Source of the DNA: Perkinsus marinus ATCC 50983
Taxonomy: Eukaryota; Perkinsozoa; Perkinsida; Perkinsidae
Length of the DNA: 64,000 nucleotides
Direction of reading: 5' to 3'
NCBI RefSeq assembly: GCF_000006405.1
Contig: NW_003202674.1
Coordinates: 1 to 64,000, forward strand
Shown: positions 1 to 64,000 of the stretch, piece by piece
Numbering within the stretch: the stretch's first letter is position 1
How the letters are laid out: every line of letters starts with the position of its first letter
The notes under the pieces: generated by a model
The model's input: the letters and a program-made list of their open reading frames with translations, nothing else
Database searches by the model: none
What the model was told of the DNA's origin: nothing
Translations under genes and position numbers: made by a program

Positions 1-1100
1 TGTATTCGTTATGTGTAACCTCCCTCGATACTGTGATTGCGGCCCTGTTCGAAAGGTGGGCAGGAGACGACCGCCTCGCAGGTACGCAAAGCAGGTGCAA
101 TATCTGGTCTTACTGAAACGCGAGACTCAGCATCACTGTCAACAGCTTCGTTGAATGTGATGAAGTGGAAAGGGAAGCAACGATTCATCAATCCATCGAG
201 CGGAAGCACATTAGACTCCTCAACGCCTGAAGACAACAACAAATCGGTAGATCGGACACCTAAACATGGGTCTCGTGGCATTCTCAGACAATCGACTACT
301 GTGCGAGCATAACTAACTAATCGACGATGGAGAAATGAATCGATTCATCGGAGTCTCTACTTGTCGGATACATGCACCTATCAATCATTGAAGTCACAGC
401 TTCGGTGCGCCCCGCCAGGATTTCCAGGGCGAGCGAGATCTGTTCACGAGCGGCGCAAGTTAGATTCGCAGGACATCCGTGATAATTATCTAGATTATGA
501 CTGCTTTATTAAAGCTATGTTGTGGATATGATATTCTTCGATGTTGGGGAGCGTGAAAAGCCCCAAAAAGTACAAATTTTAGCCAAAAATCTTCAACTTT
601 CAAAATTTCGCGAAATTTCAGCGCACCGCTGAAATCTCATGAAATTTTTGAAATTGAAATTTGCGGAACGCGAAATTTCACAGGGCCTGCACAACCCTGC
701 CTGAGGGCGCTCGCTCATTACGTAGCGTGATCGATTTCGTTCGAAGCCTCGTGGAAAATGGGAGCGTTCGGTCCATAGATTTCTTTTCCCGCCTCCCTCC
801 CTAGGGTCTGGATAGGTTGCTCACCGATAAATTCACCTCGTATGTTATCGTCGACGCAAACCGAGTTGGTTTGGTCGAAGATGGCAGCCCAGCCTTGATC
901 GGGCCGGCTAACAAGCCTGACCCTCACCCAATCTACGGCATACGGGCCGCGGGTTTGGGGGTTGGTCAGAGCTCACGCCTAATCCTTTCCCGATCGCGGC
1001 GTACGGGCCACAGGTTGTTCGGGGAAGGAGGTCAGCGATTCACTTTGTTCCGTGCTTCCCACTGTTCATTGACGGCTCAAAGCGAAACGCTGGAGAACGT
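1..1100. other. No gene recognised
   Basis: No coding sequence, RNA gene or known repeat could be supported here. Positions 560-690 are rich in short words of the type GAAATTTC in both orientations, similar to 1540-1625 and 28380-28490, so this is probably repeat-derived. Confidence 0.4.
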
Positions 1101-1103
1101 TTC

Positions 1104-1480
1104 ATAAGTCCTGGAGGACGTGGGTTAGTGGAACGAACTAACGCCCTTGCTCACTTTGCTCAAAAAAACTAACGTTAGATCATAACTGTTCCCAAATTGA
1201 GGGCGAGTCCGAGGGACTTGAGTAAACTAACCAGTTCTCATCACCGAGTGAGACTATCGTATCTTAGGTTCCCGAGTTCTTTACCGTTTGAAGGTAGGTA
1301 AGTAAAAGAGGTTCCGATTAGACACGGTCTTGCAGTCCCTCGCTGATAAAAGATTTATACCGTTTATTAACAGTCGACATTCCCAGATTTTGTGAAATCC
1401 TTGAGAGAATACCTGCATATTACGATGATCATAATATGAGCAGTGCGCCATCATGATGATCCTCGTGCTCTCAAGGTATC
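1104..1480. repeat. Interspersed repeat R1, copy 1
   Basis: Nearly the same sequence recurs at 29580-29890 in the same orientation: both begin with a GAGGACGTGGGTTAGTGG word and run through a CGAACTAACG / CTAACGTTAG inverted-repeat section into a CGAGTTCTTTACCGTTTG section. The second copy carries a 14-bp scar (29694-29715) absent here. No coding potential is evident. Confidence 0.75.
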
Positions 1481-1623
1481 GCATACTGTTGCCGTCATAT
1501 ATGGAGCTGATAAAGATGACTGAAAGTCACCCAAACGCGGTTTTGAAATGAATTGAGGAATATTTCAAATTCTTCAGAAAATTTCTGAAAATTTCAGTAA
1601 TATTTCAGGTGAAATATTTCACG

Positions 1624-1653
1624 GTGTGGCCGCCACACCGCCACACTGTGGCG
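1624..1653. repeat. Palindromic scar with doubled octamer
   Basis: G-TGTGGC is followed by two tandem copies of CGCCACAC and then TGTGGC-G. CGCCACAC is the reverse complement of the octamer GTGTGGCG. This is the 22-nt scar described elsewhere with its inverted octamer present twice. Confidence 0.75.
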
Positions 1654-1879
1654 GCACCTTACTTCAGCCACCCTGCTCGAACTTGTGATTACGGTGCGTA
1701 ATTAGAATGTTGTTCTCTGCGAAGGTTGTGTCGTCAAGTTCTGGGATACACAGGTTTGGTTCGGTTTTCTTCCTGTATAAAGAAAGCGTCCCGAACTTAG
1801 GTGTTTCCAACTGATCCACTCGGACCCCGTATTTTGACCCGTGTGTGTGGATGTGGGTCAGTTTGAAGTCCAACGCCGT

Positions 1880-3100
1880 CGCCGGCTTGATTAAAATGGA
1901 TGCTATACGTGATAGCGAATAGCATTGCTATTTGGTGATATGCATTTCTTCTATTATTCGTATCGCAATGTTCCACAACTCACACAAACTCCAAACCAGA
2001 CGGTTGTTACCGGAAGTGGCAAATGAGAAACACGCGTTACATCACTCCCGGAGTCACTCGCGGCGCGAACATGAATCGTGCCTCACCCGCCGGATACAAA
2101 CGGCCCATCGCGGCGGGGCTGGCCCGAACCCCAGCGCTTTCGAGAGAAAATCGCCCCTGAGGAATTATCTCCAAGTAAAGAGCGCTTGCAGGCGATATTA
2201 CATACCACATCGAAAGCCTCTTTCGCTCCGTCGCGTAACACGGTATCCATCGCGTTGGCGCACATCACAGCTTGACGTGAATTGCACCTGAAGAACAACT
2301 CGACATGTCAAAGGGCTAAGGCGCTTCGCTTTACTCATTTAATGAGCCTCTTAAAGTTGGTGCCAATGCAAGCCATCATGTTTCACCACCCACACGAAAA
2401 TGCCCTGCACCGAACCTGACCAAATCCAATTATGGACATGTTATCGGGAAATCCATCATGCGCCGCCAGACTCACTTCTTGCAATCTCAAAGTACAGTTG
2501 CAAGCGGCTTCAGCGGAAATTCGGATGACGTTTTTGATCAGATCATCTGCATGAGTGTGCGTCTTCGCCCACGAGAAGCTGCAAACAAATAGTCGCACTT
2601 CTACAACGACAATGGTCAGTTTCCTACAGTATCATGGCCCATGATTCATGGAGGCTTCGCAAGGCGTTAAAACCTCCCTAGCTTCCGTTGGTCGCTCCGC
2701 GTGAATGAGCCGAATCAGCACCGCTTCACCGAACGCTGGAAATATCTGAGTAACTTTCCTGTATGCTGTGTAAATTCTAGTAGACCAATCTCCGGTTCCA
2801 TAATGTTAAGGAAGGCCATCGCATGCGTGCATGTAACAATTGATTGCATTCCACCATCAATCTCAGCTTGTCGCGGTCGCCGGGCTGCGGCCAGTGATAG
2901 TGCCTATGTCGAAGTCTGCTGCGAACTGAGACCAGAAACACTTCCTACAATGCGATTGAGCCCTGGAGACAGCGTTCGGTCAATCAGTGTCGCTCGATTA
3001 TGCGACATCGAAGGATCAGGAATTCTGCTCGCACTTGATAATAGCAGGGATACGATCCAGAGCGGCACCTGACAGTCCAGGATAGGCGGGGCGAGTGAAG
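1880..3100 (-). pseudogene. Truncated copy of helical-repeat gene 3' part (R2)
   Basis: This stretch aligns, in the same orientation, with 39530-40660, the 3' part of the putative helical-repeat gene read on the minus strand at 39.7-41.9 kb. Shared features include the terminal coding block ending GQPRR.GPFVSGG (2083-2298 here), the exon beginning near 2598 (CSFSWAKTHTHADDLI), and the block around 2701-3072. Upstream exons of the intact copy are absent and replaced by unrelated repeat, so this is a truncated duplicate. A 14-bp scar at 2631-2652 is missing from the other copy. Function unknown. Confidence 0.55.
2631..2652. repeat. 22-nt palindromic scar
   Basis: A-TCATGG-C-CCATGA-T-TCATGG-A: target octamer ATCATGG(G/A), one mismatch at the last base. 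The paralogue at about 40209 reads straight through without the 14 extra bases. Confidence 0.8.
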
Positions 3101-3123
3101 GGACTTAGGTGGTAACCACGTAA

Positions 3124-3146
3124 GTCCCTTATCAGTGATAAGGGAC
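3124..3146. repeat. Palindrome, 11-bp arms, 1-nt centre
   Basis: Arms run from GTCCCTTATCA to TGATAAGGGAC with a single central G. It abuts another imperfect palindrome (3103-3132, arms starting AAGGGACTTA, centre A). The paralogue near 40676 lacks both. Probably nested versions of the hairpin scars. Confidence 0.6.
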
Positions 3147-3311
3147 CAGTAGGATAAGTTATCATTCTAGCTGTTGGCTATGACAGCTTTCCTTCATTCT
3201 TCTCCCTTTCATTGAGCGCCCCGCTTAGTCGTTTTAATGGACTGTTATCATGCCCGAGCCCGAGACTCAGCTGTGCTCAGCCAACTATGGTGCTCACGAA
3301 ATTGTCATGGT

Positions 3312-4267
3312 ATGCTGCCGGAGCTCCAATACGATGTAGCCCAACTCTTCGACATGCGAGAACAAGGTTTGGTCGAACGTGTTTGTCCACATCCGAGAGC
3401 GGAGCAACTGCCATTACTGATATTCAATCGGAATGACTGCCTGTGGGTCGTAAATGAATCCTTGAGGAGGGTGGCCAGACCCCGCTGCATCGACAGATCT
3501 GAAGCGACATCGATTGAACCCATCAGAAACGGCTATAGGGCTTGCTACGACTATGACGACGTCAACGACAGAGTGCATGCCTCCGACTGCGAGTATCACA
3601 GAGTATTCGTTTACAAGCTTGACAATCCCGAGTTCTGTCAGGAGGTCTATGTTGGCCCTTACGATGAATATGTAATGAGCAGTAAGTTCCGCTGTCTCGA
3701 TGGACTTGTCTTTCTCGCCTATGTCAATACTGAACGCACCACTGCGCTGCGCTGTGTCGACTTGAGGAACACTGCAAAACACACCGAGGCACGACTACTT
3801 CGGACATAAGGTTGTCAATTTTATGGAAGTCGGCTCGGAGATTTCATTGTGAGTCAAGTTCCTGGCCAGGGAGGACACTATACTTTCGCATACGTCTATG
3901 CTGGTGGAGTCATCCGCGTAGCGTTGAGCCTGAACGACCCAGCTCAATCCGCTCCCTACCGGGAGATCGTCAGTTCAATCCCCCATGGATGCATCTACAT
4001 CCGAGATATCAGGCTGATTACTCCCGAAACGATTCTGGTCGTCGACTCCAGCCATCCTGAAGGCTCCTGCTCTCTACATATATTCTACTTTAGAGCTAAC
4101 GTGTGTCACAGTTGTCACAAACTTACTGCCTTTTCAGTACGCGGTCTCTATGAAGTCGCAGTGCATCCCGACTCGGGATTCCCGAGGGGCTCATCTGTAT
4201 GGTCTATTCAGTTCGCGGTGGGAGCGGTGAGATTATACTGAGGACATAAGAGTGCGTATGGTCGTAG
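3312..4267 (+). pseudogene. Degraded gene of repeated family F, copy 1
   Basis: The frame opens at MLPELQYDVAQLFDMREQG and runs about 165 residues to 3809. It then resumes in another frame at 3845 (VSQVPGQGGHYTFAYVYAGG...), and ends with a conserved tail (LRT.ECVWS) interrupted by stops. Two relatives lie at 18320-18690 (3' part only) and 21911-22464 (internally deleted), so the full reading can be inferred but no copy is intact. One shift lies near 3805-3830; another follows the 14-bp scar at 4165-4186. Beta-strand-like, aromatic-rich segments suggest a propeller-type fold, but no family is recognised. The peptide gene at 5589 lies downstream in the same repeat unit. Confidence 0.65.
4165..4186. 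repeat. 22-nt palindromic scar
   Basis: A-TCCCGA-C-TCGGGA-T-TCCCGA-G: octamer ATCCCGAG. Both other copies of this gene family (near 18633 and 22375) lack the extra 14 bases, so the event is specific to this copy. Confidence 0.95.
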
Positions 4268-4285
4268 CATCGCTCTACTGCATTT

Positions 4286-4344
4286 GATTTTCACAGTGGG
4301 ACCCACTGTGAAAATCTTTCCCACCCACTGAGTGGGTGAGAAAG
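4286..4344. repeat. Two abutting 1-nt-centre palindromes sharing one octamer
   Basis: Left palindrome 4286-4316 has 15-bp arms around A4301; right palindrome 4316-4344 has 14-bp arms (one mismatch) around G4330. The left arm ends in CAGTGGG and the right one contains ACCCACT-G-AGTGGGT. Both thus derive from the octamer CAGTGGGT with its flanks, as expected for two opened transposon-excision hairpins joined end to end. The paralogue at 18673 shares only the beginning of the left palindrome. Confidence 0.85.
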
Positions 4345-4903
4345 CTCCGTGCGCTGCTATTATATCGTGCCCTGTTAAGAAAGCAATTAGATGTGCGCGG
4401 GTGAGTATTGCGTTGGATGCGGCAGCATAGTGCCAATAGTATGAAGAGGAACTCTCACGCTGCTGAAGCCTTTCCGGAGACGTGCCCTGCCGCAATGCGT
4501 ACTGCATGCCTCGTATCGTCTCCATCCTGTGACTGATGACTCGAATCGTGAGCAGACATTAAGCGGAAAAAGACGATTCAACCAACCCAATGAACGAACT
4601 GTACGCAGCGCAACTGTGCACGCATATACATAGTAGCGTGCAATGCGCGCACAACATAGAGTTATCGGAAGGATGACATGAAATAGGAAAACATTTGTTA
4701 GTAGTAACACCCGCACTGGTTGACTCAACAACACTTGGGACAGCCATAATAGGTAGTAAGGCTTCTTATCTTATCCATTTCAGCCTGAAGCCTGCGAGCC
4801 GTTTCATGCAACGAATAATGGGCGAGCGATATTCGTCCATACGTGCGCGAACAACATTACAGCAGCAATGAAGCTCTGTCTAATCATCGAATGATTCGGT
4901 TTC

Positions 4904-4956
4904 AACGTACGCTCGGTGCATTACTCAGGCTCTGCGCAATGCGCCGAGCGCACGTT
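4904..4956. repeat. Conserved hairpin H1, copy 1
   Basis: An 18-19 bp stem (4904-4922 with 4938-4956, two imperfect pairs) surrounds a 15-nt loop. The same hairpin at 19322-19372 has a perfect 18-bp stem. Located in the unit that also carries the peptide gene. Confidence 0.7.
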
Positions 4957-5073
4957 CCAACCGGACGTTCAATAAACTCTTCCCTATGCGATTCTGGAAA
5001 TGATCTTGAAACTAAGAATTGATCTATGGAACAGGCCGACTATCACTTTCGTGGAGTTGCGCACGTAAAAAAC

Positions 5074-5120
5074 CAGGATCCTAAGATCCTCACAATCATT
5101 GTGAGGGTCTTGGGATCCTG
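5074..5120. repeat. 47-nt hairpin H2 upstream of peptide gene, copy 1
   Basis: Arms of 23 bp around a single C (5097), starting CAGGATCC; two G/T-type imperfect pairs. Repeated at 19491-19537 at the same distance (about 0.5 kb) upstream of the second peptide gene. May be an old one-sided excision hairpin or a structured RNA element. Confidence 0.8.
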
Positions 5121-5341
5121 TTTTTGAGTAAGAATACTGTCTTCTGGTGCTTAATTCTCTCACTGTATTCGAGACCCTTCCTTCAAGAGGTGGAGAAGTG
5201 AGGATCATTCCGGTTAATACCAGTCATTCTCAGTTTCGAGCTGACCGATGCTACAATACCTACCCATTCAGCTTTCGACTGATTCTTTCACGTGTTCAGA
5301 CTTTTCCTGGATGTGAACAAACAGGTCGTACGCATGTTCAA

Positions 5342-5363
5342 CTTCAATAATTGAAGCTCAATT
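5342..5363. repeat. 22-nt palindromic scar (one mismatch)
   Basis: C-TTCAAT-A-ATTGAA-G-CTCAAT-T: octamer CTTCAATT with one substitution in the last hexamer. The perfect version is at the orthologous position 19759-19780, so the event predates duplication of this unit. Confidence 0.8.
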
Positions 5364-5588
5364 CAATTGAACCATATATTGAACCATTGGATCAATTGCA
5401 ATATATAGTTCCGCTCGCTCCGTAACTATCATCTTCTAACACTTAGTCCTGTTGACGAGCAAGCACGGTACCTTTGAACAAGCACTGGCCCAGTGCCATC
5501 GGAGAGGCTCGAACCTTGAGCCGAAAAGTCCCGCATTCGGTGTTGGATCGAACTTCGAACTGTGACGTCAGTTATTTCACCATCCTCG

Positions 5589-5771
5589 ATGTTCTTTCGT
5601 GCCGCCGTGGTAGCTCTCCTATCCCTAGGCCACGTGTCTGCCGCATCCTGTGGACCAAACGCCTGCATCCAATTCGCAATCACTGGTGGATTCCGCTGTA
5701 ACTGGGAAACTGGGAAGTGCGGATGCGGTCCATTCGGTCTAACCCCGACCGACGTGGATTGTGCTTGTTGA
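5589..5771 (+). CDS. Small secreted cysteine-rich peptide, copy 1
   Basis: A 60-residue precursor is predicted. Residues 1-18 (MFFRAAVVALLSLGHVSA) form a typical signal peptide with an A-x-A cleavage site. The mature part starts ASCGPNACIQFAITGG and ends PTDVDCAC. Cysteines lie at SC, AC, RC, KC, DC and AC, six conserved in all four copies, suggesting three disulfides; this copy has a seventh (KCGCG instead of KCGSG). An upstream in-frame Met (5562) is possible, but the MFF start is shared by all copies and gives the signal peptide. An AG 17 bases before the ATG could accept a trans-spliced leader. The other copies are at 19999, 32082 (minus) and 37238. No known family is recognised; a role as an exported or antimicrobial-type peptide is only a guess. 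Confidence 0.75.
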   Translation: MFFRAAVVALLSLGHVSAASCGPNACIQFAITGGFRCNWETGKCGCGPFGLTPTDVDCAC

Positions 5772-7288
5772 CAAGACATCCTGTTGAGTAAGATATAGTG
5801 TAACCTATATATGCTTCATTTCTGTTGTCTTGACTCTGTTCATTCAAGAGCCACCACCTTACCGTTCTTCTCTGCGGGCGTGCTAGCTCTTCTATCCTTG
5901 ATCCAGTATCTGATGTTTCTGCATCATAAAGGCGCCTTACCGGCACGAAACACACGCCTGGTTGTTTCCCTGCTGACCTCACTGAACATTGAGCTGGATG
6001 AAAACCATTTTTTTCTTGAGATTGCTCGTTCGAGGAAGTTAACTTAACGCATGAGCACCGCTTTTGGTCGTCAGCTTATTTGAGTCAAGTAGTCTGTCCA
6101 ACAAAACAATTCTGAGGTCGGTTCGAAGTCAAGTACGCTGCCTATGGCTTGCAGAACAACGATTCTTTCGAAACGTGATTACGCTGTTGTGTTCACCTTC
6201 AAGTCAATTCTCTCCAGTCCGCAAATAGGAGTGCGCTTAAACACTGGTGGGAGTCGATGTGCGATTGCAAGCGCCCCGTGCACATGTATTATGTTTGTCG
6301 ATGACAATTCATCATATCAGAACGGCCGCGTATTATCCTGGCGTAATTGGTCTAATTCAAGCGCAGCCTGTAAGGCTAAGCAGTGTCCGTTATATCAAGC
6401 ACGCTGCGCTGATCTAAGCTTCAGCTCCTAGGCCAAGCGCTAAGGCGTAAAGTAAGCACGTTCTGCTTATAACTCAAGCAGAGATTATCTCATTCATAAT
6501 AAGCTTGGGACTGCCCATGGATCAGATAAACAGCAAAGTGAGTGGACGACTGCGATGTAATGTCGCTTTCAACTACTTCACCTCCAACGACGAAATTGCG
6601 CGTTTTCATTCTTCAGTATCGTCGTACTGTACGATACTGTCGACTCGTACACAATCGATGACTGCCAATCATCAACACCCTATTAAAGACTTAGCCAAAC
6701 TCAACATTCTACAGGTCTCAAAAACATGTTCCATCAATGGAGGACCATCATGAGAATTTAGTCAAAGGTGATTACAGAGTGGAGTTCCTGTAGTGATGAG
6801 CTATAGAAAGTAATAGTGAGTTTACCAATTCAAAGAATTGAGTTCAGTTTTAGTGAGAACGGTCTCACCAAGTGAAATAAGTGAAATCTCGAGTGAAATA
6901 GCTATCGTAACGTAAGAGATGAAACTTTACGACACTCGTCATATTTCATACTGTACGTGACTTATATTAAGTCACTGATTGTTGATACATGATTGAAATC
7001 TACGGATGATCCCGGGATCGCGCTGGGAAGGTTATGTTGCTGGCAACAATATAGAGTTTATATGCATCTACATTACAGACGTTACTGATCCTAATTAATC
7101 TTATACACGTAACATACTGTTCGCTCTTACAATGGCAAGTGCAAGTGTCCTGTTAACTCGAATAAGTTGTCAATGACGACTTCTCATCGATATTACATGC
7201 TTTCTGTTTTCATATCGTAAATAGTGCTCTGAAAATTTTTCGCCGTTTACCGTGATGATAAGTATGTAACAGGCGTTGAGTCTGAGCG
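5772..7288. other. Peptide-unit 3' flank, then no gene
   Basis: 5772-6330 is the downstream part of the repeated peptide unit and aligns with 20182-20760, and in part with 37421-38110. 6430-7288 is AT-rich and nothing coding or repetitive was recognised in it. Confidence 0.5.
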
Positions 7289-7310
7289 GTTATCAGTGAT
7301 AACTTATCAC
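7289..7310. repeat. 22-nt palindromic scar
   Basis: G-TTATCA-G-TGATAA-C-TTATCA-C: perfect form, octamer GTTATCAC, in single-copy sequence. Confidence 0.9.
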
Positions 7311-7523
7311 GGAATACCCATCATCCAGAACATAGTTGTTGTAACTTTCGAAAAGCCTACGTGCTATCCTCCTGAGTACCTTCTTCTTTTCTACCTGACG
7401 AATATCCCCTAAAATAACCGGTGAGATAGGCCAATTCCAATTATTCCGCAATTCACTACTCATTGATCACTCATTTTATACGAGAAAATGTTCCATACAC
7501 AACTTAACTCACGCGTTAGTGCT

Positions 7524-9020
7524 TCACATATAGTTCGGAACTCCCTGAAGAAATCGTATAATATCACTTGTACCGAAGCTCGATTGAATCCGATACGCGG
7601 ACTCCCCTAGCTGATGGTCCCGTGAATCACCCGTTGCGGAGCTCCTTGATCCGTTTTCCATCGAAGGAGCGCGAGGCATATACAGAGCTGAGCTATCTGT
7701 CATGCTGTTGTTCGCTGACTGGGGACTCACGTTTTCTGCACTGTTGTTAACATCTGAACAATACACTACAGCAGATCCCAAGTGTCTACTGTCTAACCCA
7801 CCTCGATTCGTAGGACTGGAGGTCGATAGGACAATACTATGACGTTCGTAAAGTGCAGAACTCCCCTCATCAGACTCCTCACTCGCTGAATCTGACATTT
7901 GTCCGATTGCTACTAGTCATGGACCGATGATAAGGGTCCGATAGGGTCCTGACAATCCGCGAATTATCTCCAGGCCTGCATGATAGTCACCAGTGTAGGC
8001 GAGTACCCGCATTACCATCCCCGGAGTCACCAGATTCTGCGGTGGCGCTGACGCTCATGGTCTCGGAATCTCCATCTGAGCTACTCTCCGTAAGACTTCT
8101 TACTGAGGGAAAAATGATCCGTATGTCGCGCGTAACTCTGAATACCAGATTCGCTGTCTTCGTCTAAGACAGGTCCGCGAGCGTCGCCATATCGGCTCTC
8201 TGAGTCTTCTGAAGGTCGAGGAAGTAATTGCATGAGATGATCATAGCTAGTGTCCACTACCAGAATCAGCAGCTGTTACTGCAGAGTAGAATCTTCTGTT
8301 ACCGCATGATATCGTGCGAACGTTCTTACTGCGTCACGAGTCTGCTCTTCATATCTTCGCTGTAGCGCGATTAGGGAGTCCGCATGCTGAACATTAGCTT
8401 CTAATAGTTTAGTCTGAGGCAAGGAAAACTCCCGAGTGATCAACGGAATAGCGTAGTTACCTCGACATCCTTAACGGCTTGGATCTTCTCCGCCTGCAAT
8501 CTCTCCAATGCTTGTTCCGACTCCTCAGCTCTCCTTTCAACTTCACCCTGCAGTATAAAGACACAACAACAGTTTATGATCAGCTAGCTAGTGAGGAGTA
8601 TCACACCCACAGTCGGTTTTACCTTTTCTGCCTTCAGCCTCAGTAAAGCCTGTTCTGCATCTACTGCCTTCTTTTCAACTTCAGCCTGAGGAGGAAAGCA
8701 TCAATCAGGTACATAAAAACTGAACATTCTCGATTCCTTTTTACCTTCTCCGCCTTCAGCCTCAGTAAAGCCTGTTCTGAATCTACTGCCTTCTTCTCAA
8801 CTTCAGCCTGAGAAAGAAAGCATCAATCAGCTCCATAAAAACTGAACATGCTCGATTCGATTTTACCTTTTCTGCCATTAGATTCCGCAGGGCATGTTCT
8901 GAGCTTTCTGTATTTTTGTCAGACAGAGCGCTAACTGGAACCTATCGTTACAGTAAGGAGCGCACGTGGAGGATGATCGAGACTCACGCTTGTGCTACTA
9001 TGACGTAACTCTCTCTTCAT
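7524..9020 (-). CDS. Serine-rich coiled-coil protein, multi-exon
   Basis: Frame-consistent exons can be read on the minus strand: 8988-9020 (ATG, MKRELRHSSTS), 8867-8941, 8745-8807, 8623-8685, 8461-8547 and one starting at 8413. All have GT-AG borders; exons 2-5 are multiples of three in phase 0. Exons 2-5 encode versions of AEVEKKAVDSEQALLRLKAEK, a heptad-like coiled coil; exons 3 and 4 are recent duplicates including their introns. Exon 6 (TKLLEANVQHADSLIALQRR) continues helical. Downstream, 7524-7898 is an acidic, serine-rich block (MSDSASEESDEGSSALYERH...) that is probably the carboxyl part or a separate gene; the joins between 8276 and 7898 are unresolved. No domain family is recognised. 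Confidence 0.6.
8623..8866 (-). repeat. Tandem 122-bp exon-plus-intron duplication
   Basis: Two units start at 8623 and 8745. Each contains a 63-bp coiled-coil exon and about 59 bp of intron, and the introns are also alike (shared GTAAAA donors and a TTCAGTTTTTATG stretch). The 63-bp phase-0 exon can be gained or lost without disturbing the frame. Confidence 0.85.
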
Positions 9021-9343
9021 TTTTGCCTGACGCTTAATTGTTCAGCAACGACACTGAAATGTTACCGCGCTATCCTCCAGCATTTGTACTCGCGTCCGCA
9101 ATGAACTATTCTCAGACAGCAGACGTTGCTTCTGAGCCAATTACCAGAGGAAGGAAATCCGAACAGCGCGTCTCAAAGCACGTACCTCTCTGGCAACTAC
9201 CGCTCTTCTCCTATCTCCGCGACTGTCTGAACGAGTCGCGTAAGGCGACCAAGAAGCTTCCATGTTAATGAAAATTAACGGAAAGAGGCCACAAAATACC
9301 ACGTAGTGCACGCAAATAATATCTAGACCACGGTTATTCCTTA

Positions 9344-10097
9344 TATGAGGTACACTCAAGGTGTACACTAATATAATATGAGGTACACTCAAGGTGTACA
9401 CTGGTATAACAGGGAAAATTCTAATATGAGGTACACTCAAGGTGTACACTAATATAATATGAGGTACACTCAAGGTATACACTGGTATAACAGTAAAAAC
9501 TCCAATATGAGGTACACTCAAGGTGTACACTAATATAATATGAGGTACACTCAAGGTGTACACTGGTATAACAGGGAAAATTCTAATATGAGGTACACTC
9601 AAGGTGTACACTAATATAATATGAGGTACACTCAAGGTGTACACTAATATGACACGGGGAAATTCCAATATGAGGTACACTCAAGGTGTACACTAGTAAA
9701 ACAGTGAAAATTCTAATATGAGGTACACTCAAGGTGTACACTAATATAATATGAGGTACACTCAAGGTGTACACTGGTATAACAGGGAAAATTCTAATAT
9801 GAGGTACACTCAAGGTGTACACTGGTATAACAGTGAAAATTCTAATATGAGGTACACTCAAGGTGTACACTGGTATAACAGGGAAAATTCTAATATGAGG
9901 TACACTCAAGGTGTACACTAATATAATATGAGGTACACTCAAGGTGTACACTAATATGACACGGGGAAATTCCAATATGAGGTACACTCAAGGTGTACAC
10001 TAATATAATATAAGGTACACTCAAGGCGTACACTAATATGACACGAGGAAATTCCAATATAAGGTACACTCAAGGCGTACATTGGTATAACACTGAA
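9344..10097. repeat. 18-copy satellite of GTACAC-TCAAG-GTGTAC hairpins
   Basis: Eighteen copies of a core (TATGAGGTACACTCAAGG) alternate with two spacer types, a short AATATAA and a longer (C)AGGGAAAATTCTAA or GACACGGGGAAATTCCAA spacer, giving 37-47 bp periods. Each core contains a perfect 6-bp inverted repeat GTACAC/GTGTAC around TCAAG. The last two copies are decayed (GGCGTAC). The array keeps a minus-strand frame open, but only because the unit contains no stops there. Confidence 0.9.
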
Positions 10098-10990
10098 TGA
10101 TATGCTTCACCCCACTTCCTCGTCATCAAACTACCTCATCATCCATGTCATCAGACTCGGCCGACTCTGCTCTGAACATGACTAATCACCGCTCCGTGTA
10201 AATCGGTGGTTCCTCGGAGGAAATTCCTCCATCCTTTGGCGGAGCTATTGCCATTAAGCATGGACCGAAATGCAGACTGATAGCATATGCTTCTTGGCAA
10301 CGGGTTGTTCTATCGATATTTGACAGAGTAAACACTACTACGCAAAGTCCTTCAATAACGGAAAACGTAAATCGTGGATCACGTGCAACAACCTCAAAAT
10401 GACTCTCAGTCTGAGGGACTCAGGTCATGTTCGTAGCAAAAGGGACGAGCTAAAGGAGACAAAACGTTCGTAATAGACTGTGAATTATGACGTTATGAGG
10501 TTATGAGTCACTTGCTACAGAAGACCGTGAGCATCCTCCTAAGAAGTATCTGCGAAAAATTGCGCAGTCCGCAGCGCGCGCCCACAACCGTGAACGTCTC
10601 AGAGTAGAGTCCACTCAGTACTGTTATAGTACTCCCAGTGCTAACGATTCAGCGACCGAGAGTCCTCCGTGGGTTGTGTATGAACAAGATACAGTGACAG
10701 GGATACGTGATTCATAGAATGGGTTACTCAACTGATCAGCGAACGTACAATGGAGCATTGGTCCGCTACAGACCCAGATTATGAAGGATGATACAAGATA
10801 TAATTCAGCATGGAATTCATTATCGCGGAAACTTCCCTTAAAGTCAGTGTCCCCTATTTATAATCGATATTTTATATCATGAACGACAAGGCCAATGCGA
10901 TCAGGTTTACCGACCTCTATCCCAGATACGTCATGTGGCCCGTATGTGATAGTAGATCAGCGCCGAAACATTGACGGAGCACCCAACAAT
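10098..10990. other. No gene recognised
   Basis: Possible short acidic minus-strand coding end near 10100-10180 (MFRAESAESDDMDDEVV then stop) resembling the acidic serine-rich style of the neighbouring gene, but no exon borders could be fixed. The rest shows nothing definite. Confidence 0.3.
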
Positions 10991-10999
10991 ATTTTTTCT

Positions 11000-11360
11000 C
11001 GCAAGCTCGCTCCGCTCGCTTGCCTTGGAACGCTTGCTTTAACAAGCGCCGAAACCTTGCTTGAAATACCACATATGCTTGTAATAGCTAAACATGCTTG
11101 TCTTTGACAATGCTGCTTAGGATTAGCCCTTCACGCTTGAAATTACATTTGTTACTTAGAGTAACAATACTCGCTTGGGGTAGTATTGTTACGCATTATC
11201 CTGCAGACCAAATGGGTTGACCACCAAAATCCAAGCATATGCCCATGGTCCAAGCAATTACCCATAGTCCAAGCTAGATCCGTAAATCCAAGATATAGTG
11301 AAATGGTTGCATAACAGGGACACAGTAATCCAAGCGAGCGAGCGGAGCGAGCTTGTAGAA
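11000..11360. mobile_element. MITE-like foldback element
   Basis: The ends carry inverted copies of CAAGCTCGCTCCGCTCGCTT (about 11004 and 11333). The left half is studded with GCTTG words and the right half with their complement CCAAG(C), so the whole would fold into an imperfect hairpin; a tighter hairpin (GTAACAATACT / AGTATTGTTAC) lies near the centre at 11160-11192. No coding sequence. Target duplication not determined. Confidence 0.55.
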
Positions 11361-11763
11361 ATAAAGTGGACCTTGTGATAGAATCCATGCTCATATTTGG
11401 AGCTGAAATCTGAGCCAACTAGTCCCCCGCAATAGAGACTCATATTGTGTGTTTATACAACGCAAAGCGATTTGCAACACAACTGAATCGCTTTATTTAC
11501 AATCGTTCAATTCTATTGAGGAGATAAACAATATATACACAATTCCACACACTCAGAATATGACTGTCATATTATGACAATTATGCAGATGACATGACTG
11601 ATGTACTACTGTACATCCATATGAGAATCTCACAGTGGCTTGCCGTCTTCCCTCGAATGACGAACCCAGGTGCTGCTCTCGGCGCTTTCAGATTCCGATC
11701 CGACATCCTCGCACATTTGGTCGGTCAAATGAAGCGGAGCGCTCCGGCACCATGTGGTGCTGT

Positions 11764-12068
11764 CTACGTCATCGAGTTCCGAAATGGATGAAACAGAACG
11801 CTCGAGTTGGAGCGGTCTAGACTCTCGAATCCATGTCGTACTGTCAGGGTCGTCTTAGTCTCCTTCAGAGTTGGAATCTGATATGCTACAAACGGTTGGA
11901 TTAAATATTCGGGCTATATGGGGATATGCTTCATCTTCAAAGACAGAAAAAACTCACGTAATTACTCTGGACGCTCTCACAACGGCGGCCATCGAACGAG
12001 AGTGATTCAGCATCGGACGAGGAGAAGCCGGGTGACGAATCAGGGTTGGATCCTTGTCTACTGCTCAT
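11764..12068 (-). CDS. Possible two-exon small gene, 74 residues
   Basis: Exon 11958-12068 starts ATG and encodes a serine-rich segment (MSSRQGSNPDSSPGFSSSDA...). A GTGAGT donor and a CATATCAG acceptor join it in frame to 11764-11877, which ends at TAG. The intron is 80 bp. It lies just beyond the end of the Mutator-like transposase gene on the same strand and could be part of that element or a host gene. No homology is recognised, and the call rests only on frame and splice signals. Confidence 0.3.
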
Positions 12069-12295
12069 ATCGGTTTCGGATAGAACTATGAATGAAAGGA
12101 TATCATACAGGAGGAATCAATCAGTAACATGTACGTAAATGGTCTGAGTAGTTATCATTTCCCTCATCCCTCCCGGCATCGTTCGGGGACTCTAAAATGT
12201 GATCCTATAGAATACCAGATTGGGCTCTATGGAAGTTCAGCATACCCGGAGCTGAAATAGCTGAATTATACCTCCCGAGAGGTGGAACTCGTCTC

Positions 12296-15044
12296 TCAGT
12301 CGGCCGACCGCGTCGGACTCCAGGTAGCCTCCGTTGTTCTGGAATATATCTATATCATGGTTCGAGAGTTCATCATTGCAACACATGCTACACGAAGCTC
12401 GGTGAGCGCAATCTTACCTCGGCATCGTTCCCATCAAGACTTCTACAGCATAACCGTGTGCACAGGAGGCCCAATCCCTGCTCTCTTTACAGTTGCAAAC
12501 TATTGTGGATTGATTATCGTCCACGATGACCCTGCGCGAATCATCCTCATCTTTTGTGAAGGTAACAAGATAGAAGCAATAATATCTACTCATAACTTCT
12601 TCCAATGGGAGCTCTGAGGAAGCAGCTTTCGAGTATAGTGAGGATGACTATTAGAGACGTTCTTCGAAAGTGGTTAGCCTTGTGAAAAAATGTCTTACCT
12701 TGTTCTATGTCATCGAGAAGTATTGTACGAAGATAAACCTCAATAGCGTTGTTCATCGTAGTGGAACGCAGTCTCTGCTCCAATCGATGATATTCGACTA
12801 CGAAACATTCTGTCATGGGCCTCTCGCCTCGGAGTCTTTCGACGGCATCAGTAACCTGAGATTCGATAGTTGATTCACGGCCAGGTATTGAACAATTCCA
12901 ATGAAGTTTCTCACTTACGTCATGGACACAGTTCCTGTTGCACAGCTTTGTGCCGAGCAGTTTCGCATGATGACTATAAGCTACGTCGTTGATAGTCATC
13001 GGACGGCGGACAAAATGCTGAGGGTTTGAACGTTTGATGGAGTTGATCACCTGTAGGACTGAATTTGAGATTCTCTTGAACTTCGGACGTTATGGATGCC
13101 CTTCAGTGAACGGGGGATTTATATTACATCCCTTATCCGTGCTGCAAATTGTGAGATACGAAGGCGCTTCCTTCCAACAATCTTTGTCATAGTTTTGTTG
13201 AAAGTCTCCACAATATTATTCAAAACCTAGTTGAGGAGCAAATTCGATCAGTTACGAGTCGGATCACTACGAAAGCAGAATCGGTTTAACTAAAGTGGGA
13301 TCGGCTTACCTGTGTGCCACGGAGACCTCCACCATCCAACGAGATGTTAGGATATCCATATTTCTCCACGTCCAGGGTATTACGAAGATACACAGCTCCT
13401 CTGTGGCTCAGCGTCTCGACAGACGAGATCAAAGCTTTCGACAGCGTATTATATAATTCATCTGTGGGACTAGCGTGTAGCCAAAACTTGTATCTCTCTA
13501 CCTGAACGCTCGAGAATGAAAATCGGGTTACTCCATTACGATGTTCTGGAGACGTTGACTTTCAATCATTACAAGCGGTAATGCATCTGCTAATTTGGAC
13601 GCGTTATCCTTGATGTTCTTCGACAAATGATAGTAGCAACGCCCTAACGAATGACTTCAGTTCTGTATGTATATAACGAGCCCTATCACCGTTCCTGACG
13701 CCAGGGAGTTTCTCTCTGCATGCCGCGAGTGCCCCTTGATGAGCGTCGTGAACACAAAAGTTCACAGCATCCCCCAAGTCTCGAGCGCCCAGCGACAAAG
13801 CTCGGATAAGGAGATCCAACTTTTCTAGCATAAACTCATACACTTCTGCTGATTCCTCATCGAGGATGGTCGACAAGAACGGAACGAATGTGTGACTATA
13901 TGCTCTTTTCAGGGGGTTATACCTGCGAATCGCAGGCTGTGATCAACGTCGAGCTATACATATCTCGCTTGCGAATCGAACGTTTGCTTCTTGAAATTTC
14001 CCGAGTGCTGCTTACCAGACCCGCGTTGTTCCAACCCAAGCCACTTTCAAGCCGTCCCGTAGGATTTTATTCTGTACGTCCATATACAACGCGAAGCCTT
14101 CCGGCATAGAATCGATATACCAAAGCAGCGAGCTCAACATGCCTGAGAGGCACGAAAAAAATGTCTGACACCGCATGAACCGCTCATGATTAGATCCGCC
14201 CATTGGACACATCAGCTGTCTCCCCACTCTTTTTGCTGAGTTAGACAACCAGACTTACTTCCTCCTCCAAACACCACTGCCCAGTGCGAGTCGCTCCAGA
14301 ATCCTCCATGATAAACGAGTTCTTGTGGAAGATCTTGACCTATGAAATGCTCCATTTTACGTATGAAATAGACCATCGCATCTGTCAGCTTGTAACCAGC
14401 AAATTCCGCTTCCAGGTCATAGTAGTTGTTTATAATACGCATATTCACACCGGACCGAGTTGGAGCAGTATCCAACAATCTCTGAATCTGATGGTTCATT
14501 TGTGATGAATAAACGTGGAGCGATGCGATACTGTTGCTGTTCGCAAGAATCTTTGATATGAGAAAGCCGCTCTGGCCGCCCCGGCCTTACTTGGTAGCGG
14601 GATATTTTCCCCACGTATTCCGGGAAATAAACTTCGAGATTGGCAAGTATGGCAGATGCATTCAGATGCGATACGGTACCCTCCCGCATGATGAAGTCGA
14701 TGATGTGAGACGGATGCCGATCTCGCATCCGAATGGAAAACTCTCCGCCGTGCTCTCCTAGCGAGTGCATCAACGCTCACGAGACCAATCAGGGAAATCG
14801 CTCTCTTACCAGTCTTTTCTACAACCACTGTGTCAGCCGTCGTTGACACCTTGTACTTCCGAGGACATTGAATATGAGTTACACACCGGTATTGTGCAAC
14901 ACCTCTATCCTCGTTTTTGAACTCGTTAATGTACAAATGATCGAGGCGCAGCCTGCTCATGGCGTTGGCGAAGATATTGATTCCGGGCCGAGGCTGAAAC
15001 CTCTCGAATTCCCGAGCTTGCGTCCACTGGAGTCTGGGCGGCAT
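12296..15044 (-). CDS. Mutator-like (MULE) transposase, multi-exon, possibly decayed
   Basis: Read on the minus strand, the amino part (15044-14800) carries a cysteine motif (YRCVTHIQCPRKYK) like the DNA-binding zinc region of MULE proteins. The central part contains the block KRAYSHTFVPFLSTILDEES (about 13920-13860) followed by EVYEFMLEKLDLLIRAL and AVNFCVHDAHQGALAA, matching the MULE transposase core region. The carboxyl end (12605-12414) has a SWIM zinc-finger motif, VCNCKESRDWASCAHGYAV. Between these, ORFs change frame at GT...AG pairs of about 30-90 bp (for example after VVVEKTG near 14807 and after KVAWVGTTRVW near 14012), so introns explain most shifts. Whether every junction is intact is not settled, and the catalytic acidic residues could not all be assigned. 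MULE excision is reported to pass through hairpinned flanking ends, which matters for the scars in this window. Confidence 0.7.
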
Positions 15045-15179
15045 CGTTTGTGCTGAAGAAACGGAACTGAAACATCAGTATCATCGTGACTCGACGCGCA
15101 TCGGATTGGATTCTCATGTGTCTGAACACCAGGGGCGGATAGACTGGATATCAGGTTATTGAGATTGTTTTGAGTCATT

Positions 15180-16080
15180 GCACAATTATCTTGAATGAAT
15201 CATTCATAGCACCGTTAAGCTGTTATGAAGGGTCGATATGAGTAGAAGCTATCAGATTGGTTACCAGGACGGTTCCCCTATCATGATAGTAGCTCTGTTC
15301 AACTGAAGGAGGCATTTTATTTGACTTTGTAGAATGAAGTTTTGTTGAACTCTCTCTGCTCTATCGTGTGGCATTTGACGAGCTATCTCCCAGGGAGATT
15401 CTCCCCATCCCCCCCGCACCGCACCCTACGCATGGAAGGCAGAAGCTTTCAGCCCTCGAAGCATCGAGTCAGTCCGACGGACGCCTTCATTGGCGTCGCG
15501 CGGGTCGCCGGTCGATCGACCGATGCTTGCTCCCCAAACCAGATCCCGCCCCAGGTGAACGCTACATGAGCATCACAGGGAAACATACAGCTCAGGCGAT
15601 GCGGGCCTCATGCGTTTAGTGCATACGATGGGCGATCGTAGCAGCGAGTTACCATCGCACGGGCATAGCGATGTTTGCACACATTGGCCACACCGTGGAG
15701 TTAACGATTTCTGAGGGTATCTAGAGTTGTTTAGCGACCGTACTGCGCTATCTCGAAGTTAGTCACGCCAAACTGTCACAACCATTGAGAGCCTCTCCGT
15801 CTCAGGGAATGCGGCAGACTCTCCCTCTGCGGCATTCGTGCCCACGACAATGGCGTGCCTAGCCTGAGCGACCGTCCCGGCGACCTTCGCGCCGGATCGA
15901 TCCGAACTCTGCGATGTCGTATTCCCACTGCGGTTAGAGCTCTTTTGACGTGTTCAGCCTCGACCTCGAGAAAAAGAGGATATGGTGAAAGCGAAGTTTT
16001 CCGTGGATGCTCGCGTCAGCGGCAAAGTTATTTGGTTGTTCACCCAATAGTGAACTGGACCAGTTCCTTTTCCGCATGTT
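15180..16080. other. No gene recognised
   Basis: Nothing recognisable apart from possible 5' sequence of the DIRS-like element that starts by about 16 kb. ORFs of 75-83 codons near 15.35-15.6 kb show no features of a protein family. Confidence 0.35.
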
Positions 16081-16089
16081 GCGGGTGTC

Positions 16090-16589
16090 TTGTCTCGAGA
16101 TAGATATTCATTTATTGAGCTTAAGGCTTATCCTGAGATCACCGCGTCGGCCAGCAAGTCTGTTATACAGTTTACTCCAGATGGTCAAGCTGTGGAGACT
16201 GCGAAAGTTTCGCAGTCAGCAGCGAAACTTCCTACGGAGAAACCTCCCAATACCTTTGAGCGATGGCTTCCATTGATGTTGCGGTGGGCTTTCACTATAT
16301 ATCTTCTTGAGGGTGAGGGTGACTTGATACATGTTTGTGAGTAATACTCACTGAGTATGCTGCGAGGTTTGCCTCGATATCAAATAAACATGGTTTTGGT
16401 AAAGCACAGTTGTTTGATCGACGTTATCATCAGCGAATGATGTTATGCATGAGAGACTGCCCATATAAAGATTGCAAGTTTGCTGAGCATTTACCGTCTA
16501 CTACTCAGCAAAGGGATGCTTATATGGATAAAAGAGCTATTAATAATCAGGGGCAGGGCCCGAGAGATAATACGGCAGCTAAACGATAG
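16090..16589 (+). pseudogene. DIRS/Ngaro-like element, gag-type ORF, broken
   Basis: The first frame (from 16090) reads through TFERWLPLMLRWAFTIYLLE to a stop at 16341. It resumes in another frame with EYAARFASISNKHGFGKAQL and continues to a stop at 16589. The tryptophan/arginine-rich helical pattern, and its position ahead of a tyrosine-recombinase ORF, resemble the first ORF of DIRS-like retroelements. The break falls exactly on the 22-nt scar at 16337-16358; without its 14 extra bases the two frames are continuous. No reverse transcriptase was seen between 16.6 and 17.0 kb, so the element is internally deleted or is a Crypton-like relative. Confidence 0.55.
16337..16358. repeat. 22-nt palindromic scar inside gag-type ORF
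   Basis: G-TGAGTA-A-TACTCA-C-TGAGTA-T: perfect form, octamer GTGAGTAT. It shifts the frame of the gag-type ORF and creates its early stop. Confidence 0.95.
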
Positions 16590-17010
16590 CCGATTGTGAT
16601 GTATGCCCGATACTGGATAGTATTAAGTTAATACGGGTATCTTGTGTGAGGTTGGAAGTTTGTTTCTGTGAATGTTCTTTTAACTAGGATATAATCCGAT
16701 GTTAGTAGTTGATTCTCGGTCTGTGTCGAATGGGAAACGGCTTTTCCTTCATCAACAGAACATAATTTGAAAGTAATTAGTTGCGTTTGTTTGTTGTGTT
16801 GAATAAGTGTTGAAATATTTTGCATCAAAGTAGATGCTCTCCAAGTCTGCTGAGTGAGCTTCTCATCAAGCTAGGGCGCAAACGGAAGAGGGGATAAAGA
16901 ATCTCCTTGATTTCCTAGAGCTTTATATATCAGCAGAAACAAATAAAAGGTTATGAATCTGCGTATAAATAATATAAATCCATGGGAATTCAAACTTTGA
17001 AGTTGCGTTT

Positions 17011-17723
17011 GTGAGGGGTTTAGTGGAATCAATAAATTTGCAGTACACAACGATATCGAAATACACATCGGGATTGAAGACACTCAACCAATTACATGGT
17101 TTCGTTGATATTTCGACATCGGATGAAAAGCTGGAAGCTCGGACGCTGCAATCGGCAAGTAAGATAAAACCTCAGATGAAAAAGAGGCAAGCTCCGTCGA
17201 TACCGGAAAAGTAGCGGGAAGTTTGTTCAAATTACCGGGTGGTGTGTTAAGAACGGCGGAACTTGAACAAACCAAGGATGCTATCCTAATAGGCAGTTCA
17301 TTAGCTCTACGACCTGGAGAGTTATTGGAAATTCGAGCAAAGGATATCAAAGTTATTGATGGTGCATCTAAAGGATCGACAGGTATGACTATAGAGATTG
17401 AGTTGTGTGTTACCAAAATGGGTTCCTCAGAGACTATAGTGCGTGATTGTGTACATTTTAAGGATCAGCGTATGCATAGAGGATAATGTTGTGTGATGCA
17501 CCGTATGGCAATGATTGTTGTAAGTGTACCAGCATGCTTTAGAATATTTGATAAGATCTATTAGAAGTTGCCGACGAATGCTCGACAACTTGGTATGGAG
17601 CTGTCGAAGCGTTTTGATTTCTCCAACCAAGAAATTGACGATATGATGAAGTTTACAGGTCATAGTTGTCGGCGTTCGAGTGCAACATATGCTGAGAGCA
17701 TTAATTTGATGTCAGAAACTTGA
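17011..17723 (+). pseudogene. Tyrosine recombinase of DIRS/Ngaro- or Crypton-like element, decayed
   Basis: Three successive frames read as one protein. 17011-17214 is an amino part (GLVESINLQYTTISKYTSGL). 17223-17486 contains SSLALRPGELLEIRAKDIKV, matching the first catalytic arginine box. 17570-17723 contains KFTGHSCRRSSATYAESIN, matching the H-x-x-R box of eukaryotic tyrosine recombinases. The distal catalytic tyrosine is not visible before the stop at 17721-17723. At least two shifts (near 17215 and 17490) make it inactive. It pairs with the gag-type ORF upstream and the 212-bp direct repeats downstream. Confidence 0.7.
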
Positions 17724-17748
17724 TGAACTGGTTTGGGCGGTTTATTGG

Positions 17749-17960
17749 GAGGGCTTCTTGATTATCTCCATTTGAGTGGTTTCACAACACCCTAGTTTAT
17801 TGACCTTCGTGGTTGACCTGGTGTTATAACTAGGATGTTGTATATAGGAGATAAAGTTTAGAAGCGCCACGGGTTTGATGAACCAGTGGCAACCACTCAA
17901 ACCTCCATATTCCTGAACACAATATAGGTGGTTACAGTAAATCCATAAATAAGGAGTTGA
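17749..17960 (+). repeat. 212-bp direct repeat A of tyrosine-recombinase element
   Basis: Begins GAGGGCTTCTTGATTATC and ends AAGGAGTTGA. Repeated with few changes at 18108-18319, 359 bp later. Repeats of this kind next to a recombinase ORF fit the split direct repeats of Ngaro/PAT elements. Confidence 0.9.
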
Positions 17961-18107
17961 ATGAAGGTCCATTTATGGGGCTAGTTCAAGGACGAATGTA
18001 TTGAGATTTACTGTTAGATGGGAACGAGCTCAGAGAACTCCTCGTGGTGTTCCTGGAAACTCAACTATGATGTTTTTTTTTCTTCTTTTTTCTCTCTAAG
18101 TTTTATA

Positions 18108-18319
18108 GAGGGCTTCTAGATTATCTCCATTTGAGTGGTTTCACAACACCCTAGTTTATTGACCTCCGGGGTTGACCTGGTGTTATAACTAGGATGTTGT
18201 ATATAGGAGATAAAGTTTAGAAGCGCCACGGGTTTGATAAACCAGTGGCAACCACCCAAACCTCCATATTACTGAACACAATATAGGTGGTTACAGTAAA
18301 TCCATAAATAAGGAGTTGA
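18108..18319 (+). repeat. 212-bp direct repeat B of tyrosine-recombinase element
   Basis: Second copy of the repeat at 17749-17960. It ends exactly where homology to family F starts (VSQVPGQ...), so it marks the right border of the element, inserted in or replacing the 5' part of that family F copy. Confidence 0.9.
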
Positions 18320-18690
18320 TTGTGAGTCAAGTTCCTGGCCAGAGAGGACACTATACTTTCGCATACGTCTATGCTGGTGGAGTCATGCGCGTAGCGTTGA
18401 GCCTGAACGACCCAGCTCTATCCGCTCCCAACCGGGAGATCGTCAGTTCAATCCCCCATGGATGCAACTACATCCGGGATATCAGGCTGATTACTCCCGA
18501 AACGGTTCTGGTCATCGACTCCAGCCATCCTGAAGGCTCCTGCTCTCTACATATATTCTACTTTAGAGCTGACGTGTGGCACAGTTGACACGAACTTACT
18601 GCCTTTCCAGTACGCGGCCTCTGTGAAGTCACAGTGCGTCCCGAGGGGCTCATCTATATGACCTATTCAGTACTGTTTTTGATTTTCACA
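18320..18690 (+). pseudogene. Family F gene remnant, copy 2 (3' part)
   Basis: Homologous to 3845-4230: VSQVPGQRGHYTFAYVYAGG through SSHPEGSCSLHIFYFRADVW, then stop at 18588. The 5' half is missing, cut off by the tyrosine-recombinase element whose direct repeat ends at 18319. Downstream the unit continues with hairpins H1 and H2 and the second peptide gene, in the same order as copy 1. This copy lacks the scar found at 4165-4186. Confidence 0.7.
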
Positions 18691-19321
18691 GTGGGACCCA
18701 GATTAGTAGAGATTCGGTTGATTTTTTTCATTTATTCTCGTCTACATTTGACTTGGTGACGCTCCGTGCGCTGCTATTATATCGTGCCCTGTTAGGAAAA
18801 AAGTTAGATGTGCGCGGGTGAGTATTGCGTTGGATGCGGCAGCATAGTGCCAATAGTATGAAGAGGAATTCCCACGCTGCTGTAGCCTTTCCGGAGACGT
18901 GCCCCGCCGCAAGGCGTACTGCATGCCTCGTACCGTCTCCCTCCTGTGACTGATGACTCGAATCGTGAGCAGACATTAAGCGGAAAAAGACGATTTAACC
19001 AACCCAATGAACGAACTGTACGCAGCGCAACTGTGCACGCATACACATAGTAGCGTGCGATGCGCGCACAACATAGAGTTATCGGACGAATGACGTAAAA
19101 TAGGAAAACATTTGTTAGTAGTAACACCCGCACTGGTTGACTCAACAACACTTGGGATAGCCATAATAGGTAATAGGGCTTCTTATCTTATCCATTTCAG
19201 CCTGAAGGATGCGAGCCGTTTCATGCATCGAATAATGGGCGAGCGATATCCGTGCATACGTGCGCGAACAACATTACAGCAGCAATGAAGCTCTGTCTAA
19301 TCATTGAATAAATCGGTTGGG

Positions 19322-19372
19322 ACGTACGCTCGGCGCATTATGCAGGCTCTGCGCAATGCGCCGAGCGTACGT
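19322..19372. repeat. Conserved hairpin H1, copy 2
   Basis: Perfect 18-bp stem (19322-19339 with 19355-19372) around a 15-nt loop; counterpart of 4904-4956. Confidence 0.8.
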
Positions 19373-19490
19373 TCCAATCGGGCGTTCAATAAGCTCTGCC
19401 CTATGCGATTCTGGAATCGATCTTGAAACTAAGAATTGATCTATGGAACAGGCCGACTACCGCTTTCATGGAATTGCGCACGTGAAAAAC

Positions 19491-19537
19491 CAGGATCCTA
19501 AGATCCTCACAATCATTGTGAGGATCTTGGGATCCTG
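19491..19537. repeat. 47-nt hairpin H2 upstream of peptide gene, copy 2
   Basis: 23-bp arms around a single C (19514) with one T/G imperfect pair; counterpart of 5074-5120, about 460 bp before the peptide start. Confidence 0.85.
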
Positions 19538-19758
19538 TTTTCGAGTAAGAATACTGTCTTCTGATGCTTAGTTCTCTCACTGTATTCGAGACCCTTCCTT
19601 CGAGAGGTGGAGAAGTGAGAATCATTCCGGTTTATACCAGTCATTCCCCGGTTCGAGCTGACCGATGCTACAATACCTACCCATTCAGCTTTTGACTGAT
19701 TCTTTCACGTGTTCAGACTCTCCCTGGGTGTGTAAAAACAGGTCGTACGCATGTTCAA

Positions 19759-19780
19759 CTTCAATAATTGAAGTTCAATT
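19759..19780. repeat. 22-nt palindromic scar
   Basis: C-TTCAAT-A-ATTGAA-G-TTCAAT-T: perfect form, octamer CTTCAATT; shared with 5342-5363. Confidence 0.9.
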
Positions 19781-19998
19781 CAATTGGACCATATATTGAA
19801 CTATTGGATCAATTGCAATATATAGTTCCGCTCGTCTCCGTAACTACCATCATGCTTAGTCCTGTTGATGAGCAAGCACGGTACGTTCGAACAAGCGCTG
19901 GCCCAGTGCCATTGGAGAGGCTGACCTTGAGCCAAGGAATCCCGAATCCGGTGTTGGATCAACATCTAGCTGCGATGTCAGTTATTTCACCATCCTCG

Positions 19999-20181
19999 AT
20001 GTTCTTTCGTGCCGCCGTGGTAGCTCTCCTATCCCTAAGCCACGTGTCTGCCGCATCCTGTGGCCCGAACGCCTGCATCCGATTCGCGATCACTGGTGGA
20101 TTCCGCTGTAACTGGGAAACTGGGAAGTGTGGATCCGGTCCCTTCGGTCTAGTCCCGACCGACGTGGATTGTGCTTGTTGA
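19999..20181 (+). CDS. Small secreted cysteine-rich peptide, copy 2
   Basis: A 60-residue precursor with signal peptide MFFRAAVVALLSLSHVSA and a mature region with six cysteines (SC, AC, RC, KC, DC, AC). It differs from copy 1 mainly at KCGSG for KCGCG and LVPTD for LTPTD. The frame is open far upstream (to 19768), but the MFF start is the one conserved in all four copies. Its 3' flank matches copy 1 for about 0.6 kb, and farther on shares sequence with the copies at 32 and 37 kb. Function unknown; all copies are intact, which suggests selection or recent spread. Confidence 0.75.
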   Translation: MFFRAAVVALLSLSHVSAASCGPNACIRFAITGGFRCNWETGKCGSGPFGLVPTDVDCAC

Positions 20182-20775
20182 TAAGACATCGAGTTGAGTG
20201 AGATATGATGTAACCTATATATGCTTTATTTCTGCTGTCTTGACTCTGTTCATTCAAGAGCCACCACCTTACCGTCCTCCCGTGTGGGTGTGGTAGCACT
20301 TTTATCCTTGATACAGTATCTGATGTTTCCGCATCATAAAGGCGCCTTACTGGCACGAAACACGCCTGGTTGTTTCGTTGGTTGTTTCCCTACCGGCCTC
20401 ACAGAACATTGAATGAAAACCTTTTTTCCTTGAGGGTGCTCGTTCGAGGAAGTTAACTTCACGCATGAGCCCCGCTTTTGGTCGTCAGCTTATTTGAGTC
20501 AAGTAGTCTGTCCAACAAAATGATTCTGAGGTCGGTTTGAAGTCAAGTATGATGCCTATCATTCGCGGAACAATGAATCGCTGTTGTGTTCACCTCGAAG
20601 TCAATTAGGAGCAAATCTGCGAATAGGAGTGCGTTTAAACACCGATAGAAGTTGATGTACGATTGTAAGCGCTGCGTGCAGACATACAGGTGTATTATAT
20701 CTGTCGATGATAATTCATCATATCATCACGGCCGTGTATTATCCTTCAGAACAAATGGGGGCTGTATGAACGTCA

Positions 20776-20797
20776 TACTATGTCATAGTAACTATGA
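20776..20797. repeat. 22-nt palindromic scar
   Basis: T-ACTATG-T-CATAGT-A-ACTATG-A: perfect, octamer TACTATGA. The homologous position at about 38150 reads through without the 14 extra bases. Confidence 0.95.
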
Positions 20798-20959
20798 CGA
20801 TGCTTGAGATCTTGCCTCAGACCCAAACACGCTCGATCCGTGATGTAAGGATCTGTTGATAGTTAATTTGCGTTGGGTCTTGAGCAACCATATTGTTGAA
20901 CCATTTTCTTACATGGTGAGAGTAGCGGAGAGCACAAGACGAGCCACGATGATATTAAC

Positions 20960-21260
20960 GCAAGCAGTTTCTCAGTCGCCGAGTCTGTTTGATTCGATTT
21001 GATCCTCGCGTATGTCTTCGGGAGCCAATTAAAGTGCTCACCTCTCCGAGTCCGAGAAGTCGGAAAAGCAGGCTTCCCGGGCTCGAAAAATTTTTGTGCA
21101 TTCGAATGCTCCTACTCTCCGAGTGCCGAGTCTGAGTACTCGAAGCGACACTCGGACTTGTAAATTCTGTCTTGAGATACTTCTTCTCCGAGCTCCAAGT
21201 AGCACATTTTTTCAGGGTAACGGCGCACCCTTAGAACATGCTCCGAGGCAGGGTTCCCGA
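20960..21260. repeat. Interspersed repeat R3, copy 1
   Basis: Rich in CTCCGAGTCCGAG / CTCGGA words. Homologous to 38340-38700 (same strand) and 30620-30960 (opposite strand), where it keeps an open frame of 103 codons (MSSEANQSAHLSESEKSEKQ...); here that frame is broken. It lies 0.8-1.1 kb downstream of a peptide gene in all three places. Confidence 0.75.
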
Positions 21261-21373
21261 TTTCCACCATTTAAACGAACTATAAACAAGTGCCTTCATA
21301 CTCCACTTCCGTCAGTGAGTGCAACATAATCTCAGGCCGAGGTCCTCGGCGTGGGCATGCCGCTCCCCAATTT

Positions 21374-21404
21374 CGTAAAGGATTCGGGCCCCGAATCCTT
21401 TACG
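21374..21404. repeat. Palindrome, 15-bp arms, 1-nt centre
   Basis: Perfect arms beginning CGTAAAGGATTCGGG with a single C at 21389. Same architecture as the excision-type hairpins but no second half found. Confidence 0.9.
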
Positions 21405-21668
21405 GGTTTCGTAGTCGTTATTGGCCAAGTAAGATGGTCCACATCCGACTTTTACTCCATGATCAACATCGAAAATTTTACATACAGCCTATACAGTACT
21501 GTCATTGAAGTATACCTCGCTTCGCTTGCAGATACGTTTCGGCGACTCGTGATCTCTTTTATAGGAATCGTGACCGATACGAAGAGTATGCTGAGGGGGA
21601 AATCGCTATTTGGTGACCGTTTATGCATAGTTGACAACTATTAGTTGTTCTCTTCTCTTCATATAACA

Positions 21669-21690
21669 CTGTTCACTGAACAGTGTTCAG
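21669..21690. repeat. 22-nt palindromic scar
   Basis: C-TGTTCA-C-TGAACA-G-TGTTCA-G: perfect, octamer CTGTTCAG. Confidence 0.9.
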
Positions 21691-21910
21691 TAATCAATCA
21701 TCAGAATCCCTGCGTAAGTCACGACTCGTGACCAAGTCCTGATCATCACTCTTGCTGGTGGCTATGACACCCTTCTTTCATTCTTCTCCCTTTTCGTGAG
21801 TGCCTCGCTCTAGTCGCTTTAATGGATTGTTATAATGCCCAAGCCCTAGACTCGGCTGTCCTCAGTGAGGACTCCTCAGCCAGCTATGGTGCTCACGCGA
21901 TTGTCATGGT

Positions 21911-22464
21911 ATGCTGCCGGAGCTCCAAAACGATGTAGCTCAATTTCTCGGCACCCGAGAACCAGGCTTGGTCGAACGTGATTGTGCACGTCTGAGAGCG
22001 GAGCAACTGCCATCACTGATATATTCAATCGAAAGGGCCGTAGATGAATTCTCGAAAAAGGTAGCCAGAGCCCGCTGCATCGACAGTTCTGAAACGACAT
22101 CGATCAAACCCATCAGGAACGGCTACAGTGTTCCTCCAATTCAATCCGCACCCTACCGAGAGGTTGTTAACTCTATCCCCTGTGGACGCAATTACATCCG
22201 AGATATCAGGGTGATTACTCCCGACATGGTTTTAGTCATCGGCTCCAGCCATCCTGATTCAGGATTCCTGAAGGCTCCTGCTTTCTACATATTTCGCAGT
22301 TTAGGGCTGACCTGTGGCAAAGTTGCCACGAACTCATAGCCTTTCCAGTACGCGGTCTTTATGAAGCGGCAGCGCGTCCCGATGGGCTTATCTATATGGC
22401 CTATTCAATTCGTGGTGGAAGCGGAGGAATTCTGCTGAGGACGTACGAGTGCGTGTGGTCGTAA
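21911..22464 (+). pseudogene. Family F gene remnant, copy 3 (internally deleted)
   Basis: It starts MLPELQNDVAQFLGTREPGL, like copy 1. It jumps at about 22128 from the first block directly to the PIQSAPYREVVNSIPCGRNY block, so roughly 370 bp are missing relative to copy 1. The end (DGLIYMAYSIRGGSGGILLR...ECVWS, stop at 22462-22464) is better preserved than in copy 1. A scar at 22251-22272 throws the reading out of frame in between. Function unknown. Confidence 0.65.
22251..22272. repeat. 22-nt palindromic scar
   Basis: A-TCCTGA-T-TCAGGA-T-TCCTGA-A: perfect, octamer ATCCTGAA. Copies 1 (near 4052) and 2 (near 18530) of the gene family lack it. Confidence 0.95.
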
Positions 22465-23052
22465 CATCGCTTTGCTGTACTCGACGTGGTAAGAAAATCG
22501 AGATTTGATTGATTTCGTTATTTCATTTTTTGTCGTCTACATGTGATTTGATGACGCTCAATGAGTTATCATAATATCGTGCCCTGTTAGGAAGGCTGCT
22601 TTCCGAAAGTATTAAGTGTTGCGTTGAGTGCGGCAGTATCTTACCGGTAGCAGCGGAGGGAGTTTGTTACTGCCGGCCTCTGACATCGAGTAAGACTGAT
22701 TCTAGAACCCGCGGTTGTTCACCGCTTGAAGGAACGTGCTCGAGTGGTGGGTTCGGTCTCCACTTGGTAGTGGGAGGAATCCTCGCGGAGGATCCCGGTC
22801 ACCCGCACGTGTTGACCTGTAGACATCTATGGGTGCGATCGTAAGATACATTGCGAGGATACAATTAATCTTGGCCCAAGATTCTTGGGCACTCCAGTCG
22901 TAGTAGTCTTTCTTCTCAATCGGGTTGCACAGGTCTTTTCCACGAATATGACATCGATCACTCCGTTGCCAAGGATAGGGCAAGCGCATAACGCAGCGTG
23001 AGTGACGTTTAGTACACGTGCATTACTGACAGTAAGTACCGTCATGGGATTA

Positions 23053-23074
23053 CTGACAGCCTGTCAGTGACAGG
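23053..23074. repeat. 22-nt palindromic scar
   Basis: C-TGACAG-C-CTGTCA-G-TGACAG-G: perfect, octamer CTGACAGG. Confidence 0.9.
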
Positions 23075-23785
23075 TATCGGCTCATGATGTTGATAGTTGG
23101 GTCCGACTCGGAATCATATATTTCGAACAACATATCTCTACTAATACTGACTACGCGACTCACCATGAGTCGCTTTAGAGCAAATCGGCAAGTACAGGTT
23201 GTCGACTCGAAATGGCTTTGTCGCCATAGCTTCTCATAGCCAAGGAGCTATGAGACCTATCACATACCATTGGAAACCTTTTTCGAGGTCTACATAAAAT
23301 GTATATTCAACGGTTTCATTCACTAGCCCTATAACTTAGGAGGCCTAAAATGCGTAAGTGTAAAAGGGAGGAGCGCCTCCTCATAAGTTAGGAGGCAGAG
23401 GGGTTCCCCAAAGTAAGGAGGCTAAGGAACAGTTTGCAAGATACTCACGGAAGAAGGCTGAGAAGCTGCGCCTGATAAAACTCAGGAGCCGCTCCTCAAG
23501 GTCCTTAAGGAAATAGCCTTAGGAGCGTAAGCTTGGTCAGGCTAAGCTTACCCCTGGCTCACGAGGTCGAAACCGAGAATTTCGGCGTGCAGCGCATGCT
23601 TCGCGCACCCTTCATGTAATTCGCCGGTGCGACTGGTCGCCGATGGGCTATCGGCGACTGCGCGCCGCCCGCGCGATCTCCCATCTCCACAGTATCTTCC
23701 GGCGCTTGGAACCTGGATGATAACCTCACTTAGCGAGGCTCGCTGAAAGGCCTAAGTCTCTGCGACCGTAGTCTGTGAGGGATTA

Positions 23786-23812
23786 AATGACTACGAAATT
23801 TTCGTAGTCATT
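23786..23812. repeat. Palindrome, 13-bp arms, 1-nt centre
   Basis: Perfect arms (ATGACTACGAAA core) around T23799. Confidence 0.9.
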
Positions 23813-24220
23813 ATTGGCATACAGGAGTGCGAACATGCCCTGTTAGTATTTCAGACGCAACATTCGCTAGAAAGACGGTCTATGTGCCACCAATAACAGA
23901 ATTGCTTTTTGCAAGGAGTCCAGACTTCCCAAGACTGCGACCAAATATCACGAGATGAATCGAAAGCGGATAATCAATATTCGATAATATTACGACGTTA
24001 AGACTGCTATTATAAGGGGCAACGACTCTCGGTGACTAATAATGGATTGTACACCGGCCTAGTAGAAATCACTCGTCGTATAGATCGGCGACTGTAAGCC
24101 CTGAAATCCATTAGCGCCATCACGCCCCATGAAATCTCACAACAAAGAATAATGATTCGACACAAGCTCTCTAGACACGAGACAGTGATATATCCTTTAT
24201 GCGACGAAATCCAATCAAAC

Positions 24221-25936
24221 CTAAGTAATAGGATTTCTCTCTTCCTCAATAGTGAGCTTAGGATCCTCAGATTCGACCTCTACTTCCCCTGTGGAACCGC
24301 GGCTGCTTCGCATCCACCTCTCGAATAGTGAACCAGAAGTAGCCGAAGTATCGTCACCGTCGGCCATGATACGCTCGTTCATCCTGGCATTAGGTATCAA
24401 CCAGAGAAAGAAGAGCGACGTGGTACTCAAGCTTATCAGTATCAATGACACAATCCAGAGGTTGTCAAACTGCTCCGATTCGTCAACACCAGGTAGGCCT
24501 CGTGGGACAACTCCCAAAGATTGACTGATGAAGCCTGCAATAGGACGTGTAACATTCTGGGAATAGTTCGATAACGATGCCAATAAGGCGAACATAGTAG
24601 CTTCCATATTCTTAGGGCATAAATGAGACAGGATGAGGAACCCTGGCATGAATTGTATCATAGACACCGATTCCACTAAGGCTTTGCTGCCTATAGCGAA
24701 GACCTGATCGGGGATTCCGATACGGACATTTAGTCGAGAGAAAATAATAGGGTCGCCTAGCTGCATGATCACCAACATTGCCGTCATCGAGAAGTACACT
24801 GTCCGATACTTCCAATTCTTCATGAACTTGCCGAAAGCAAGGAGGGCGAGCACTGAGCAGAGCTGTCCAACGGTCCCCAGTACTGAGCCATAGAAAACGT
24901 CGGAGAAATGCGGTCCAGCGGGATACATGGTAGCGTCGTTGGTGTAGAAGTAGATCGCGGGACCCCCAACTGTCGCAATGGTAATTTGCGATATCGCATT
25001 GAACAACATCAACTTTCCGATCACTGGCCTCATCACAATGAATGCGAAACTAGTGAGAAAGATCGTGGACGAGATGGCGGTCACGAAAGCGACCGTATTA
25101 GAGGCAGCGACCAAGTTAATGATAGAATAAACCACGGCCGTCACTCCAACCACAACCGATAGAACGGCGACAGTCGTTTGCTTGCCCCACAAATGCTTAC
25201 GATGAGCTCTGGACTCTTCTTTGGTCACCCGCTTCTCCTCGAAGAAGTTGAGCCCCGCGGGTATGATAACAGTAGCAGATGTGAAGATTGTAGTCAGAAT
25301 TGCCCACTGTGCACCACCAAGGCTCCAAACTCCATCAGCGTGCTCAACAATGAAGCCGACGAGCAGCACCGCGACGAGACCCAATAGTTGGTTCCCAGTC
25401 CAAACGTAGCTTACTAGGGCCGGTCCCGATCCGGGAACACCGGCTAAACGCCGAGAGTATACCGCCTCAGCAAGCAGGTCATACCCCATCAGCTGAAGGT
25501 TCGCCATGAAAAGCCCAACCGTCCCAATCGGCGCATTGCTCTCGACTAGGTCTAGAGACACTGCCAGGATGGTGCCGGCTAGGCCAAGGATGCTTAGGAT
25601 CATCATATACGGGAGCTTGTGGTACCCAAACATGGGGAGAGAGTCGGAGATCACACCGAGCCAAGGCTTCATCGCCCAAGGCATGAAAACCACTGAGGCA
25701 TATCGGTCAATATCTGGGCCACTCACATTCATGGACCGAAAATAGAACGAAATACTGGAATACAGCACGAGGTAACTGTAACCCTTGGCCCAGTGATTGG
25801 TGAAGTGTAGCATGAGGATAAGTTTCCATCCAAAGTCCTTACATAACATATGGATTGCACTAACAAAGGGAACTCTCTCTATGAGGAGTCCCTTAGCTGT
25901 CGTGGCCATAGCGAGACCAGCCGGAGGGGGAGGCAT
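24221..25936 (-). CDS. Folate-biopterin transporter (FBT/BT1 family)
   Basis: A 571-residue membrane protein encoded in a single exon. Residues about 40-95 (TNHWAKGYSYLVLYSSISFYF ... VVFMPWAMKPWLGVISDSLP) carry the family hallmark: the loop between helices 1 and 2 with KPWLGVISD. About twelve hydrophobic helices follow, including MANLQLMGYDLLAEAVYSRR (residues ~150-165) and a late segment MIQFMPGFLILSHLCPKNME. Length and topology fit the FBT family of the major facilitator superfamily, common in kinetoplastids, apicomplexans, stramenopiles and dinoflagellate relatives, which moves folates, pterins or S-adenosylmethionine across membranes. The ATG at 25936 precedes a short hydrophilic leader; downstream Met10 (MATTAKG) is an alternative start. 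Substrate cannot be told from sequence. It is an intact host-type gene between two repeat-rich blocks. Confidence 0.92.
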   Translation of the reverse strand: MPPPPAGLAMATTAKGLLIERVPFVSAIHMLCKDFGWKLILMLHFTNHWAKGYSYLVLYSSISFYFRSMNVSGPDIDRYASVVFMPWAMKPWLGVISDSLPMFGYHKLPYMMILSILGLAGTILAVSLDLVESNAPIGTVGLFMANLQLMGYDLLAEAVYSRRLAGVPGSGPALVSYVWTGNQLLGLVAVLLVGFIVEHADGVWSLGGAQWAILTTIFTSATVIIPAGLNFFEEKRVTKEESRAHRKHLWGKQTTVAVLSVVVGVTAVVYSIINLVAASNTVAFVTAISSTIFLTSFAFIVMRPVIGKLMLFNAISQITIATVGGPAIYFYTNDATMYPAGPHFSDVFYGSVLGTVGQLCSVLALLAFGKFMKNWKYRTVYFSMTAMLVIMQLGDPIIFSRLNVRIGIPDQVFAIGSKALVESVSMIQFMPGFLILSHLCPKNMEATMFALLASLSNYSQNVTRPIAGFISQSLGVVPRGLPGVDESEQFDNLWIVSLILISLSTTSLFFLWLIPNARMNERIMADGDDTSATSGSLFERWMRSSRGSTGEVEVESEDPKLTIEEERNPIT

Positions 25937-26324
25937 GGTTGCAACGAGGGTTCAAGTTATGAGCTACAATTGGCAAGAATAGGCCATACATGACGATGCC
26001 TCCCACTGTTGGTTCTATCCTCTAGCGAGGAGTCATTGAGAACAAGACTTACCTCATGCGTCGCATGGCCTCGACGAAAGTAAGAGGTTTGCACACTGTG
26101 TGACGCACAGTATCGCTGCCGAATCTGTGTTCGCATGAACCTTTTCGGATCTGTGAAGAGCTCTGCCCTTGTTATCGATTCACCAGGAGAGATTGAGTAT
26201 GAGGCGGGCCGATTGACGGGCTATATTTGATCGCACGTGAGTACAAAGCGGAGCAGAGCCTCAATTAGATCGTGTTTGGCTGCTCAACAGTGGTGGGTGC
26301 TGGCAATCCCATCTTGGGATGCAA

Positions 26325-26401
26325 GCTGGACTAGCTCAATGGATAGTGTGGTCCATCTTGCATCACACGTGGCAGCGTGTTTCGAAAACAACAAGTCTGG
26401 G
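26325..26401 (+). tRNA. tRNA-like sequence, probably decayed
   Basis: Box A is perfect (TAGCTCAATGG at 26332-26342). The ends GCTGGAC and GTCTGGG can pair at six of seven positions if G-T pairs are allowed. The T arm region (GTTTCGAAAAC) is a poor box B, and no clean anticodon arm forms. More likely a tRNA relic or tRNA-derived repeat than a working tRNA. Confidence 0.3.
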
Positions 26402-26729
26402 ATGGTCTACGAGCCGCCGGAGTCGGAGGTAATGATCAGACAACTATGGTGCGGAGTAGCGCGCATGCGTTCCCGTATTGTACCGGTGTTTAAAGACCGT
26501 TCTCTCAATTCGAGTGACATCTGTCCGTCAACCGGACAGTTGGTTGGGAGTGTGGGAGAGAACCAAACACTGTAAAACCGAAGCCCGAACCCTCTCTGGG
26601 TCTTACCATGGGCCAAAGGTTCACAGAATATGTTTCGTCACACCAACTATATCACGGAATATGGCCCATGTCTCCTGACATATGTGAGTGTCCCTCAACC
26701 AATAGGGGTCGGCATCGAGCTTTTTGTAG

Positions 26730-26852
26730 AGGTTCGGTTCAGCTCGGAGTTCGGTCGACCAGAGTTCGGTTCGGATAGTTCGGTTCGGCGGATCGGGAAC
26801 CAAACCGAACTTTCCCCGAACCCGAACCACGTTTTCGTTCGGCCGAACGTAG
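26730..26852. repeat. GTTCGG-rich degenerate repeat
   Basis: Many GTTCGG words on the left and their complement CCGAAC on the right give overall foldback symmetry. No coding features. Confidence 0.6.
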
Positions 26853-26874
26853 GAGATGATGTGGATATTCTCAG

Positions 26875-26952
26875 GGACAACCTCCCGGAGGTTGTCCAGA
26901 TCTCGTAACCTCAGGGTGACTCGGAGATTCCCCGAGACACCCTGAGGTTACG
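26875..26952. repeat. Two consecutive hairpins
   Basis: 26875-26897 is a perfect palindrome with 11-bp arms and a single C centre. 26904-26952 has a 15-bp perfect outer stem (CGTAACCTCAGGGTG), one A/A mismatch, a 5-bp inner stem and a 7-nt loop. Only six bases separate them. Confidence 0.85.
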
Positions 26953-28117
26953 TGATCAGGTCAGGCTAAGCACTTTTCGTGAGGAGCACCTAGCAAATTG
27001 TCAACGGCAACGCCTTCGGCAGGACATCACACTTGGAAGTCTCTCCCTCTTCGCCCAGGAGAGCACGTTACCCTTCCCTCCCCTCTTGAGTCACTCCCTG
27101 AAGTCTCCGTAGCTCAGCTACCGCTACAAGCTCATCACTACTTGTGTTATCAAGCCCGTGCGCTTTACTGTCACATCACACCCTTGCGCCACATCTACTC
27201 GAACCGTTACAGGCTCGATCGATAATATCAGAATACACCAACATATTCCAATATTTCTCATTTCGTGCACTTGCTCGAACTTGCTTTCTAACGCAACCTT
27301 CACTGACGCATACGCCTCAGGACCAAAAAAGATCATAGGTTAATCGCTGCCGGTCTATTTTCAGCCAAGTGTATACGCAGCTCATAAGTTGAACAGACCT
27401 CATTGGTCATAAGGAACTTCAGCCTTGAGTCACTAATCGATTATGTACATGCGTACCCGTGGATGTTGGGTAACGTGTCAACTCTGGCTCCAGTGATTGT
27501 CCAGTTCAACTGAAAACCTCTACGTGTCAATGAAACTATCAACAGAGCTAGTAGAATAGGTGGCTTGGAGAGGACCGAAGAGTTGCAGATTTCCCTCCTG
27601 ACCTAGAAGTCCCGAAGTCTCGGTTACGGGCGCTCGGCTAACTGGTGCCGTATGCACGCCTCACGCGGGTCAGTCGCGTCACCATTGGTGATTCACCAAG
27701 GTTGACCCGCTGCCACAAAAGTAAGGAAATTAGCCTCAGTCGCGAAGTTCCAATCGCTCGTCCGTGATCAATTCACATACGATATGTATGTCCCATCAGG
27801 TACACTATTTCAGATCTCTTCAGAGAACTTCTTTAGCTAGCACGTGGCAGAAAAGCTTCTAATGAAGAATGTTCGCGGTATTTTAGTGAGAGGAGGAGGC
27901 GGTTTCCGCGAGCCATCCGGCTCAAACGAGAACTGCAATATGACGTGCAATTCAACAGTTGAATTTCAACTGCACAAGTGTCGAATGCGTTACGAGGAAT
28001 GTATAACTCCGTTACGAGAATATTCAGTAACGATCTATCTCACTTTGTCAATGGAGTGTGTGTGTGTAGCATATTATCATCCGTAAATCACTGGCCATAT
28101 ATTGCCAGTGGCATTTG
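26953..28117. other. No gene recognised
   Basis: Short ORFs (up to 80 codons, 27844-28086) show no recognisable family. Contains the imperfect scar at 27678-27699, itself inside a larger inverted repeat (GCGGGTCA near 27665 with TGACCCGC near 27703). Confidence 0.4.
27678..27699. repeat. 22-nt palindromic scar (one mismatch)
   Basis: G-TCACCA-T-TGGTGA-T-TCACCA-A: octamer GTCACCAA, with T for C at 27692. Confidence 0.7.
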
Positions 28118-28966
28118 CCCTTGAAAGCGCTGGGGTTCGGGCCAACCCCGCCGCGCTGGGCCGTTTGTCTCCGGCGGCTAACACGATTCATGTTCACGGA
28201 GTGATGTCACGAATGTTTCTGATTCGCCACTTCCGGCAACACTGATCTGATTTTGAGTTTCTGTGAGTCGGAGAGCAATACGGACACGAATAGTAGAAGG
28301 AATGGATACTATCGATTTGATAATCAAATACCATCCGTAATAACAACGTCGAGGTGGAACAGTCTTCATAAAAGATCAGGGTGGCTGAAATATTTCATAG
28401 TGAAATATTTCAAGAATGTTTCAGTGAAATATTTCAAATATTTCACGGAAAAAAATTCAGTGAAATATTTCACTTTTGGCGGATTTTGCGCCTTTTTGAG
28501 AGGTTCACGTCAATAACTAGTGCTTGAGGACTCTCATCATGGATCACGGGCGTAGTTTGCCCTATCCCGGTTGAAGTAGGAAATACTCCAGTCGAACCAA
28601 CGGCATTGGTCTTTCTATTCGATAGGACCTATTGCGTGGTCCTCCAGCCTGATTGTACTACTAGGGCGTATCTTCTGGCGGTGATATAGTCAACCCACCC
28701 GCAGGTATTGATCTCATCATAAGATTCTCATGAAGAACAAAATAGCCTCAGACAAAGTGTGCAAACTTTCGGCTAGGGAATACTGAAATTCAATGTAATG
28801 GAGTTTCAACGATCTTCGTCTCCATTGTCGACAGCGCCCTCCTTCTCGAGAAGTCGGCGGGTGCTCCATCTCAAGAAGTTATCCCTGAAAATCTTCTCCG
28901 TCTCGGGCGGTTGGCGATAGGCATGAAATGGATTTGTATCGTACTACATTCGAATCAGATGATTTG

Positions 28967-28988
28967 ATCACAACTTGTGATTCACAAG
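28967..28988. repeat. 22-nt palindromic scar
   Basis: A-TCACAA-C-TTGTGA-T-TCACAA-G: perfect, octamer ATCACAAG. Confidence 0.9.
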
Positions 28989-29579
28989 AGCTCATCCCAA
29001 ACACCGAATCCAGTTCATCATTGAAAAGCTCGAATTTTGAGCTTCGAAATGGGGCCCCGTATTCCAAAATCGCTTTTATCTTACGGGATGTTTGATGATG
29101 CGTGAAAACACTCCGAGCGGCTTCCACTAAGAGATTTCCACGAGCCCATAAAGATTGGCATCGCCAGCCTCTTCAGATCCGTCAATCTGGCGAATCTTAA
29201 GATTAAGACTCTAACCTCACAAACTTGAAAACTCAAAGAACGTTTCAGAAGTCTCTTAGTCTCAACTTGAGACTTCCAGACTCTCAAGTGTGAGGAGACT
29301 AATCTCGAAATGAGATCAAGCTAGAGCTACAGTATTGGTTCTGAACTAAGCGCCGTTTGGGAAACTTACAGCGAAGAACAGAAGTTGTACGTATTTTTTC
29401 CCAAAATCAAATTAAACACAAAGTGAGAAAAATGCTTTAGAACTTCATTAACCGGGGATCGTGCTCACAGGGTTTGTGGCACGCGATTATCTACTTCGGC
29501 GAAGAATTCTGATGTATTTATCCGCATTTCCGCGAATTAGGGAGGGGATAAACTGATTGGGCCTCACCGCAATCTCAAA

Positions 29580-29890
29580 TAAGTCCTTGAGGACGTGGGT
29601 TAGTGGAACGAACTAACGCCCTTGCTCACCTTGCTCAAAAAAACTAACGTTAGATCATAAATGTTCCCAAATTGAGGGCGAGTCCGAGGGCTTGAGTAAA
29701 GTTTACTCAGTAAACTAACCGGTTCTCATCCTTGAGTGAGACTATCTTATCTTAGGTTCTCGAGTTCTTTACCGTTTGAGGGTAGCCGCTGATAAAAGAT
29801 TCGCACCGTCAATTACCAGTCGACATTCCCAGATTTTGTAAAATCCTTGAGAAAATACATGCATACTGCGATGATCATAATATGATCTAT
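29580..29890. repeat. Interspersed repeat R1, copy 2
   Basis: Same orientation as 1104-1480. It carries an extra 14 bp (29694-29715) and runs into the assembly gap. Confidence 0.75.
29694..29715. repeat. 22-nt palindromic scar
   Basis: G-AGTAAA-G-TTTACT-C-AGTAAA-C: perfect, octamer GAGTAAAC. The R1 copy at about 1220 reads through without it. Confidence 0.95.
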
Positions 29891-29896
29891 GCGCTA

Positions 29897-29996
29897 NNNN
29901 NNNNNNNNNNNNNNNNNNNNNNNNNNNNNNNNNNNNNNNNNNNNNNNNNNNNNNNNNNNNNNNNNNNNNNNNNNNNNNNNNNNNNNNNNNNNNNNN
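29897..29996. other. Assembly gap (100 N)
   Basis: Exactly 100 N, a conventional gap of unknown size. It sits where the left arm departs from the right arm, so the local join should be treated with caution. Confidence 0.99.
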
Positions 29997-30433
29997 TGAG
30001 ATCCAATGTAAGAAATGTAAGTATAATTGTGAGACCGGCGGCCAATCTTTCAGTGCACTTTCGAAGTGCAACAGTCACTGGGCTACACAACCACTTTGAC
30101 TGGTTGACAGTGTTAAATTAGCGTCTTCAGGCACACTCTAACGAAATGATAAAGAGAGAAAGAGCAAAGAAAATTTAACAATATGTTGCTGTTTCGACAA
30201 CACCTGCTTAGGTCTAGCCTTCTTGAGGCACCTTTTAGCCAAGATCGCAAGTTGCGAGTCGCAACGCAATATTTGTCTCTCACCGGTCTGGGTGAAAGTT
30301 CGCTACGAAGTTCAGGAAGACAGTCGTTTCGTGAACAGCACTCGCAAGTCAAGTTAAACGTCGCCAATGATCGGTTTTACCTTCGTTAACGTGTCAACTC
30401 GGAGAAAACACGAGCGGGGCCCGTCGCTACGCT

Positions 30434-30455
30434 CCGGAGTGACTCCGGCGGAGTC
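30434..30455. repeat. 22-nt palindromic scar
   Basis: C-CGGAGT-G-ACTCCG-G-CGGAGT-C: perfect, octamer CCGGAGTC. The right arm (near 38858) lacks it and 16 further bases. Confidence 0.85.
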
Positions 30456-31899
30456 GCTACGCTTTCAAGATGCTGACGTGTACAATATCTCTTGAGAGTG
30501 ATGTTCAACAACAAATTATCTCTAAGCTCGTAGGTGCTTCAATAGTCCAAGCATCGTAAGAGAAAGCTTTTGGTATCTGGCAGATTGTTTTCTAGTGGAC
30601 TCGTTGTAGGGTTCGAGACAGACGTGAACTAAGTGGTGGTCGTAGCGCTCAGATGAGGAGCCTTAGTATGAGTGGTTAGATGAAGTAGTGAGGTTGGAGT
30701 GACGGCGAGGAGCGCTAACTTCTGAATCTCAAAGGTACTCGTGTTATAAATCACGCCATGTGACTCGGAGCATGTCCCAAGACGGAATTTACAAGTCCGA
30801 GTGTCGTTCCGAGTACTCCGACTCGGCACTCGGAGAGTAGGAGCACTTGAATGCACGAAAATCTTTCGAGCCCGGGAAGTCTGCTTTTCCGACTTCTCGG
30901 ACTCGGAGAGGTGAGCACTTTGATTGGCTTCCGAAGACATACGCGTGGATCAAATCAAATCAGACCGACTCGGCGACTGAGACACTGCTTCCGTTAATAT
31001 CAACGTGGCTCGTCTTGTGCTCTCCGCTACTCTCACCATGCAGTGAAATGGGTCAACCTTATGGTTGCTCAACACTCAACACCAATTAACCATCAACAGA
31101 TCGGTATATCACGGTTCCCGCGTGTTTGAGTCTGAGGCGGGATCTCAAACATCGTCATAGTATGACGTTCATACAGCCCCCATTTGGTTTGCAGGATAAT
31201 ACGCGTACGGCCGTTATGATATGATGAATTGTCATCGGCAGATATAATACGCCCATATGTCTCCACGCACTGCGTGTCACGCAGCGCTTACAATCGTGTA
31301 TCAACTTCTATCGGTGTTTAAGCGCACTCCTATTTGCAGATTTGCTCCTAATTGACTTCAAGGTGAACACGACAGCGTAATCACGTTTCGAAAGAATCTT
31401 GTTCCGCATACGATAGGCAGCATACTTGATTTAGAACCGACCTCAGAATCATTTTCTTAGACAGTTGACTCAGCACACTTGACTCAAATAAGCTGACGGC
31501 CAAGTGCGGTGCTCATGCGTGAAGTTAACGTCCTCGAACGAGCACCCTCAAGAAGAAACTGCCAACAAGTCGAACATCTCAAAGGGATTTTTAATGTGAT
31601 AGGACGGAATATGTGACTAGGAACCACTGGTTACCACTTTGTGATAGATTGTTTTCATCCAGCTCAATGTTCTGTGAGGCACAGGCGGCATCAACCAGGC
31701 GCGTTTGGCGCTCTTATGATGCGGAAACATCAGATACTGGATCAAGGATAGAAGAGCTATCACACCCGCACGGAAGGACGGTGAGGTGGTGGCTCTCGAA
31801 CGAACAGGGTCAAGACAGCAGAAATGAAGCCCCCATCAAGTTGCAATGAAAGGTTACATCATATCTCATAATGAGATTCTCATTCAACTCGATGTATCA

Positions 31900-32082
31900 T
31901 CAACAAGCACAATCCACGTCGGTCGGGACTAGACCGAAGAGACCGGATCCACACTTCCCAGTTTCCAAGTTACAGCGGAATCCACCAGTGAATGCGAAAC
32001 CGATACAGGCGTTGGGTCCACAAGATGAAGCAGACACGTAGGCTAGGGATAGGAAAGCTACTACGGCGGTACGGAAGAACAT
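31900..32082 (-). CDS. Small secreted cysteine-rich peptide, copy 3
   Basis: A 60-residue precursor on the left arm: signal peptide MFFRTAVVAFLSLAYVSA, mature part with the same six cysteines, and replacements FAFTGG, NLETG (for NWETG) and SGLFG (for SGPFG) relative to the other copies. It differs from its mirror copy at 37238-37420 at a few residues, so the two arms have diverged while keeping the frame. The gene faces away from the retrotransposon leader sequence at 32367. Function unknown. Confidence 0.72.
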   Translation of the reverse strand: MFFRTAVVAFLSLAYVSASSCGPNACIGFAFTGGFRCNLETGKCGSGLFGLVPTDVDCAC

Positions 32083-32366
32083 CAATGATGGTGAAACAAC
32101 TGGTAAGTAGTCCGATCCAACACCGAAAGGCTCACGGTCAAGCCCTCCCGAATGATTGTAAAACGTCGTTACCTGCGAAGTCGAGGAATGACCGTTGTGG
32201 AGCGAACACGTTCGATGCTCGTTGTGGAGCTCGCTCTGTGAGGCAGAGAGCGTCACCTTTTTGTACATGCGTACAGACATTCTGCTTGTGCTTGCGTGCC
32301 AGAGTATGAACAAAGGATACATTCCGTACTATTGATCTTGAGCAGTGACCGTTACTAGCTCCGAAG

Positions 32367-32388
32367 TCCGTAGCCACCTTGGCTCAAG
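32367..32388 (+). ncRNA. Spliced-leader-like sequence, left arm
   Basis: 22 nt reading TCCGTAGCCACC then TTGGCTCAAG, matching the dinoflagellate spliced-leader exon at 20 of 22 positions (CC for TT in the middle), followed by GT. It lies about 330 bp before the retrotransposon ORF1 fragment on the same strand. It may be part of a spliced-leader RNA gene or a leader copied into the genome with a trans-spliced transcript. A typical Sm site is not clearly present downstream (AATTTCGG is the nearest). Confidence 0.7.
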
Positions 32389-32556
32389 GTCTTAGTGTGC
32401 ATTTGGGTCGCATCTCTCCAGCTAATTTCGGGTCATGTTGACATAAGGGAACGACAGGGGGCACCGGACATCAACAGCGCTGAGCGCGTGACATCTACAG
32501 AGTCTGCCACTCGAGCCTAGTGGTATTAACTATCGACACTACCGATTCGGCGGAGC

Positions 32557-32591
32557 TACTTTCAACATCACTACTAGTGATGTTGAAAGTA
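32557..32591. repeat. Palindrome, 17-bp arms, 1-nt centre, left arm
   Basis: Arms begin TACTTTCAACATCACTA around C32574. It lies in the leader region of the retrotransposon; mirror copy at 36717-36751 with one mismatch. Confidence 0.85.
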
Positions 32592-32700
32592 ATTCCGCTG
32601 AGACGGCTCCATAGACCGTCACCAAATAACGTGTAATGTACACGTTAGTAGGGACAGCGCTACTTGTATTCTCGCTCGCCTCCTATCTTGTTCTTTTGTT

Positions 32701-33071
32701 TTGTTCGGTCACTCGACCATTATAGCAACGCGATCCGACGGCTACGAAGAATATGACCATATGCCTACTATTTTCCCTGATGACCCTCTCCCAAGAAGAT
32801 CGGCCTCGCTTTCTTGGGCCTGTCCCCCCCGTTGGAATCGGCGATCAAGCGAAAGCATTCGTAAGAAGACGACCATCACTAAAGGCGTACCTGGGGGCGG
32901 AACTATGCCCGAAAAATCGGTTGGATCATGAAGGGAAGGGTAAAGATCGCGGTGGTTCTACTCGTAAGACTATCCATAAATCTGATACGGTGGCCCTTCG
33001 CTCCGGTAGGAACGTGGAACCCTAGGAAATTCTCAAACTGGTGTAGTTCCGTGTACCACTCCGTGGCATAA
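32701..33071 (+). pseudogene. 5' fragment of LINE ORF1, inverted copy
   Basis: Encodes the start of the same protein as 36607-36071 on the minus strand (STIIATRSDGYEEYDHMPTI...), with frame shifts after about 40 codons and truncation at 33071. It belongs to the left arm of the giant inverted repeat. Confidence 0.75.
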
Positions 33072-33124
33072 TGCCACGAGGGATCATATCTTGTCCCTTG
33101 ACTCAAGGGACAAGATATGATCCC
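33063..33124. repeat. Hairpin scars at the arm/LINE junction
   Basis: 33063-33077 is GTGGCAT-A-ATGCCAC. The undisturbed right-arm sequence (near 36236) has the octamer GTGGCATT there, so A33070 is the complement of the expected last base, as in the excision scars. It is followed at 33080-33124 by a perfect palindrome with 22-bp arms and a single C centre (33102). Homology between the arms ends here. Confidence 0.8.
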
Positions 33125-33162
33125 CGATGGTCCTAGGCAGGAGTGCCTGGCTTTTCGCCGGC

Positions 33163-35257
33163 TCATAAGACACTCCTGCTCTGGTAGCCAGCAGTAGAAT
33201 GTGGTGTCTGCCACCGTTTCACCACAGACGGGCCAGCACCGCCAGACACCACAACCGTTGTGTCATCCGCATAGAGGGTCAGGCTCACGCCTTCCACCTC
33301 CATATTTGCGAAGTCATCCACAAGCGGCAGGGTGGATAGAAGGAATAAAAAGCGGTCCAAGGCACTGCCTTGGGGGGCCCCCCGTTGGAGCTTCAGACTG
33401 GCTTCGTCAGCACCATAGACAGCTAAAACACTCTGATCCCTTAAATAGCCTTCTACAAAGTCCAAGATATCGCGGAACATTGTATCGAACCAGGGTTGCC
33501 AGAATGTGGCTGTTGAACGCGTTGAACCGAGTTGAACGCGTTTTGCACGTCTAGTTAAACTAATGCAATATGCGCGCGCTTGCCCCTTTTTCCTCCTGCC
33601 CTGAACGCCTCGACTACGCGCAGGACAGCAGAGTCAACCGATTTTCCCTTGCAGAATCCATGGACAGTCGGAGGGTCCAATCGCTTCTGGATCTGCGGGC
33701 AAGATGCAAGCCGTTCTACTATGGGACATTCGAACAGCTTGCTACCTGAACCGACCAGACAGACGGGCCTCCAGCCGTTAGGCTTGGTTGGGTCTCTTCC
33801 GGCCTTATGGATAAAGAATTTCTTTGGATGAATTCCATCCGTCAGGATATATACCAAACTCAAAGATTTCAGTGAACTGCGCACACCAGTTGTCCTTCAG
33901 CACCTCGAGAATATCGAGAATGATGCCGTTAGTGATATCATCCACACCGGGAGCCGCGCCCCTCCGTAGTCCCTTGGCCGCTCCTCTGAGCTCCGAATGA
34001 GTGACCGCTGGAGCTGGGACGGTCCGCGGCGGTAGTACCAAGGCATCGAGCTCCGCAGCCCTGTCAGGATCACGGCAAGAGAGCCTGCGTAGGAGAAAGT
34101 CCGCCTGATTCGCACCCTACGGGCACATGGCCGCAGGAGGGATCTGAGGACAACCTCTTTTAGCACACCGAGAGTAGTGCTGCAGATCCTTGAAGAATCT
34201 ACGAACAGCTACCCTCTTAGCCTCTTTGATAGCTGTGCCGAATTTGCGTCGCGGCTTTCTCGATAATGCGCCGTTGAGGCTGCATCCGGGCCGTTCAGCC
34301 TCTTATGACGGTAGAACGTCCGCTGCTCCTTTTTGAACTGCGCCTTCAGCCTAGATAGCTTGCTCGTTCACCAGGTGGTGTCAGAGGGAGCTGGGGCTTC
34401 AGGCGTGACCCGTTTCATCAGGGTGCTCGAGGAGCCCGTGATACCTTGCAAAGGAGTATCAGAGGGAATCCGAAAAGCACCATCAATAACCTTGGCTGCA
34501 TCTACGAGGCGATGGGCCGATCGTCGCGGCACACGATTGCCATCCTGACTATCTACCTCTGTGCAGAGCAACCTGTAGGCTGATCCGCAAAGATCGTCCA
34601 CCACCTCCCATTGAGGCGAAGCGCCATCTCTGGGAGTACCGTACAATAGGGTGAGGTCAATCCAGGAGTGATACCTTTCGGACTCGAAGGTAGGAAAGGA
34701 TTCATCGTCGTTGAGAATTCGAATCTCCTTCTCCGGACACCAGTCCACGAGTGCCTCACCACGCCACCAGGCCTGCTTATATAGGTTGTTGACAGTTAGC
34801 TTCGCGCCCCACGCTATGTGCCATGCATTAACATCGACACATATGAAGAGTGGAACGGACACAGGCCATGTCGATATGACCTGGTCAAATTCAGAGAGCG
34901 TCATTTCCCTCCTTTGCATGTCAGTGCCGTGGAGGTACCATGATGCTACACCATAGGCTATGGTCCATAGCTGCCTTCCTTGACCACGACAAGGTCTCGG
35001 GAAGCAAATATCGTGTGGCAAGGAATGCCACGTCTGGACAAAATACAGGCCTCGTCGTTCTTAGGTCAGCCGTGGTATTGATAACCAACAAGTTTAGGAG
35101 AACCGGAGCATGGCTCCTGAAGGCATCCCATGTCTACGAAAGAATTACGCAGCCGGGACTGGAGTGAATCCAAAGCCACTAGCCGATGCCCTTGGTTATG
35201 CTGTAGAACCCTAATCATTGAGATGAGGCAGCATTTCCGAAGTCCGTGCGGACCCAC
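33163..35257 (-). pseudogene. Non-LTR retrotransposon ORF2 (endonuclease and reverse transcriptase), dead
   Basis: On the minus strand the order is endonuclease then reverse transcriptase. The endonuclease starts near 35245 (IRVLQHNQGHRLVALDSLQS) and continues with VPLFICVDVNAWHIAWG and YHSWIDLTLL, the D-x-N and S-x-x-D type motifs of APE-like nucleases. The reverse transcriptase has RRGAAPGVDDITNGI, KAGRDPTKPNGWRPVCLVG, LQRGAPQGSALDRFLF and the catalytic LTLYADDTTVVV. Several shifts and stops split it into at least six frames, so it cannot work. Motif order and style fit the Jockey/R1/CR1 range of LINEs; the clade is not settled. No poly(A) or tail repeat was identified before 33124. Confidence 0.88.
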
Positions 35258-35399
35258 TGGCGTCTAGCAGAAGCAGCTAGACTTTTGCAAACGCCGTCCG
35301 TGCACTCGTGATCCACCTTTCGGTGGACTCGGGCGTCCGGGTTGGACGCATCCAAGTCGAGACAGTTTGCGCATTTGCGCGCTGCGCCAGGACCAACAT

Positions 35400-36607
35400 T
35401 TAGTCACCAAATTGAGCCGGACAGGCTTGCCTTTCGTGACCGTAGGCTGCACAACGCGTGCAGCATACCTTGGTCGCGTCCTGCCTGTGGGGACAGGACG
35501 GACCTATGTGTCCAATCTTAGTACATCTGTAGCACATCAATGGCATTCGTGAAGTCTGCCATCTGGAGCACAGATGATTCAGTACCAAGCGAGTCTTGCC
35601 CTCTCCACCAGCCGCAAGACGGTGATAGAGAGTTGGGAGACTGCCAAGACCATACTTTGGCTCCTCCAAAACACGGAAGAGATCAACTCGCCATTGATGT
35701 CCTTGGTCCAGGTCGGATTACCTTCCTTAACCATGCGGCATACCTGGTCGATAGTGATACCACGGGCAAGCGCAGAGCTAAAGCAGATAACCCGCGGCCA
35801 CAGACCCGAACAAATCTTAGCCATGTAACTCTGCATGCTGTTCAAGGAGTGAACACATATGAAACCATGAGCCTCGTCGCCGAGGACGAGTCCCATGCCT
35901 CCCTTGATCGGGAAGATGGAGCTGATGGCGCCCCATTTGCCCTGCGAGGGAAGGCCAGATCGGAGGATGGCGCCTCATTACTATCCCAAACCGTAGCAAA
36001 ATTCCTTAACCAATAAGCCGGTGAGCTTGTCCAGGGCGTCGTCAAGACGCTCCAGGCCGTGGAAACAACCCTAGGGCGCTGTCATTTCTCCCAGTGCTAG
36101 TGCTGGCCATTGACCTCTCATAAGCTTCATTTCAATTTCCGAAATGTCACTATCGTGAACCGAGACACCGCCAAGAACGGAGTTTTCGAGCGAATGCACA
36201 GACACGTCCTCACACTCAGACTCGCCATCCGTCATCGAATGCCACGGAGTGGTACACGGAACTACACCAGTTTGAGAATTTCCTAGGGTTCCACGTGCGC
36301 TACCGGAGCGAAGGGCCACCGTATCAGATTTATGGATAGTCTTACGAGTAGAACCACCGCAATCTTTACCCTTCCCTTTATGATCCAACCGATTTTTCGG
36401 GCATAGTTCCGCCCCCAGGTACGCCTTTAGTGATGGTCGTCTTCTTACGAATGCTTTCGCTTGATCGCCGATTCCAACGGGGGGACAGGCCCCAGAAAAC
36501 GAGGCCGATCTTCTTGGGAGAGGGTCATCAGGGAAAATAGTAGGCATATGATCATATTCTTCGTAGTTGTCGGATCGCGTTGCTATAATGGTCGAGTGAC
36601 TGAACAA
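35400..36607 (-). pseudogene. Non-LTR retrotransposon ORF1 (gag-like, zinc knuckles), dead
   Basis: It starts at 36607 (MFSHSTIIATRSDNYEEYDH), and the first 178 codons are open to a stop at 36071. The middle part (35896-35579, GITIDQVCRMVKEGNPTWTK...) and the zinc-knuckle part (35669-35400) are in other frames. Two CCHC knuckles, CYRCTKIGHIGPSC and CCTRCAAYGHERQAC, mark it as the nucleic-acid-binding ORF1 of a LINE. The spliced-leader-like sequence at 36929-36950 lies about 320 bp upstream on the same strand, with a palindrome between them. The first third is duplicated in inverted orientation at 32701-33071. Confidence 0.82.
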
Positions 36608-36716
36608 AACAAAAGAACAAGATAGGAGGCGAGCGAGAATACAAGTAGCGCTGTCCCTACTAACGTGTACATTACACGTTATTTGGTGACGGTCAATGGA
36701 GCCGTCTCAGCGGAGT

Positions 36717-36751
36717 TACTTTCAACATCACTAGTAGTGAGGTTGAAAGTA
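36717..36751. repeat. Palindrome, 17-bp arms, 1-nt centre, right arm
   Basis: Mirror copy of 32557-32591; one mismatched pair, centre G36734. Confidence 0.8.
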
Positions 36752-36928
36752 GCTCCGCCGAATCGGTAGTGTCGATAGTTAATACCACTAGGCTCTCTCG
36801 ACGGAGTGGCAGAACTCTGTAGATGTCACGCGCTCAGCGTTGTTGATGTCCGGTGCCCCCTGTCGTTCCCTTATGTCAACATGACCCAACATTAGCTGGA
36901 GAAATGCGACCCAGATGTACACTAAGAC

Positions 36929-36950
36929 CTTGAGCCAAGGTGGCTACGGA
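36929..36950 (-). ncRNA. Spliced-leader-like sequence, right arm
   Basis: Identical 22 nt to 32367-32388, on the minus strand, followed by GT and reading towards LINE ORF1 (start 36607). Sequence after the leader is about 90% alike in the two arms. Confidence 0.7.
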
Positions 36951-37237
36951 CTTTGGAGCTAGTAACGGTCACTGCTCACGATCAATACTACGGAATGTAT
37001 CCTATGCTCATACTCTGGCACGCAAGCACAACGAGAATGTCTGTACGCATGTACAAAAAAGTGACGCTCTCTGCCTCACAGAGCGAGCTCCACAACGAGC
37101 ATCGAAAGTGTTCGCTCCACCACGATCATTCCTCGACTTCGCAGATAACGACGTTTTCAAGCAATCATTTGGGAGGGCTTGACCGTGAGCCTTTCGGTGT
37201 TGGATCGGACTTCTTACCAGTTATTTCACCATCCTTG

Positions 37238-37420
37238 ATGTTCTTCCGTACCGCCGTAGTAGCTTTCCTATCCCTAGCCCACGTGTCTGCCTCATCATGT
37301 GGACCCAACGCCTGTATCGGTTTCGCATTCACTGGTGGATACCGCTGTAACTGGGAAACTGGGAAGTGTGGATCCGGTCCCTTCGGTCTAGTCCCGACCG
37401 ACGTGGATTGTGCTTGTTGA
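37238..37420 (+). CDS. Small secreted cysteine-rich peptide, copy 4
   Basis: A 60-residue precursor: signal peptide MFFRTAVVAFLSLAHVSA, mature part SSCGPNACIGFAFTGGYRC... ending VPTDVDCAC, six cysteines. It is the mirror partner of copy 3. The upstream frame is open to 36953, but that extension has no features and is not shared with copies 1 and 2. The ATG is preceded by ACCAG then TTATTTCACC, the same pattern as in the other copies, where the AG may be a trans-splice acceptor. Function unknown. Confidence 0.75.
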   Translation: MFFRTAVVAFLSLAHVSASSCGPNACIGFAFTGGYRCNWETGKCGSGPFGLVPTDVDCAC

Positions 37421-38017
37421 TGATACATCGAGTTGAATGAGATATGATGTAACCTTTCATTGCAACTTTCTCGATCGGTGCTTCATTTCTGCTGTCTTGA
37501 CCCTGTTCGTTCAAGAGCCACCACCTCACCGTCCTCCCGTGTGGGTGTGATAGCTCTTCTATCCTTGATCCAGTATCTGATGTTTCCGCATCATAAGAAC
37601 GCCAAACGCGCCTGGTTGATGCCGCCTGTGCCTCACAGAACATTGAGCTGGATGAAAACAATCTATCACAAAGTGGTAATCAGTGGTTACTAACCACATA
37701 TTCCGTCCTATCACAATAAAAATCCCTTTGAGGTGTTCGACTTGTTGACAGTTTCTTCTTGAGGGTGCTCGTTCGAGGAAGTTAACTTCACGCATGAGCA
37801 CCGCACTTAGTCGTCAGCTTATTTGAGTCAAGTGATCTGTCTAAGAAAATGATTCTGAGGTCGGTTCTAAATCAAGTATGCTGCCTATCGTATGCAGAAC
37901 AATGATTCTTTCGAAGCGTGATTACGCTGTCGTGTTTACCTTGAAGTCAATTAGGAGCAAATCTGCAAATAGGTGTGCGCTTAAACACCGATAGAAGTTG
38001 ATATACGATTGTAAGCG

Positions 38018-38039
38018 CTGCGTGGCACGCAGTGCGTGC
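38018..38039. repeat. 22-nt palindromic scar
   Basis: C-TGCGTG-G-CACGCA-G-TGCGTG-C: perfect, octamer CTGCGTGC. A slightly decayed version is in the left arm near 31263-31284; the copy near 20670 lacks it, so it arose after those units split but before the arms did. Confidence 0.95.
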
Positions 38040-38110
38040 AGACATATGGGCGTGTTATATCTGCCGATGACAATTCATCATATCATAACGGCCGTACGCG
38101 TATTATCCTG

Positions 38111-38132
38111 CAAACCATTGGTTTGAAACCAA
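38111..38132. repeat. 22-nt palindromic scar
   Basis: C-AAACCA-T-TGGTTT-G-AAACCA-A: perfect, octamer CAAACCAA. The left arm (near 31190) reads through without it. Confidence 0.95.
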
Positions 38133-39317
38133 ATGGGGGCTGTATGAACGTCATACTATGACGATGTTTGAGATCCTGCCTCAGACTCAAACACGCGGGA
38201 ACCGTGATATACCGATCTGTTGATGGTTAATTGGCGTTGAGTGTTGGGCAACCATAAGGTTGACCCATTTCACTGCATGGTGAGAGTAGCGGAGAGCACA
38301 AGACGAGCCACGATGATATTAACGCAAGCAGTGTCTTAGTCGCCGAGTCGGTCTGATTTGATTTGATCCACGCGTATGTCTTCGGAAGCCAATCAAAGTG
38401 CTCACCTCTCCGAGTCCGAGAAGTCGGAAAAGCAGACTTCCCGAGCTCGAAAAAGTTTCGTGCATTCAAGTGCTCCTACTCTCCGAGTGCCGAGTCGGAG
38501 TACTCGGAGCGCCACTCGAACTTGTAACTTCCGTCTTGGGACATGCTCCGAGTCACATGGCGTGATTTATAACACGAGTACCTTTGAGGTTCAGAAGTTA
38601 GCGCTCCCCATCGTCACTCCAACCTCACTACTTCATCTAACCACTTATACTAAGGCCACTCACCTGAGCGCTACGACCACCACTTAGTTCACGTCTGTCT
38701 CGAACCCTACAACGAGTCCACTAGAAAACAATCTGCCAGATACCAAAAGCTTTCTCTTACGATGCTTGGACTATTGAAGCACCTACGAGCTTAGATAATT
38801 TGTTGTTGAACATCACTCTCAAGAGATATTGTACACGTCAGCATCTTGAAAGCGTAGCGACGGGCCCCGCTCGTGTTTCCTCCGAGTTGACTCGTTAACG
38901 AAGGTAAAACCGATCATTGGCGACGTTTAACTTGACTTGCGAGTGCTGTTCACGAAGCGACTGTCTTCCTGAACTTCGTAGCGAACTCCCACCCAGACCG
39001 GTGAGAGATAAATATTGCGTTGCGACTCGCAACTTGCGATCTTGGCTAAAAGGTGCCTCAAGAAGGCTAGACCTAAGCAGGTGTTGTCGAAACAGCAACA
39101 TATTGTTAAATTTTCTTTGCTCTTTCTCTCTTCATCATTTCGTTAGAGTGTGCCTGAAGACGCTAACTTAACACTGTCAACCAGTCAAAGTGGCTGTTGT
39201 GTAGCCCAGTGACTGTTGCACTTCGAAAGTGCACTGAAAGATCGGCCGCCGGTCTCACACTTATACTTACATTTCTTACATTGGATCTCACAGGCTTTTC
39301 AAGTCCTGCAAGTCAAG

Positions 39318-39339
39318 CAGACTGCCAGTCTGAGACTGG
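39318..39339. repeat. 22-nt palindromic scar
   Basis: C-AGACTG-C-CAGTCT-G-AGACTG-G: perfect, octamer CAGACTGG. Confidence 0.9.
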
Positions 39340-39485
39340 GATGAAAGCACTGTCTGTGAAGTTGCCCGCATGCCTTGTCTGAGGGGAAATTGATCTCGGG
39401 GTTGTAGAGAATTACAACGTGTAGATTATCTCAAATCTCTTATCAATGAAGACTGTTCCACCTCGACGTTGTTATTACGGATGGT

Positions 39486-39507
39486 ATTTGATAATCAAAT
39501 TTTGATT
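39486..39507. repeat. 22-nt palindromic scar
   Basis: A-TTTGAT-A-ATCAAA-T-TTTGAT-T: perfect, octamer ATTTGATT. The left arm (near 28312-28333) lacks it. Confidence 0.95.
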
Positions 39508-39651
39508 ATCAAATTTCGATAGTATCCATTTCTTCTACTATTCGTGTCCGTATTGCTCTCCGACTCACACAAACTCAAAATCAGATCAGTGTTGCCGGAA
39601 GTGGCGAATCAGAAACATTCGTGACATCACTCCGTGAACATGAATCGTGCC

Positions 39652-41925
39652 TTAGCCGCCGGAGACAAACGGCCCAGCGCGGCGGGGTTGGCCCGAACCC
39701 CAGCGCTTTCGAGAGAAGATCGCCCCTGAGGAATTATCTCCAAGTGGAGAGTGCTTACAGGCGATGTTACATACCACATCGAAAACCTCTTCCGCTCCGT
39801 CGTGTAACACGGTATCCAATACGCGAACAATCGCGTTGGCGAACATCACAGCTTGACGTGAATTGCACCTGAAGAACAACAACAGACATGTCCAAGGGCT
39901 AAGGTGCTTTGCTTTACTCATCCAATGAGCCTTTGAAGGTTGATGCCAATGCAAGCCACCAAGTTGCATCACCTACACGGAAATGTCCCGCGCCGAACCT
40001 GATGAAATCGAGCTGCAGAGCAGTTGTCGGGAAATCCATCATACGCCGCCAGGCTCGCTTCCTGCAATCCCAAAGTGGAGTTGGAGGCGGCCTTAGCGAT
40101 AAGTTGAAGGACATGTTGGATCAGATCATCTGCATGAATGTGCGCCTTCGCCCACGAGTAGCTGCAAACAAATAGTCGCACTTATACAACGACAATGGTC
40201 AGTTTCCTACAGTATCATAGAGGCTTCACGAGGCGTTAAAACCTCCCTGGCTTCCGTTTGACGCTCCGCGTGAATGAGCCGAATCAGTATCGCTTCGCCG
40301 AACGCTGCAAATATCTGAGTAACTTTCCTTGATGCTGTGTAGCTTCAAGTAGACCAACCTCCGGTTCCCTGATGTTAAGGAGAGCCATCGCATGCGTGCA
40401 TGTAACAATTGATTGCATTCCACGGTCAATCTCAGCTTGTCGCGGTCGCCGGGCTGCGGCCAGTGATAGTGCCTATGTCGAAGTCTGCTGTGAACTGAGA
40501 TCAATAAGCACTCCCTACAATGCGATTGAGGCCTGGTAACAGCGTTCGATCAATCAACTTCACTCGATTATGCGACATCAAATGATGAGGAATTCTGCTC
40601 ACACTTGATAACAGCAGCGATACGATACGCAGCGGTGCCTGACAGTCCAAGATAGGCGGGGCGGGTGAAGGGACCTACGTGACTAACAATGTACGTGTGC
40701 AGCTGCTCGCCTTCTTCAGTGATACCAGCGATCGCTATCTCAAGCATATCTTCCAGGGAACTCAGAGCTCCGGAAGCTCCTTGATGAGAAACTAGTTCAC
40801 TGTGAATGCGTGTCGCCCCGGAGAGCATCTGATCCGCACGTAACGAGACAGAGAGATGAACGACTTGTAGTAGTAGTACGAGAGCTATCCCTTGTGGAGT
40901 GAGTGTTTGGACTACATCCGAGTCTGACAAATGAAGTTGTTCGCCAATATAAATATAATATTTCCATTACCAGCCATTCTACTGCAAAGCTTCGTTACGG
41001 CCTCACACCCCTCCGGACCAGACAAGGATATATTCTTTGCTAAGCAGTTGAACAGTATCGATACTCCCTGGCTCGTTAACGTGTCCGCGATCTCGACCTG
41101 AGAGATTTCCCATGATTAACGGAGGGAAGCATGAGATTGGTGAACGAGTTGCGCATAACGGTTCGGGTGTAAAATTGGCGATCAGATATAGCATTGTTTC
41201 AAGTGAAATTCTCTCCTATGCTGAGGCGCGTTGCAGACAATGTGAAAAGAACATATCCACATCTGTTCATGACAATGAGAAAACTCCTAGCAAATCTTGG
41301 GACCTTCACGAGGTTTATTTTCCAAACATTTATACCGCAAGTAGTATGTGCAAGTAGTGAGAATACTTCCGAGCTCAGCTGATCAAAACAAGTAACATTC
41401 CCACATCGACCGCAGCCTAATTGCCATTGTTTACACATCGCGCTAGAACAGCTCTTTGGGCTCCTTCAAGTTCCGGGCTTATCGATTCTGTTCCACACAC
41501 AGCTGGTGCTACCATCACTAGTTGCTGAGCGTTCATCCCGGGCAGAAGGCGGGTAAGATGCGTGGTGATCACCTGGAAGAAAAGTGCAGAGGCCCCTCTG
41601 AGAAACGAAACCTCACAGGGCATTCAGCAAGGTCGACTCCGAACTTGTTGATGCCGTGTACCACTAGGGAGATATTCTGCGCATTGTAATCCTCACATTT
41701 CAGCGGCCCGCCTTCCAAGTGTCGGTTGAGTAATTTCCGTATCTGCTATCAACCCAACGTCGTTATCGACTTCTCAGGATTCCCACCAACTCACGAAAAT
41801 ATTGCAGTGACCCTCGCTGTCTCTGCCCTCACTCATACGCCTCTGCAAAGCGTTAACAACGAGAGCGACATCCCTCGGAACCATACGAGAACAGACTATT
41901 GCGCCTCGTCCTGAGAGCCCAAGTT
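39652..41925 (-). CDS. Putative helical-repeat protein, multi-exon
   Basis: Minus-strand blocks separated by GT-AG introns give one helical protein. They are MVPRDVALVVNALQRRMSEG (about 41890-41785), SLVVHGINKFGVDLAECPVR (about 41690-41630), VITTHLTRLLPGMNAQQLVM (about 41575-41415), an exon at 40930-40568 (MSDSDVVQTLTPQGIALVLL...), one near 40165-40010 (YSWAKAHIHADDLIQHVLQL...), and a terminal block ending GQPRRAGPFVSGG at 39652. The spacing of leucine-rich helices recalls the heptatricopeptide/octotricopeptide repeats of organellar RNA-binding proteins in alveolates, but that is inference from pattern only. A truncated duplicate lies at 1880-3100. The 3' end lies in the giant inverted repeat. 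Upstream exons may exist. Confidence 0.4.
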
Positions 41926-42049
41926 TCAGACGTGCTCGAAAACTGTTTTAAACTCGTCTACTTGTGTTTAAACAAAGACTATGAGATTCCAATCAGCGCT
42001 CCCACAAAGTTCTCAGGGAAAGTAGGGATACCCAGTGTTAGAATATATA

Positions 42050-42230
42050 TTCACTTGCCTCAGCTGAGCTCAGGACTTCCCTCGCAAATCATAGGAGTTT
42101 ACATACGAATTCGGCTATATGAATCGTAGGAGTGTACAGAAACCAATTACAATTTGTTGAATTTTCCTCAGAATCTTCACAAATCTCACTTACACATGTA
42201 GTTGACCATGTGCATATTTTCCCACCCCAT
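42050..42230. mobile_element. Short palindrome-bearing repeat, family A
   Basis: One end has CCTCAGCTGAGCTCAGGA and the other ACATGTAGTTGACCATGTGC followed by ATATTTTCCCA. Similar copies are near 44640-44755, 46490-46612, 49565-49615, 51620-51760, 60205-60245 and 62265-62325. Non-coding, AT-rich interior; behaves like a MITE. Confidence 0.65.
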
Positions 42231-42585
42231 TCCTGCCCTCTTACCCAGGAGCTTCCGCCAAGTCACATCATCATGGGGACCATTCCGACTGCATCTATAC
42301 ATCATAAACGACAGTGTGGCTGAAGGAAGACGTAATAACACTTGTTTTCGTCGCCTCAAACCATAGGGGCTTTCTACTGTGTGATGCCACTGGAATTCCT
42401 GCCAAGGTTTCATTGCCAACAGGCATCCCACAATCCGATACCGCTCGGGACATTCCCCGCATGCTTTGGTGGAAAATTAGTGACCGACGCATAGAGGAAA
42501 AAGAGAAACTCAGAACGTGGCCACTCGCATTCGGCTCCAGCAGGAGCCTCCACCTAAGGTAAACGGATTTCAAAGGTAAATAATA

Positions 42586-42607
42586 ACGAGCCCGGCTCGT
42601 CGAGCCG
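42586..42607. repeat. 22-nt palindromic scar
   Basis: A-CGAGCC-C-GGCTCG-T-CGAGCC-G: perfect, octamer ACGAGCCG. Confidence 0.9.
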
Positions 42608-42931
42608 GAGTGCTCACGCATCAGAAATTGTAGGTTTTACTCGAACTCAAATCTGAACGGTTATTCACACAAGTCGTATTATTCTCCCCTCTAACACTTA
42701 TCCTACTTTCTACCAAATGTGTTCATCGTAGTGTTGTCCTAGCTAATACCACAGAGATGTCAGTAGCTAAGTGAGGTCACATCGCGGACCATACATCAAA
42801 TCTGACCACCCTTATCGGCAATTATACTTGACGTTGTACTACGACTCTCAAAAACATACCACAACTATAACGGTGAGGTCCTCAACGTTGTGCCTAGAAC
42901 ACGAACAACTATCCCTTACAATAACGCCCAG

Positions 42932-43120
42932 TCAGGCGCTTGCCTCGGACACAGCCTCTACACTTGGTGGGGTCCACTTAATGTTGCCGAATGAAGCTGC
43001 TCCCGAGATCCCAAAGGCTCCCTTCCCTCCTCGGCCCTTATATCCACCATAGTAATATCCAGAATAACTCGGCTTATGATATGCACTAGAGTAGCCTCCA
43101 GCCCACGACGGGGAAAACGA
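42932..43120 (-). CDS. Glycine/tyrosine-rich terminal exon
   Basis: The minus-strand frame SPSWAGGYSSAYHKPSYSGY followed by YGGYKGRGGKGAFGISGAAS ends at a stop at 42932. Composition is like RGG-type RNA-binding tails. The upstream exon is not resolved: a family B element (43167-43272) and AT-rich sequence intervene. A similar lysine/glycine tail is at 43644-43745. Confidence 0.4.
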   Translation of the reverse strand, partial: SFSPSWAGGYSSAYHKPSYSGYYYGGYKGRGGKGAFGISGAASFGNIKWTPPSVEAVSEASA

Positions 43121-43166
43121 TCCCGTATAGTATCTATGAAGATTAAATCTGATATAAATAATAAAA

Positions 43167-43272
43167 TGGAGTTTCACGTATGATATGAAAAACACTAGTG
43201 AAAAACATACTCCACAAACCACTGCATAGCGCGAATATCGGCTTTTCGCAGAAAATTACGCCACGTATCCTC
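43167..43272. mobile_element. Short TIR element, family B
   Basis: Begins TGGAGTTTCAC and contains the family core GCATAGCGCGAATATCG; the right terminal repeat is decayed. Confidence 0.6.
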
Positions 43273-43643
43273 ATGTTAGTTCGTCTCATAATATCATATA
43301 ATTAACCAATAGCTAACGCCTATACCTAGTGATATATCAAACGAAGGAGAACTCACAACCCTATGCATAGGTTAATGATAACGTCACAACAATATTGATA
43401 ATAAATACGATAACATATATCCATAAATATATAATACAGTGGAGTTTCACCCGTTTAACGTGAAGTGTTGTAATACTCCATGTAACTTCTAAGGCGTGTA
43501 GGTCCTCGCAACCGACAACACAATATCTCCCTAGTAAATATGTTATTCACTAGTGTTTTTATATCACGGCTGAGTTAACTCCAGTGAGTTGAATCACAAG
43601 AAACCGTTGTCGCATAAGTGAGGACAACATGTAGTCCCGACTG

Positions 43644-43745
43644 CTACCCGGAAACCATCGCGCCTTTTCCTTTGCCCTTCCCTTTCCCTTTACCTCCCTT
43701 ACCACCATATATACCAGATGTTGGCGAGTCATTGTACCGTACCTG
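43644..43745 (-). CDS. Lysine/glycine-rich terminal exon
   Basis: The minus-strand frame RYNDSPTSGIYGGKGGKGKG continues as KG dipeptides to KGAMVSG and a stop at 43644. Like the exon at 42932-43120, it looks like the end of an RNA-binding or mucin-like protein, but its gene is unresolved. Confidence 0.35.
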   Translation of the reverse strand, partial: QVRYNDSPTSGIYGGKGGKGKGKGKGKGAMVSG

Positions 43746-43856
43746 ATATCAAGTTTGTCGCGCGCCACAAAATACAGATATTCGCCCCTACAATTGAACG
43801 GTAAATCGCAAGGCTACAGGGTTCGATCTAAGGACGAAATCTCGCTCGCCCTCGGA

Positions 43857-44020
43857 CACTTTCTAAGGAAGTTTATGCCATTTTCTAAGGAACTTCAGCC
43901 TTATTCTAAGGAACTTCAGCCTTATTCTAAGGAACTTCAGCCTTATTCTAAGGAATTTCAGCCTTATTCTAAGGAACTTCTGCCTTTTTCTAAGGACCTT
44001 CTGCCTTTTTCTAAGGAAGC
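43857..44020 (+). repeat. 21-bp tandem repeat
   Basis: Eight or so copies of a 21-bp unit (TTCTAAGGAACTTCAGCCTTA) with decay towards the end. Being a multiple of three it keeps the plus frame open as YSKELQP heptapeptides (43755-44075), but there is no other sign of coding. Confidence 0.8.
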
Positions 44021-44639
44021 CACCTCTCCACTAATAGGTCCTTCCGGCTTTGTTTTGCAGCTTAGCCTTGGATAACAACAGCCTTGCCTTGGATAACAGT
44101 TCGGGTTTCGGGTTGACCTGTCCGGCTTCGGGTGGGGTTTCGGGTTTCCCTTTCTCCGCTTTCACCTACAGTCCTTTCTTTTCTTTTTGGTTTTGCGGAC
44201 CCCCTTCTACTACGCAATGCTTCTTAACCTTTCTCTGAAGGCTTATCAGTTGGTAGTTAATAATTGATACCTTTGCCGACTTCTTCAAATCTCGAAATCT
44301 TAGCTTTGATCGAACTTTAATAACGATAACTCAGCACTTTACGACCTTATATTATCGTTACCCTCCGCCTAGCTGAAGCTCGAGACTTCGGAATTCAGTT
44401 CCATACGCTACTATACAGACAAGTACACTGAAGGGTACCAAGAAAAGCCAATCGGCGGCTACCGTGCTGCTAATACGGTAAAGTGATAAAAATGGGCGAG
44501 CGAGATTGTTCCATTGGGAATGGAGATCTTCCTTAGATTTTACCTTTGAACCTTCGCCCTACTGTCTCAATGTGGAAGTTTATGTTTGATTTCCTCAGAA
44601 CGGAACTCGTAAGTTACCTCACCATATTATGAAAATCCA

Positions 44640-44755
44640 CACGATTTTGGGTAGGGGTGTACAAAAACCAACGATGATTTCTCATAATTTCCTCCGAATT
44701 TCCATATTTTTACCAACACATGTAGTTGACCATGTGCATATACTCAAATATAACT
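44640..44755. mobile_element. Family A repeat copy
   Basis: Contains TAGGGGTGTACAAAAACC and the ACATGTAGTTGACCATGTGC end; shares both with the copy at 42050-42230. Confidence 0.6.
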
Positions 44756-45251
44756 ACCTTCTCGGGGCCCTTCTCAAAGTACCGGACACCCCCGGCAGGC
44801 TCCGCAGTGAGAGTAACCCAACCGAGCGGAGCCGGAAAACTCGGATGAGAGGGATGGCGGATTTGTATGCGAATGATACCACTTTGAAGCACCTGCGCGT
44901 GACATAATGAAGATTTGATAGCAATCACATAAACCATCTAATATTCTTCACTAATATAGTTGACGATAAATTGCCTCCGAATCATAACTAGAGACCACCA
45001 GAATTCTTACTATCCGTTGACCGCACTGTTCCACGATCTCGCCGTTGGTGATGGAGGCAACAGGAGCTGAGTCCGGCTCGCAAGTTGCCCGAACTAGAGC
45101 ATCTCCTCGGATGGACCGCCACTTGTATCCATCCTCATTCCCTAAACAACATTGTTGCCCTTTAACGAATTTCAGTGTGAAAGAATATTCACATGCTCAC
45201 CGACATGCGTTGGAGCCAATACGAAAATTCTGTAGAAATTTTGGGTAATCC

Positions 45252-45311
45252 TTCTTGTTAGTTTTTGAGTATTTGAAATACTCAAAAACTAACAAGAAAT
45301 ACTGTATTTCT
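45252..45311. repeat. Two overlapping 1-nt-centre palindromes sharing one octamer
   Basis: 45252-45298 is a perfect palindrome with 23-bp arms around G45275. 45295-45311 is a second one with 8-bp arms around T45303, containing GAAATAC-T-GTATTTC. Both centre on the octamer AGTATTTC, with the terminal base of each copy replaced by its complement. This is the unshortened form of the 22-nt scars. Confidence 0.85.
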
Positions 45312-45319
45312 ACCCGAAG

Positions 45320-45556
45320 TCATGTGCAAACTCCTATAATATTGGAGAATCTACTGAGCTCAGGTGAGGGAAGCGAAAATATATTACAACACTTCTCGTT
45401 ATTACTTTGCGGTGTCGTGACCGGCGGTACGTTGAAAGAATTCCGACGAGACTGCGGTTGTGTCGGAGGGGGTAACGGCGGAGGAGGAGGCTGCCGATTA
45501 GCGACCATCGAACTCCCATTTCGAGCCTGGGCCACATACCTGCGAGACCATGCCAT
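45320..45556 (-). CDS. Proline-rich exon
   Basis: The minus frame RNGSSMVANRQPPPPPLPPP then TQPQSRRNSFNVPPVTTPQS resembles the polyproline segments of actin- or SH3-binding proteins. Exon borders are not fixed, and the gene it belongs to is unknown. Confidence 0.35.
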   Translation of the reverse strand: MAWSRRYVAQARNGSSMVANRQPPPPPLPPPTQPQSRRNSFNVPPVTTPQSNNEKCCNIFSLPSPELSRFSNIIGVCT

Positions 45557-45635
45557 GCCCTCAACATCATACGAATATTATCGCAATATTAAGTTGTTGA
45601 TATCTATCTGGTTATTCTCATTTGTTAGTATATAA

Positions 45636-45766
45636 TGGAATTTCACGACCGTGATATGAAAAACACTAGTGAAAAGCATATTTCACGACTACTGCATATC
45701 ACCGCGAATATCGGGGTTTTCGCAGAGCATTACGCCACTTCACGTAAAACCGGTGGTGAAACTCCA
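45636..45766. mobile_element. Short TIR element, family B (131 bp)
   Basis: Terminal inverted repeats TGGAATTTCAC and GTGAAACTCCA; interior includes GCGAATATCGGGG. Flanks are AT-rich and a target duplication cannot be defined. Confidence 0.75.
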
Positions 45767-45978
45767 ATATATCACTAGATAATATGATATAAATATAATA
45801 AAATTCCTATAATATTGATTCCTACCCCCCTCCCAACTGTTGCTCAACTGGTGGCAGACCCCCAGGCTGGGGGGCGCGTGAAAGAGGGGGCCGATAAAGG
45901 GCTGGCGTCGGGGACCGAATCAAAGGACCAAGAGTGCCCTCTGCAGCGCTCTGACCAGGACAAGGACGTCTGAAACAA

Positions 45979-46500
45979 TCAGCATATCAGAAGCAATAAA
46001 ACAGAAAAAAAACCATCGTCAATTCCCCACCCATTCAGTGGGGCCTCGCCAAGTGACCTCTTCACAATTGCAACAGCCCTTTGGTTTAGCTCTTCCCGTC
46101 CGACAAGTCGAATGGGATTTCTATTCTCATCCTGGGTCCCTACAGGTGTGCATACTCTCTTGGCATTAACCGCATCAGCCCGCTGAGCGATGCCTCGCAT
46201 TTCCCGACGCCTAAATGTTAGAAATGCCCTCACCGGGGATCGAACCCGCGTGTAACGCTTACGCTATCTTGCTCGGTCCATCTGAACTGCACGCATGCTC
46301 ATCCTCCTCCACCCCTCTTTTCGTCCCGTTGGTGGTGACCTCGGGACACGACGAGCTCGCAGGGGCCTGCCCAGTGGCCGCTCGCAGCGCCTTTGAAAAA
46401 AGCCCACCACCTGAGACCAGCGGGAATCGCCAACAAGTCGCATTCCAAAAAACGAAATTCCTCATATGCGCTCACAGTGTTGGAGGAATATATGTTTGCT
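45979..46500 (-). CDS. Possible exons of an unresolved minus-strand gene
   Basis: Two plausible coding blocks: MRGIAQRADAVNAKRVCTPV with a downstream REELNQRAVAIVKRSLGE section (46210-46015), and FSKALRAATGQAPASSSCPE (46420-46330). A tRNA-like segment lies between them. No family recognised; treat as tentative. Confidence 0.25.
46230..46268 (-). tRNA. tRNA 3'-half-like sequence
   Basis: Minus strand: a perfect box A match (TAGCGTAAGCG, 46256-46266) lies only 8 nt from a good box B (GGGTTCGATCC, 46237-46247), leaving no room for an anticodon arm. T arm pairs well (CGGG/CCCG). Probably a relic or tRNA-derived fragment. Confidence 0.25.
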
Positions 46501-46612
46501 TTCCTCAGCTGAGCTCAGGAGTTTCCTCACTTATGAATTCGCATAGACGAAATTCCCAAAATTTCAATATTGTCATCGAAACATGTAGTCGACCATGTTC
46601 ATAATTTCCCAC
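46490..46612. mobile_element. Family A repeat copy
   Basis: CCTCAGCTGAGCTCAGGAG at one end, ACATGTAGTCGACCATGTTC at the other. Confidence 0.65.
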
Positions 46613-47208
46613 ACCGCCATCAACACATTTTTAGGTCTAATGTGATTTTCGGTATCCCCTGGTTCACACCTCGGGGCGGGGCTGCCTTCTTGGACCTTTT
46701 CACAGGGTGGGCCACGCCATGCTCCTCACAGTACTCGATCAGCCACTCCACCTGAATATCAACTCCGCAGACGAAGATTAGAAACACTCACAAAGCTCTC
46801 CGCGTTCTCCTGCAAGAACTGCTCCATCTCAGCCACCATCTCGCTCACTGTAGCCTGTGTTTGCAACACGCACGCTGCGTACCTGCACTCAGAACTTCTC
46901 CATAGGTTCGGGTCGCTCTCGAGGAAGGGAGTACGGGTACCCTACGCAGTGTACCGATACGAATATGTAAAACATTATCGACAACTTCAAGTGGTCCAGC
47001 GTGACAAGCAAAAGGGAGATAAGATGATGGCTGGAATAGCTGTAATACGGATCCTATACATATGGAGGATGAACAGTGGGTGACCTACTACTCCAATACG
47101 CCTGGCAGGACTTTCCTCGCCACATAGTACAAACTCATTAACGGTAGAATGAGTGTTCCCTATTCTCCCATATCGCATTTGAACAACAATCCATAAACAC
47201 ATTCTTCC

Positions 47209-49406
47209 TTACTCTGCCAGCGTCGCCCTATGCTCCTTAGAGGCCATCCCTTCTCCGTAGCTCATAAGCTGCTCCGTAACTGCTTCCTGAACCGCAGCCT
47301 CTTCTTCAGGGGTCAGGGCTGCTGATGACGACGACGAGGCCGACGCGGAGGTGGTGATGGCGTTAACGCGACGTGACGGTGCCGCCGATGCCCTAAGGCT
47401 TTCCTCAGCCGTCGGTCGCATCGTCATTAGCGTCGAAGCTGCAGCACCCCCCGAGTCACGTATCAAGTCACAACGCTGAAAACTCATGTAGTGGAATTGA
47501 AACCTTCCCTTTATGCTCAGAGCAGTGACTTACAGAACTCCCACTCGTGACAACTACTATAGGGAAAATAACAATATTGACGATTGACCTCACCTGGGAC
47601 CACACAAGTGGCGTTTAAGAAGAGCGTAGGGAGTTCCCGATCCTTCTTCTTCCTCCTCAGCAGCAACAACGACAATCCTACTCTAATATAGAGCACCACG
47701 AGAGGGCTCATCGACTTGCCAGAATGTTTGAAAGAGACAGCGAGCGAAAAATAATAAAACATCACCAGTCGGCATACGGCGACAACAGGGCAAATATGTG
47801 GACGGATTGACGACGATAACAACAACAGCAGTAACCTCAGCTTCACGCGCCACGAAATTCGTTCATTACGAATTCACTGCACATATCCCATCGACCATGA
47901 TGATGATGATCAACCATCGGCGCACTCTTCAACTCGTGATCAGGGCCTCGGGCGTCGAGGAGAGAGAAAGGGCACCACCAACATTCTATGTAAGAAGGGC
48001 CCTCTACACCATACCATACTGTAAACAGAAGTGATTTCAGCGGCGCGCGGTACGGCCCAGTTTCCCTTTCAGAATTAGCATCAAATGGCATCATCAAAAG
48101 GAGGATGAGTCGTGCAGTAAACCAACGTGAATGGTACTACTCCAAGTCGCTCACTTCTACAGTGGACGAGCGCTTGCAGAGATAAGAAGAACATACGTGT
48201 TGTTCAGAAATCAAAAACGGAGCTTCCCATAGGAGAGAACCACCAGAGTAGCCATCGTACTTGCAGTCGGTGAAACCATCAAACTCTCACATAGGAAGCA
48301 CTGTTCGGCCAGAATACTATCAGCACATTTACAAAATATTTTCACAACGTAGACCCATGAGCCAACACCACCCCAGAGGGCACCAGCGCTCTTGACGAGC
48401 TGTCTTCAAAGAGACGGCGCGCGAGGGGGAAACTAGGGGGAATAGGACCCGCTTGCAATGATACACGCGTTCATAATAATAACAACCATGCTTGCCCTAT
48501 TGACCTCTCGGGCGCCGAGGCTGAGTGCTGGTACAATGGCAAGTCTACAGCGTTTTCGAATATATAATGCTGTTAGTCATAATAAGGCAATTCATGAGTG
48601 GCCAAACCAGGTGCGCCCATTAATACAGCAAAACTAGATTTCACAATGTGATGATGATGATCATGGACCATACACTACTTATAGAATTAAGATCTGAACA
48701 TGGAGTGGTATAGATTCGTGTCTCCACAGAGGAGTGATCCTACTTAGCCTTGACCACCACAGGGGTGCGACACCTTCCACACTGCCTTAGGGATCCAGCT
48801 GGGACGAAGTAAGCCTGAGCAACATAGGCTGTGAAACTTGAATGCCGAGTGATGTTTGCCACTACCGACAAGCCAAGAACCATCGGTCCTATTTTCGGGT
48901 CGACACCTATGATGTCCACAAGACTACTGCACTTCGACGATGACGCGGCAGCTGCGGCACAGGACGGCGTTGAGGACGGGAAGGAATTCACTAAAGTGAT
49001 AACTCACTGATAAGACTACCACCAACTACCGATAATAATTGCAAGAATCCGTACAACAGATGTGTCACCAATTCGACGCGTTGTGTCACCAGAATCTCTC
49101 CTAGGAGCCTCCTTGGCAGCCGGTTGCTGCTGTTGCTGCCTATTCCGTCTCAGAGTGAAGTCACTCTGAGGTAGAGTGTCATCAACCAACAGCCGATCGA
49201 GCGTGTCGCCCTTCAACAGCCACTCAAGCTCCCGACGCTGACAAAAAATCATATATTCCCATACCACTCCTTCTCGAAATCATACTGGTGACTACCAGTT
49301 CAGTCGGTGTCGGTGCCGATGCGAATAGGCAGGTCCTGGCTTCCACGCCTCCTCGACGCAGCGCCTGGGCAACCGCGACATCTTCATATTGGTCGCCTAT
49401 GAGCAC
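47209..49406 (-). CDS. Unresolved multi-exon minus-strand gene
   Basis: Candidate exons, from upstream to downstream, are VLIGDQYEDVAVAQALRRGG (about 49405-49270), RRELEWLLKGDTLDRLLVDD through a QQQQQ run (49240-49030), SSLVDIIGVDPKIGPMVLGL to CGRCRTPVVVKAK (48930-48740), and an alanine/serine-rich block RCDLIRDSGGAAASTLMTMR ... EEEAAVQEAVTEQLMSYGEG (47470-47209), preceded by a good TTTTCAG acceptor. The stop at 48740 suggests that at least two genes may be present. No domain was recognised. Between 47.5 and 48.7 kb nothing coding could be supported. Confidence 0.3.
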
Positions 49407-49564
49407 CTGAGAGAGACCGCCATGAACACAATTCTCTTTCTCCTATTATGTGACACAGCGCGGTAAAACATGCGATTTTTGCGGAAATTTTTTGGGGAAA
49501 AAATTATTTTTCGCTGCTGTCGACCTCTATCCGAGTTAGCCTATATACTCCTATTATTAGTGAG

Positions 49565-49615
49565 GAAACTTTCCCTCGCTCAGCTGAGGAAAACGAACAT
49601 ATATTCCTCCAATAG
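49565..49615. mobile_element. Family A repeat fragment
   Basis: CTCAGCTGAGGAAAACGAACATATATTCC, the end shared with 51710-51750 in the same orientation (opposite to 46490-46612). Confidence 0.5.
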
Positions 49616-50477
49616 TCATACCACTCTTCGGGGAACTGGTTTCAAAGTCGGCACTATCGAGAGCACTGTCGCGAGCTTGGTCGACTTCAAGCCCTTGTCC
49701 TCAGAAAAATACAGTCTGCGGAACTTCCTACTAATTACCGACAGTTCTCGACAATATCTGCCAAAGATTCCTCCTCCACCACCGCACGCGGAAGATTTTC
49801 TTCCTACTCTTTAGAATGCAATATAGTGACCTTAGCGAGCAAGGGCACGACCCTGGGCATGTACAGTTGACACGATTCGTGCACCCACCCCGGAGAACTG
49901 CTTGTGAGTATGAATACATACGGGCTTGCCAACACTATCGCGCGCGACTAACACCAACGTGTGCACGCCGAGAGGGCAGGCGGGGTTAGTCTACTAGGAC
50001 TTCAATGACGATGTTCTGTAACTGTCCTAGGGACTCTTCTGAGCCTGTCGAATCCAGATTGCCCTCAGCCAAGAACGTTGATGGTAGAATGGTGTCGTCC
50101 CAGTCGCAAATCTGAGGTATATAATCGTTTCACTATCCCTCACCGTTTTACGACCAATCGACACACAGGGGCGAAAACGTCACAGACTCCCCCCACCCGG
50201 GACGTACAATCACAGGTGGGCCGCAAGACTCCGCCTGGCTATCTCGAATTGTGATGTTTGCAGTAGGCAAAGACCCACAAATTGCCATTTTGAATTCTAC
50301 TATTTGAGATTTGCGCAATCGGTGCAAAAATGGTAAAGCCGAATCGCTTCGCTCCGCTGTGACACGTGCAAGGAAGATGATGGGTACGACGTATCTTAGT
50401 GGTCGCCATTGAAGATTCAAAACAGGTCCGTCTATGTACCACTGGTTTGTCTCTGTAACAGTCATTCACATTCTGTC

Positions 50478-51130
50478 ATGTCGAAGGAAGAGCGACCATC
50501 TGAAGAAGTAGCGCCACTCGACGGCTCCTTTTCATCAGCTTCAACGGACGTTGGTCAACGACACACTTTACAGGTGATTTCATATCCCCTACCGAAGATG
50601 GCTGAAAAGGATGCCCAACTCGCTGATGAGTTCTTGAGGTACGCTAATTCTCCGACTAGGTAGTGCTCCGCATGCTGGTGCTCTCAGGCAACTAGATGCT
50701 AAGGCCTCTAGTACCGTTTTCGACAGTCCCCATCGGTGCTCTAGGACTGCCGACCGGAAGAGGAATCATGGGAGAAAACGGTGACACACATGATGAATTG
50801 AATCCGATGAAGTCATATAACTGCTCAGATCATCGACCACTCGGCCGAGTAGTTTACAATCCCTCACCTTGGAAGTGGAGACCATCGATGAGAAAATCTC
50901 GGAGGCTCGGAAGATGGGCCTCCTGAGCGATCCAAATGTTGGGAAAGCCACCGCTGTAAGGTCAATGACAATTCTCTCTCTTTACTCAGCGTTGGAAAAA
51001 ATGAGATTTCCTCGTTTCATCTCAGGCTGGTCCTCCCGACGTGTTAGTGAATCTGACTAGGGACAGAAGCTTGACCACGCCCAACAGCGCCAACTACCTT
51101 ATGACGCCTCCAAGCCTTATGGACTCTCCT
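50478..51130 (+). CDS. Unknown multi-exon gene, plus strand
   Basis: ATG at 50478 (MSKEERPSEEVAPLDGSFSS). The first exon runs to about 50638 (ADEFLR). A donor at GTACGC and acceptor CTCTCAG join to QLDAKASSTVFDSPHRCSRT (50690 on). Further in-frame joins give SLTLEVETIDEKISEARKMG LLSDPNVGKATA (to about 50955) and, after an AG at about 51025, AGPPDVLVNLTRDRSLTTPN up to about 51130. All four joins conserve the frame, which supports the model. The protein is serine/threonine-rich with one helical segment; no family is recognised. The 3' end is uncertain and may extend to 51295. Confidence 0.45.
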
Positions 51131-51619
51131 ACACCGGTAGTATACCGCATTCTCATCGAATCACTACTGACCGGTCCCCCAGGTCCTCCTTCATGCCAAG
51201 GTCATTCGTTTCCTATGGGCATGGATTCCCCTGGGGAGTTACAGACTCACTTACTACCCCGCTGGGAAATTTCTCCCGTAATAAGGACGAAGTGACGCAC
51301 ATTGTGTTATGAATTCTGTCAGATCCTCTCAGTTGACTCCTGTGCGGTTCAGTCCGCTCTGGGGACAGCAAAATGATGCTGCCTCCGAAGGCGTCATGGT
51401 AGCAATACGCCTATGACATGTGCATAGACTTGATGTTATCCCGATCAGCCCAATAGCGCCTTCAGCAGGAACACTTCTACTGGTCGGCAGGGTAGTCGGA
51501 GCGTATGGAGTCGCCATGCTGACCGCTTGCTCCTAGCTGTACGTTTATGATCCTATTCCGTCGTTTGAGACTGTTCTTGGTGGCTCGGTTCGCCGGAGTA
51601 GGCAGTGTTGTGAAATATG

Positions 51620-51760
51620 TCTATGGTCAACCACATGTGTTGGTGAAATTTTCGTAAATTCTTGTGCACTTCCACCCGAATTTTTTGGTGAATTCTTGCA
51701 CTTTAGGAAATTCCTGAGCTCAGCTGAGGAAAGCGAACATACTTTCTCCGGTAGTTCGTA
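51620..51760. mobile_element. Family A repeat copy, inverted
   Basis: TATGGTCAACCACATGTGTT at the left and CCTGAGCTCAGCTGAGG at the right: the same two ends as the other copies in opposite orientation. Confidence 0.65.
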
Positions 51761-51908
51761 ATGTGAAAGTGTCTTTCAATTCGAATGGAAAAATGAACTC
51801 TCTCACGCTCTCCGGAGACGCACTTGTACATTCGTGGGTGGAAAATTTGGTCAACTCTGTTATCTCTGAGGCCTTCCTTAGTAACACCTGATATCAATGT
51901 GTTGATTA

Positions 51909-52016
51909 CAGTTCTACCCGTGGTATGAAAAACATATTTTTCGACTACTGCATAGCGCGAATATCGCGTTTTACACCGAGTTTCACGTCACTTCGCGTAA
52001 AACGGGTGAAACTCCG
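51909..52016. mobile_element. Short TIR element, family B
   Basis: Core GCATAGCGCGAATATCGCG and right end GGGTGAAACTCC; left end CAGTTCTACCCGTGG is diverged from the family consensus. Confidence 0.6.
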
Positions 52017-52579
52017 TCATTGATATTAGGAGAGCGTTTATATATACACAGTCTGCATTAGTAATAAAGATATTCAGGTTGATAATTTTGTATGGTGGTT
52101 TAGGTCACAGAAAGCTACCCGTCGTTTGGCATCGACAGGTTGACATCTTCTGGCGCGCCCTCAGAATTCTACCGAGGGGAACATACGACATTCGTGGCTC
52201 GGCGGCGTCCCTTGTCACTCTCCGCTCAAACAGTTCTGGGTGTTCCCCTCGTCTCAGCAGTGTGGGCAGTAGCGGTGTAGGAGGTCGTCGGAAGTGACCG
52301 AGTTGGGCTCATCTGGTCAAAACTCAGGACTTTCACGTGGCCGCAATTCTTATCGATCCCTCGAGCGTTCAGCGGATCCGAAACGGTACTTATAATATGG
52401 CTAGTCGCCCTAGTCTTATGGATAATAATATGCACCATTCACATCTTCTTGCTGAGACCAGTAGTGACCCTACTGCTTCTGCTTGTCTATTGTCATTTCC
52501 AATCCTTTAGTGGCAAGTTACCTGTTGCCGCGGTCGTCGGATAGTTATCGAGACTCGCTGGAAATCGATAGCTACCAGG

Positions 52580-53034
52580 TTGGTGGAGCTCCTCAATTCT
52601 CCTCCACCAATGCCGATGCCCGGGAAGTCTCCTTCACCATTGAACCCCCTACCTCGAGATGACTTCAGACAAGTAAAGGCCGGTCTGCTGTGGCCCGTCC
52701 AGTATTCTTTTCAGTGGAAGTCATTGATCTCGACGATCTTCGTTACAGTGGGCTTCATATGTCTATTGGTCACCTGTATCATGACACTAGTCATGTACGT
52801 GTTCCTTTACTTCTTATTATCAACTGCTCAGCTCTCAGGTACAAACAATGTGTTGAATGTGGAGGTTGTAACCCGTCTAATCCTGATGGACGATTAGTCT
52901 ATCCTGATCCAGCGTGCTATGACTACTATATCGATTGGATACCAGGTGCCACAACAGACGGCAGTGGTCATCTACCGACCCCTCAAACTCGTCCATGGTT
53001 TCCAGTAATGAGCGACGGCATATGCCGACTATGA
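52580..53034 (+). CDS. Possible membrane or cysteine-containing protein exons
   Basis: Two overlapping plus-strand frames are plausible. One (52580-52897, MVELLNSPPPMPMPGKSPSP ...) contains a strong hydrophobic stretch LISTIFVTVGFICLLVTCIM. The other (52690-53034) ends CVECGGCNPSNPDGRLVYPD ... YYIDWIPG and looks more like folded protein. An intron with donor GTAAAGG and acceptor at about 52715 may connect the proline-rich start to the second frame. No family assigned. Confidence 0.3.
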
Positions 53035-53526
53035 TAACTCTCCAGTTAGCTTCTCGTTTAGGTCCCAACCTCGCCGCCGGCTCAGCTGGCAACTTGACCT
53101 TGTAACCTTTCAAGTGTACATTGATAACGCTGTGTTCATATTTCGTCAAGCAACTACAATCTACATTGCCAGTGCTTGTTTCTCTGAGCATCAATTTTCA
53201 CTATTTGCATAGTCGCCTTGAATGACTATCACCCCACAGTTGCTTCTCTTGCTGCCCCCCAGTGTTGTGCACACAGTGATCATTCAGGAAGTGAAATAGT
53301 CTGATGGAAGAAGTGACATCTTCGTTTCTTGCCGCCAGTAGCTTTCCGTTTGGGAATACCCTAGGATTCGGCAGTAGGAGCCATACTAACTCCATTGCGT
53401 TTTCCGTCTCGTTTTTCTCCTCCTGAGCTCATCCCCATCTCGTACACAGACCCTCGTCTAGATAACAGACATACTTCATATACCGTCATGGTGGTCATAC
53501 ATCCAGTCCGCTTCAACATAAGAGCT

Positions 53527-53592
53527 CTTCACAAGATTCGAACCAACGACCGTCAGCATAGGAACTATGCGCTCTACCATTAGACCACTCTA
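53527..53592 (-). tRNA. tRNA-like sequence
   Basis: Minus strand: perfect box A (TGGTCTAATGG, 53577-53587) and near-perfect box B (GGTTCGAATCT, 53534-53544) at normal spacing, with a stem GCATAG/CTATGC between them. The acceptor ends do not pair and the anticodon loop cannot be placed cleanly (TTC/TCC/CCT all possible). A tRNA pseudogene or a tRNA-derived repeat is the best reading. Confidence 0.4.
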
Positions 53593-54200
53593 GTTACATG
53601 CAATCCAAATGTCGCCATTCTCGACCACCGACTCCTTGGTGTATTTGCTTCTTCTGCGAGCATTTCGGCAACCTCATCCTCTTCTCGGCAATTTCATCCG
53701 ATGGAAATGAGTTCAACTCGTCATCTGAGCGCTCGATTTCAAAATGCACGGGCACGACATAGATTCCATCAGGCACTTCGCTTCGCCTCGTTACTCATTC
53801 GTATCCGTCTGCACTACATTTAACGAGACTCACTGCCCACGGTCCCTCTTCAATCACTTGTGATGGGTTTAATGCGAATGGTCTACCACTTCAACCCAGC
53901 AACTCCCATCGCAGGCCCCAATCGCATCATCATCATCATCATCATCATCCAACTCTACTGAGTTATTCAAGGCCAGCTAGTGCTCTCTGTCCAATTTGGG
54001 CACTTGTCGTCTGTTATCATTTAATCATTCAGGGGGCCAGCGAGGGCGCTTGGGGTAATACCACCAAGTCTTCATCCATCTCAGCTCGAAGGCCACACCC
54101 TCTCCCCCCGACTTGGAACTTAACACGAGTATCCCATACTGTAATGCTGGCTCTAATATAATTGTAAGTGTAGGTCGTTCTAATGGTCATGTAGACGTGC

Positions 54201-56924
54201 TCACTGAGGAGGTCGACTTGTCGCCGCTTGCTGTCTATGCAAAGATGCGTAGTACTGCTGCCACGCTGCGGCCAGACCATAGGCACTACCATAAGCAGAC
54301 GAAGATTCCTGAAGAGACATGTAGTCCTCAAAGGCAAAACTGAATCATACCCCTGACGCTCCCTGACCACGTGCTGCTTGTGCAGGAGGTGAAGGGCCCC
54401 CAGCTGGTACAGGGGACTGCTGAGGAGTCATGTATCCCTGGGCTGGCTGCTGTCGCTGGAGTAAACATCCACCATATTGCTGCGAGTAATAGCCACCACA
54501 AGGACCTACGATATCAACAATACCAATCACAAGGTATTCGGGTGCACAGACCTCCAGCGTATGGAGGTGGCTGTTGCTGGTACTGGGGCATCATACTATT
54601 CCCAGCGCTGTAGCCTTCTATCTGGGGTTGCTGCCAAGGCTGGCCAGGAGGTGTCGAATGAGCCTCTGGTGGTCCACCTTGCATACCATAGGACCGAGCC
54701 GTGGAAGGAGGACCTTGCTGCTGCATATAGGGCTGTGGGCCTCCACTCCCCATCCGTCCACGTGGAGCACCATCACCACTCCCAAACAGGTAAGGTGGGA
54801 GACCATTGGCCGGTGCTGCCTTCACTACGTGAGCGCCCTGACACAACTACCTTCCGAGACCATCGACTCCATAAACCTTACCGCCAGTCTCTCGTTGATG
54901 AATCCAACCACAGTTATGATCCCATCGTGTGGCCCCTGAAGGGACACTTCTCGGTACGGGCCAGCGCCACTCTTGGAAATCTGTATATCGCAGCGACTGT
55001 CTTCCTTCAACCGATTGATGACCTCCCCACCACGACCGATGATGGCTCCAACACCATTGAATGGAACCTGATAGTAATAATACACGCCAATCACACTCCT
55101 CACGATAAAACGATGGGACGATTCGCGCCTGTTACGGTATGGCTGAAGCCACTGTAGATGTGGATATAGCTGGCATATAAAATCGGTTGAAAAACGGATA
55201 TCGCTGAAACCGAAATTATTCTGCGAGATCGTAGCTGTAAACAGTTCCATCGGATTCACGCGAGACCTGACGAGCCTCGAAGCCAACGTGCAATACACAT
55301 CAGCACTCGTTCGCCTCTTATCACCTCGAGTATGCAGAAATCAGCAGCAGCAGCAGCAGAGTTGTCGTTCCAGGCACCCTCTCCCCCACCCTTAATAGGG
55401 CCTCCGACTCTGCTACCACCAAAACCACCCCCACGTTGGTAACCCGCATTATAAGAGTTATCAAAACCTCCTCCCTGGTGATCGTCGTAGTCCATCCTAC
55501 GCCGTTTGGTCTCATCGTAGGATGGAGTCGAGCTGAGCCTCTTCTGAGATCGGACCTCCGGGTGGTCAACTTCATATTCAGAAATCAAGTCCGCGCAGGT
55601 AACCGTGCCAGCCACAACCTAGAACCAGAATATCAATACCCTCCCTATGGTTTCCGCACCCACCTTGTTAACCAACTCCTCACATTTATTCACAGCCCCC
55701 TCAGTGCCAACACAATTTACAGTTCGGGGCATGCCCCTAGTAGACCCGTGGTACTCAGCTGGTGGTACGGCCTGCTACAACATTTTAGTTTAACCTGACA
55801 CGCTTCGCTCCGCCTGCTATATTACCTTAATTTCGAGTCGAGCTCCGGAGCGCTCTTTGATCCTGGTCAAGGCGACGCCCTGTGGTCCGAGCACTTCCGA
55901 GACCTTGCTGTCTGGAATTTCAAAGAATCGTTGAGTTTCACCATCCTTGGGCTCCAGCGGAGATATTTTCTCACGAATGGCGTCAACTGCAGCCTAAATT
56001 TAGGGAGCCAAACCGAATAGAAATACCCCCCAGTGAAGTAAGTGACCGACTTGCAGCTGCTCCTCACTCTGGGCATCAACATAGAAAATGGTATAGCCCT
56101 GCTCACGCGTCGACTGGTCGCCCTAAGAGCCAAACGAATGACCCCAATTGAAAATTTGCGGGAAAATTGGTACGACAGCGTGCATGAGCACTGAGAACCG
56201 CTGGAAATAACGCAGCTCATTTCCCATGAAACGTAAAATATCCTCTGGCCGCCGACGGTGACATTCCAGGCCAATAGAGATTGCCAACACTAAATGCCCA
56301 GCAGCATAACTTCTTCACATAGCGTCACTAACCACAACAGGTGACCTCGTTGAGTTCATATCATTAACCCCAGTTCAAAAGCGTTCGCCATTCAGATCCC
56401 CCATATTCATCCGCTTGCTTTGTTTTGGCGCACCCTTCAGTGGCCCTGTCCAACTCCTTGAGCCATCTCAGACCCTGTTTGCCGTCCTTGGGAAGATTCT
56501 CAGACCTCCGGAGCTGCTGCTGCTGCAAACCTCTGATATGATCACTGCATAAGGGACCAGCACTCATCGACCAGCAGAGACCCCATGTAATCCGAGGCCG
56601 CCTTCTGAGCCATCACTGTGAGTTCCTATATCCATATTTCTTGTTGCTCATTTCCGCGTAGGTGACGCAAGGCTAATGATATAGAAATACGGCGTGTCAA
56701 CAATCGTTACTTTGGAGAATATCTCGACACCCAAAACACCCCCCTGGCACTACGTGAATATTGGCTCCAGTGAGCTGCTTCAAGTCACTTATAGTAGCGC
56801 CTCGTTTGCCAATAACCATCGAGACCAACTCCTGAGAGACCTCTACTTGCTCACGATACGGACCAGCATCAGGACCGAACTCAAACGCCTTGCTGGGGTT
56901 ACCTACGAGAAGGGTATACTGCAT
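54201..56924 (-). CDS. KH-domain RNA-binding protein, FUBP/KSRP-like
   Basis: Multi-exon on the minus strand. At least three KH domains are visible with their helix-turn motifs: VSQELVSMVIGKRGATISDL (about 56840-56780), ETQRFFEIPDSKVSEVLGPQ (about 55940-55880, GxxG replaced by GPQG), and PFNGVGAIIGRGGEVINRLK (about 55075-55015). Between them lie VMAQKAASDYMGSLLVDECW (near 56600), YTIFYVDAQSEEQLQ (near 56070) and an RGG/basic segment, TKRRRMDYDDHQGGGF (near 55500). The carboxyl part is Q/P/G-rich (54846-54350), and the last exon gives YGLAAAWQQYYASLHRQQ, ending at the stop at 54201. KH repeats followed by a Q/P/G-rich tail with a tyrosine-rich AWxxYY motif are the FUBP/KSRP architecture (single-stranded DNA/RNA binding, splicing and mRNA turnover). 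Exon borders are approximate and the start may lie farther upstream. Confidence 0.7.
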
Positions 56925-57332
56925 TCAGCTTGTTAAGTAGTAGTACCCCTAGGAGCGGTACGGGGCCCTGCAGGCTTCTGCTGGACGCCACTGACGGCCG
57001 GTCCTTCCTGCTGCATAGTTGCAACAAGGGAAATATAAAACTTCGCGGTCAAGATCGAAAATTGAGGAAATGCAAGTAAGAGCAAGATTGCAAGATGACT
57101 AAAACTCAACGCCTTTTCTCGGTGAACACCATCAACAGCAGCAGGAAGGACAGTGCTTACAGGGCGCTGAAATATGACAATAGGCGGACGCTTAACAAGA
57201 ACAGGCGATGACTACCAAAAACCTTTACCGTAAAAACCCGAACTATTCAGAATACGTCGTTGCCGAGCGGTCGATGGAGTCGTTCGTTGAATTCTCCACA
57301 ACATGGAGTCTACATATGCCTTGGAAACCTCC

Positions 57333-59948
57333 TTACTGTCGAAGGGGGCTATCGTAGTCACTATCACAGTGCTGGGGTGTGCCCGTGGCCAGAGGTGCGC
57401 CCACAGAGGTCTTATTAGAATGCGCATTCTTCCTACTACTACTCGCCCCGATACGTGATGCCCTAGCATTGACCATTGGGACCACTCCACTGAGCGATTT
57501 GGAAATTATATGGGAACCGCCTTGGGAGGGAGCGTTGAGAGTAGCCATGCTAAAGTTGTCGCTCTTCGTCGAAAGGCTATCCCTCTTGGGCTCGGCTCCA
57601 GGCGGTTCGGTAGCTCTCATGTCCACCGTGGACTCAGCGAGCCCCACGGGGTCCTCATACTTACTGTCCAACCGCATCCCTTTCTCGTGAGGAACACCAT
57701 CTCTAATTTCCTTCTGACCGCAACTATCATTCTGGGGTGGGTTTATCAAGCAGTCTGGAGTCGTCGAGTAGTTGCTCGATTGCATCGCCTCACGCGCAGC
57801 GGTGACACTCGCGGGGATTTGCGAAACCAGAACGGAATCTCCTTGGTCGCCTCCTGAGCCCTGGCTGCCTGCCTGTGTCGGGGCGCGTGTTTCTCCTCTA
57901 TGAAGACTTTCCGAAATTGCCACGCTTTCCATGAAGTTGCTCGCCAAGGCGGCCATGCTAGACCCGAAATTCGAGAAAACACTTTCCGGCTTTTTCGACG
58001 TAGCGTTGCCCGGTTGTCCCCCGAGGTGGCCCGTGTCACCAGGGCCCTCTTCGCTTGAGAATTCTCCAGAAGATGATGACACCGGAGTTGCAACAACATC
58101 ACTTTCGAGGTGATTGCTGAGTGCCGATCTCAGGTTGACTTTCGAGGCACTGAAAATATGGTTTTCGCTGTCACTTGTGGTTTCACAACTGTAGTCATCA
58201 GCCTGGACCGAACAGACAGGGGGAGACTTTCGCCTCATTTCAAGACTCCCACGCGGATTGTGGTCTGCCTCCAGAGACTCCTTAAGGAAGGGTCTCGCTG
58301 CTGGCCCCCGGGGAGAAAACTCAACGGCTCTATTGCCGAATTTCTTCCCTCTACTGCTGCGTTTTAGTGACTTCGACAGAGAGTCGATGAAGAAGCGAGA
58401 CGCATAATGGCAATATACCGAGTTTAGAGTCTTGCGGGCCACGTGGGATCGTCTCGGCCCTGCCTTATGGGTCGGCCCCTTCGGGTGAACCGATTTGGGA
58501 ACCTGCCGGTTGTTCGAGACTTGTCGCTCATCGGCAGCACCAATGGCATCCACGTTGGATTGGGGCAGTCGACTCAGACCAACAACCAGCGGCATACTGA
58601 CTAACTGTGGCGGAGTATGGACCCCTTCGGTGACTGCTAGGCCGCCCGAGGGTAGCTGCTCTGATTGGCTCATCACTGGAGAGCCCTCTCTAGGAGACGA
58701 TGGTCTCGAATTCTCTACTGGCATCCCTACTGACGTACCCCCTTCCTCCAGCATCCCCAATGACGTGTCCCCTTCCTGCGGCATCCCCAACGACGTGTCC
58801 CCTTCCTCCGGCATCGCTACTGACGTGCCCTCTTCCTCCGGAATCCCCAATGACGTGCCCCCTTCCTGTGTCCTCCCCAACGACGTGCCCTCTTCCTCCA
58901 GCCTCCCCAACGACGTGCCCTCTTCCTCCGGAATCCCCAACGACGTGCCCTCTTCCTCCGGAATCCCCAATGACGTGCCCTCTTCCTCCAGCCTCCCCAA
59001 CGACGTGCCCTCTTCCTCCGGAATCCCCAATGACGTGCCCTCTTCCTCCAGCCTCCCCAACGACGTGCCCTCTTCCTCCGGAATCCCCAATGACGTGCCC
59101 CCTTCCTCCGGCATCCCTAACGACGTGCCCCCTTCCTCCGGCATCCCCAATGACGTGCCCCCTTCCTGCGCCCTTGTTATCATCGTAGAGGACACCGAGG
59201 GAGTCCTTTCCGTTGTAATGCCCCCGACCACTGCGGTCGTCTGAGGCGAGGCGATACGGTCCTTAACACGCTGGTGATGCTGTATTCGAACCGTATTCTC
59301 CCTCTCTGCCGTAGCGCACGCCCTCCGCACCTCCTGAACCCTCAATTCTCTATATTGGACATAATGAGCTGCCCAGACATGAGCTTTAGGTTGGTCGCCA
59401 TGAACATCACCGCTCCTGCGTGGTCGACTGTGACTACCCAGAGGCCGTCCGCGACCAGTCGAGGTAGCACTCTTGCCTTCACTCGATGCACGCGACTTGC
59501 GACGAGGCTTATGGACCACTAACCTCGGCACAGCTAAAGGCTTATCATAGCAATCCCGGCCTCGCTTCGGCATCGTCAATGGGGCCATCTCGGTCTTTAC
59601 TCCTGGCCGTTGTGATGGCGTCGGAGGAGGTGTTATTGAAGCCTTCTCGCGCGCCTTTAGAAGACGGCACGTTAAAGCATTCAGGTAGCGGTCGATGACG
59701 TCATCCAACCCCCTGAAATTGAATATTCTTGAGTAGACCGATACGAGGGAGAAAGAAAGAGCCCACCTGGCGTGCTGACATGTGGAGATTATTTCAGGGA
59801 TTTTACTCTCCTCCAGCCTCCCCATCGACACTCTACTATTGAGGGCCCTCAGGATCGACCTCAGGGCAACTCGGAAGGTGGCCTCTGCCTGATGTGGGTG
59901 AGAAGTCGCGGTGATTGCCGATTCAGAAATGGCGTCCTTCCTAAACAT
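57333..59948 (-). CDS. 871-residue protein with fifteen 10-residue repeats
   Basis: One long open frame. Residues about 1-100 (FRVALRSILRALNSRVSMGR ... VSVYSRIFNFRGLDDVIDRY) are helical and not recognised. A basic region follows (HKPRRKSRASSEGKSATSTG), then the repeat domain of EEGTSLGIPE-type decapeptides, encoded by 58722-59171. The remaining ~430 residues are serine-rich and low in hydrophobic content, with no signal peptide or membrane segment. The long antisense frames over the repeats are by-products of the 30-bp period. Possibly a nuclear or cytoskeletal scaffold protein, but no function can be assigned. An upstream exon at 59978-60169 cannot be excluded. Confidence 0.7.
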   Translation of the reverse strand: MFRKDAISESAITATSHPHQAEATFRVALRSILRALNSRVSMGRLEESKIPEIISTCQHARWALSFSLVSVYSRIFNFRGLDDVIDRYLNALTCRLLKAREKASITPPPTPSQRPGVKTEMAPLTMPKRGRDCYDKPLAVPRLVVHKPRRKSRASSEGKSATSTGRGRPLGSHSRPRRSGDVHGDQPKAHVWAAHYVQYRELRVQEVRRACATAERENTVRIQHHQRVKDRIASPQTTAVVGGITTERTPSVSSTMITRAQEGGTSLGMPEEGGTSLGMPEEGGTSLGIPEEEGTSLGRLEEEGTSLGIPEEEGTSLGRLEEEGTSLGIPEEEGTSLGIPEEEGTSLGRLEEEGTSLGRTQEGGTSLGIPEEEGTSVAMPEEGDTSLGMPQEGDTSLGMLEEGGTSVGMPVENSRPSSPREGSPVMSQSEQLPSGGLAVTEGVHTPPQLVSMPLVVGLSRLPQSNVDAIGAADERQVSNNRQVPKSVHPKGPTHKAGPRRSHVARKTLNSVYCHYASRFFIDSLSKSLKRSSRGKKFGNRAVEFSPRGPAARPFLKESLEADHNPRGSLEMRRKSPPVCSVQADDYSCETTSDSENHIFSASKVNLRSALSNHLESDVVATPVSSSSGEFSSEEGPGDTGHLGGQPGNATSKKPESVFSNFGSSMAALASNFMESVAISESLHRGETRAPTQAGSQGSGGDQGDSVLVSQIPASVTAAREAMQSSNYSTTPDCLINPPQNDSCGQKEIRDGVPHEKGMRLDSKYEDPVGLAESTVDMRATEPPGAEPKRDSLSTKSDNFSMATLNAPSQGGSHIISKSLSGVVPMVNARASRIGASSSRKNAHSNKTSVGAPLATGTPQHCDSDYDSPLRQ
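58722..59171 (-). repeat. 30-bp coding minisatellite, 15 copies
   Basis: Exactly 450 bp, 15 units of 30 bp encoding (E/G)EGTSLG(I/R/M)(P/L)E. Two alternating variants (SLGIPEEEG and SLGRLEEEG) in the middle suggest recent expansion as 60-bp pairs; outer units are more diverged. Confidence 0.9.
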
Positions 59949-59977
59949 AAATGAGCTCTCTGGCTAGATAGACTGTG

Positions 59978-60169
59978 TTAGGACGAATACTCGCATGAGC
60001 TCTCATGAGTTTTCCGAAGCATCTCGTTGAGTTTCATAAGTATCGTCTCCCGCTCAACTACCCCTCCAGCGAGGAGGATATGAGCGCCGACTTCCTTCGC
60101 CAGCTCTCGGGCAAGCATAGATCGATCTCGACGAGGCGGAGCGAAGGACATCAGAAGACACACAAACAA
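59978..60169 (-). CDS. Possible small exon
   Basis: Minus-strand frame MSFAPPRRDRSMLARELAKE continuing VGAHILLAGGVVERETILMK LNEMLRKTHES to a stop at 59978. Amphipathic helix composition; could be a small gene or an upstream exon of the 871-residue protein. Unrecognised. Confidence 0.25.
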   Translation of the reverse strand: MFVCLLMSFAPPRRDRSMLARELAKEVGAHILLAGGVVERETILMKLNEMLRKTHESSCEYSS

Positions 60170-60204
60170 CTTTGAGAGGCTCCGAGTATTTCTAGAGCTT
60201 TATG

Positions 60205-60245
60205 TTTGGTTTCCTCAGCTGAGCTCAGCAAATTTCTCGTTATAG
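60205..60245. mobile_element. Family A repeat fragment
   Basis: Contains TTTCCTCAGCTGAGCTCAGC; only one end is preserved. The following stretch to 60898 holds only weak ORFs (60250-60450 minus, 60691 plus). Confidence 0.5.
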
Positions 60246-60898
60246 AGGCTTACATGAAAATTTTGGTATAAGTGTATAGCAACCAATTTAATAAACAAGA
60301 GCTCCTCCTGCCCATCACGATAACCGTGTTATGTTCTTCCATGATTAAAAACAACGCATACCATGCCAACCACAAAGATCCCATGATTGAATTCCACGAG
60401 CAAACAGATTCGACAACGTGGTTTACCGCCTCGTAAGTGACCCCCAACATTCAAGACGATACTCCTCTTATTACAAAGTTGAATAACTCACAGCCTACTA
60501 AGATTGAGCTTATCGAAAATTTGCTAGCATACCCCCTTCATCACAAAATCATACACTTGGCGTTTTCTGCACCCGTCTGGTAGCTGTGGAGCGATAACCA
60601 TATTGAGTACGTTGATGAAACTATGCTGTACATAGTAGTAGCGCTATAGTATAAAACGCGACTCTCTTCTGTGAGTCATAACAACAAGCAATGCATATGA
60701 AGACCACAGGCATCCGGAATTATCAAAATACTGCTGAAGCAACTATCCGGTGGGCGTCGAGTCTCAAGACGGTATCATCAGCAACACATACCACTCCTTT
60801 TGCATTTTCTCGCTCCAGCTCTATAACGATTCTTGGCCTCCTTTTCGGCTTCGGTTTCGATACCAGAAATGCCTGGACCAAAAATTACAAATTTTACT

Positions 60899-61011
60899 CA
60901 GTGGAGTTTCACGACCGTAATATGAAAATTTTCCGACCTCTGCATAGTGCGAATATCGCGTTTTTCACAGAGTTTTACGCCACTTCACGTACATTAGATG
61001 AAACTCCACTG
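60899..61011. mobile_element. Short TIR element, family B (113 bp, best copy)
   Basis: Perfect 13-bp terminal inverted repeats CAGTGGAGTTTCA and TGAAACTCCACTG; interior includes GCATAGTGCGAATATCGCG. CAGTG termini are hAT-like, but no 8-bp target duplication is visible in the flanks. Confidence 0.85.
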
Positions 61012-61039
61012 TTTAGAGAGAGACGCAAGACAACTCGAA

Positions 61040-61200
61040 AGTTCTTAGGAGCTCATATAAGCCTAAACCCGAGCCTCTACTACCGTAAGGATTCCCAAGT
61101 CCTCCTCCATCATAGTAGTTGCCATACGGAGTGCCCCCATTGCCAACAGTCGCATACGTAGGATAGGCCCTTTTCGTAATAGTGTTCCTCCCACTGCACG
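61040..61200 (-). CDS. Glycine/tyrosine-rich exon
   Basis: Minus frame YATVGNGGTPYGNYYDGGGL then GNPYGSRGSGLGLYELLRTF reaches a stop at 61013, next to the family B element. Composition like the exons at 42932 and 43644. The parent gene is unresolved. 61210-62260 shows nothing else supportable. Confidence 0.35.
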
Positions 61201-62264
61201 TCAAACACTCACCCGTATATCGCTGGAGCGTGCTCAATCTGTCGCTGGTCTAATGCATGTACAGACCCAGCCTGCTCGACGTACACGTATTGGGCGCTGA
61301 GACGGAGTTGCATTGATCACAGACATCGAAGAAAACTACCGATATTGATCATCGGAGCGTGGCGGTTTCGATGGGTCATGCCTTTTACTAAACACATGTA
61401 GGAATTCTACTCTTTACTCAATAACAATACTACCTCGCACCGATCGTCCGATCCGCAGCAGCAGCACTAGCAGAATTTTTCATGGGGGGAAAATTCAACT
61501 AACTAAGAGTGACTTCAATATGCGCTGATTGGGAATGTGAAGGGAATAAGAGCAGTAGAATTGCATGTACTATCCAGCCCACGAGCCCCCAGCTGCACAC
61601 TCTAGGCATTCTCAGCCAGACTTAAGGAGCGTATTTTTTTCTTAGGCAAATTAAAAAAATCTGTGTTTCTCGTTAACGAATCAGAGTTTTGAGCTGAAAC
61701 TTCAACAGGATATACTCATTATCATGGTACATCACATGTTGAGTCGAAACGGTCATGTTCGGAACGGTTACTGATATATCATGGCGAGCGAAATAATCAC
61801 CCCCGCGAACCGTGCAGATTCCTTAGGCAACACAACAGAACCTTAGTCCTAATTACATGATTGCCTCTATGGATTATATCATTGATAAGATATTGTTATG
61901 TCCCTTTTCATGCGATCGCCCTGAGATATGTAATCCACTCAAACTGTGATAAGCTAAGCTAGATATTTCCGTGTTTGCAATCATAGATGGATTATTATTA
62001 AATCTCTTATCAACTCCTTCATTGCTATGTCAAGTTCCCCTTCCCTAGGGTCACAGCAATATAAATATACAATAGACTAACCTGATATTTATTACACATT
62101 ATTACAAGTCGATTTTTAGTGGAGATAGTGGAAATTTCAAGCGCGCCAAGTTGCCAACCTTGCCAAGCCCAGGTCTACCACCAATAACGAGTTTCGATTG
62201 CCAAAATCGAGATGATGTCGTCCACTCCCCCGTGAATAGACACTGAATTCCCCAAAATTTTCAC

Positions 62265-62325
62265 CAAATTTTCATTTTGTATACCACACATGTGGTTGAT
62301 CATGTGCATATTTTCCCACTCAGCC
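62265..62325. mobile_element. Family A repeat copy
   Basis: Contains CACACATGTGGTTGATCATG TGC and TATTTTCCCAC, the right end of the family. Confidence 0.55.
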
Positions 62326-62393
62326 ACCCGAAATAGTAACCGTACCTGATGGCGAAGACTCAATCGCCATTCTCAATATCGTAAAGCCTTTCC

Positions 62394-62415
62394 GAAGAGA
62401 GTCTCTTCAAGAGAC
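62394..62415. repeat. 22-nt palindromic scar
   Basis: G-AAGAGA-G-TCTCTT-C-AAGAGA-C: perfect, octamer GAAGAGAC, 270 bp downstream of the V-ATPase gene. Confidence 0.9.
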
Positions 62416-62681
62416 GTAAAATAAAAAATATATTTTTCATATATTAACCAACGCAACAAACCCTGTTGTAGTCGACACATACTGCTCAGCAGTTCACTTC
62501 GATGAAGTAGTACTCGCCAATTCTCAACCACACTAGACCCGTACAGAATTGGCGTACAATATCATCACAACAGTAATCGTATAAAGGGAATAGAACCAGC
62601 AGATTCAACTCGAATCGCTCTTCAACACAGTCACCACCCTTAGGGCGGTGACTGATGTGGTGACAGGATGAGAAAGACGAC

Positions 62682-63307
62682 CTATTGAGGAGCGAACGAG
62701 CTGCAGAGGCCAGCGCCCTTCTCAGTAGCAGTGGAGGCAACAACAAGACCAACAATGAGACCGTAAAGGCCCAAAGCTTCAGCGAAGATCAAAATCAATA
62801 TCATCCCCACGAAGAGCTTGGGCTGCTGGGCATTAGCACGAACACCAGAGTCACCGACAATACCAATTGCCAACCCGGCGGCTAGGGATGAGAGACCAAC
62901 AGTAAGACCCGCACCTACCATTGAAAAATCAAAATACTTATACTCTCAGATTTACCACTTACCAAGATGGGCATAGCCAGAATACTGGGAATAGGTAGCG
63001 GGAGTATCCATTTTACCGTTAATGATAACGGAGGTGATAAGACCGTAGATTCCCAACACACCTGCCATAACCACAGGGATGATGGAACGCATCACCAGGT
63101 CGGGCCTCATCACGCCCATGGAGCAAATACCAACACCAGATTTGGCAGTACCTGGACAGCAGAGTTGAATCAGACCGACTAAAGATAGGGAAACTCACCG
63201 TAGGCAGCGCCGAGGTTGGCGAAACTGATGGCAGCGGTGATACCCATGAAGCCGAAGAAGGCCGAGCTGGGCTCGCAAGCGGCGAGAGCGGTGGATGCGG
63301 CGAACAT
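62682..63307 (-). CDS. V-type H+-ATPase proteolipid subunit c
   Basis: Three exons, 63199-63307, 62963-63151 and 62682-62914, with introns of 47 and 48 bp (GTGAGT...CAG, GTAAGT...TAG), give a 176-residue protein. Four transmembrane helices are visible: [20 protein letters not shown], the [20 protein letters not shown] segment, [20 protein letters not shown], and [20 protein letters not shown]. The last carries the proton-binding glutamate (IFAEALG). The [17 protein letters not shown] loop is a family signature. Length is slightly above the usual ~155-165 owing to a longer tail ([18 protein letters not shown]). Subunits c form the membrane ring of the V-ATPase, which acidifies vacuoles and endosomes. 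Its ATG lies 80 bp after the stop of the next gene on the same strand, a tight spacing compatible with trans-splicing (a CTTTTTAG acceptor-like site lies about 30 bases upstream of the ATG). Confidence 0.95.
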
Positions 63308-63387
63308 GTTAACAATAGCAAGAAAAAACTTCTACTAAAAAGAGACTATTTTCCGAGGAAATACAAGCCCAACACAAAACTGAATTT

Positions 63388-63981
63388 TCACAAGAACCAT
63401 GCATCTATGCAGGTGCTTCTGCAGTTGAGCTCCCGGCTTGCTGAGTATCACTCTGATGAAAATCTATTGAGACTCAATACCAAAAAACCTACCCCTTCTG
63501 AAGAGACTGGTTGAGGTGGTTGAGAATTACGTTCATCATAATCGAGATGGAACGACCTGGCAAAAAGGTAAAAACTCCCCGGGTTAGCACTGATTCCACC
63601 GGCCTTGCTGCCAGTCCTCCTCCACAACGGGAATAGTGTGCATCAGACCTCTCCATAGATCTTCACGAGCCGCTGCTGGAGCCAAGCCAACCCCTTCAGA
63701 ATCTCGCAACGCGACGACAAGACACGAAAAAAGGCGAACGCATCCACCCCTTACAGAGGTAGGCCCTATCGGGGAGGCGCAAGAACTTGACGATCTGAAT
63801 AGTAAAAAATAGACTAAAATGCTCGACAGTCGCGAACCTTTTCTTGCAGGTCCCTAGTGTTGACATCAGGCACAGGCGTCTCGAGAGAGTGACGACCACG
63901 GCGGGAAGGGGCAGCTCCCTGCTGAGTGGTCGAGGAGAAGAAGAACGACTGAGGGAATTGTGAAGGAACGGCTTGGGACAT
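63388..63981 (-). CDS. Small four-exon gene, 92 residues, unknown
   Basis: Exons 63838-63981 (ATG, MSQAVPSQFPQSFFFSSTTQ...), 63755-63794, 63493-63556 and 63388-63418 are joined by GT-AG introns of 43, 198, and 74 bp, keeping one frame to the stop at 63388-63390. The amino third is low-complexity and arginine/serine-rich. The rest is helical (DLQEKIVKFLRLPDRAYL then CRSISIMMNVILNHLNQSLQ). The long second intron carries an alternative frame, so splice variants are possible. No family is recognised. It sits immediately upstream of the V-ATPase c gene on the same strand. Confidence 0.55.
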
Positions 63982-64000
63982 GCCTTGGCGAGCTACGGCT

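Follow-up and report, generated by a model that had tools for sequence, protein, structure and literature searches.

Hairpins opened off center leave palindromes at the repaired joint, as in V(D)J coding joints with P nucleotides, whose ends have no 8-bp duplication in common and hence no fixed annealed product. Hairpins also cap the flanking-DNA breaks made by the hAT transposases Hermes and Kat1 (PMC4763223); those are biochemical systems, whereas the oyster parasite Perkinsus marinus is known here from sequence scars and uncharacterized hAT open reading frames (ORFs) alone. The closest described footprints are those of Ac/Ds in plants, Saccharomyces cerevisiae, and Candida albicans, which are palindromic insertions centered on the complement of the element-adjacent base, derived from opened flank hairpins, with 8-bp duplications and microhomology at the joints (PMC5873905, PMC1978519). 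These reporter-locus studies covered 17 (PMC1978519) and 128 (PMC5873905) events. An earlier note on the DNA studied here had described known footprints as usually short and irregular, which agrees with what is described for Candida, with arms of at most 3 nt, whereas for S. cerevisiae palindrome arms of up to 20 nt are reported, and arms of at least 3 nt in 47% of footprints (PMC5873905); microhomology in yeast is given as <6 bp (PMC4561436). For mPing (PIF/Harbinger), the target duplication likewise guides repair, but sticky ends restore the site precisely, without a 14-bp insertion (PMC4561436). The Ac/Ds footprints in these sources are heterogeneous, while in P. marinus one product, annealed over the full 8-nt duplication, dominates the detectable set. 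The excision chemistry is known, but neither the uniform 14-bp product nor its density came up among the literature matches listed: no title or abstract opening there mentions Perkinsus footprints or a 14-bp hAT footprint found genome-wide, a scope that does not extend to the primary footprint papers on yeast and Arabidopsis (Yu 2004, Lazarow 2012, and Huefner 2011).

The pattern scored was N-X6-M'-rc(X6)-N'-X6-M (primes denote complements), a net gain of 14 bp over the octamer O = N-X6-M. The window, the whole 64-kb stretch of DNA analyzed, contains 23 exact sites (Table 1) versus 0 in five first-order Markov shuffles, and 235,824 bases of the P. marinus genome contain 71, with 68 distinct octamers, versus 0 in one second-order shuffle, confirming a recurrent insertion of fixed geometry that is more numerous than first noted. 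The earlier note had been right about the pattern and its differing octamers but too low in its numbers, with 17 exact sites and three with one mismatch; under a strict metric the latter number 14, including 39493, which overlaps exact site 39486, and under a metric based on column consensus they number 16. Its chance estimate of 0.0002 corresponds to 64,000 x 4^-14. Among 144 combinations of octamer length (5 to 13) and end offsets (0 to 3) scanned in the window, only length 8 with offsets 1/1 is strongly enriched, the additional enrichment of lengths 9 and 10 consisting of identical length-8 sites with a looser reading of the ends. The same class is the sole strong one of 160 combinations (lengths 5 to 14, offsets 0 to 3) across the 235,824 bases. 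The same scripts gave 0 pattern sites, 2 odd-centered palindromes, and 3 even-centered palindromes in 50 kb of Escherichia coli K-12. In 57,423 bases sampled without selection for hAT, 11 exact sites were found, and overall density is approximately one exact site per 3 to 5 kb. A slight excess of some length-5 palindromic patterns over shuffles was seen as well in both scans (e.g., with offsets 0/0 in the window, 4 versus 0 in each shuffle).

Gaps between paralogous copies were taken only from alignments of at least 150 bp with at least 75% identity and good 12-base flanks. Fifteen 14-bp gaps at 13 sites were obtained, all 15 with the octamer geometry (exact sites account for 13 of them and one-mismatch sites for 2), making 14 bp the commonest gap size above 3 bp; neighboring sizes of 11, 12, 13, 15, and 16 bp have n = 4, 4, 2, 7, and 5, and several of these gaps lie within tandem repeats. 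All nine sites previously called empty in a paralogue were borne out, eight as clean 14-bp gaps (2631, 4165, 20776, 22251, 29694, 38018, 38111, and 39486) and the ninth, 30434, as a gap of 30 bp that seems to combine the 14 bp with a repeat unit of 16 bp. Filled and empty copies were also seen for 31863 and 31264 within the window and for three sites at other loci.

Table 1. Probable footprint sites in the window, with the octamer (O) of each and the state of paralogous copies
Feature	Position	Octamer	Remarks
Unannealed footprint made of two end-to-end hairpin arms, centers 1631 and 1646	1622..1654	GTGTGGCG	Arms 9 and 8; follows the octamer rule
14-bp footprint, one mismatch	2631..2652	ATCATGGG	Paralogue within 39523-40681 empty
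Exact 14-bp footprint	4165..4186	ATCCCGAG	Paralogue 18313-18644 empty
Unannealed footprint, paired long odd-centered palindromes, centers 4301 and 4330	4286..4344	CAGTGGGT	
Exact 14-bp footprint	7289..7310	GTTATCAC	
Exact 14-bp footprint	11558..11579	ATATGACA	
Exact 14-bp footprint	16337..16358	GTGAGTAT	
Exact 14-bp footprint	19759..19780	CTTCAATT	Same footprint with mismatch in paralogue 5342
Exact 14-bp footprint	20776..20797	TACTATGA	Two paralogues empty
Exact 14-bp footprint	21627..21648	ATAGTTGT	
Exact 14-bp footprint	21669..21690	CTGTTCAG	
Exact 14-bp footprint	22251..22272	ATCCTGAA	Paralogue 18417-18669 empty
Exact 14-bp footprint	22868..22889	ATCTTGGG	
Exact 14-bp footprint	23053..23074	CTGACAGG	
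Exact 14-bp footprint	27950..27971	ATTCAACT	
Exact 14-bp footprint	28967..28988	ATCACAAG	
Exact 14-bp footprint	29694..29715	GAGTAAAC	Paralogue 1104-1297 empty
Exact 14-bp footprint	30434..30455	CCGGAGTC	Paralogue without footprint and without 16 further bases
Exact 14-bp footprint	31863..31884	ATCTCATT	Two paralogues empty
Exact 14-bp footprint within endonuclease/reverse-transcriptase-like ORF	34950..34971	ACCATAGC	
Exact 14-bp footprint	38018..38039	CTGCGTGC	Paralogue empty
Exact 14-bp footprint	38111..38132	CAAACCAA	Paralogue empty
Exact 14-bp footprint	39318..39339	CAGACTGG	
Exact 14-bp footprint	39486..39507	ATTTGATT	Paralogue 28123-28369 empty
Exact 14-bp footprint	42586..42607	ACGAGCCG	
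Unannealed footprint, 23-nt hairpin arm (center 45275) and second center 45303	45252..45311	AGTATTTC	
Exact 14-bp footprint	62394..62415	GAAGAGAC	

These scars are very probably excision footprints of hAT-type cut-and-paste transposons, in which both flank hairpins annealed through the duplicated octamer. Insertion of an element would duplicate an 8-bp target (O = N-X6-M). When the element is excised, its transposase would nick each flank one base in and join the strands, capping each flank with a hairpin that ends in the complement of the lost base (on the left, N-X6 continued by M'-rc(X6)-N', and mirrored on the right). Both hairpins may then be opened by a host nuclease at a distance of at least 8 bases from the tip, so that 3' overhangs remain. 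Each would bear the inverted octamer, and the two could therefore pair with each other over precisely 8 nt. Once annealed, trimmed, and filled, the joint would read N-X6-M'-rc(X6)-N'-X6-M, with a net gain of 14 bp, a length presumably fixed by the target duplication and independent of the cut position. Overhangs that failed to anneal would instead be filled in and joined directly to each other, and the result would be a pair of long odd-centered palindromes with a common octamer. The core of this scheme (8-bp duplication, flank hairpins formed one base in, annealing through the octamer) had been put forward from the window alone, and it is supported by predictions that were not used in building it.

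Nonannealed products in the form of octamer-rule palindrome pairs were found. Strict pairs for an 8-bp target number 13, of which 12 are independent and one is a cross pair between two adjacent annealed sites, versus 1, 0, 1, 0, 0, and 0 for targets of 5, 6, 7, 9, 10, and 11 bp; together with the strong enrichment of octamer length 8 alone, this indicates an 8-bp target duplication. One of the unannealed sites is 1624, where the inverted octamer had been seen twice; the observation is real and reflects two hairpin arms joined end to end. Octamer-rule pairs with an arm sum of at least 8 number 102 in the real sequence (71 of them annealed) versus 0.2 per shuffle, and palindromes with a score of at least 9 comprise 82 odd-centered versus 7 even-centered ones. 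Hairpins opened as 3' overhangs should leave complemented center bases on both sides, and most sites have them: 71 of 86 with annealed geometry, where none has both bases uncomplemented, and 16 of 19 unannealed sites. The palindromes are thus centered on the complement of the element-adjacent base, as one-base-offset flank hairpins would have it. A single center base breaks the rule in 15 of the 86 sites, which may be due to later mutation. Another 55 long odd-centered palindromes have no partner and may be one-sided hairpin products from which the other flank was lost. The classical short hAT footprint without annealing (center distance 1) was set aside as a major exact class, with 9 sites versus 3.0 expected; center distance 4 gave 13 sites versus 4.2 expected.

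The target-site consensus of hAT elements is nTnnnnAn. A test for octamer bias revealed that the octamers of the 14-bp class (n = 68) fit this preference, with T at position 2 in 35 (P = 1e-5) and A at position 7 in 27 (P = 0.01) both overrepresented, as predicted for transposon targets; T is scarce at position 1 (8/68) and A at position 8 (10/68). Unpaired palindromes have A at position 7 in 26/51 and T at position 2 in 19/51, the latter nonsignificant (P = 0.08), and in the unannealed class the respective values are 9/25 and only 7/25.

Elements with 8-bp target duplications, the remaining prediction, are present in the genome. The hAT domain was found at no fewer than 14 places genome-wide, and hAT-domain frames lie inside elements with terminal inverted repeats (TIRs) and 8-bp duplications at loci L022, L025, and L029. 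The L029 element lies in a repeat, and 26 of 30 left/right junction pairs taken from empty copies share an overlap of precisely 8 bp. This element (12/16 end bases) was judged by its empty copies and not by its ends, because the duplication-plus-TIR scan also gave control-length (7 or 9 bp) matches with up to 12/16 matching end bases. A second family, whose ends look hAT-like, has duplications matching at 8/8, 8/8, and 7/8 positions in three of five copies read at both ends, one both-ended copy having no duplication and one copy no recognizable left end. The 182-base sequences flanking the L025 element yielded no paralogues, the hAT ORF of L018 had no relative of solved structure at E 0.1, and larger collinear paralogue gaps, checked as insertions with duplications, contained no clear element. 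An unknown transposon-like system, one of the alternatives suggested at first, is unneeded, since hAT elements are present and known excision chemistry suffices, although no element was seen at a footprint site. Missing Ku-type end joining as the cause of annealing is unsupported: two partial Ku matches are present, at one place, the stronger of which carries two in-frame stop codons.

Paralogue comparisons in the part of the genome read gave only empty/footprint or empty/element pairs, and the source family is unproven because no locus has an element in one copy and a footprint in another. As no hAT copy is directly tied to a footprint, the scars could come from another, undescribed transposon superfamily that likewise duplicates 8 bp and forms its flank hairpins at a one-base offset, although we regard this as unlikely. 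Merlin elements have target duplications of 8 or 9 bp, and we know of no Merlin footprints of the 14-bp kind. Merlin-related ORFs and remnants have been described in P. marinus (PMC8101967). However, it is for hAT that flank hairpins are documented (Hermes and Kat1; PMC4763223), and the center rule agrees with Ac/Ds footprints (PMC5873905). In addition, hAT elements with 8-bp duplications sit in the P. marinus genome itself.

Snap-back synthesis yields inverted copies beside breaks, so that double-strand breaks of any origin followed by polymerase-theta-like templated end joining might be considered. Products of such joining would be expected to vary in length and to lack a constant offset, whereas length 8 with offsets 1/1 stands alone among the 160 combinations, center bases are mostly complemented on both sides, and the octamers show target bias, making this origin very improbable. 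Replication template switching (quasi-palindrome mutation) also yields local inverted copies, but the fixed length and offset, the complemented centers, and the target bias argue against it in the same way, as do the excess of odd over even palindrome centers (82 versus 7) and the tying of two distant centers by one octamer, and we find it barely credible. For an assembly artifact, a tandem-repeat family, or an ordinary hairpin element, no supporting point was found; given 68 distinct octamers among 71 sites on many contigs, the existence of paralogous empty sites, and the lack of any such enrichment in the 50-kb E. coli K-12 sequence, the chance of such an origin is close to nil.

A point against hAT elements as the source is that 71 exact footprints lie within 0.4% of the genome, compared with at least 14 hAT-domain places in all of it, which would require excision at very high frequency, the loss of many elements, or an abundance of nonautonomous copies. 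It is conceivable, though doubtful, that Perkinsus has a dedicated route in which hairpins are opened as long 3' overhangs and annealed via the inverted target duplication to a single, programmed-looking outcome, and that the scar density reflects mass, perhaps developmentally timed, excision on a scale like that of internal-sequence elimination in ciliates. About ten thousand copies of one exact product may persist genome-wide (11 per 57,423 bases, a small sample, extended to 54.46 Mb), along with a second product class. Such footprints give the cut position, overhang polarity, target preference, and balance between annealing and end joining straight from sequence, and they make the identity of the host factors that open transposase hairpins and rejoin the ends a testable question. 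As frameshifting insertions of 14 bp, they could also mislead genome annotation, and they record vanished insertions in a protist where few hAT-domain copies were found.

The pattern N-X6-M'-rc(X6)-N'-X6-M, in which primes are complements and rc is the reverse complement, is equivalent to O[1..7] + rc(O) + O[2..8], O being the octamer N-X6-M. It occurs at 23 exact sites in the window and at none in five first-order Markov shuffles, which bears out the fixed 14-bp geometry reported in the earlier note. The excess over shuffled sequence also holds when the unmasked sequence is widened to 235,824 bases, made up of the window, 19 further stretches of the genome and loci L008 and L009 (12 other hAT-domain loci that overlap the stretches were left out), with 71 exact sites compared to 0 in one second-order shuffle. 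Among 160 combinations of octamer lengths 5 to 14 and end offsets 0 to 3, strong enrichment is confined to length 8 with offsets 1/1; matches at lengths 9 and 10 are the same sites. Twelve of the 19 stretches were picked not at random but for their nearness to hAT-domain matches. Exact sites number 37 in the 114,501 bases of the hAT-picked loci, 23 in 63,900 bases of the window and 11 in the 57,423 bases of the seven stretches picked otherwise. The same scan finds 0 footprints in 50 kb of Escherichia coli K-12 DNA and 22 in 50 kb from the start of the window, its N gap removed. The 71 sites carry 68 distinct octamers, the repeats being one footprint present in three copies of one sequence (L008, L009, L021) and another octamer found twice inside locus L030. 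Weaker excesses exist for some length-5 patterns at several loci, including short alternating palindromes O-rc(O)-O (8 versus 0 in the shuffle) and offsets 0/2 (24 versus 4). No exact footprint lies in the ~20 kb at window 42608-62393, which has one unannealed site at 45252 and contains a KH-domain ORF and a long repeat-rich ORF; footprints may have been purged or be rarer there.

Aligned against itself, the analyzed sequence yields 87 alignments at least 150 bp long. Among their well-flanked gaps, 15 measure exactly 14 bp; these fall at 13 sites and all have the pattern, 13 gaps belonging to 11 exact sites and 2 to one-mismatch sites. All nine sites said earlier to be empty in a paralogue are confirmed. 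The window also contains an inverted ~3 kb duplication (30040-33069 and 36239-39247, 94%), of which contig C228 carries a near-identical arrangement (a haplotypic copy or one duplicated in the assembly), and a 240-bp dispersed repeat (32235-32476) with >20 matches in the genome.

There is a second product, one that the earlier note did not recognise as a product of its own. In the analyzed sequence, long palindromes (score 9 or more) are mostly odd-centred, 82 odd versus 7 even; under the same extension rule, 50 kb of E. coli K-12 yields 2 odd and 3 even, and the window's first 50 kb, without the N gap, yields 25 odd and 0 even. Pairs of these palindromes follow the octamer rule of the 14-bp footprints: the left arm ends N-X6 with centre M', and on the right the centre N' precedes X6-M. 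When arms must each reach 5 and together 14, and the annealed distance belonging to each target length is left out, 13 pairs are found for an 8-bp target, compared to 1, 0, 1, 0, 0 and 0 for 5, 6, 7, 9, 10 and 11 bp. One of the 13 (L030 3345/3384) links the centres of two adjacent annealed sites sharing an octamer, so 12 are independent. At an arm sum of at least 8, 102 pairs follow the rule (71 at the annealed distance) versus 0.2 per shuffle; a looser set with an arm sum of at least 9 has 27 rows, including some with one arm of 0 to 3 nt that are possibly chance. Another 55 long odd palindromes are unpaired and may be one-sided hairpin products; near-perfect ones with arms of 11 to 24 lie at window 33102, 21389, 23799, 26886 and 32574/36734.

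Why is the insertion 14 bp long? For a flank hairpin that forms one base into the duplication, a complemented centre would require a 3' overhang to survive opening; opening as a 5' overhang would leave the original base. Two 3' overhangs would end in M'-rc(X6)-N' and, on the opposite strand, N-X6-M; through the target duplication they would be complementary over eight bases wherever the cuts fell, and annealing over these bases with fill-in would give the exact observed string. In this scheme the uniform insertion length is determined by the target duplication. With centre bases left unconstrained, the annealed geometry has both complemented in 71/86 cases, one in 15/86 and neither in 0/86; in the unannealed class, whose limits include the L030 cross pair, both are complemented in 16/19. 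Since the centres are mostly complemented, both hairpins probably opened as 3' overhangs, judging from the sequence rule, and the arms indicate opening as far as 23 nt from the tip. Alternatively, a single hairpin may have opened and copied the other; the occurrence of palindromes in pairs suggests that opening of both is possible.

hAT transposases, such as Hermes and Kat1, give 8-bp duplications and hairpins on flanking DNA (PMC4763223). Excision footprints from flank hairpins are an already known kind for hAT elements; the uniform annealed 14-bp product at genome-wide density is absent among the literature matches listed, a comparison that key footprint papers fall outside. The octamers, for which the earlier note had proposed a test of sequence bias, do show one: position 2 is T in 35/68, position 7 is A in 27/68, T is scarce at 1 and A is scarce at 8. 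This fits the hAT target consensus nTnnnnAn. In the unpaired palindromes position 7 is A in 26/51 (p=1.5e-4), and position 2 is T in only 19/51 (p=0.08).

Across the genome (54.46 Mb, 347 contigs), the hAT dimerisation domain is found in at least 14 places, three of them inside elements with terminal inverted repeats (TIRs) and 8-bp duplications; control scans of the same loci for 7- and 9-bp duplications give matches with up to 12/16 end bases. Across 94% of its length, a hAT ORF of L025 matches a Perkinsus marinus protein with 100% identity. No clear element ends were seen for L018, the fourth hAT frame scanned among those >700 aa or in a TIR/8-bp element. The L029 element sits in a high-copy repeat, and left and right junctions of empty copies overlap by exactly 8 bp in 26 of 30 pairs (the other four by 5, 5, 11 and 17), from 40 of 2,034 candidates scored; its duplication is therefore independently supported by empty copies. 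The left flank (query 91-215), source of the 2,034 first-look candidates, is a very high-copy repeat with a ~59-bp tandem period. For a further family, which resembles hAT in its ends alone, five copies were read at both ends. Footprints also occur inside hAT-like elements themselves (L041, L029 1844, L017 9484), and one lies near an element end.

Features of the window and of other loci and contigs of the genome
Feature	Location	Strand	Details
Endonuclease/reverse-transcriptase-like ORF	window 34368-35021	-	PF14529; footprint inside at 34950
BT1-family transporter ORF	window 24221-25936	-	99% identity over 88% to P. marinus ATCC 50983 protein
Unannealed pair	window 4301/4330		O=CAGTGGGT
Unannealed pair	window 45275/45303		O=AGTATTTC
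Unannealed pair	L030 5096/5130		O=ATCGGCAT
TIR element, hAT domain, 8-bp duplication	L022 3604-5335		13/16 end bases match; includes assembly gap
TIR element, hAT domain, 8-bp duplication	L025 1882-4948		14/16 end bases match
TIR element, hAT domain, 8-bp duplication	L029 1107-4429		12/16 end bases match
CAGGGTGTC-ended family	C12		duplication 8/8
CAGGGTGTC-ended family	C40		duplication 8/8
CAGGGTGTC-ended family	C340		duplication 7/8
CAGGGTGTC-ended family	C321		both ends present, without duplication
CAGGGTGTC-ended family	C155		without recognisable left end

Elements with 8-bp duplications are present in the genome; a footprint together with its element at one site was not seen in the sequence analyzed. 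The genome has one place with the DRMBL domain, of the SNM1/Pso2/Artemis kind, and two partial Ku matches, which do not indicate which repair route acts. The number of hAT-domain places found is small, so the scars point to extensive excision in the past, to elements since lost or to non-autonomous copies that escaped recognition. Sites with 0, 1 and 2 deviations from the geometry number 71, 56 and 52 (shuffle means of 0, 0.3 and 0.3), and this visible decay suggests that the scars arose over a long period.
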